Virus record (IMG/VR): IMGVR_UViG_3300031227_000371
Coordinates: 1-25,887 of that record
Length of the DNA: 25,887 nt
Source of the DNA: a virus
Reading direction: 5' to 3' (one strand)
The position numbers and the translations under genes are program-made. Below the pieces are notes generated by a model, which was given only the letters and a program-made list of their open reading frames with translations, was not told the DNA's origin and did no database searches. Position 1 is the first letter of the stretch. Each line of letters begins with the position of its first letter. Below are positions 1-25,887 of the stretch, in pieces.

Positions 1-8
1 ACTGCCAT
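1..8 (-). CDS. Start of an unknown gene, cut by the window edge
   Basis: Only the first codons (ATG GCA ...) are inside the window. A clean Shine-Dalgarno sequence AGGAG lies at 15-19, six bases upstream of the ATG, and the preceding small gene stops at 34. The late operon therefore continues past base 1. Nothing can be said about the product. Confidence 0.5.
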
Positions 9-33
9 GCTGTTCTCCTGTTAGTAAACAAAT

Positions 34-132
34 TTATCTTCTTCTACTCCCTCGTCCCCCTCTTAACGGTTTAGCATCCCCTTTTCTTCCTACCCTTGGC
101 GTTCGCCCGCAACTTCCTTTTTTTGCTGCCAT
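34..132 (-). CDS. 32-residue strongly basic peptide
   Basis: A short frame of 33 codons follows the spike gene by 11 bases. Its start is supported by the strong Shine-Dalgarno sequence GGAGGG at 138-143, five bases before the ATG. The product is rich in Lys, Arg and Gly (start MAAKKGSCGRTPR, end RGGRGSRRR) with a single Cys near residue 8 and almost no acidic residues. I do not recognise it. Basic Gly/Arg peptides usually bind nucleic acid, so a DNA- or RNA-associated virion peptide is possible but is inference. The next gene also starts with its own ribosome-binding site just downstream, which fits a real gene in a tightly packed operon. Confidence 0.55.
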   Translation of the reverse strand: MAAKKGSCGRTPRVGRKGDAKPLRGGRGSRRR

Positions 133-143
133 TATTGCCCTCC

Positions 144-1802
144 TTAGTAGATTGTTATGTTGCCGTATATTGAATTGTTACCGTAGATAGATATTCCTGT
201 TCCTGTGCAAGTTGGGGGGCAATAAGTCACACCAGAAACATATTCATCTGCTCCCATATCCCAAGGCGTGTATGTATCTCTGTTATCCCCGTCAATATCT
301 AGTACATAATCTGCACCTAAATCATCACCCTCGTCAACTGGTACGGCAGCGTCACTCGAAAGATGAAAATCTTCACTACTGGCTGTTACACTTACAAAAT
401 CCGTGTCCGAACAAGTAGTTAAAGAATTTGCACCTGTAGCTGTGGCATCTTCTGAACAATTATAATCGTTTGCTATAAAGTTCGCATCTGCGTCTGTGAA
501 ATCAAAATCTAAGTTATTCCCAACACAGACATTATTTTCATTATAAAGATTATTAGAATTTCTAATACTAAAATCTAGCCCAACACCATTATCGTATGAA
601 GTATTATTATAGACATAGACCGTCTGCGTTCCTACATTATCACCCATCCCAACATATATACCAATAAAATTGCCGTCATTCTTAAAATAATATACGATAT
701 TGTTATAAATATAATAACTAAAGGTCGCTGTTAACGGTTGACTAATCTTAATTCCTCTCCAATTATCAGTTCCAGATGAGAAGGAGCCGCCAGCTATATA
801 AGTGATGTTATTTTTAATTACAATAAACCCTGCTTGCACTCCTTGTATAGCAAAGCAGGAGTCATGATATTGGTTTCCGCTAATAACACCAATCACAAGA
901 CCGTCGATAGTTACATAACTATCTGACACATCAATACCACCTGTAATACTTGCGGAAGTTGTTGCACTTAACTTATATGCGGTAGCCTTATAAGCTGTAC
1001 CATCATGCCTTGCATCCCCAGAGGTATAAATATTTATATAATCATCAGAAGTTGTTGTGTAGTTATGGATAAATACTTTTGTTGTGTCGGGGCTTCCTGT
1101 CCAATCTCCTGAAATTTCTATATCAAACCAACCGTCTCCTGTCAAGTCTTGCTCGTTAGCATTCATGCAAGTTTCAAGAGCTGTATAATCCCCACCAGCA
1201 GGCTTTACTGTTTTATAAAGAAATTGCGCTGCAAAAGCATTTTTAGTCCAGTAATTATATGCTACGTTAATATATGGAGACACTCTGCTATAATAATATT
1301 TTAGATATGCAATTGGGCTTGTTGACGGTTTAATAACTTCATCTGCGCTTCCGTCTTTAATAGATAGATTACTCTCAGCTACAGCCTTGTTAACCTGTAT
1401 TGCATTGAGGCTTACTGTTTTAGCTAGCTCTACTTCATTCTTGTTAAACCGATGCTTACGTTTTCTTTTTAAATACACATCATCTGGATTATCTTCATTA
1501 ATAAATGGTTCTTCATACTTCTTAGCATCTTCATATTTTATATCTGGAACTTTAACAACTATATAATTCGGAAGCCCTTCCTCTTTCCCCCACTCCCAGC
1601 CGTCTGGACGAACAGCAATAACATCTCCTACCTGTGACCTTGCTTCATAAATACGCTTATCATTAACACTCATTTTATCTACTTGTTTCTGTGTAAACTC
1701 GTCTTTCCAATGAGGTTTAGCCTGAATTAACAACTCTGCCCCAAAAGAAGGCAACGCTATCAAACAAAAACATAATGTAAGTATTAGTCTATTTAAAAAC
1801 AT
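144..1802 (-). CDS. Beta-helix spike/adhesin with signal peptide
   Basis: The 552-residue product starts with a classic Sec signal: MFLNR, a hydrophobic core to about residue 18, then PSFGA before the mature start near residue 23. Residues about 25-200 form a charged N-terminal region. Residues about 205-450 look like a right-handed parallel beta-helix, with repeated short beta turns rich in Asn, Gly and Tyr (YIYNNI, VYVYNNTSYDNG, NNITYI). Near residue 520 is DMGADEY, an ending I associate with secreted pectate-lyase-like proteins. The C-terminus carries Cys and a repeated SIYGN-type motif. Such folds are used by phage tailspikes to bind or cut surface polysaccharide; no catalytic residues can be assigned. 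Its ATG overlaps the preceding fibre gene by 10 bases with only a weak ribosome site, so translation is probably coupled. A signal peptide is odd for a virion spike; it may instead be an exported adhesin. Confidence 0.7.
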   Translation of the reverse strand: MFLNRLILTLCFCLIALPSFGAELLIQAKPHWKDEFTQKQVDKMSVNDKRIYEARSQVGDVIAVRPDGWEWGKEEGLPNYIVVKVPDIKYEDAKKYEEPFINEDNPDDVYLKRKRKHRFNKNEVELAKTVSLNAIQVNKAVAESNLSIKDGSADEVIKPSTSPIAYLKYYYSRVSPYINVAYNYWTKNAFAAQFLYKTVKPAGGDYTALETCMNANEQDLTGDGWFDIEISGDWTGSPDTTKVFIHNYTTTSDDYINIYTSGDARHDGTAYKATAYKLSATTSASITGGIDVSDSYVTIDGLVIGVISGNQYHDSCFAIQGVQAGFIVIKNNITYIAGGSFSSGTDNWRGIKISQPLTATFSYYIYNNIVYYFKNDGNFIGIYVGMGDNVGTQTVYVYNNTSYDNGVGLDFSIRNSNNLYNENNVCVGNNLDFDFTDADANFIANDYNCSEDATATGANSLTTCSDTDFVSVTASSEDFHLSSDAAVPVDEGDDLGADYVLDIDGDNRDTYTPWDMGADEYVSGVTYCPPTCTGTGISIYGNNSIYGNITIY

Positions 1803-3430
1803 GATGAACTCGCAAAAGATATTCGTTTAGACGATACGGCATCAGGGCAGAAACACATGACATTATCCGTAGTGTTATAGAACAAGCTACCCTCGCCGTA
1901 CGTCACACAAGGATTAGCTGTCGCACCTGTACCAAAGGCAACAATAGAAGCCGTAGCACCTTCTGGATTAACGTGGACTCCACTTGAAGCCCGTAACGTA
2001 CTTGCCATTGCACCTGAGGTAAAAGTCTCAACCTCGTCTACTATAACCATAAATTCTTCTGCATCTGTGATAATTCTAAGTGAAGAACCTGTTGCTGCTT
2101 TTAACGTATCTACATTAGTAAGACTATTTCCATCAAGGTTAAAGTCTGCTGTCATTGGAACTGTACCATTGGCAAGTAAATCACCGCTACCACTACCGCC
2201 AGTATCATCTTCCCAATAGATAGAACCACTTGCCGAATCATATTTAGGAATCTCATTGTCTTCAGGAGTATCAACCGTAGCAACAACATAATTCTGTGCT
2301 GTTGAACCAAAAACTGACATCAACCCTTGCGTGATAATATCTGTATCAAAGCCAAACTTTCCTGTTACATCTGTCGTAGGTGCTGCTGCGTTAGGCATCT
2401 CCCAACTCGTCGCCTCGCCACCGTCAACGATACCGCCAAGCGTCGAACCTGTAACTGATATAGAAGTTACTACTGGAGAAGTCCCGAACAAAGCCAACCC
2501 TGTGCCCGATTCGTCAGATAAGGCTTCGTATAACCCTTGTGAGTTAGTAAGTGTTGATTGTTTACCGCTAAACTGAGTCTGTATCGCAGAAGTCACGCCC
2601 TTAACACGAGCAAGCTCTACAAGCGATGGATATGTCACAACCGCCAAAGTCTGTATGTAACCAGAACCATCAAGAGCAAGTATCTCTGAAACCGTTAAAT
2701 CGTCTAGGTGAATATTCCCACCCATAGTTGACCCTGTAACTGACATATCTGTGACTACTGGACTTGTCCCGAATAAAACTAACCCGCTTCCTGATTCATC
2801 ACTTAATGCTGAAGCTAATCCTGCCGAATTAGTAAGCGTTCCTTGTTTCGCATCTAAAAGAGTTGTAATTGAATCTGTTATTCCTTTAAGACGAGCAAGT
2901 TCCGTAAGCGAAGGATATGTCGCTACCGCTAAGGTCTGGACATAACCAGAAGCGTCAAGAGCTAATATCTCTGAAACCGTTAACTCATCAAAATAAATAT
3001 TCCCGCCCAGTGTAGAACCTGTAACGTCCACTGAAACAACAATAGGGCTTGTAAGCGTCCAGTCTGTTACAGTGACAACATCATTTATAGTTGCAGTAAC
3101 ATCGTCAGGACCACCTGCCCCACCGTCTGTTGATACAAAGGTTATTTCAGTGTTAGTGAGAAAGTTAGCTGTTGTATCTATATCAGTTCCATTCACAGTA
3201 ACAAGATCACCCGTCCCGCCTACTCCTCCCGTTAAATCAAGAGAAATCGAGCCGTCAGCGTTTGTTGTCATCTTGCCATTAGAAACTTTTATCGGGACTG
3301 GAAAGCATTGAGCAGGGCTTCCGTCTTCTTCCTCAAAGCAAAAAGGTGGACTTGTTGTCACTTGCGGGAAACATGGGGCTGCAATGCTAAGGAAAAATAA
3401 GAATAATATTATCTTACGAAAGTTCAACAA
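1793..3430 (-). CDS. Tail fibre-like protein with signal peptide and 95-residue repeats
   Basis: The 545-residue product begins at a TTG codon (3428-3430) placed five bases after the Shine-Dalgarno sequence GGAGGT; no ATG fits better. The N-terminus (Arg-Lys, then a hydrophobic run through about residue 18, then APCFPQ) reads as a Sec signal. The body is Ser/Thr/Gly-rich and low in Lys, typical of trimeric phage fibres. Residues 136-230 and 231-325 are two near-identical 95-residue repeats with a third partial copy after them. The C-terminus has a Cys-containing stretch (LFYNTTDNVMCFCP) like the tips of phage collar or fibre proteins. It overlaps the upstream 120-residue gene by 17 bases and the downstream spike by 10. 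Inferred role: receptor binding, either on the virion or, given the signal peptide, on the host surface. Confidence 0.7.
   Translation of the reverse strand: MLNFRKIILFLFFLSIAAPCFPQVTTSPPFCFEEEDGSPAQCFPVPIKVSNGKMTTNADGSISLDLTGGVGGTGDLVTVNGTDIDTTANFLTNTEITFVSTDGGAGGPDDVTATINDVVTVTDWTLTSPIVVSVDVTGSTLGGNIYFDELTVSEILALDASGYVQTLAVATYPSLTELARLKGITDSITTLLDAKQGTLTNSAGLASALSDESGSGLVLFGTSPVVTDMSVTGSTMGGNIHLDDLTVSEILALDGSGYIQTLAVVTYPSLVELARVKGVTSAIQTQFSGKQSTLTNSQGLYEALSDESGTGLALFGTSPVVTSISVTGSTLGGIVDGGEATSWEMPNAAAPTTDVTGKFGFDTDIITQGLMSVFGSTAQNYVVATVDTPEDNEIPKYDSASGSIYWEDDTGGSGSGDLLANGTVPMTADFNLDGNSLTNVDTLKAATGSSLRIITDAEEFMVIVDEVETFTSGAMASTLRASSGVHVNPEGATASIVAFGTGATANPCVTYGEGSLFYNTTDNVMCFCPDAVSSKRISFASSSCF
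2456..3025 (-). repeat. Two tandem 285-bp repeats inside the fibre gene
   Basis: Units lie at 2741-3025 and 2456-2740, exactly 285 bp (95 codons) each, in frame and abutting. A third unit starts at 2455 but diverges after about eight residues (VTGSTLGG). The proteins match at most positions (VTGST-GGNI, LTVSEILALD, LSDESG-GL-LFGTSPVVT) while the DNA has many silent differences. The duplication is therefore not recent and has been kept for protein structure. Confidence 0.9.
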
Positions 3431-3776
3431 TTCTGACCTCCGATGTATCTACACCGTCAGCGACAAGGTATATTGAAAATGTATCAGATACATTTGAAAA
3501 AACCTTGCCTTGACTTGGGAAAATTTTGACACCACTTGAAGATGTGACGCTAACACCACCATAATAAATATTCTTTGCACCGAAATTCTGAATCTCGATT
3601 GTTCGCTTTCCTGGCGTGATTGTTATTTCCTGCGCCGTTGAATCAACTGTGATCGCTGTCCTGTGCGATGCAACTCCGGCAGTATCTATCGGAATCATTC
3701 CTATTTTCTTGTCTGACCCGTCGCCTATTGCTGATTGATTCAATAAAGGCTCTACGCTTATATGATCTTTAGCCAT
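3414..3776 (-). CDS. Small beta-rich virion-type protein
   Basis: The 120-residue product has no signal peptide or membrane segment and is predicted mostly beta strand. It resembles a small domain I recognise from phage virion cassettes: Thr/Ala-rich opening (AITVDSTAQEITI), a strand around IEIQNFGAKNIYYGG, then VTSSSGVKIFPSQGKVF and a final strand ending in VRIVEL. In that family the domain is thought to decorate the tail or head or to join fibres; the exact role is not known to me. The ATG is preceded by GGGGGAATAAA, which includes the stop codon of the coiled-coil gene upstream. Its 3' end overlaps the fibre gene by 17 bases, so the two are likely coupled. Confidence 0.6.
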   Translation of the reverse strand: MAKDHISVEPLLNQSAIGDGSDKKIGMIPIDTAGVASHRTAITVDSTAQEITITPGKRTIEIQNFGAKNIYYGGVSVTSSSGVKIFPSQGKVFSNVSDTFSIYLVADGVDTSEVRIVELS

Positions 3777-3777
3777 T

Positions 3778-4425
3778 TTATTCCCCCTTCAATGATTCTT
3801 TCAAATTGTATCTTTTTATTAAGCGGTTGATTTCCTTGCGCTCAACCTGGATTTTAAGCTCTTGGTCATTAAGGTCGGCAGCTCTTTGTTCGTTCCTAGA
3901 CTCTTTAGAAAAAATGTCTTTCTGGCGTTCATTGTAAGATTTTTCTTTTCTCAGGTTTTCTTCTTTTTCTTTTTCAATCTTTTCATCATCCTGCTTTAAT
4001 GAATTTAATTTAAGTTCGTAATTATTCTTAGATTTGTTTGCCGCCGCCTTTTTTTCTTCGGCTTGTGAGCGAATATCTTTTGCCCTGATTAATTCAAGCC
4101 GTGAATTATCCAAATCATCATCAATTGATTTTCTTTTTCTCGCGGCCTCTTTGTTAAGTGAATCATAAAGCTTTGCTTTTTCGTTGTGATTGTTTTTTGC
4201 TTGCTCAAGATCCGTAATTCTTGAATCAATATTTTTCCTCTCTTCAGCCTTACGCACCCTAATATCAGATAACTCTTTTTCTCTCTGGCTGATAAGGTCT
4301 TGATACAAAAGCTCTTTTTGCTTTATGTCTGCGCGTATCTTTTCGATGTCTCCAAATGAGCTGAGAACCTGTCCTGCAAATTCTTCAATAATCGGAGTGA
4401 GCTTTTTCATTAATGCTTGTTTCAT
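3778..4425 (-). CDS. Coiled-coil protein B (215 aa)
   Basis: Residues about 25-205 are almost continuous heptad-like helix, very rich in Lys, Glu, Gln, Arg and Leu, with no Pro and no signal peptide or membrane segment. The first 25 residues (LTPIIEEFAGQVLSSFGDIEKI) align in layout with the neighbouring coiled-coil gene at 4518-5132 (LEPVIVNFEESLQSI), and both contain a YDSL motif and end in a Lys/Glu/Arg helix, so the two look like diverged paralogues. The ATG follows GGAAGGTGG by five bases. Placed between ejection proteins and fibre genes, it could be a rod or linker in the tail or an internal virion protein; that is inference from position. Coiled coils of this kind give poor sequence matches, so homology needs a profile search. 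Confidence 0.6.
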   Translation of the reverse strand: MKQALMKKLTPIIEEFAGQVLSSFGDIEKIRADIKQKELLYQDLISQREKELSDIRVRKAEERKNIDSRITDLEQAKNNHNEKAKLYDSLNKEAARKRKSIDDDLDNSRLELIRAKDIRSQAEEKKAAANKSKNNYELKLNSLKQDDEKIEKEKEENLRKEKSYNERQKDIFSKESRNEQRAADLNDQELKIQVERKEINRLIKRYNLKESLKGE

Positions 4426-4525
4426 ATTGCCACCTTCCTTGAGTTCTGATATTTCTCTTTGTTCCGTCCGGCTCAGACGCCCTGTTATTAAAAAAAGGCT
4501 CTAGGCTTTCGTCGTCTTTACCCAT
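4385..4525 (-). CDS. Possible 46-residue gene bridging the two coiled-coil genes
   Basis: A frame of 46 codons plus stop fills the 92-base gap between the coiled-coil genes, starting inside the last codons of the upstream one (8-base overlap) and ending 41 bases inside the downstream one. An AAGGAA sequence lies about nine bases before the ATG. The product (MGKDDESLEPFFNNRASEPD at the start) is hydrophilic with no recognised motif. Both overlaps are typical of coupled phage genes, but a short frame can arise by chance, so this is tentative. Confidence 0.35.
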   Translation of the reverse strand: MGKDDESLEPFFNNRASEPDGTKRNIRTQGRWQYETSINEKAHSDY

Positions 4526-5132
4526 TCAAATTATTCCTTTTAATTTCCAGTTCAATTTGTTTTTCTTTTCCTTTTACATCAATTTCCCGAATGGCAAGTT
4601 TACTGTTTTCCCCGGCAATCCTTTCATCTTCTCTGATCAATGCCTTTTCTTTAATTTTATTAGTCCTCTCGTGTTCTGCGGCTTTCATTCTTCTTTGTTC
4701 GATATGATCAGTCTCGTTCTTTAAGGAATCGCATTTCATTTTGTATTCTTTTATCGCGATTTCCAGCTTCCGGCGTTCACCTTCTGCCAATGCCCGTTCT
4801 CCTTCTGCGCCTTTGAGCTTATTCGATTCTTCCAGTTTTATTTTTGAGACTTCTTGCTTTAATGAATCGTATCTATTGATTTCTTCTTGTAGCCTAGACT
4901 GTAAAGTCTTGTATCTTTCAATTTCAGTCCTTAATTTTTTCAATTCTTCTTCGTGGTTCTTCTTGGCCTGCCTGTCGTTATCTTTAAATAGATTGGTGTT
5001 TTCTCTTGCGACCTGCAATTCCTTGCTGACAGCTTCCCGCTTTTCAATGATGTCCCGCTTAATGGATTGAAGGCTTTCTTCAAAATTTACTATTACGGGT
5101 TCGAGTTCTTGTCTGATATTTAGGTCTTTCAT
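4518..5132 (-). CDS. Coiled-coil protein A (204 aa)
   Basis: The 204-residue product is a nearly uninterrupted charged helix from about residue 15 to the end, with long runs of Lys, Glu, Arg, Gln and Leu and no Pro. It contains no signal or membrane segment. A strong ribosome-binding site (AGGAGAG) lies seven bases before the ATG. It shares its N-terminal layout and an internal YDSL motif with the gene at 3778-4425, so the pair probably arose by duplication. I do not recognise the family. The position directly after the ejection-protein block suggests a virion or tail role, but a cytoplasmic assembly chaperone would look the same. The GEGER-type spacing around residues 108-120 (GAEGERALAEGERRKLE) is an internal short repeat. 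Confidence 0.6.
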   Translation of the reverse strand: MKDLNIRQELEPVIVNFEESLQSIKRDIIEKREAVSKELQVARENTNLFKDNDRQAKKNHEEELKKLRTEIERYKTLQSRLQEEINRYDSLKQEVSKIKLEESNKLKGAEGERALAEGERRKLEIAIKEYKMKCDSLKNETDHIEQRRMKAAEHERTNKIKEKALIREDERIAGENSKLAIREIDVKGKEKQIELEIKRNNLNG

Positions 5133-5156
5133 TGGTAATCTCTCCTAAAAGTCGGT

Positions 5157-7025
5157 CTACGGATTTTTAACTGTAAATTCGGGCTCTCCAAATCTTCCCT
5201 TCGGGCCTAGCATTGGTCCAGTAACCCTTCTTGATGTGCCGAGGGGAGGGAGTTTTGTAGGATCAAGTCCTAACAATTTTTGCTGTGCTTGTGGAACTAT
5301 GATAACCTCGCCTGTGTTCTGATTCCTTAGCTTTATTGCGCTAGGGTCTGGCGATCTCCTATGGACTGGCTTATTTGGCAATGCCAACCTTTGCTTGAAT
5401 TGTAGGAATGCTTGATTAGATACAGGAATTTCTGCTTTCGGTAAAACCTCTGGCGTGACTGATGTGGGCGCAGCTTCATGTAATTTATTAACAGTTCTAA
5501 ACATATTTGCTATTTTAGTATTTTGATCATTTAATTGCTTAAATTTTGCAGCTATTCCTTTTTGTGCAATGCCCTGAACAACATCCCCAGGATTCAATGT
5601 GAGAATACCTCTTGCGATTTGGCCATTAGAGAAAATATCCGGTAGATCAAAAAATCCTTTTATGTTTTTCCTGCCATCGATAAGAACTCTTTTATTTATA
5701 TCCTTTTCTATTGATTTTAAAGCACCGAATTTATTCTTTAATATCTGAAATTCTCTTCCTGTTGTTTGCTCAACAGCGCTATCAAGAGATTTCCTTAAAA
5801 CATCAGTTGCTTTTGCTTCTACGCCTATTGCGTCAGCGTCAGAGAATGTTCTGTTTTTAAACCATGATTGTAGTCTAACATTCGCGCTAGCGATTGATTC
5901 ATTCGCCTCGGAGGGGGTTAGGTTCCCTTCAGCCTGTATTCTATCTGCAAGTTCGTTCATTTGTTTCGAGAGTGAGGGGTTTCTAGTTCTTAATGCTTTG
6001 CTATTGGCTGATTTTCTTATTGAGGTTGCGTAAGGTTTTACATCGACAACGGCTCCACTTTGTCCGGCCTGTTCTGCCAAATCGCTATATTGATTATACA
6101 TTAGCTTTCTAGTTTGCTCTGTAGCTTCAGCAAAATCAGATAAAGACTTGGGGACATCATTCCCGGAACTTAATTTCAAATTCCCTTTATTCTCAACAAT
6201 AGTTTTAACAGCATCCCGGGACTGTTCTTTAGATCGTTTTAATTGAGAAAAACTTGATTTTCCAGCTATGGATGGCTTAACGCCCTTGCTGATACCATCA
6301 TCAATAGCCTGGTCAACCCTAACCTGCCTTGCATTGAGTTTTCCGAACCGAGTTGATGGAGTTAGAAGCCCTAACCCTGCCTGGAACAATGCACCTTCTA
6401 CTCTTTCCCCTTCTTCGGCCGTAGCTGCCCCGGTAACTGCTCCGGCGGCTGCCGATCCGATTCTTTCAGCTCCTGGAATCTGTCTTGGGATTAGAGATGC
6501 TCCAAGCTTTTCAGCACCGCCTAAAATTATTCCTGCTGCGGCTCCTTTCGCTGCTGCTGGTAAAATAGGTTTTCTTTGTGCTGCTGCCTTTGTGCCTGAG
6601 AATAAACCTAAGCCTATTCCTGATTTTATAAGTCCGGGGACTTTTGGTATTAAAGAAGCTCCTTTCATAAACGGAGTTGCTGCTGCTACGCTTGGCAATA
6701 CCGTTCCGGCAACAGCTCCGGCTTTAGCTAATATTCCTTTCGGTTCCGGAGTCGCCAACATTGTTTGCTGGATTTCTTCTGCGTGTGGAAGCATACTAAC
6801 AACTCTTTTTCCAAAAGGAACATTCTCGAACAATCCTTTTGTGAATTGCGGAATAAACTTTTTCTCAAGCTGTTCTTTGGGAATATTGGATCCATCGATC
6901 TTTGCTCCCCTTACTTCTTCATCTGTAACGCCTTCGATATTAATATATTCGTCAATTTCTTGATCTGTAGCATTGAGCGAAATCATCTTAATCAAATTGC
7001 GTTTTATTTTTTTTATATCTGCCAT
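5157..7025 (-). CDS. Large ejection-type internal virion protein (622 aa)
   Basis: After a charged N-terminal 100 residues there is a Gly/Ala-rich hydrophobic region (about residues 98-210: AKAGAVAGTVLPSVAAATPF, GLIKSGIGLGLFSG, GAAAGIILGGAEKLGA, GSAAAGAVTGAATA), like the glycine-zipper segments of ejection proteins that insert into the host membrane. Residues about 230-500 are helical and charged. The C-terminal 100 residues are Pro-rich and contain EVIIVPQAQQ. Its ATG overlaps the stop of the preceding 401-residue gene (TAATG). In P22-type phages three ejection proteins follow the nozzle genes, and this block has the same order; I infer that it leaves the virion with the DNA and helps cross the envelope. 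No lytic transglycosylase motif is visible. Confidence 0.6.
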   Translation of the reverse strand: MADIKKIKRNLIKMISLNATDQEIDEYINIEGVTDEEVRGAKIDGSNIPKEQLEKKFIPQFTKGLFENVPFGKRVVSMLPHAEEIQQTMLATPEPKGILAKAGAVAGTVLPSVAAATPFMKGASLIPKVPGLIKSGIGLGLFSGTKAAAQRKPILPAAAKGAAAGIILGGAEKLGASLIPRQIPGAERIGSAAAGAVTGAATAEEGERVEGALFQAGLGLLTPSTRFGKLNARQVRVDQAIDDGISKGVKPSIAGKSSFSQLKRSKEQSRDAVKTIVENKGNLKLSSGNDVPKSLSDFAEATEQTRKLMYNQYSDLAEQAGQSGAVVDVKPYATSIRKSANSKALRTRNPSLSKQMNELADRIQAEGNLTPSEANESIASANVRLQSWFKNRTFSDADAIGVEAKATDVLRKSLDSAVEQTTGREFQILKNKFGALKSIEKDINKRVLIDGRKNIKGFFDLPDIFSNGQIARGILTLNPGDVVQGIAQKGIAAKFKQLNDQNTKIANMFRTVNKLHEAAPTSVTPEVLPKAEIPVSNQAFLQFKQRLALPNKPVHRRSPDPSAIKLRNQNTGEVIIVPQAQQKLLGLDPTKLPPLGTSRRVTGPMLGPKGRFGEPEFTVKNP

Positions 7026-8230
7026 TATTCAAGTCCGAATCTTTTTTTTAAGGAACCTTCCCTGTCCCCTCGTTCAAGAATAAACTCATCATACGGAGAA
7101 AGTGATTTTGCTAACAATAAATCCAAAGCATCCTGTTCGGCTTCAGACAATGTTATTGCTTTTGCCAATTTTTCAACTTTATCAGAAAAAGAGGCTAATT
7201 CTTCGTCAGGCACACTTTCTATAAATTCATTCGTTAATCCTAATCTATCTGCTGCTCTCGCAAAATTAAAAGCATTTGTAAGAGTTTTCCTCATCATATT
7301 CCTTGCATTTTTAGCTGGTGTTTTGCCACCCGGGAGCGTCATTTCTAATTTAGCGAAAATAGTTTGGACTAAACGAACTGAACCAGGCTTGTCTCCTTGT
7401 TGTGTCAATGTCGGCATTAAACGAGAAATAATTTCAGTTTTCAACCCCGGGAATGCTTCTGTTTCTTCGAACTGTTCAGCTTGCTCTCCACCAAAAAATA
7501 AAGAAGCCTTTCCTCGGAACTCATTCGCCAAGCTTCCTAGCCCACCTTCTTTTATAGCTGCAACATGAGTTTCAGCCAGCAATTTTGCTGAATTAGATAT
7601 CAAGTCAATTTGTTGCAAAGACATTCGCTGTGCTGTTATTGATTTCCCAACTGCCTCTATCCTGCCTTTTCTTATTAAATCTTGTTCTTTTTGGAACGAT
7701 TCAAAATCAGGATTCTTGACTGTTTTAAATTTTTCATTTCCAAATTTGTCCACGCCATCTGAAATTTGAATAAATTGTGCTGGCGTTTCTGTTCTCTCTT
7801 GCTGAATATCTGCAGAAGGTTCTATCCCAGCAGCAGTTCCGGGCTCTATTGCGCTCCCTGTGTCCTGTACTCCTGCTATGCCACCTAGGCCCTTCCTCTT
7901 TCTTTGAATTTCTTCAAGCTCAAGCTGAGATTTTTGCCTTGTTGGATCAATTGCATTTTTGAGCTGTTCGCGCTGTAAAAGGTCTTCGAGTCCAGTTCCG
8001 CCTTTTTTCTCTGGCTGTAAGCTCCTTGCTTGACTTAATGGCCTGCCCTGAGAAGCTAAAAGAGCCCCTTCCCCTGCCGCCAATAAAGCGCCCGTTGCTT
8101 GTTTTCCAAATCCTTGCTGTTTTGCGATGAGCCCTTGTTTCAAGGCTTCGAGCTCTTCATCGCTTAAATTTTCAAGTTGATTCTCCGGCGTAAATCCTCC
8201 GCCAGCTTTTGGTAAAAGTCTTTGAACCAT
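7025..8230 (-). CDS. Ejection-type internal virion protein (401 aa)
   Basis: The first 160 residues are low-complexity and rich in Gln, Gly and Glu with an Ala/Gly hydrophobic patch (ATGALLAAGEGALLAS). The second half is helical and contains the stretch TLTQQGDKPGSVRLVQTIFA followed by TLPGGKTPA, a pattern I associate with structural proteins of environmental podoviruses. No signal peptide is present. It sits between a 141-residue disordered protein and the 622-residue ejection-type protein, overlapping the latter as TAATG. It is inferred to be an internal head protein by position. The family name is uncertain. Confidence 0.5.
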   Translation of the reverse strand: MVQRLLPKAGGGFTPENQLENLSDEELEALKQGLIAKQQGFGKQATGALLAAGEGALLASQGRPLSQARSLQPEKKGGTGLEDLLQREQLKNAIDPTRQKSQLELEEIQRKRKGLGGIAGVQDTGSAIEPGTAAGIEPSADIQQERTETPAQFIQISDGVDKFGNEKFKTVKNPDFESFQKEQDLIRKGRIEAVGKSITAQRMSLQQIDLISNSAKLLAETHVAAIKEGGLGSLANEFRGKASLFFGGEQAEQFEETEAFPGLKTEIISRLMPTLTQQGDKPGSVRLVQTIFAKLEMTLPGGKTPAKNARNMMRKTLTNAFNFARAADRLGLTNEFIESVPDEELASFSDKVEKLAKAITLSEAEQDALDLLLAKSLSPYDEFILERGDREGSLKKRFGLE

Positions 8231-8241
8231 TTTGTCCTCCC

Positions 8242-8667
8242 TTATGAAAGAACCAACGGACTTGCCGATGATTTTTGTTGTTCAACAAAAGACTGCCTTA
8301 TCTGTTCTGGATTTTTTCCTCGCGCCGATTGACCTTTAACAAAATTATCAATAACGGTACTTCCAGAAGCTTTTCCACCGATTATGTCTTGGATTCCCTG
8401 AAGCTGAACATTAGTTGGTAAGTCAGCCACAAATCTCTGCTGTGTCCCCGCGAATTGCGGCAATGAACCGACTGTGCCTCTCTGCGGTCTTTGCGCGATT
8501 CTGGACGAAATCGGCGTTGTTGTTAGATTTCTTGCCGGAGCCCTATTGTTTCCCCCTGCAATCGACGGTAAAGGGCTACTGGCTTGAAGTGCTGCGGGTG
8601 TAGATACATTTCCCCCGCCTAATCTCTGTGTGCCTCTCTGGCTCAATTTATCGAGTAAAACTGCCAT
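8242..8667 (-). CDS. Disordered basic protein in the ejection block (141 aa)
   Basis: The product is rich in Gly, Ser, Gln, Pro and Arg (for example GNNRAPARNLTTTPISSRIA and QRPQRGTVGSLPQF) and looks intrinsically disordered up to about residue 85. A helical segment follows (VQLQGIQDIIGGKASGSTVI and EQIRQSFVEQQ). There is no signal peptide or membrane segment. It lies 11 bases upstream of the 401-residue ejection-type gene and 10 bases downstream of the 327-residue one, so it belongs to the same block. A small internal virion or chaperone-like partner of the ejection proteins is the best guess; I do not recognise the family. Confidence 0.5.
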   Translation of the reverse strand: MAVLLDKLSQRGTQRLGGGNVSTPAALQASSPLPSIAGGNNRAPARNLTTTPISSRIAQRPQRGTVGSLPQFAGTQQRFVADLPTNVQLQGIQDIIGGKASGSTVIDNFVKGQSARGKNPEQIRQSFVEQQKSSASPLVLS

Positions 8668-8677
8668 CTTATTCCTC

Positions 8678-9661
8678 CTAGTTTACAAACCCTAAATCTG
8701 GATTTAATAAAGAAGCAGATTTTACAGTTCTGCTTGAACTTGTTCCTATATTAACTAATGCGGCATTTCTTTTTTGTTGTTCGCTCCCTATTACATCAAG
8801 AAGGTCATCTGTTGACTTCTGCTGTGCTTGTTGAAAACTCATTCCGGCTGCCAATAATCCTGATGCCAAAATTTGAGAATTTAATAATTGCCCGGCTGCA
8901 ACCGTAGCGCCCTGGGCTTGTATTGTTTCGGCAATTGCAAATTCATTTGTTTTTATTGCGGATGCGTCTTCTCTCAGCGTATCAGCAATATTAAATTCTG
9001 CCCCTAATTTGAATTTCGCCTGGTTCTGCTGGCTTGCTGCTTCCTGTTCAGATAATTGCTGGAATCTTCCAACGGCCGTAGAAATCTGATTTTGACGCGC
9101 TAATTCAAGCTGTGCGACTCTTTCGGCAATATCTCGCTCTGCTGCTTGAGAAGCTTGAGTGCCTTGGGCAGTCGCAACAGTTGAACGGCCTAATCCTCGC
9201 GCCGATGCCATCGAAGCCAATCCCGCCTGAGTTTGTTGTAACCCGGCTCTTACCTGTTCAGCAACAGGAGCCGTTTGCGCGCTAACATCAATTAATCCGC
9301 GGCCTGCAATTCTATCTTCAAGAGTTCCCTTTATTTGCTGGCCTGTTTCTGTTTCAAGAAAAGTGGGAAAATTAATCTTTGCGGCGGCTTCCTGCTTCAT
9401 TCTTAACGCTTCTTGCCTTCTAAGTTCTTCTTCAGCGGCAGCTTTTTGTTGCGCTTCGACTTGTCTTTGTTGGGCCTGCGCCGCTGTTTCAGAAGCTTTT
9501 CTTGCTCCGCTAGAAGAAATTGCTGCGGCTCCTAATCCGGCTGCTCCAGCTATCACCGAACTACCAATGATTGCTGCCGTTGTGCCAATAATTCCTCTCT
9601 CATTAGAAAGATAGGCGCTCAATGGTCTGATTCTGGAAAAATATTCTTTAATTTTTATCAT
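8678..9661 (-). CDS. Ejection-type protein with N-terminal hydrophobic segment (327 aa)
   Basis: A basic start (MIKIKEYFSRIR) leads into a Gly/Ala/Ile-rich hydrophobic stretch at about residues 24-50 (GIIGTTAAIIGSSVIAGAAG), then an Ala/Gln/Glu coiled-coil region (about 55-95) and a long Gln/Ala-rich helical body to residue 300. This composition is that of phage internal virion proteins that are expelled into the envelope. The hydrophobic segment is not at the extreme N-terminus and lacks a clear cleavage site, so I read it as a membrane-insertion segment. It is the first of four ejection-type genes, matching the place of the gp7-like protein in P22-type genomes. The role is inferred. Confidence 0.6.
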   Translation of the reverse strand: MIKIKEYFSRIRPLSAYLSNERGIIGTTAAIIGSSVIAGAAGLGAAAISSSGARKASETAAQAQQRQVEAQQKAAAEEELRRQEALRMKQEAAAKINFPTFLETETGQQIKGTLEDRIAGRGLIDVSAQTAPVAEQVRAGLQQTQAGLASMASARGLGRSTVATAQGTQASQAAERDIAERVAQLELARQNQISTAVGRFQQLSEQEAASQQNQAKFKLGAEFNIADTLREDASAIKTNEFAIAETIQAQGATVAAGQLLNSQILASGLLAAGMSFQQAQQKSTDDLLDVIGSEQQKRNAALVNIGTSSSRTVKSASLLNPDLGFVN

Positions 9662-9670
9662 TCCAATCTC

Positions 9671-10114
9671 CTATTTAATATAATCTCGTTGCAATAATTT
9701 ATAATTTCGTTTCTTGTAATATTTGTCTAAAATGTCTGTGTTTAAATTTCCCATAAGCCCAACAACAACCAATTCTGCCCCTCTTGATTTACATTCGTTT
9801 TCAAATTCTTTGATAAGTTTTAATCCTATCGTCCCATGCCTGTAATTCATACCAACATACCAAACAGATTCTTGTCCTATCATTTGACTTTCATCGAATA
9901 TTGAAGGACTTATAACTCCCGCCACAAACCCTGCTATACTTCCCGCATCTTCTGCAACAATAACCACAAGCTTTGTTATATACAATATTGCTGTTTTCCG
10001 TATGGTTTCATCATTTATCCTAAAGCCATAATCATTCACGCTTTCTTCAAAAAATCCTTTTATTAAAACAATCAAATCATCAATATCTTTTAATTCGCCC
10101 TTTCTAATTATCAC
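9671..10114 (-). CDS. GNAT-family N-acetyltransferase (147 aa)
   Basis: The 147-residue length is typical of a single GNAT domain. The core strand plus pyrophosphate-binding loop is at about residues 84-107 (VWYVGMNYRHGTIGLKLIKEFE), a slightly degenerate form of the usual R/Q-x-x-G-x-G/A signature, followed by the helix-strand pair around GAELVVVGL and a C-terminal YYKKRNYKLL typical of the fold's end. It would transfer an acetyl group from acetyl-CoA to an unknown amine. The start is GTG, overlapping the stop of the 73-residue gene as GTGA. Acetyltransferases are often found among tail genes of environmental podoviruses; whether the target is a virion protein, a host protein or a sugar is unknown. 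Confidence 0.75.
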   Translation of the reverse strand: MIIRKGELKDIDDLIVLIKGFFEESVNDYGFRINDETIRKTAILYITKLVVIVAEDAGSIAGFVAGVISPSIFDESQMIGQESVWYVGMNYRHGTIGLKLIKEFENECKSRGAELVVVGLMGNLNTDILDKYYKKRNYKLLQRDYIK

Positions 10115-10332
10115 GCAAGCTCCGTCCCGGTTATTTTCATCGCGCCACCGTCTGCGAATTTAACATAAATTGCCGTGTTGACACCCGTTACCTTCCCCCA
10201 TGTATTAGCTATCATCTGCGCCGCCGTTGGTGCAGAAGTAAATATGACAGGGTTCCCGAATCCGTTTCTGAAAATAAAATCAAAAACAAATTGCGTGGAT
10301 TTATCTTTTACTCTTTTCGGCGATCTTTGCAT
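10111..10332 (-). CDS. Small hypothetical protein (73 aa)
   Basis: The product has a basic, Lys/Arg-rich start (MQRSPKRVKDKS) followed by beta-prone sequence (FVFDFIFRNGFGNPVIF, AIYVKFADGGAMKITG). It starts one base after the fibre gene's stop (TAATATG) without a good ribosome-binding site, so it is probably reached by translational coupling, and its stop overlaps the GTG of the acetyltransferase. I do not recognise the family. Its position between a fibre and a GNAT gene suggests a small virion-associated protein or fibre chaperone, which is inference. Confidence 0.55.
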   Translation of the reverse strand: MQRSPKRVKDKSTQFVFDFIFRNGFGNPVIFTSAPTAAQMIANTWGKVTGVNTAIYVKFADGGAMKITGTELA

Positions 10333-10333
10333 A

Positions 10334-11803
10334 TTAGGACTCGTTTAATTTGTAGAGAATTATTTCACCAGTTGTGTTCTGGCTTGTAAGTATCTGGAAA
10401 TCTGCGACTGTTGCACTATTGTCCCACCACCCAAGAATGTTATTTTGTTCAACATGTACGCTTCCGTCTATATATGTTACTTCTCCAGAAACAGACATCT
10501 GGTCTGTCCAAACGGTATCCATAATAAATCTACCGTTAGCCCAACCTTTTTCATTTAATGTTCCAATCGTTGCTATAGCTATTGATGTATTCGTTGTTAT
10601 TGTAGAACCAGAAGCCCCCGCATACGTGCTTCCATCATCATCATTAAACCTGAGAGTTAATGTCGAATCAGAGGTTTCGTTGGATTTGATAGTAAACACA
10701 ACTAAATATCTTACGTCGGGAACAATAACTACATCATCAGAATCCGTAGTATCTGTCCAGGATGTCCTTGAAACAAATTCCATCCCTTCAGTAAAAGCTG
10801 TCCAAGTAGGATTTACGCCAGCCCCGGCAGAAGTTAACAGCTCTCCCGCTGTCCCCTGGTCTCCAAGGCCGTTAGCATCGTCAGAGGCATCATTTACGAT
10901 TAACTCTCCGGTGGCCGTTGTCGTGCCAATATTAACACCATCCATTGACCCGCCGTTGATGTCCGTTGTAGTAAGGGTTGAAGCGTCAGCGTTAAGCGTA
11001 TCGACCTCAGCCGTTCCGTCAATATATGCGTTTCTATATTCTTTCGACGCGCTTCCTAGGTCAAGGTTGTCATCTGTTCCAGGCTCTAGCTTTATATATG
11101 TCGCATCAACGGCCTGTAACGTCATAGCCTCTGCAGCAGCGCCTAAAGTCGTATCACCAAGATCAAAACGAATAATGTCTTCGTCATCGCTTTCTTGGGT
11201 TTGAATCATCGTATCTGCATCTGTATCCGCAATCGAAGAAGCTGAACCGATTGCAACCGTGATCGATGTCACGCGGTCGTCCCTAACTTCTAAAACCGTT
11301 GTCGTGTCGGTTGAAATCCTGGAAAGCCTTATTGAATTAGTTGCGACCGAAGGTTCACTCGCATCGACCGCTGTTTCTTGATATGTGTATGTCCCGTTAC
11401 TCGATAAATCAACAAAAGTCCATTTTGAAGCTGTGTATGTGTTTGCCGTAGGATCCTTGACGACTCTCGTCCCATTAACATACGATATTCCTGAGGCCGT
11501 TGTGCTTGACAAGCTTGCGCTCGTTGGTGTCGTTAGCCCTGTATAAACAAAATCGCTGAAAGCTTCATTCCATCTATTCTCTGGGTTTGCGTTGGCGTCA
11601 AGTTTCGCTGCTGTCACTGTCCCCGTCTGCAAAAGGCCGCCGTCCCCGGAGTTTATTGCGTCAGTCAATACCTTCCTGTTCGACTCTAAATTATCGACAG
11701 TTACATCATCTGCCGTATTATACGAAGTTGTCGTAATCGAAGCACCTGCCCTGCCTCCCAAAAGACCAAGCAAAACGAATAAAGTCAACAATATTCTTTT
11801 CAT
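10334..11803 (-). CDS. Tail fibre-like protein with signal peptide (489 aa)
   Basis: The N-terminus is a textbook Sec signal: MKR, a Leu-rich core, then GGRAGA with cleavage expected before SITTT at about residue 22. The body is Thr/Ser/Asp/Ala-rich and almost free of Lys, typical of extended beta fibres, with fibre-type motifs such as DLGSASKEYRNAYIDGTAEV (about 245-265) and a hinge ELLTSAGAGVNPTWT (about 315-330). Residues about 335-489 look like a compact beta-sandwich tip. It directly follows the nozzle gene, where podoviruses often carry the fibre that attaches to the tail. The signal peptide is unexpected for a virion fibre; if functional the protein would leave the cytoplasm. It may be a fibre, an exported adhesin, or a fibre whose hydrophobic start anchors it in the virion. 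Confidence 0.7.
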   Translation of the reverse strand: MKRILLTLFVLLGLLGGRAGASITTTSYNTADDVTVDNLESNRKVLTDAINSGDGGLLQTGTVTAAKLDANANPENRWNEAFSDFVYTGLTTPTSASLSSTTASGISYVNGTRVVKDPTANTYTASKWTFVDLSSNGTYTYQETAVDASEPSVATNSIRLSRISTDTTTVLEVRDDRVTSITVAIGSASSIADTDADTMIQTQESDDEDIIRFDLGDTTLGAAAEAMTLQAVDATYIKLEPGTDDNLDLGSASKEYRNAYIDGTAEVDTLNADASTLTTTDINGGSMDGVNIGTTTATGELIVNDASDDANGLGDQGTAGELLTSAGAGVNPTWTAFTEGMEFVSRTSWTDTTDSDDVVIVPDVRYLVVFTIKSNETSDSTLTLRFNDDDGSTYAGASGSTITTNTSIAIATIGTLNEKGWANGRFIMDTVWTDQMSVSGEVTYIDGSVHVEQNNILGWWDNSATVADFQILTSQNTTGEIILYKLNES

Positions 11804-11805
11804 AT

Positions 11806-13323
11806 TTAAGCTCCTATTTTAGTCCCTTTGGACTTTTGTTTTACTGTGAAATCAACTCCGATTCCAACAAGATCAGCTTTCAAGTCAAGCGTTTCTTCAA
11901 TAATCTCAAAGGCGATGCTCTCTCCCCTTGAATATTTTATCTTTGGCTTGACTCTGCCGGATGCCTGCGCTTGGTTTTTTATCTCAATCATTCCGAGTGT
12001 TTTTGTTTCTCCGCGTAAAAGCTCTGTCCAGTCTGCGCCTGATCCTGTCGGATTAGATGACCGCCCATCGAGTATATAAAGAATATTGATATTCCGTATT
12101 CCTGTCGGCATGAACTCAAGATAGAAAGCATCGAATCTTACGTTCCATCCCTTCTTAAGAACTAAATCTCTTGACCTCACTCTTGAGGGGATCGCAACTC
12201 CATTAAAATTAGCGCCCCTGTTGTCCCGAACGATTGTGTTTGAATCAGATTTTCCCATTTCCATATATTCATTTTCAATCGTTGAGTCCGTAGACATATA
12301 ATAAGAAACATTTCTTGATCGCACAATATCAATTTTATTTTCAAACGCATCCCACCATATCTCAAGATTGTTTTCCCCAGAAGAACCTTTTTCAACAAAC
12401 GAGAGCTTGTAATAATTCTCATGATAAACGGCAACGGCTCTTTCGACTTTATCCGAATATGTATTAATAAAATCTTTTAGCTTAAATTCAAAACTTAGCA
12501 TTTGAGAGTTAAGGCCATCCCAGGACCAAAGCTCGTAATCATCCGCTAAGAATACGATTGCCTGCTCTACACCAACAGCAGAACGCCCAGCAATAATCTT
12601 GCGATCTTCAACAAGGCGAACCTCAAACGTCGTGGCAAGAGCGCTGATAACGTCACCGTCGAGGACGAAGATTCCCTCAGTTGTAAAAATATACAACTTA
12701 TCTTCTATCTTTCCCAGGGCGAGATTTATTCCTTTCCCGGATCCAACAATTATTTGGATGCTATCGTTAGCGTCGTCAAATACTTTTGGCTCTAAATTCT
12801 TTGAAATAAAAAGGCTCGTTTTTGATATTACCATTAAACGATCTTTATGCTCAATCAAATCTATCGGCAGGACAGAATCACCATCAGAATTGACAAGAGT
12901 CACCGGAAGAAATGTGTTGTCATTGTTCCCGTCATGGCTATAAAGTCCAACACCATCCACAAAGAAAAGATTGTTCTGGAATCCTGTTTTGAAGAGGACG
13001 TGCTTAGGGTAAGCGTTTTCGTTAAGAAGATTTTTTACTTCCGTTGACGTCCCTTCCTGATCATCTAAAACATGAATCTTCCCGTCTACGGTATAAACAA
13101 ACGTCTTAGGAGAAATAACGCTACTCTCGACCGTGTTATATCTTCCGCCCCATCGTGCTACTGCAGGAATATCCGTTACAACGGCCTCATGCCCTTGCGG
13201 TTTACTTAATCTCCCGTCCCTTGCAAGCCAGTTTTCGCGCAGGACGGGAGAAGTCGGATCACCTTCGTCTTGGGGACTGCGCCTATCTATTTTTCCTGTG
13301 AATTTAACGAAAAAATCTGCCAT
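11806..13323 (-). CDS. Tail nozzle / DNA-stabilisation protein, beta-propeller-like (505 aa)
   Basis: The product opens with FVKFTGKIDRRSPQDEGDPT and continues through many short beta repeats of the form VDGKIHVLDD, NLFFVDGVGLYSHDG, DRLMVISKTSLFISK, KLYIFTTEGIFVLDGD and AIVFLADDYELWSWDG (residues about 70-275), which read as blades of a propeller. Similar architecture occurs in the nozzle proteins of short-tailed phages (P22 gp10, T7 gp12). The C-terminal 120 residues form another beta domain. It follows the adaptor gene with only the Wzy-like gene between them, as expected for adaptor-nozzle pairs. It has no signal peptide. It would close the head-tail channel and form the short tail. The fold call is from pattern, not alignment. 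Confidence 0.65.
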   Translation of the reverse strand: MADFFVKFTGKIDRRSPQDEGDPTSPVLRENWLARDGRLSKPQGHEAVVTDIPAVARWGGRYNTVESSVISPKTFVYTVDGKIHVLDDQEGTSTEVKNLLNENAYPKHVLFKTGFQNNLFFVDGVGLYSHDGNNDNTFLPVTLVNSDGDSVLPIDLIEHKDRLMVISKTSLFISKNLEPKVFDDANDSIQIIVGSGKGINLALGKIEDKLYIFTTEGIFVLDGDVISALATTFEVRLVEDRKIIAGRSAVGVEQAIVFLADDYELWSWDGLNSQMLSFEFKLKDFINTYSDKVERAVAVYHENYYKLSFVEKGSSGENNLEIWWDAFENKIDIVRSRNVSYYMSTDSTIENEYMEMGKSDSNTIVRDNRGANFNGVAIPSRVRSRDLVLKKGWNVRFDAFYLEFMPTGIRNINILYILDGRSSNPTGSGADWTELLRGETKTLGMIEIKNQAQASGRVKPKIKYSRGESIAFEIIEETLDLKADLVGIGVDFTVKQKSKGTKIGA

Positions 13324-13331
13324 TTTTCACC

Positions 13332-14483
13332 TTAGCTTGTTGATACTTCGAATAACGCAAAGGCCGGGATAATAAAACAGGCCATCCGCGCTAAAAATAT
13401 TGGGAAATGTCCCATGCTTATAATCAAAAATACCAATAAAAAACCCGCCAAGGCTATGGTGTTGACATTTTTTATCGACTTTTTGAATCGTACCACGCCT
13501 TGACGAATATATGCGATGAAAAGGAATAATCCGACATATCCGAACTCATACGCCAACGAAATATATAAATTGTGCGTGTTGTCCCACCAACTTATCTTCG
13601 TAATGTCGTTATACTTCTTCCCTTTTGTTGTTACATGCGTATCGTATTTCTCAACAGAAGCGTAATATCTAAAGTTTTTTTGTGGAGTTACGTTAGCAAA
13701 AGAATCAAGTCCCCATCCCGTCACCGGATGAATTGTAGAATCATTCAATATTCTTTTCCACATCCCGAATCTTTCAACTCCGAATCCGTCTACCTTCTTG
13801 ACATAAAAAGTCCCGCACACAATCGATGATATTAACACTAAAATCCATATTTTACGCGGAATCCTGAAAAACAGGATAAATAACAGGCCAACGAGCCCAG
13901 CAATAAAGCATAAAGACGTTTTGCATAGGTATAGCGGAAAGAAAAGGCCTATTGCCCCTACCATGGCCCACTTTGAGCCCCTTGACGCAAGCATGGGTAT
14001 CGCCAGCGCTATCAGAGTACCTAAAATAGAGGCATGCCCCATGAATCCGTTCATCCTGGTATTTTCAACATGCTCAACAATTACCCGGGAAATGATTTCT
14101 TTATGCACAAAGTCAAAACCAACGGACTGAACCACCATAAATGCCACATTAACGAACACAAACCAAAGAAATGCGTTCACAAACAAATCAATATTTTGCC
14201 TTTTGAATGAAGATTTTGTCACAAAATAAAGAATTGAGCCGAAGAATATATTTGATAGGTATATTGAACCTGTCTCAAACTTGAAAAATGAATATAAGAA
14301 AACAGTCCAGCAAAGAAATAGCGTAGCCCAAATATTCCTGAGCACTAAGCTAAACATCGAAATCATGCCTAACATGAAGATCATTTGGTTAGCCTGCCGC
14401 ATATCGGTAATCCCATGCAGAGAAACAACCGCTAAAAAAATCAGCGAAACAACCCCAACTCTGATAATTTTCTTCATATCCAT
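13332..14483 (-). CDS. O-antigen polymerase/ligase-like membrane protein (Wzy_C type)
   Basis: The 383-residue product has about ten to twelve hydrophobic helices spread over its length except one large hydrophilic loop at about residues 230-305. That loop carries the signature of the O-antigen ligase/polymerase family: R238 and W242 in ERFGMWKRIL, HPVTGWG at 252-258, and HNLYISLAYEFG with HN at 304-305 and E313. A second family feature, the R-x-NGF-x-GH loop (R143 to H150), precedes the middle helices. These enzymes work on the periplasmic face of the inner membrane, joining undecaprenyl-linked glycan units or moving glycan to lipid A or protein. Polymerase and ligase cannot be told apart by sequence alone. 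The ATG overlaps the adaptor stop (TAATG) and the nozzle starts 8 bases after its stop, so it is co-expressed with virion genes. It probably alters the host surface glycan, for receptor masking or superinfection exclusion (inference). Confidence 0.8.
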   Translation of the reverse strand: MDMKKIIRVGVVSLIFLAVVSLHGITDMRQANQMIFMLGMISMFSLVLRNIWATLFLCWTVFLYSFFKFETGSIYLSNIFFGSILYFVTKSSFKRQNIDLFVNAFLWFVFVNVAFMVVQSVGFDFVHKEIISRVIVEHVENTRMNGFMGHASILGTLIALAIPMLASRGSKWAMVGAIGLFFPLYLCKTSLCFIAGLVGLLFILFFRIPRKIWILVLISSIVCGTFYVKKVDGFGVERFGMWKRILNDSTIHPVTGWGLDSFANVTPQKNFRYYASVEKYDTHVTTKGKKYNDITKISWWDNTHNLYISLAYEFGYVGLFLFIAYIRQGVVRFKKSIKNVNTIALAGFLLVFLIISMGHFPIFLARMACFIIPAFALFEVSTS

Positions 14484-15175
14484 TATGTAACATCCTTTCT
14501 TGGCGCGAAGAATGGAACCCCTTCTCGCCTGGATTGAGTTTGTTGGTTTGTTCCGATATTCCTTGCAGCACCAACGATGAGATCATGCACTGCGGTCTTG
14601 AGGTCATCCTTAGCGTCCCGTATTCCTACTGCATTTTTGCTATCCATCCATTGACGTAACTTAACCATTGCAAAATTAATGATAATCTCATCATATTTGT
14701 CTTCATAAGGAATCGTGCCGCCTGCAACCAATTTCGTGACGAGCTTGATATAATCAAGATAAAGCGTAATAACGCCGGATGGAGTTGGGCCAAGATAAAT
14801 CCGGTTAGCGAAAAACGCGGCTACGTCCGGGGCTTGTGAACTGCTTGCCGATGGATCAGGAAATCTGTCTCTATACTCAGCAAATGGGATTATCATGATA
14901 GGCGAATCGTTTGTTCGTTCTGAAAGCTTGATGTTTTGGTCGAGGTCAGGCGTATCCGTTCCGATCTCAATATATTCCTGGTCAGTCACAGTAGAAAACG
15001 TATCATGTGCACCGATTTCATCGAACAGCTCCGCATCCATAAACCATTGCTTCATTCGCTTAATGGCAAGATTAATAGCAACCAAAATCAAAGCGTTAAG
15101 GTCCGTATCTACAATATCGTAATCTGCTAATTTCTTTATATCACCAATTACATCATTTACGGCTGATTTACTCAT
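14483..15175 (-). CDS. Head-tail adaptor/connector protein (230 aa)
   Basis: The mostly helical 230-residue product has an N-terminal helix bundle (residues 1-50), a beta insertion with RIYLGPTPSGVITLYLDYIK (about 126-146), then IPYEDKYDEIIINFAMVKLR (about 153-172). That order, a P-x-P beta hairpin followed by a Y-x-D-x-I helix, is characteristic of head-completion adaptors that dock under the portal (P22 gp4/T7 gp11/gp6-like class). It overlaps the small exported gene upstream by 8 bases and the Wzy-like gene downstream as TAATG. It would connect portal and nozzle. The start at 15175 follows AAGGGAAAG. Confidence 0.7.
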   Translation of the reverse strand: MSKSAVNDVIGDIKKLADYDIVDTDLNALILVAINLAIKRMKQWFMDAELFDEIGAHDTFSTVTDQEYIEIGTDTPDLDQNIKLSERTNDSPIMIIPFAEYRDRFPDPSASSSQAPDVAAFFANRIYLGPTPSGVITLYLDYIKLVTKLVAGGTIPYEDKYDEIIINFAMVKLRQWMDSKNAVGIRDAKDDLKTAVHDLIVGAARNIGTNQQTQSRREGVPFFAPRKDVT

Positions 15176-15470
15176 GGCTTTCCCTTTTTTCTCGTTCTAT
15201 TTTAAAAACGATTTTCTGAATAATGTCAAAATCTTCCTGCGTTACTGATTGATAAGTGAAAAGAACAAATTCGGATCCATTGTTTACGATATAGCCCCAA
15301 GATTCGTTGCTTCGCTCTCCTGAAGTTAAGTCGAGCTTTCTTCCTGTCTTCGCAAATTCTTCCTTGAGCTCTTTAGGCCAGCATGAAATCGGGATTCGCA
15401 ATTCATCCGCAAAGGCCATCCCGGATAAAACAAAAATTAATGCCAACGATATAAAAAATATTTTTTTCAT
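15168..15470 (-). CDS. Small exported protein (100 aa) with signal peptide
   Basis: The N-terminus is a near-ideal Sec signal: MKK, a hydrophobic core, and GMAFA with cleavage before DELRIP at about residue 22. The mature part is about 79 residues, with a Cys-Trp-Pro near its start, a central SNESWGYIVNNGSEFVLFTY and a charged helix at the end. I do not recognise it. No Shine-Dalgarno sequence lies in the usual place; the AGGAGG is 38 bases upstream, separated from the ATG by a 15-bp hairpin (see the regulatory entry), so initiation may depend on that fold. It lies between two virion genes and its end overlaps the adaptor by 8 bases. A periplasmic or surface role during late infection is inferred. 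Confidence 0.7.
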   Translation of the reverse strand: MKKIFFISLALIFVLSGMAFADELRIPISCWPKELKEEFAKTGRKLDLTSGERSNESWGYIVNNGSEFVLFTYQSVTQEDFDIIQKIVFKIEREKRESHE

Positions 15471-15514
15471 TCAAATTACGGGGCAGAGTATTAACTCCGC
15501 CCCATAATCCTCCT
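15471..15514 (-). promoter_or_regulatory. Hairpin that brings a distant Shine-Dalgarno sequence to its start codon
   Basis: In the minus-strand RNA, AGGAGG (15509-15514) is followed at once by a hairpin (15475-15508) and then UUGA and the AUG at 15470. The stem has four pairs (AUUA/UAAU), a U-G, five pairs (GGGGC/GCCCC), a G-U, four pairs (GAGU/ACUC) and a UAAU loop: 15 continuous pairs. On the plus strand the two wobbles would be C-A mismatches, so the fold suits the minus-strand RNA. Folding shortens the gap from 38 to about 4 bases, as known for phage T4 gene 38. No U-run follows, so it is not a terminator. A 4-codon mini-frame (ATG at 15503-15505) lies inside. Confidence 0.65.
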
Positions 15515-15523
15515 TTCATTTCT

Positions 15524-16105
15524 TTAGTCCAGCGTTAAAAAGCACTCTACATCTTCTTGTGCTGCTGCTGAAGTATCATAAAAGAATCCAGCAACGCCCT
15601 GAGCTCTTGGATCAGTCACGCTACCGATATGAGAAGTCGCCTCACCTGCTGTAGTTGACGTTCCCATTGCTTCACCGGCAACGTTGAGAATCAAGAGATT
15701 ATCAACCTGACTCAAACCATACGTCTGAAGCCATGTCCAGTTGTCCTTGCCTCTGTCTTCAATCGCTGTATTGTCTTCTGTGTCTTGAGTCAACGCTGCA
15801 GTGACAATAATACCAGCAACCGAGCTGTCAGATGATGTTGTCGTTGTTGTAACAGTTACGCCGTCATCTTCCGTCAAATTCCAGATTACAATGGAATCTG
15901 CAGCAAGAGTTGCCGCGCCTTCAAAGTCCGCCTGAACATATCGAACCATGCGGAAGATTTTATGGGCATCAGATTGATTCTTTTTCTGGCCCAAAATATC
16001 CCCAGCTCCCGGACTTTGACGATATCCGGGTGTAGCGGCTGCCGCTAACCCTACCATCATAAGAAGGGCAACGGAAAGAATTGAAACTAATCTTAATTTC
16101 TTCAT
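15524..16105 (-). CDS. Post-capsid exported/decoration-like protein with signal peptide (193 aa)
   Basis: The N-terminus (MKKLR, hydrophobic core, VGLAAAA) is a clear Sec signal with cleavage near residue 23-24 before TPGYRQ. The mature part is Ala/Thr/Asp-rich and beta-prone (DSIVIWNLTEDDGVTVTTTT, VAGIIVTAALTQDT, NLLILNVAGEAMGT, QGVAGFFYDTSA), similar in feel to head decoration proteins or to small beta domains attached to capsids. It lies immediately after the capsid gene, the standard site for a decoration gene. Start: ATG at 16105 after GGGGGACAGG. If it truly decorates heads, the signal is a puzzle, because heads assemble in the cytoplasm; if the signal works, the protein is periplasmic or surface-bound. 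I cannot decide from sequence. Confidence 0.65.
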   Translation of the reverse strand: MKKLRLVSILSVALLMMVGLAAAATPGYRQSPGAGDILGQKKNQSDAHKIFRMVRYVQADFEGAATLAADSIVIWNLTEDDGVTVTTTTTSSDSSVAGIIVTAALTQDTEDNTAIEDRGKDNWTWLQTYGLSQVDNLLILNVAGEAMGTSTTAGEATSHIGSVTDPRAQGVAGFFYDTSAAAQEDVECFLTLD

Positions 16106-16116
16106 CCTGTCCCCCT

Positions 16117-17214
16117 TTATGTTGAAGACACATTCGTAAAAACAGAATGCGCTCGTGGAAGGTTAGTATCGATGTTACAGAACACCCAAAAATATAATGC
16201 TTTATTGAGTGAAGTGCCGACTCTAATGAATCCTTTTGGATCCCAAATAAAGTTTCCATCCCGAAGGACTTTAAACTTTAAATGATTAGAGTTAAGTAAA
16301 TACACATATCCTGTCGTGATGGTATTAGCACCGCCAAGGACGTTTGTATTTTCGTAACTATAAACCAAATTCCCGAGCTTGATTGTATCAAAGCCAAGCT
16401 GAGCCATCATATCATCTGGACGGAATCTGTTAAGATTCGCAAGATAGCCAACCATACCGGCAAAATTGCTTTCGTCCATGATAGCTACATCGGGACCGCT
16501 TTTACCACCTGAACCTACTGAAACCCTGAATGCTTCTTTTTGAATGGCAGCAATACCAGCTTCGGATCCGATGTCAGCGACCGCAGCGGTAACAACGCCA
16601 TTCTGTAAAGCAGACTCACCACTTCTACTCAAACCACCAATCGTTCCGGTTGTCGGAGTAATGCTGATTAGACTTGGAATACTTTCCGGCTCATCTGTCC
16701 CGGGCGATGTATTCCAAAAAGCAGAGTTGAAAAGATTCGGGATCGTGGAATCAGCTTGTTCCTTCTGATCACGAGCAAAATTCTTCATCATAGATCTGCC
16801 CTTATTCTGAGCCTTGTCCAGTTCGTTAATTACAACAGAACCAGTAAAAACTTTGACCGGGAACCTCAGGCGCTTGTTTGGATCTTGAAGCTGCGCCGTC
16901 ATATCGGTCGTTTTTCCCTGCCACTTAAAGTTAGTGTTCTCCCGCGTCATAATACCATTCCAGAACTCAAGCCCGCCATCAAGAACTTGGAATCGTTTAC
17001 TCGAGCCTTCTTTCGCGTCTTTAGCCTTCATCAAAGAAAAAAGAAAGTTGTTGTTAATGATTCCGTCGCCGTGTGGACCAAAATTCGGGAGGGTATGCAG
17101 GACTAAATTTTCAAGTGAAGTATCATCGCTTGCATACGCCACGTTTGTCTCACCTCTATTATTTGAGATCATACGCATCGTTAATGCAAGAAACATTCTT
17201 AGAAAATATGCCAC
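16117..17214 (-). CDS. Major capsid protein (365 aa, or 341 aa from an internal start)
   Basis: Position after portal and scaffold-like genes, length and composition identify this as the major capsid protein. Recognisable parts are the N-arm (SLENLVLHTLPNFGPHGDGI), a strand pair around RFQVLDGGLEFWNGIM and FKWQGKTTDMTAQ, a long spine-like helix with KVFTGSVVINELDKAQNKGR (about 120-140), and C-terminal strands with KFKVLRDGNFIWDP. It probably has the HK97 fold; this is inferred. The first start is GTG at 17214 after AAGGAGG, 15 bases past the scaffold stop. A second GTG at 17142 (residue 25) is preceded by the strong site AGAGGTGAG and would remove a hydrophobic, Met-rich leader (YFLRMFLALTMRM) unusual for a capsid arm. 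Both starts read Val-Ala-Tyr, so an N-terminal duplication or dual start is possible. Confidence 0.75.
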   Translation of the reverse strand: MAYFLRMFLALTMRMISNNRGETNVAYASDDTSLENLVLHTLPNFGPHGDGIINNNFLFSLMKAKDAKEGSSKRFQVLDGGLEFWNGIMTRENTNFKWQGKTTDMTAQLQDPNKRLRFPVKVFTGSVVINELDKAQNKGRSMMKNFARDQKEQADSTIPNLFNSAFWNTSPGTDEPESIPSLISITPTTGTIGGLSRSGESALQNGVVTAAVADIGSEAGIAAIQKEAFRVSVGSGGKSGPDVAIMDESNFAGMVGYLANLNRFRPDDMMAQLGFDTIKLGNLVYSYENTNVLGGANTITTGYVYLLNSNHLKFKVLRDGNFIWDPKGFIRVGTSLNKALYFWVFCNIDTNLPRAHSVFTNVSST

Positions 17215-17229
17215 TGTTTCCTCCTTAGA

Positions 17230-18264
17230 TTATGTTATTCCTGCTGCATCTAGGTAGGCATCGGCATCTTTTTCAAAATCTCCTGTCTTTGCCGGAATCC
17301 CCGCAGGGGTTCCAGAAATAGGAAGATTCTGACGCAATTGGCCTTTCTGGGCGTCTCGTTCCCCTTGCTTATTCCCCGTCTTTAATCTATCGACGGTAAG
17401 CTTATGGTTGATTGACTTGAAATGCTCGAAAACTTCAGACTGAATTGCGTCTGGATTTTCGTCCATGAATTTGTTTAGTTCAGGCTCGATATCCTTTTCA
17501 TAATTAAGAATACCTTCATCCTTAACAGTCGATTCCATGGTAGCAGTTATCTTATTGGCATTCGAAGTTTTTTCACTATTGCCGAGCTGGTCCTTTATCG
17601 GGTCGAGCTCTTTTCCAAGAGTCTTCCCCACCTTTTGCTCAAATAAAAGATTGGCAATTCTCACCATGTCATTTATTTGATCAGACTGGCCCTGAGTCAA
17701 ATCTTCACGCTTTGTCCCCGTTTGGTCAAGAACAAATTGAAAATCATCATCTGGCGTTGTTGCGACTTCATGCCCTGATTCCTGTAATTTCTTGTCAATC
17801 GCTTCCTGAGTAAACCCTTGTGACTTCATCGTCATTCGAATATATTCAGGAGTTGAACGAAGTGTCTTGAACTCCTCAAGCGCAACCCTGTCCTCTTCGG
17901 ACGTGGTTGTTTGTGCCGTTGCCGCCTCTTCTAATTGAGTAATACGCTCTCTTTGCTTAACCCAGGCAGGGTCATTGTGATAACCCTTTTCCTTGACATA
18001 AGCATCAATTGCGCCTTGATCATCACCAAGAATCTCCGCGACCTTAGCGATTTTGTCCTCAACGGACAAAGATTCGTCTGATTCAACAGCCTTGACCTGT
18101 TCTGTTTTTTCCGGTTCAGCTCCGGGGCCTTCGGCTTGTTGACCTTCTAAACCTTCTGGTTTGATTTCGGCTGAGGGGTCCGCCGGAGTTCCTTGCTCCG
18201 CTTTGTCCAATATCTCATCTGCAATTTGGTCAAAGTCTTTAGCCTCTGTGTTCTCTTCTACCAT
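17230..18264 (-). CDS. Scaffold-like acidic protein (344 aa)
   Basis: The product is strongly acidic and helical, rich in Glu, Asp, Gln and Lys, with no hydrophobic core, signal or membrane segment. Residues 1-75 are low-complexity (DKAEQGTPADPSAEIKPEG), residues about 80-150 contain coiled-coil sequence, and the C-terminus ends in a short helix, DFEKDADAYLDAAGI. Scaffolding proteins are encoded between portal and capsid and have just this composition, with a short C-terminal helix that binds capsid subunits. It would direct procapsid assembly and be released or degraded. The start at 18264 has ACAGGAGAG eight bases upstream. No protease domain is visible. Confidence 0.7.
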   Translation of the reverse strand: MVEENTEAKDFDQIADEILDKAEQGTPADPSAEIKPEGLEGQQAEGPGAEPEKTEQVKAVESDESLSVEDKIAKVAEILGDDQGAIDAYVKEKGYHNDPAWVKQRERITQLEEAATAQTTTSEEDRVALEEFKTLRSTPEYIRMTMKSQGFTQEAIDKKLQESGHEVATTPDDDFQFVLDQTGTKREDLTQGQSDQINDMVRIANLLFEQKVGKTLGKELDPIKDQLGNSEKTSNANKITATMESTVKDEGILNYEKDIEPELNKFMDENPDAIQSEVFEHFKSINHKLTVDRLKTGNKQGERDAQKGQLRQNLPISGTPAGIPAKTGDFEKDADAYLDAAGIT

Positions 18265-18318
18265 GATTTTACTCTCCTGTTCATTTTAACCACGGGTGGA
18301 TTCCCGTAGATTTATATT

Positions 18319-18579
18319 TTACTTCTTAATTCCGCCCCTAACAAAATCCATTATCCCGCCTTTCGGGTGAATAATCTTTGATTTACCTTGCTGTGCATAA
18401 TGAGCATCAAGGGTTTTCTCTGCCAGCTTTAAGAATCCATACGTTGCGAGTTTATCATTAAGCATAGGGAACCCAACCTGAACCGGCTTCCCTGGAACCA
18501 TGATAATGGTCATTTCTATTGCTGGAAGTTCTTCTTGCTTGACTTCTTTTTCTGCTTTTCCGTTATCTCCTGACATCAT
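18319..18579 (-). CDS. Small hypothetical protein (86 aa)
   Basis: The product has a charged, disordered start (KAEKEVKQEELP), a beta segment (IEMTIIMVPGKPVQVGFPML), then a helix (ATYGFLKLAEKTLDAHYAQQ) and a basic end (FVRGGIKK). The ATG follows GGGGGG within six bases of the upstream stop. No family is recognised. It lies between portal and scaffold with two other small genes, a common place for small accessory virion or assembly proteins in phages. Between its stop and the scaffold start are 54 bases holding a short hairpin (ACGGG/CCCGT) without a U-run. Confidence 0.55.
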   Translation of the reverse strand: MMSGDNGKAEKEVKQEELPAIEMTIIMVPGKPVQVGFPMLNDKLATYGFLKLAEKTLDAHYAQQGKSKIIHPKGGIMDFVRGGIKK

Positions 18580-18585
18580 CCCCCC

Positions 18586-18810
18586 TTATGCGTCGCAAAC
18601 GAACTTAGATTGACCTTTAACAACAACCGGCTGCACATTTTGATTTCTTTCATAGATCAAGGCCAACGCTACGTCTAACGGTAAAACCATTCCGTTGATT
18701 TTTCCGTCTTTAGATTTTTCCAGCATTTCCCTTGCTTCAACCAAATAATCTCCGTAACCTACAACTTTCTTCCCGCACTTTTTTGCTTCTGTTTTCTTTT
18801 CATCTGCCAT
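18586..18810 (-). CDS. Small hypothetical protein (74 aa)
   Basis: A Lys-rich start (MADEKKTEAKKCGKK) leads to a helical middle (GDYLVEAREMLEKSKDGKIN) and an end with VVVKGQSKFVCDA. Two Cys residues lie near the two ends (about 13 and 72). An AAAGGATG ribosome site precedes the ATG. No known family is recognised. It is in a cluster of three small genes between portal and scaffold. Confidence 0.55.
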   Translation of the reverse strand: MADEKKTEAKKCGKKVVGYGDYLVEAREMLEKSKDGKINGMVLPLDVALALIYERNQNVQPVVVKGQSKFVCDA

Positions 18811-18839
18811 TTCGACATCCTTTGTTATTGTTTACGTTT

Positions 18840-19187
18840 TTAAAATCGATTCTTTAACCCACCATCGGCATTTTGAAAGCCTTTCTTTATCTTTTCTGTT
18901 TTTTCCTTAGCTTTTTCCACCACATTATGGTTTGTTATCACATCCCGAGGCTTCCTGTACCCTGCCTTTTCCCATGACTTCCAGTTGTCGATCGTCTTGC
19001 CGGATCGTTCATCCCGGAACGACTTTCCTATTCCAAAATTGTCTCTTGTGCCGATGGGAACCATGCCCCCTGTACCACGAATAAATCCTCCGCATTTGCA
19101 TAGCATTGATTTAAACCCGGATGGCGGTGTTTTCCCGCAAGTTTGACAACGGTATTTTATTTCCTTTTTAGCCTTTATTTCGATCAT
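18840..19187 (-). CDS. Zinc-ribbon protein (115 aa)
   Basis: Residues 11-40 hold a compact zinc ribbon: C14 and C17 (CQTCG) and C30 and C32 (CKCGG). After a Gly-rich linker, residues about 45-80 read RDNFGIGKSFRDERSGKTI and WKSWEKAGYRKP, a pattern I associate with small proteins found after the portal in environmental phages. The C-terminus is a Lys-rich helix. It overlaps the portal stop (ATGA). One zinc ribbon and a basic tail suggest a nucleic-acid- or protein-binding accessory role in packaging or assembly; the exact role is unknown. Confidence 0.65.
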   Translation of the reverse strand: MIEIKAKKEIKYRCQTCGKTPPSGFKSMLCKCGGFIRGTGGMVPIGTRDNFGIGKSFRDERSGKTIDNWKSWEKAGYRKPRDVITNHNVVEKAKEKTEKIKKGFQNADGGLKNRF

Positions 19188-21046
19188 TGGGCAGCTCCCC
19201 CACCTTCAACCTGCGCCTCAGCTTGGGCCTGTCGCGCCGCGTCCTCTTCTGGGCTGATATTCTCGCCCCCTGCCGTTGGAACGCCTGGGACAGTTGCCGG
19301 TTGATGATCAACGAAAAGCTTATCAGGATTCCAGCCGAACTCCTTTGATACACGCTTAATCTCTTCGAGGTTGATATCTTTGCCCTGCTCAACAAGAATC
19401 GCTCTCATCTGGACAAGCTGATTCATAAAGAAAAACATATTACTGAGCTGTTGCCGTCTGTTGGGCCTGCCTGCAGATGCGATATCAATATTAACGAAAT
19501 AGTCTGCTGTCAATAGCTCTGTCAACGGATTCTCTGCAATTTGCCGTTCAGGGTTGCTCGGATCCGGAACCATGATAGGCTCATACCATTGCATCTTTTC
19601 GCTTCCGGTTACTTTGAGAAAGACCTCGCCATCCCAGAACGTGACGATTAAATCTTTCCCGGTACCGAGTTCCTCAACCATTAACAGGCGCAACCCTTCC
19701 TGGACATCAATATTCTTTTCCTGGAACGATTGCTCTTGTATGGCGATCTCAGTGGCAAACTTAGCTGTGGCCTTACCGGAAATCCTTGACTCTGAAACAG
19801 ACCAAAGCTTGTTCTTCTGGTCTTGGAAAATAGTCAACATTTCTTTGTTTTCGAGAGATACATGGGTCGATTGCACTGGCGTTACAGCTCCCGTTGTATT
19901 CCCGTCAATCTCTGCGATATCGTTTACTTTAGTGCTTCTCAGCGCCGCTTTTGCGTCAACTTTGACCTTATTCTTATCAGTGACATATTTCGGGATATTG
20001 CGCTCGGCAACTTCCATCATAAACCGGACATAGTGGTTCATTTCATCCTGCATTGTCTTGTTAACCTGAGCGAATGACCGGGGATAAAGCTTGCCGTATT
20101 TATGCAGGGAGCCTATCTTCATATTGAAGTTGTTCGTTGTGTATGGCCGGACGAATGTGTCAATCTCCCGGGTTAATACCGTAGGCGATATGATGATCGT
20201 TTGATATTTGTTTCCTCTCAACCTGGCCTGGAACTCATAAAGCAATACCCTGCGGTTGTGCATCATCGAATCATGCCTTGAATGTTCAAACGTATTATCC
20301 TGAACATCCACCATATCCTTGAATTTCGGATATGCCGTATCGAACTCAGCCTTTGACATCCAGACTTTCTTAAGGTTATATCTCCGGTCTTTAATGCGCC
20401 TTGCCCGCCAATCAAGCGGAACATCGATCGGATCGTATCTTCGGATATATGTGCCCTGGACAGTTGAGAAGTTTGTTTCAAGCGGTGGGGAAAGCTTGGC
20501 GAAATTACGTTCGGCCTCTTCTGGGTTCATGGCGTCTTTGATGCCTTTGACCACTTTACCGATTACGCCCTGCGCTTCTTCTTCCTTGGGGGCTTCTTCG
20601 TTCTCGTTCTTTTCACCTTGATTTGTCGGTAGCTGGTCAACCTCAACAGCGCAATACCCCGCATAAAACATATCGAACAACGCAACGCGGTTCTCAACCA
20701 AAGCGTCCGATCGAAGAAGCAAATACTCAAGAGCTGACCGCATTACCGGAAGGCTTTCTTCGGAATCAGGCCTCGTTGCCTCAAGCAGAATATCCGGGTT
20801 CTTATACGTAATATCTGAAATCAGCGAGTTCGTGTTGGGGAAGTATTCGTTGATTATAGCCATTCGCTGCTTTGCTGCAACGTGCGGATGTGCAACGTCA
20901 ACCCTGTCAATGCCCTCATAATAGTTTACCAGGAACGGATAGTTGTTGCGATCAACCAGTTCTCTGCGCTGGCGCTCAACGCAACTCTGGGCTTCGCTTT
21001 GCCAGAATTTGATTTCTGCGGTATTTAATATTGCTTTTTCGGCCAT
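19184..21046 (-). CDS. Portal protein (620 aa)
   Basis: The long helical product lies directly after the terminase and before the scaffold and capsid genes. The N-terminal 110 residues contain YPFLVNYYEGIDR and INEYFPNTNSLISDITYKNP, and the middle includes RYDPIDVPLDWRARRIKDRR (about 209-228), a clip/stem-like pattern of portals that use a wing-stem-crown arrangement. Residues about 135-165 are an acidic low-complexity insertion. The C-terminal 60 residues are Pro/Gln/Ala/Glu-rich. Twelve copies would form the ring through which DNA is packed and released. Length is between SPP1 (about 500) and P22 (about 725). It starts one base after the 76-residue gene's stop and overlaps the zinc-ribbon gene by 4 bases. 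Confidence 0.75.
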   Translation of the reverse strand: MAEKAILNTAEIKFWQSEAQSCVERQRRELVDRNNYPFLVNYYEGIDRVDVAHPHVAAKQRMAIINEYFPNTNSLISDITYKNPDILLEATRPDSEESLPVMRSALEYLLLRSDALVENRVALFDMFYAGYCAVEVDQLPTNQGEKNENEEAPKEEEAQGVIGKVVKGIKDAMNPEEAERNFAKLSPPLETNFSTVQGTYIRRYDPIDVPLDWRARRIKDRRYNLKKVWMSKAEFDTAYPKFKDMVDVQDNTFEHSRHDSMMHNRRVLLYEFQARLRGNKYQTIIISPTVLTREIDTFVRPYTTNNFNMKIGSLHKYGKLYPRSFAQVNKTMQDEMNHYVRFMMEVAERNIPKYVTDKNKVKVDAKAALRSTKVNDIAEIDGNTTGAVTPVQSTHVSLENKEMLTIFQDQKNKLWSVSESRISGKATAKFATEIAIQEQSFQEKNIDVQEGLRLLMVEELGTGKDLIVTFWDGEVFLKVTGSEKMQWYEPIMVPDPSNPERQIAENPLTELLTADYFVNIDIASAGRPNRRQQLSNMFFFMNQLVQMRAILVEQGKDINLEEIKRVSKEFGWNPDKLFVDHQPATVPGVPTAGGENISPEEDAARQAQAEAQVEGGGAAQ

Positions 21047-21047
21047 G

Positions 21048-21278
21048 TTATATCTCCATGTGACTTTTAATCATTTTTTCTTGTATTTCAAAAGCTAACT
21101 CGTGACATAACCCGTAACAAGTAGCCCAGTTTCCGTTTGTGCGTGTAAATGACATCCAGGTATCTTTCCCCTCGCTCTTTGTGCCAATAAAACAAGCAGG
21201 CGAGCATCGGCTCACCAACTCATCTATTAATTGCTGCGTTGCTATGCCAGCCATATATTCCTTGGTCACCTCGGCCAT
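21048..21278 (-). CDS. Small hypothetical protein between terminase and portal (76 aa)
   Basis: The 76-residue product has a helical start (EVTKEYMAGIATQQLIDELV) and a beta middle containing a Cys and Trp (CFIGTKSEGKDTWMSFTRT). A second part has WATCYGLCHELAFEIQEKM, so three to four Cys residues are present. Its ATG overlaps the large terminase stop (TAATG), which shows it belongs to the packaging operon. I do not recognise the family. Confidence 0.6.
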   Translation of the reverse strand: MAEVTKEYMAGIATQQLIDELVSRCSPACFIGTKSEGKDTWMSFTRTNGNWATCYGLCHELAFEIQEKMIKSHMEI

Positions 21279-22708
21279 TACCTCATCATCTCCTCTCTCT
21301 GTTTCTTAATCTCCTGCATTTTAAATAATGGGCTCAAATGACTCAAATCTTCCTCGACTTTCAAATCTGTTTCCGGCGGCCTTGACATTACCGCATATCT
21401 TGCTTCGTCCGCATTATGGTCTTCGCCATTGGTGTTAAGGTCTTCAGGCCTATGCGGATCATGGACGTTTGCCGGGAATACCGTTGTAAAGTGAGTGCAA
21501 GTGCTGAATATTTTAAAGTTCGAATCTCCATCGACTATCCTCAGTAATGACTTTAATTGCCGCCATCCCTCAATTCGCCTGTTATCTGCCCGGGTAACTA
21601 AAAAGCTATCATCAGGCCGTTTCTTATCTTCAAACCAATTCCTGACCGCTTCCTGCATGATTTCCCCGCCACTCTTGCCCTCTCTCGAATCCTTCTTCTT
21701 GCTGTGATGCTGCTTATCTCCAAAGATCGCTGGGTCAAACACCGCATAGTTTATTTGCTCATCCGCTGACAGGTCACATATCTTTTCAGCCAGCTCATCG
21801 TAATAAAGCCCCTCTTCGTAAATCTCTCGGTATCTTATCAGGCCGCCCTCTGGGTTAACCGCGTACCAGCCAACGCTTGAAGGTTTCTTGTGCCCGTAAT
21901 CGCCTGCCACGAACCGTTTCCAAATCTTAGGGATATAATAAGGCTCGATGATATGAACGTCCGGCCGCCACTCCTTGAAATACTGCCCTGCAAAGATATT
22001 CCAGTCACCTTCCAGCAAAGCCTTTCTGTCCTGCTCAGGCAACGATTCAAGGCGCTTGACATACATCGGGTCGTTATTCATCAAGCTCGGGTTGTCATAG
22101 ATTTTAGCGGGAATGAACATCCGGGTAAGGCCAAGCTTGTCCTTGTAGATCGCCATAGGCTGCCTGTCATCAACAAATCTGCGCTTAACCCACAAGTGCC
22201 CTACGTTGCCCGGATTAGCCGTTGCCCTGATACGTACAGGGATATTATCATCGGACGTCCTGGCCTGAACCTTAAGGAACTCGTACTGGCTCTCGTTGAA
22301 CTCTTCAAGCTGATCAAAGCCCATGTATTGATATTCGTGGCCTTGGTAATCATACTTGCTCTCTTCATACTGACAATGAGCGAAGAATAACTTTGCACCG
22401 GTTGGGAACGTCCAGCATCGTTCATTCTTGCCATAAGTTGCGAGCGTCATGAACCACTGCTGCGACCGATCGATGATCTCACGAAGCCGGGGGAATGTCC
22501 TTCTGAATATGATTCCCCTGTAATTTGGGTTACTCATCAAATCAGGGTCTAAGAAGTCAAAGAGCAACCAATCCGTTTTCCCGCCGCCTTTTGCGCCACC
22601 GTAGAGTATCTCGAATACCCAGAAGTTTCTAAACGCTTCCTCTTGCGGCCCCGCATGAGGCCTCCACTCTTTCCTTGCTATGCTTTTCTGGTCTGTAGAT
22701 TTGGACAT
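21278..22708 (-). CDS. terL: Terminase large subunit
   Basis: The ATPase domain has a Walker A motif at residues 37-45 (GGAKGGGKT), a Walker B region near 128-137 (YMGFDQLEEF) and an ATPase-coupling stretch RATANPGNVG at 161-170. The nuclease domain has candidate metal-binding Asp residues at 270 (FVAGDYGH), about 325 (AVFDPAIFG) and near 435 (DHNADEARYA). The 476-residue length is normal. The enzyme pumps DNA through the portal and cuts concatemers. It overlaps the small subunit gene by 80 bases, an unusually long overlap; its own ATG has AAGGATG seven bases upstream. The next gene overlaps as TAATG. Confidence 0.92.
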   Translation of the reverse strand: MSKSTDQKSIARKEWRPHAGPQEEAFRNFWVFEILYGGAKGGGKTDWLLFDFLDPDLMSNPNYRGIIFRRTFPRLREIIDRSQQWFMTLATYGKNERCWTFPTGAKLFFAHCQYEESKYDYQGHEYQYMGFDQLEEFNESQYEFLKVQARTSDDNIPVRIRATANPGNVGHLWVKRRFVDDRQPMAIYKDKLGLTRMFIPAKIYDNPSLMNNDPMYVKRLESLPEQDRKALLEGDWNIFAGQYFKEWRPDVHIIEPYYIPKIWKRFVAGDYGHKKPSSVGWYAVNPEGGLIRYREIYEEGLYYDELAEKICDLSADEQINYAVFDPAIFGDKQHHSKKKDSREGKSGGEIMQEAVRNWFEDKKRPDDSFLVTRADNRRIEGWRQLKSLLRIVDGDSNFKIFSTCTHFTTVFPANVHDPHRPEDLNTNGEDHNADEARYAVMSRPPETDLKVEEDLSHLSPLFKMQEIKKQREEMMR

Positions 22709-23207
22709 AACATCCTTCTGGGATTATCCCTCCGTTATCACCTAATAAATTAAAATGCCTTGCAAGTAAATAAAGCGCACCTTTCTTATCCCAAAGCTTT
22801 ATTTTCTTTGTGTAGTCTGGCTCTGCCTTATCTGGCTCTGCCTTATCTAGCCCTTCTCCACCCTTTGTTGAAACTGAAACATCAACTCTGGCAATAGCAC
22901 ATGACACCTCAGGAGGTAAATCACAAATAGGAATCAAGTTGTCGTTATCATCATAAAGCCTTCTTACGTCAATAAACGCTAACTTAGCAATCTCAGCAAT
23001 GACCCTGTCTGCTGTGACTTCTGTCCTATCTTGTTGTTCCGCAAGCTCTTTCGTTATTCTTGATTCTATCTGGGGTTTCCTGAGGTTTTCATAACCTATG
23101 GATTCTGCGGTTTTCTTCGAGTATCCTGCGCGGATTGCTGCTTGTGTTGCATTTTTATCTATGAGGTATTCTTTGCAAAAGAGGGATTGTTTGTTGGTGA
23201 GAACCAT
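22629..23207 (-). CDS. terS: Terminase small subunit
   Basis: The first 60 residues match the Terminase_2 family: LTNKQSLFCKEYLIDKNATQ, then AAIRAGYSKKTAESIGYENL, a helix-turn-helix for binding the packaging site. The middle contains IAKLAFIDVRRLYDDNDNL and the sequence DKAEPDKAEPD from a 15-bp tandem duplication. The 192-residue length is normal. It recognises phage DNA and recruits the large subunit. The ATG is preceded by AAGGAG five bases away. Its last 80 bases are also the start of terL. Promoter and palindrome lie immediately upstream, so it is the first gene of the late operon. Confidence 0.9.
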   Translation of the reverse strand: MVLTNKQSLFCKEYLIDKNATQAAIRAGYSKKTAESIGYENLRKPQIESRITKELAEQQDRTEVTADRVIAEIAKLAFIDVRRLYDDNDNLIPICDLPPEVSCAIARVDVSVSTKGGEGLDKAEPDKAEPDYTKKIKLWDKKGALYLLARHFNLLGDNGGIIPEGCYVQIYRPEKHSKERVEASCGAARGSV

Positions 23208-23227
23208 GCCACTCCTTGAAATGCGAG

Positions 23228-23261
23228 GTTATTAACAGAATGTTAACAAGTTGTTGATAAC
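23228..23261. promoter_or_regulatory. Nested 34-bp palindrome, likely operator of the late promoter
   Basis: The outer arms GTTATTAACA (23228-23237) and TGTTGATAAC (23252-23261) pair at nine of ten positions. The inner core TGTTAACA (23241-23248) is a perfect palindrome. Both share the same centre, 23244.5, and 13 of 17 base pairs are symmetric. It lies just downstream of the -10 box of the terS promoter, where the first transcribed base should be, so a bound protein would block or control late transcription. A repressor or late activator is expected but not identified. Confidence 0.6.
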
Positions 23262-23267
23262 AAACTA

Positions 23268-23298
23268 ATAATAGCACAAGCGTCACAAGAAGTGTCAA
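23268..23298 (-). promoter_or_regulatory. Sigma70-like late promoter upstream of terS
   Basis: Read on the minus strand, a perfect -35 box TTGACA (23293-23298) is followed after 19 bases by TATTAT (23268-23273), with an extended -10 TGC immediately before it. The 19-base spacer is long, but the TG extension compensates. Start site expected near 23261, about 55 bases before the terS ATG. It is the only strong promoter I see in the window and lies after the early terminator. Confidence 0.6.
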
Positions 23299-23330
23299 GT
23301 AAAGTTTTTAATCCTCGACGGTATATATTT

Positions 23331-23438
23331 TCAAGCAGTTTTCTTGCGGAGTAAATACATCAGTAAAACGAAGATAGTAAATATTTTAATAAGCACGATC
23401 CAGTGTCCGGTCCATTCGTTAATGAGGGTGGTTAGCAT
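23331..23438 (-). CDS. 35-residue single-span membrane peptide
   Basis: A 36-codon frame begins with AAAGGA six bases before the ATG. The product has a hydrophilic start (MLTTLINEWTGHW), one strong hydrophobic helix at about residues 14-30 and a basic end (LRKKTA). It would sit in the inner membrane with the basic tail in the cytoplasm. It lies between the early terminator and the late promoter. Small single-helix phage peptides can be holins, antiholins or regulators; none can be chosen from sequence. It is too short to trust fully, but the ribosome site and the helix support it. Confidence 0.45.
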   Translation of the reverse strand: MLTTLINEWTGHWIVLIKIFTIFVLLMYLLRKKTA

Positions 23439-23452
23439 GATTCCTTTCTTCG

Positions 23453-23490
23453 GAAAAATCAAGAGGGGCTTCCGCGTAAGAGAACCCCTC
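23453..23490 (-). terminator. Rho-independent terminator ending the early transcript
   Basis: In minus-strand RNA, GAGGGG (23485-23490) pairs with CCCCTC (23463-23468); the stem extends by a U-G and a U-A pair and closes on a short loop. It is followed by UUGAUUUUU. On the plus strand the U-G pair would be a C-A mismatch, and no T-run follows, so it acts for leftward transcription. It lies 16 bases past the stop of the 77-residue gene. Confidence 0.75.
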
Positions 23491-23506
23491 CTGGTCCGGG
23501 TTGTTT

Positions 23507-23740
23507 TTAGATGTCCCGAATGTACGCTGGCCGTTTACCTGATAACCCACCGGCCTCTTTGACCTGTTGAACGAAGACCGCGCAGTTTGTTCCTTCTGGC
23601 TCTGTTGCCGCGCATTTCTCCATTGCTTTACGAGCGCGGTGCTTCCCGGTCAAGGCGATCCCTGCTCCGATTGTTGAAAGAACAACTCCAACAATGATGA
23701 TCGTTTCGACTGCTCCTCTTTTGTTTAATTTCTTAAACAT
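23507..23740 (-). CDS. Small single-span membrane protein (77 aa)
   Basis: The best start is ATG at 23740, seven bases after AAGGAG; a longer frame to 23788 lacks a ribosome site. The product has a basic N-terminus (MFKKLNKRG), one hydrophobic segment (about residues 10-30: AVETIIIVGVVLSTIGAGIA), then a basic stretch KHRARKAMEKC and two Cys residues (about 42 and 52) that could form a disulfide. I do not recognise the family. It is the last gene before the early terminator. A holin- or spanin-like lysis role is possible but unsupported; an inner-membrane accessory protein is as likely. Confidence 0.6.
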   Translation of the reverse strand: MFKKLNKRGAVETIIIVGVVLSTIGAGIALTGKHRARKAMEKCAATEPEGTNCAVFVQQVKEAGGLSGKRPAYIRDI

Positions 23741-23768
23741 TGTGATTCTCCTTTGTAACGGTTGATCT

Positions 23769-23799
23769 ATATTAAATGCCCGAGGCATATTATTTTCAA
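23769..23799 (-). promoter_or_regulatory. Possible weak promoter before the 77-residue gene
   Basis: On the minus strand TTGAAA (23794-23799) is followed after 19 bases by TAATAT (23769-23774). Between them is a perfect inverted repeat ATGCC-TCG-GGCAT (23776-23788), which might be an operator. The spacer is longer than ideal, so this is weak. Confidence 0.25.
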
Positions 23800-23823
23800 A
23801 CCATCCTTATTTTTGAGCATTTG

Positions 23824-24444
23824 CTAATATTGTCCGGTTTTTATTTTATCAACGATTTGTGTGATAGTTTCACCAGTGTTTGAGTTAGAATAGATATGAT
23901 CTGCTAGAGTTGTTGCTTTTAGCTTTTGAGAGTTATTAACACCCCCACTTTCTTGTTTATCGTTATCTTTCATATCTTTCTTATATAGTGTGTCCTTCAT
24001 TTGTGACGTTTTAGGCACTTTTTGTCCTTCATTTGTGACACTACTGTCCTTTATTTGTGACAAACGTCTACTGTCCTTCATTTGTGACGTTTTCTGTTCA
24101 TAAGTCGAGTGCCATGAGTCATAATCCTTTTGAAGTGAATAGTTTGCAGTTTTGCACAGCTCATTCGGTTCTATGATAATCACATTTTTTATTAACAGGT
24201 TATTAACAGCCCTATGAATGACTCTTCTATCCAATTTTGTCCCAGGAACGCTCCGCTTTTCATGTCCAAAACCACGGCTGAAATGCTTGATTTGTAGATC
24301 AACTTTCTTCCTCGAAAACCCGTAGGTAAGGCGGATTATAAACATTAAAACCTGCCATTCCGGGCCAGTAAAGTTTGTTCGATATAATGCTTCGAGCAAT
24401 TCCTGGCTGAGTCTTACAAATCGGCTTGGCTGTGGATTCGCCAT
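23824..24444 (-). CDS. Replication initiator, lambda O-like N-terminal domain (206 aa)
   Basis: The start MANPQPSRFVRLSQELLEAL is the typical opening of phage replication protein O family (Phage_rep_O), followed by FTGPEWQVLMFIIRLTYGFS and a winged helix-turn-helix to about residue 115. The domain binds iterons at the origin. The second half is hydrophilic linker encoding the iterons themselves (residues about 119-151), then a short C-terminal helix ending TGETITQIVDKIKTGQY, which may recruit a helicase loader. Length 206 is shorter than lambda O (about 300), so the C-terminal domain is reduced. It starts one base after the HNH stop. No helicase or helicase loader gene is in the window; the host may supply them, or they lie further upstream. 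Confidence 0.75.
   Translation of the reverse strand: MANPQPSRFVRLSQELLEALYRTNFTGPEWQVLMFIIRLTYGFSRKKVDLQIKHFSRGFGHEKRSVPGTKLDRRVIHRAVNNLLIKNVIIIEPNELCKTANYSLQKDYDSWHSTYEQKTSQMKDSRRLSQIKDSSVTNEGQKVPKTSQMKDTLYKKDMKDNDKQESGGVNNSQKLKATTLADHIYSNSNTGETITQIVDKIKTGQY
23941..24088. other. Probable phage replication origin
   Basis: The iterons (23991-24088) are followed on the transcribed side by an A/T-rich, purine-biased stretch (about 23946-23990, starting CTATATAAGAAAGATATG on the minus strand) suitable for strand opening. This is the arrangement of phage lambda, where the origin lies inside gene O. The initiator gene carrying them has a Phage_rep_O domain, so ligand and site are in the same gene. 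Confidence 0.7.
23991..24088 (-). repeat. Four 17-bp iterons inside the replication gene
   Basis: The unit, read on the minus strand, is GTCACAAATGAAGGACA. Exact copies lie at 23991-24007, 24023-24039 and 24072-24088; the copy at 24045-24061 differs by one base (ATAAAGG). All point the same way. Start-to-start distances are 22, 27 and 32 bases, roughly two to three helical turns. Because 22 and 32 are not multiples of three, the copy at 24023 is read in a different frame (VTNEGQ) from the other three (TSQMKD or LSQIKD), so the repeat is conserved as DNA and not as protein. Confidence 0.9.
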
Positions 24445-24445
24445 A

Positions 24446-24760
24446 TCAATATTTCTCCGGGTTGTCTTTCATTTGTTGGTATGTCACTAAATTCCGCGTG
24501 ATAAGCGCATGATGATTCGGGCATAGGATGTGTGTGTCTAATCCTTCATGGTGCGTGTCGGTTGACAGTTTCCAACCGCAAATTACGCATGGCTCGCAGT
24601 CCATGTTTTTGCGCCTTTCCTTGTTTCTTTTGTTCAACCGGCTTCTTTCCCTGATCTTCAATAATTTACATTCCCAGGAACATACATTTTTCCTGGCATT
24701 TTTTGCTTCAAACCTATTCCTGCAAATAGCACATATCTTCCATTGAGCATAAATCGCCAC
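24446..24760 (-). CDS. HNH-type homing-like endonuclease (104 aa)
   Basis: Two metal-binding parts are visible. The first is C10-x2-C13 with C27 and C31 (CAICRNRF, VCSWEC). The second is the HNH-like core: C58-x2-C61 (CVICG), H70-H71 (DTHHEG) and C80-x2-H83 (LCPNHHALI). A very basic helix joins them. Such small proteins are usually freestanding homing-like nucleases in phages or packaging nucleases near terminases. The start is GTG (24758-24760), preceded by AAGGAG eight bases away and overlapping by one base a stub frame upstream. It sits between the methyltransferase and the replication gene. A neighbouring stub of the replication gene's start suggests it moved in there. Confidence 0.7.
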   Translation of the reverse strand: MAIYAQWKICAICRNRFEAKNARKNVCSWECKLLKIRERSRLNKRNKERRKNMDCEPCVICGWKLSTDTHHEGLDTHILCPNHHALITRNLVTYQQMKDNPEKY

Positions 24761-24804
24761 TATTTTATCTCCTTTACGAAATGTCTTGGTTGCGGGTTAG
24801 CCAT
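24760..24804 (-). pseudogene. 14-codon stub matching the start of the replication gene
   Basis: The frame reads MANPQPRHFVKEIK and then stops at TAG. Against the replication initiator start MANPQPSRFVRLSQ, 8 of the first 11 residues are identical, with one Lys/Arg exchange. At the eight shared residues five codons differ only silently, so this is a diverged homologous copy and not a recent duplication. It overlaps the methyltransferase by 8 bases and the HNH start by one. It may be a remnant left by HNH insertion or a translated leader coupling into HNH. Confidence 0.6.
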
Positions 24805-25630
24805 TATTTAATCTTTCAAACTCCATGATTTTTTGTCCAATGAAAGCCGTGCAAGCCATGACTTGGCCGTTTCCGAGTGCTTTAAGTCTGTCCACCCTGT
24901 CGGAACACCCATCAACCACTCTACAAATTCCGGGTTCAGTTGCCCAGTATTCTCTGATGCTTTCATAACATTTGCTTCCAGATAACCTTTTTCCAGATTG
25001 TGATAATAACTCTTGCTCCCCTTCGGCCCGCAGTTCCCTTCCCTTGCTCTTGGAGTTGGCCACATCTTCACTTGTGCTGTCAAATTTATTTGGCCTACTC
25101 CCGTTTTCTCCCGTCTTGCATTTATCGTTTCCATACTTTCTGTTGACTCGTTTGCCCTCGGAGTAGCCCACAACCCAAATTCGTTCTCGTCTATGGGCCG
25201 CCCCGAGAGCATGAGCCGGAAATACAAACGTCCGGCAGGCGTACCCTTCGCTTTCCAAATTAGAGAGTACATTGTCGAGGTATATTGGAATGATTCCAGA
25301 AACATTTTCGCCAACAACCCAAGTTGGTCTGACTTCTTTAATAACACGGAACATTTGCGGCCAGAGATTACGGTCATCTTCTTCGCCTCTTTGGTTCCCG
25401 GCAACGCTGAATGGCTGGCAAGGGAAGCCCCCTGCCACAATGTCAACTGGTTCGAGTTCTTTCCCTTTGAGCGTTTTGATGTCATGGTATTTCTCCGTTT
25501 CTGGAAATCTTAAATTTAAAATCTTTTGGCAATAATCATCAATCTCACATTGCCATCTAATATCGAAGCCGGCCATTAACCATCCTAAATCACCAAGTCC
25601 TGCGCCGCTGAAAAGACTGCCTAGTTTCAT
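24797..25630 (-). CDS. dcm: DNA (cytosine-5) methyltransferase (277 aa)
   Basis: The C5-methyltransferase motifs are in order: LFSGAGLGDLG at 6-16 (motif I, S-adenosylmethionine binding), GGFPCQPFSVAG at 67-78 with catalytic Cys71 (motif IV), ENV at 108-110 (motif VI), RRERIWVV at 147-154 (motif VIII) and RLKALGNGQV at 248-257 (motifs IX-X). The target-recognition region between motifs VIII and IX is short, so the whole protein is smaller than the usual 330-400 residues. It transfers a methyl group to C5 of cytosine; the target is unknown. No cognate restriction enzyme is nearby, so it is a solitary methyltransferase that probably protects phage DNA from host restriction. The ATG directly follows GGGGGGAGG. 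A second open frame lies inside it. Confidence 0.93.
   Translation of the reverse strand: MKLGSLFSGAGLGDLGWLMAGFDIRWQCEIDDYCQKILNLRFPETEKYHDIKTLKGKELEPVDIVAGGFPCQPFSVAGNQRGEEDDRNLWPQMFRVIKEVRPTWVVGENVSGIIPIYLDNVLSNLESEGYACRTFVFPAHALGAAHRRERIWVVGYSEGKRVNRKYGNDKCKTGENGSRPNKFDSTSEDVANSKSKGRELRAEGEQELLSQSGKRLSGSKCYESIREYWATEPGICRVVDGCSDRVDRLKALGNGQVMACTAFIGQKIMEFERLNNG
24808..25485 (-). CDS. Long second frame inside dcm (225 codons)
   Basis: This frame is shifted by one base relative to dcm and stays open for 225 codons, ending 11 bases before the dcm stop. It has its own ATG with CGGAG seven bases upstream. The product has several Trp-Pro motifs (LWATPRANE, MWPTPRARE), YSLIWKAKGTP, a RPIDENEFG stretch and GQLNPEFVEWLMGVPTGWTD near the end. 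I recall this peptide pattern as recurring in phage and bacterial proteins annotated near or within cytosine methyltransferases. The frame is therefore probably translated or at least constrained, but it could be an artefact of the conserved dcm sequence below it. Function unknown; no catalytic motif seen. Confidence 0.45.
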   Translation of the reverse strand: MTSKRSKGKNSNQLTLWQGASLASHSALPGTKEAKKMTVISGRKCSVLLKKSDQLGLLAKMFLESFQYTSTMYSLIWKAKGTPAGRLYFRLMLSGRPIDENEFGLWATPRANESTESMETINARREKTGVGQINLTAQVKMWPTPRAREGNCGPKGSKSYYHNLEKGYLEANVMKASENTGQLNPEFVEWLMGVPTGWTDLKHSETAKSWLARLSLDKKSWSLKD

Positions 25631-25639
25631 CCTCCCCCC

Positions 25640-25786
25640 TCAATCCATCAATAAAACATTGATCTGAATTAACCCGCTGAATAAATATAGAAATCCCTTG
25701 TTGACCTGTGAAGGATTCTGGCAGAAACAGATCCCTGAGGCGATAAAGAACGCTAATATTATTCCGGCTGGGAAGATGTATTTCAT
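25640..25786 (-). CDS. 48-residue two-helix membrane peptide
   Basis: The product reads MKYIFPAGIILAFFIASGIC at the start (helix about 3-22) and GFLYLFSGLIQINVLLM at the end (helix about 31-47) with a short polar loop between. Its ATG overlaps the stop of the upstream frame as ATGA, and dcm starts 9 bases after its stop, so it is part of a coupled early operon. Small two-helix peptides of phages may be holin-like or superinfection-exclusion peptides; the sequence does not decide. Confidence 0.55.
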   Translation of the reverse strand: MKYIFPAGIILAFFIASGICFCQNPSQVNKGFLYLFSGLIQINVLLMD

Positions 25787-25887
25787 GGCTTCACCACAAT
25801 CAATTCATGCTCGTTTGAGACTAGGGCTTTTCTGAGTTTTAATAAATCAGGTTCTCCATTGCTCCATATATCGCAATGCTCATATAC
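25783..25887 (-). CDS. Partial unknown gene at the right edge (last 34 codons)
   Basis: An open frame runs in from the window edge and stops at TGA (25783-25785), overlapping the next ATG as ATGA. The visible end reads EPDLLKLRKALVSNEHELIV, a charged helix-strand ending. Nothing can be said of its family. The overlap with the next gene supports it as real. Confidence 0.5.
   Translation of the reverse strand, partial: VYEHCDIWSNGEPDLLKLRKALVSNEHELIVVKP

Follow-up and report, generated by a model that had tools for sequence, protein, structure and literature searches.

Conserved signal peptides on fibre and head-associated proteins in a lineage of podovirus-type tailed phages

Assembly of tailed phages is understood to take place entirely in the host cytoplasm. 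A 25.9 kb IMG/VR virus contig (IMGVR_UViG_3300031227_000371, 25,887 nucleotides, analysed at full length and referred to here as the window) raises the question of why some proteins encoded in the virion cassette of such a phage should begin with export signals. Terminase, portal, Mx8-related capsid, adaptor and nozzle genes follow one another in order on its minus strand, placing the virus among podovirus-type tailed phages with an Mx8-like capsid, and no tail-tube, tape-measure or sheath genes were recognised among the cassette proteins tested, several of which have no assignment (Table 1). A sequence-only reading had described five genes of this cassette as starting with Sec-type signal peptides, and all five were confirmed on the minus strand, with the N-termini it gave. 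The absence of a signal peptide has been used as an argument for the phage origin of fibre-like variable proteins (PMC6199706).

Table 1. Features of the virion cassette and predicted signal peptides (SP) in the window.
Feature	Position	Strand	Remarks
Small terminase	22629-23207	-	
Large terminase	21278-22708	-	No SP (terminase orthologs 0/10)
Portal	19184-21046	-	No SP (orthologs 0/9)
Scaffold-like protein	17230-18264	-	Label by position and composition; no SP (orthologs 0/9)
Major capsid protein	16117-17214	-	No SP (orthologs 0/9); distant relative of Mx8 major head protein
P1	15524-16105	-	Directly after major capsid gene
SP of P1	16034-16105	-	MKKLRLVSILSVALLMMVGLAAAA, then TPGYR after the cleavage site; score 22.3
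P2	15168-15470	-	Next gene after P1
SP of P2	15408-15470	-	MKKIFFISLALIFVLSGMAFA, then DELRI after the cleavage site; score 22.0
Head-tail adaptor	14483-15175	-	No SP (orthologs 0/7)
Wzy_C polytopic protein	13332-14483	-	Between adaptor and nozzle genes
Tail nozzle/hub candidate	11806-13323	-	Label by position and composition; no SP (orthologs 0/7)
F1 fibre	10334-11803	-	Directly after nozzle gene
SP of F1	11741-11803	-	MKRILLTLFVLLGLLGGRAGA, then SITTT; AGGAG ribosome-binding site upstream; score 19.0
Internal-type proteins	5157-9661	-	Label by position and composition
Two coiled coils		-	Part of the same cassette as the terminal fibre/spike genes
F2 (terminal fibre/spike gene)	1793-3430	-	Repetitive fibre; EEDGSP domain after SP
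SP of F2	3380-3430	-	MLNFRKIILFLFFLSIAAPCFPQ; TTG start; score 13.8; poorly defined cleavage site, weakest of the five
144 gene (terminal fibre/spike gene)	144-1802	-	Spike candidate, 552 aa; repetitive, beta-helix-like by eye
SP of 144 gene	1740-1802	-	MFLNRLILTLCFCLIALPSFG, then AELLI; score 14.5; 4/2000 shuffles

Signal peptides were scored with a purpose-written log-odds model of the n-, h- and c-regions, calibrated on the mal, fim and nan loci of Escherichia coli, where known exported proteins score 10-22, soluble cytoplasmic proteins score at most 9.5, and the known cleavage sites of fimA, malE, lamB and malM are recovered. Because membrane proteins may also score high (MalG, 20), a call additionally demands that no transmembrane segment follows. 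Five of the 25 cassette genes pass, exactly those singled out before, each with a strong Sec/signal peptidase I-type signal made up of a basic n-region, a hydrophobic h-region, small residues at -3 and -1 and no later transmembrane segment; the sole other window gene above 12 is a polytopic Wzy_C protein (12.1). The two cleavage sites named by the sequence-only reading, GMAFA before DEL and GGRAGA before SIT, are also the best predicted sites. When the N-terminal 35 residues of each gene product were shuffled 2000 times, the observed score was reached 0-4 times.

To place these calls in context, eight related IMG/VR contigs of uncultured viruses (G001-G008) were gathered by capsid, P1, fibre and portal searches and all proteins were clustered. 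Signal peptides are found in all 11 copies of P1 (nine phages), in all seven F1 orthologs, in all four F2-type large fibres and in eight of nine P2 orthologs, the ninth (L033:53-439) having a signal-like segment behind a long n-region. None occurs among 57 sequences of the capsid (0/9), scaffold (0/9), portal (0/9), terminase (0/10), adaptor (0/7), nozzle (0/7) and coiled-coil (0/6) groups, nor among the orthologs of a 73-aa protein (0/7) and a 120-aa protein (0/4). The earlier observation that portal, capsid, adaptor, nozzle and coiled coils lack a signal thus holds in the window and in all relatives. A Fisher test of the split by ortholog gives p = 1.5e-24, a value that is overstated since the rows are related sequences treated as independent, and ortholog counts are not independent events. 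Shine-Dalgarno-like sites lie upstream of the signal-peptide start in 34 of 53 genes. Several phages have extra signal-bearing genes in the fibre region, and one (G008) has at least seven signal-like genes in its head and fibre region. Another (G007) encodes a fibre-like gene lacking a signal (L031:7231-8979), so export is not needed for every fibre. Counting a distant member described below, the predicted signals are a fixed property of a phage lineage, carried by a conserved set of fibre and head-associated proteins in ten phages. Their conservation by ortholog in nine phages beyond the window, together with the shuffles, bears out the earlier claim that five signals in one cassette are not chance.

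The comparison establishes that predicted cleavable-type signal peptides mark P1, P2, F1 and the large fibres and are absent from the core particle proteins. Signals of this type route proteins into the Sec pathway and are cleaved off by signal peptidase I, and export of the signal-bearing proteins is, on the predictions, well supported. We hypothesize, giving the whole about an even chance, that a subset of Sec pre-proteins (P1, P2, F1 and the large fibres and spikes) is exported, matured and joined to the particle outside the cytoplasm at lysis, with the Wzy_C protein acting in the periplasm. Host Sec and signal peptidase I would export and mature these proteins late in infection, while heads and the tail hub would form in the cytoplasm in the normal way. 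P1, the fibres and the spikes, once exported, might then join DNA-filled heads last, outside the cytoplasm, once lysis opens the inner membrane; the holin holes of some phages are wide enough for virions to pass. This late extracytoplasmic step is what we infer from the pattern, and we know of no tailed phage to which parts are added late from the periplasm. Export of adhesins to the periplasm had been put forward by the sequence-only reading, and it is the best of that reading's proposals.

Several of the signal-bearing proteins resemble known virion proteins. Stretches of F1 match tail fibres of Pelagibacter and Roseobacter phages (41-62% over short stretches), a partial homology, and F2 has a repeat in common with a protein of Rhodobacteraceae phage LS06-2018-MD05 labelled 'virion structural protein', the window's F2 being linked to fibres by this repeat only. 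Among the relatives the link to tail fibres and spikes runs through PHROG 4636, a tail-spike family matched by large signal-bearing F2-related proteins in L008 and G008 (9e-19 and 9e-10), and a signal-bearing protein matches the virion structural PHROG 6002 (5e-22). Evidence is therefore good, by homology, that the large fibres are probably virion proteins. The product of the 144 gene gave no database match. Regions of F1 and F2 also match phage proteins lacking a signal (the Pelagibacter/Roseobacter tail fibres, UOF78005.1 and the Rhodobacteraceae phage virion structural protein), and therefore the signals here sit on ordinary phage fibre modules. A need for disulfides or oxidative folding is not evident as a reason for export, cysteine being only slightly commoner in the exported proteins (0.76 vs 0.56 per 100 aa).

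The Wzy_C gene bears on where such proteins might act. Its product matches PF04932 (E 1.7e-12; 47.8 bits against a gathering cut-off of 31.7) and has the several hydrophobic segments and the WDNxHN motif, with a conserved His in a loop, of the Wzy_C/O-antigen ligase superfamily; no NCBIfam subfamily and no PDB profile hit was obtained, with a PglL/PilO-type protein O-glycosyltransferase among the possibilities considered. In each of the seven family contigs that cover the region, and in G010 (L149:7892-9070), the gene is flanked by the adaptor and nozzle genes; it was not found in the examined regions of Mx8, BUCT555 and ppBjS10J-1. Members of the superfamily act on lipid-linked glycans at the periplasmic side of the membrane, so its substrate there could be a glycan of the host surface or the exported proteins themselves. 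Related phage genes are known: VarioGold p25 likewise has a Wzy_C domain in a polytopic membrane protein (PMC9658991), and a phage-acquired Wzy of this family (Wzy-beta) alters the O-antigen of Pseudomonas aeruginosa (PMC4815439). The VarioGold gene differs in lying outside the virion cassette, in a moron-like segment of opposite orientation (PMC9658991), whereas the window gene is co-oriented inside it. An extended form of our hypothesis, in which the Wzy_C protein, encoded in the same operon, would glycosylate the Sec-exported fibres, spikes and head-associated protein in the periplasm before their addition at lysis, making for two-compartment assembly and glycosylated adhesins, strikes us as improbable.

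The same gene lends weight to a different account, in which the signal-bearing proteins are exported yet are not virion parts and serve instead in or on the envelope of the infected cell, for example by shielding receptors from superinfecting phages or by capturing receptor debris, with the Wzy_C protein altering the surface glycan. Export signals and a Wzy_C gene in one cassette agree with such a role, as do the O-antigen change in P. aeruginosa (PMC4815439) and the occurrence of VarioGold p25 (PMC9658991). We nevertheless regard it as unlikely: most of these phages have no fibre candidates other than F1 and the large fibres, signal-bearing proteins match tail-spike and virion PHROGs, and P1, P2 and F1 hold fixed places inside the structural gene order.

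P1 and P2 show how the signals evolve. Across P1 orthologs the basic start, the hydrophobicity and the small residues at -3 and -1 persist, with an AxA-type site in ten aligned copies, while mean pairwise identity is 26% in the h-region vs 49% in the mature part; in P2, the Asp at +1 after the site is invariant in eight orthologs. On these alignments, it is signal-peptide function rather than its letters that appears to be selected. P1 occurs as tandem duplicates in two phages, both copies with a signal (L007:6127-6711 and 6769-7359; L033:488-1078 and 1124-1717). Its mature part is beta-rich and its location is that of a head decoration protein; no match was found in Pfam, PHROG or PDB, and an AlphaFold model with ten homologs reached a pLDDT of 41 and was left out of the fold comparison. 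P1 holds the place of Mx8 p49, annotated 'major virion structural protein', and counts as a virion protein by position only. P1 shares position and, by eye, a similar pattern with p49, but no sequence homology between them was detected (hhalign probability 0.2%, no significant hmmsearch score); homology to the protein after the capsid was likewise undetected in BUCT555 and ppBjS10J-1. P2, of 100 aa, is modelled by AlphaFold (mean pLDDT 87) as a separate N-terminal helix, a low-confidence linker and a compact alpha/beta domain, for which Foldseek gave nothing significant in PDB or viral models and no relative was found.

These details also weigh on the proposal, made by the sequence-only reading, that the hydrophobic segments anchor proteins in the particle, tail parts or heads being built at the inner membrane or carrying a lipid-interacting peptide. 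The P2 N-terminus, modelled as a free helix joined by its linker to the folded domain, would suit an anchor, and some c-regions are poor, as in the gene at 1793. We consider retention of the segments rather doubtful, since a drifting h-region beside conserved small -3 and -1 residues and a fixed +1 residue is the mark of a cleaved signal, and by topology the folded domain would lie outside the cytoplasm either way.

The strongest argument is that phages as distant as the window and G010 (L073/L149) share an identical pattern of predicted signals. G010 has 58% GC and a terminase 23% identical to that of the window, yet its gene order is the same, and signals occur on its P1, P2, F2 and F1 and on two further fibre-region genes and are absent from its portal, scaffold, capsid, adaptor and nozzle. 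Profile comparison shows its capsid, P1, P2, Wzy_C protein and F1 to be homologous to those of the family. It carries an integrase and so may be temperate. A scan for the EEDGSP domain, which follows the signal in F2, covered 41 non-redundant proteins with a visible start and found a signal in four, one of them from G010, the rest lacking one and having the domain mostly in the interior. Two further contigs (G009 and G011) belong to different phages, with signals on single fibre-like or small structural-region genes, and export of fibre-like proteins may thus have arisen more than once. In G009, a signal-bearing EEDGSP fibre with a laminin-G domain adjoins a signal-bearing GDSL esterase (L151:171-935, L151:944-3097). 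G011 has one signal-bearing fibre and, in addition, two small genes flanking a capsid-like region with signal-like starts scoring 11.2 and 12.7 (L153:10872-11378, L153:12698-13093).

Such depth leaves little room for a recent capture of host adhesin genes with their signals, or for the acquisition of fibre-like host adhesins raised in the sequence-only reading. Repeats of the fibre type are frequent in proteins that bacteria secrete. WceF of Pantoea stewartii shows that a bacterial enzyme can combine a tailspike fold with an export signal, although that signal is of the Tat type and the protein serves the bacterium's own exopolysaccharide and no phage part (PMC7949094). We think recent capture very unlikely, because the same orthologs stand in the same order in deeply diverged phages and their fibre domains are shared with phage fibres lacking signals. 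Searches for the host itself gave little: capsid patterns of the close family found no relative in 84,980 species genomes; the single hit to the Wzy_C protein was a weak one (29%) in an Actinomycetota MAG; and no tRNAs were found as a host clue.

Comparison with known phages delimits the pattern. No convincing signal peptide was found on virion genes of HTVC033P, ctMlz233, ctf1B273, T7, P22, Mx8, BUCT555 or ppBjS10J-1; a glycine-rich N-terminus in BUCT555 (L155:16135) scores 12.3 and is likely a false positive. The nearest of these by capsid are the Mx8-like podoviruses (Myxococcus Mx8, Stenotrophomonas BUCT555 and Bradyrhizobium ppBjS10J-1), which have a homologous major capsid protein (98% profile probability for Mx8, with all three found by the G010 capsid) and a similar order of terminase, portal, scaffold, capsid, small protein, adaptor, nozzle, internal proteins and fibres, and which differ in having neither signals on virion genes nor, in the examined regions, a Wzy_C gene. 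Pelagibacter and Roseobacter podoviruses (HTVC033P, CRP-13) share the gene order, a terminase of about 35% identity and the fibre stretches matched by F1, but the structural cassette of HTVC033P lacks signals. Virion proteins with cleaved signal peptides are familiar from filamentous phages (M13 pIII and pVIII), which assemble from the membrane and periplasmic side; these differ in having single-stranded DNA, membrane extrusion without lysis, and no tailed-phage capsid, portal or terminase. The earlier description of the signals as rare is right for the cultured controls but has to be qualified, as at least three other, unrelated viral contigs likewise encode signal-bearing fibres. That a home-made scorer merely labelled ordinary hydrophobic N-termini as signals is scarcely credible: it does wrongly pick out some membrane and glycine-rich proteins (MalG, L155:16135), but it finds the correct known sites in E. 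coli, and the shuffles and conservation across orthologs, against zero in core genes, speak against an artefact.

Signals kept over deep divergence on fibre and head-associated orthologs would mean that some tailed phages use host export for structural parts, and the pattern points to production of some of the particle's parts outside the host cytoplasm, against the accepted course of tailed-phage assembly. If this is true, it raises the questions of where adhesins are added, how they fold or are modified in the periplasm, and whether an envelope stage gates infectivity. The open-access literature yielded no account of signal peptides occurring systematically on structural proteins of tailed phages, which is no proof of novelty. 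For annotation pipelines, the presence of a signal peptide is no ground to exclude a virion protein.

Other features of these genomes deserve mention. A GNAT acetyltransferase gene lies in the tail region of the window (9671-10114), and BUCT555, ppBjS10J-1 and ctMlz233 have one similarly placed after the nozzle gene. Adjoining the terminase genes, positions 23507-23788 encode a 93-aa protein whose start (KRG-AVETIIIVGVV) resembles a prepilin-type or small membrane protein. Further along, a gene that by eye is DNA cytosine methyltransferase-like (24797-25630; SGAGLGDLGW and PCQPFS motifs) stands beside an HNH-like gene (24446-24760). The large terminase of one relative (G006, L033:7701-9815) is apparently split by an intein-like insertion (CLEGRTKVFLSDGSTKRIDCIETGDIV ... 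VANCD).
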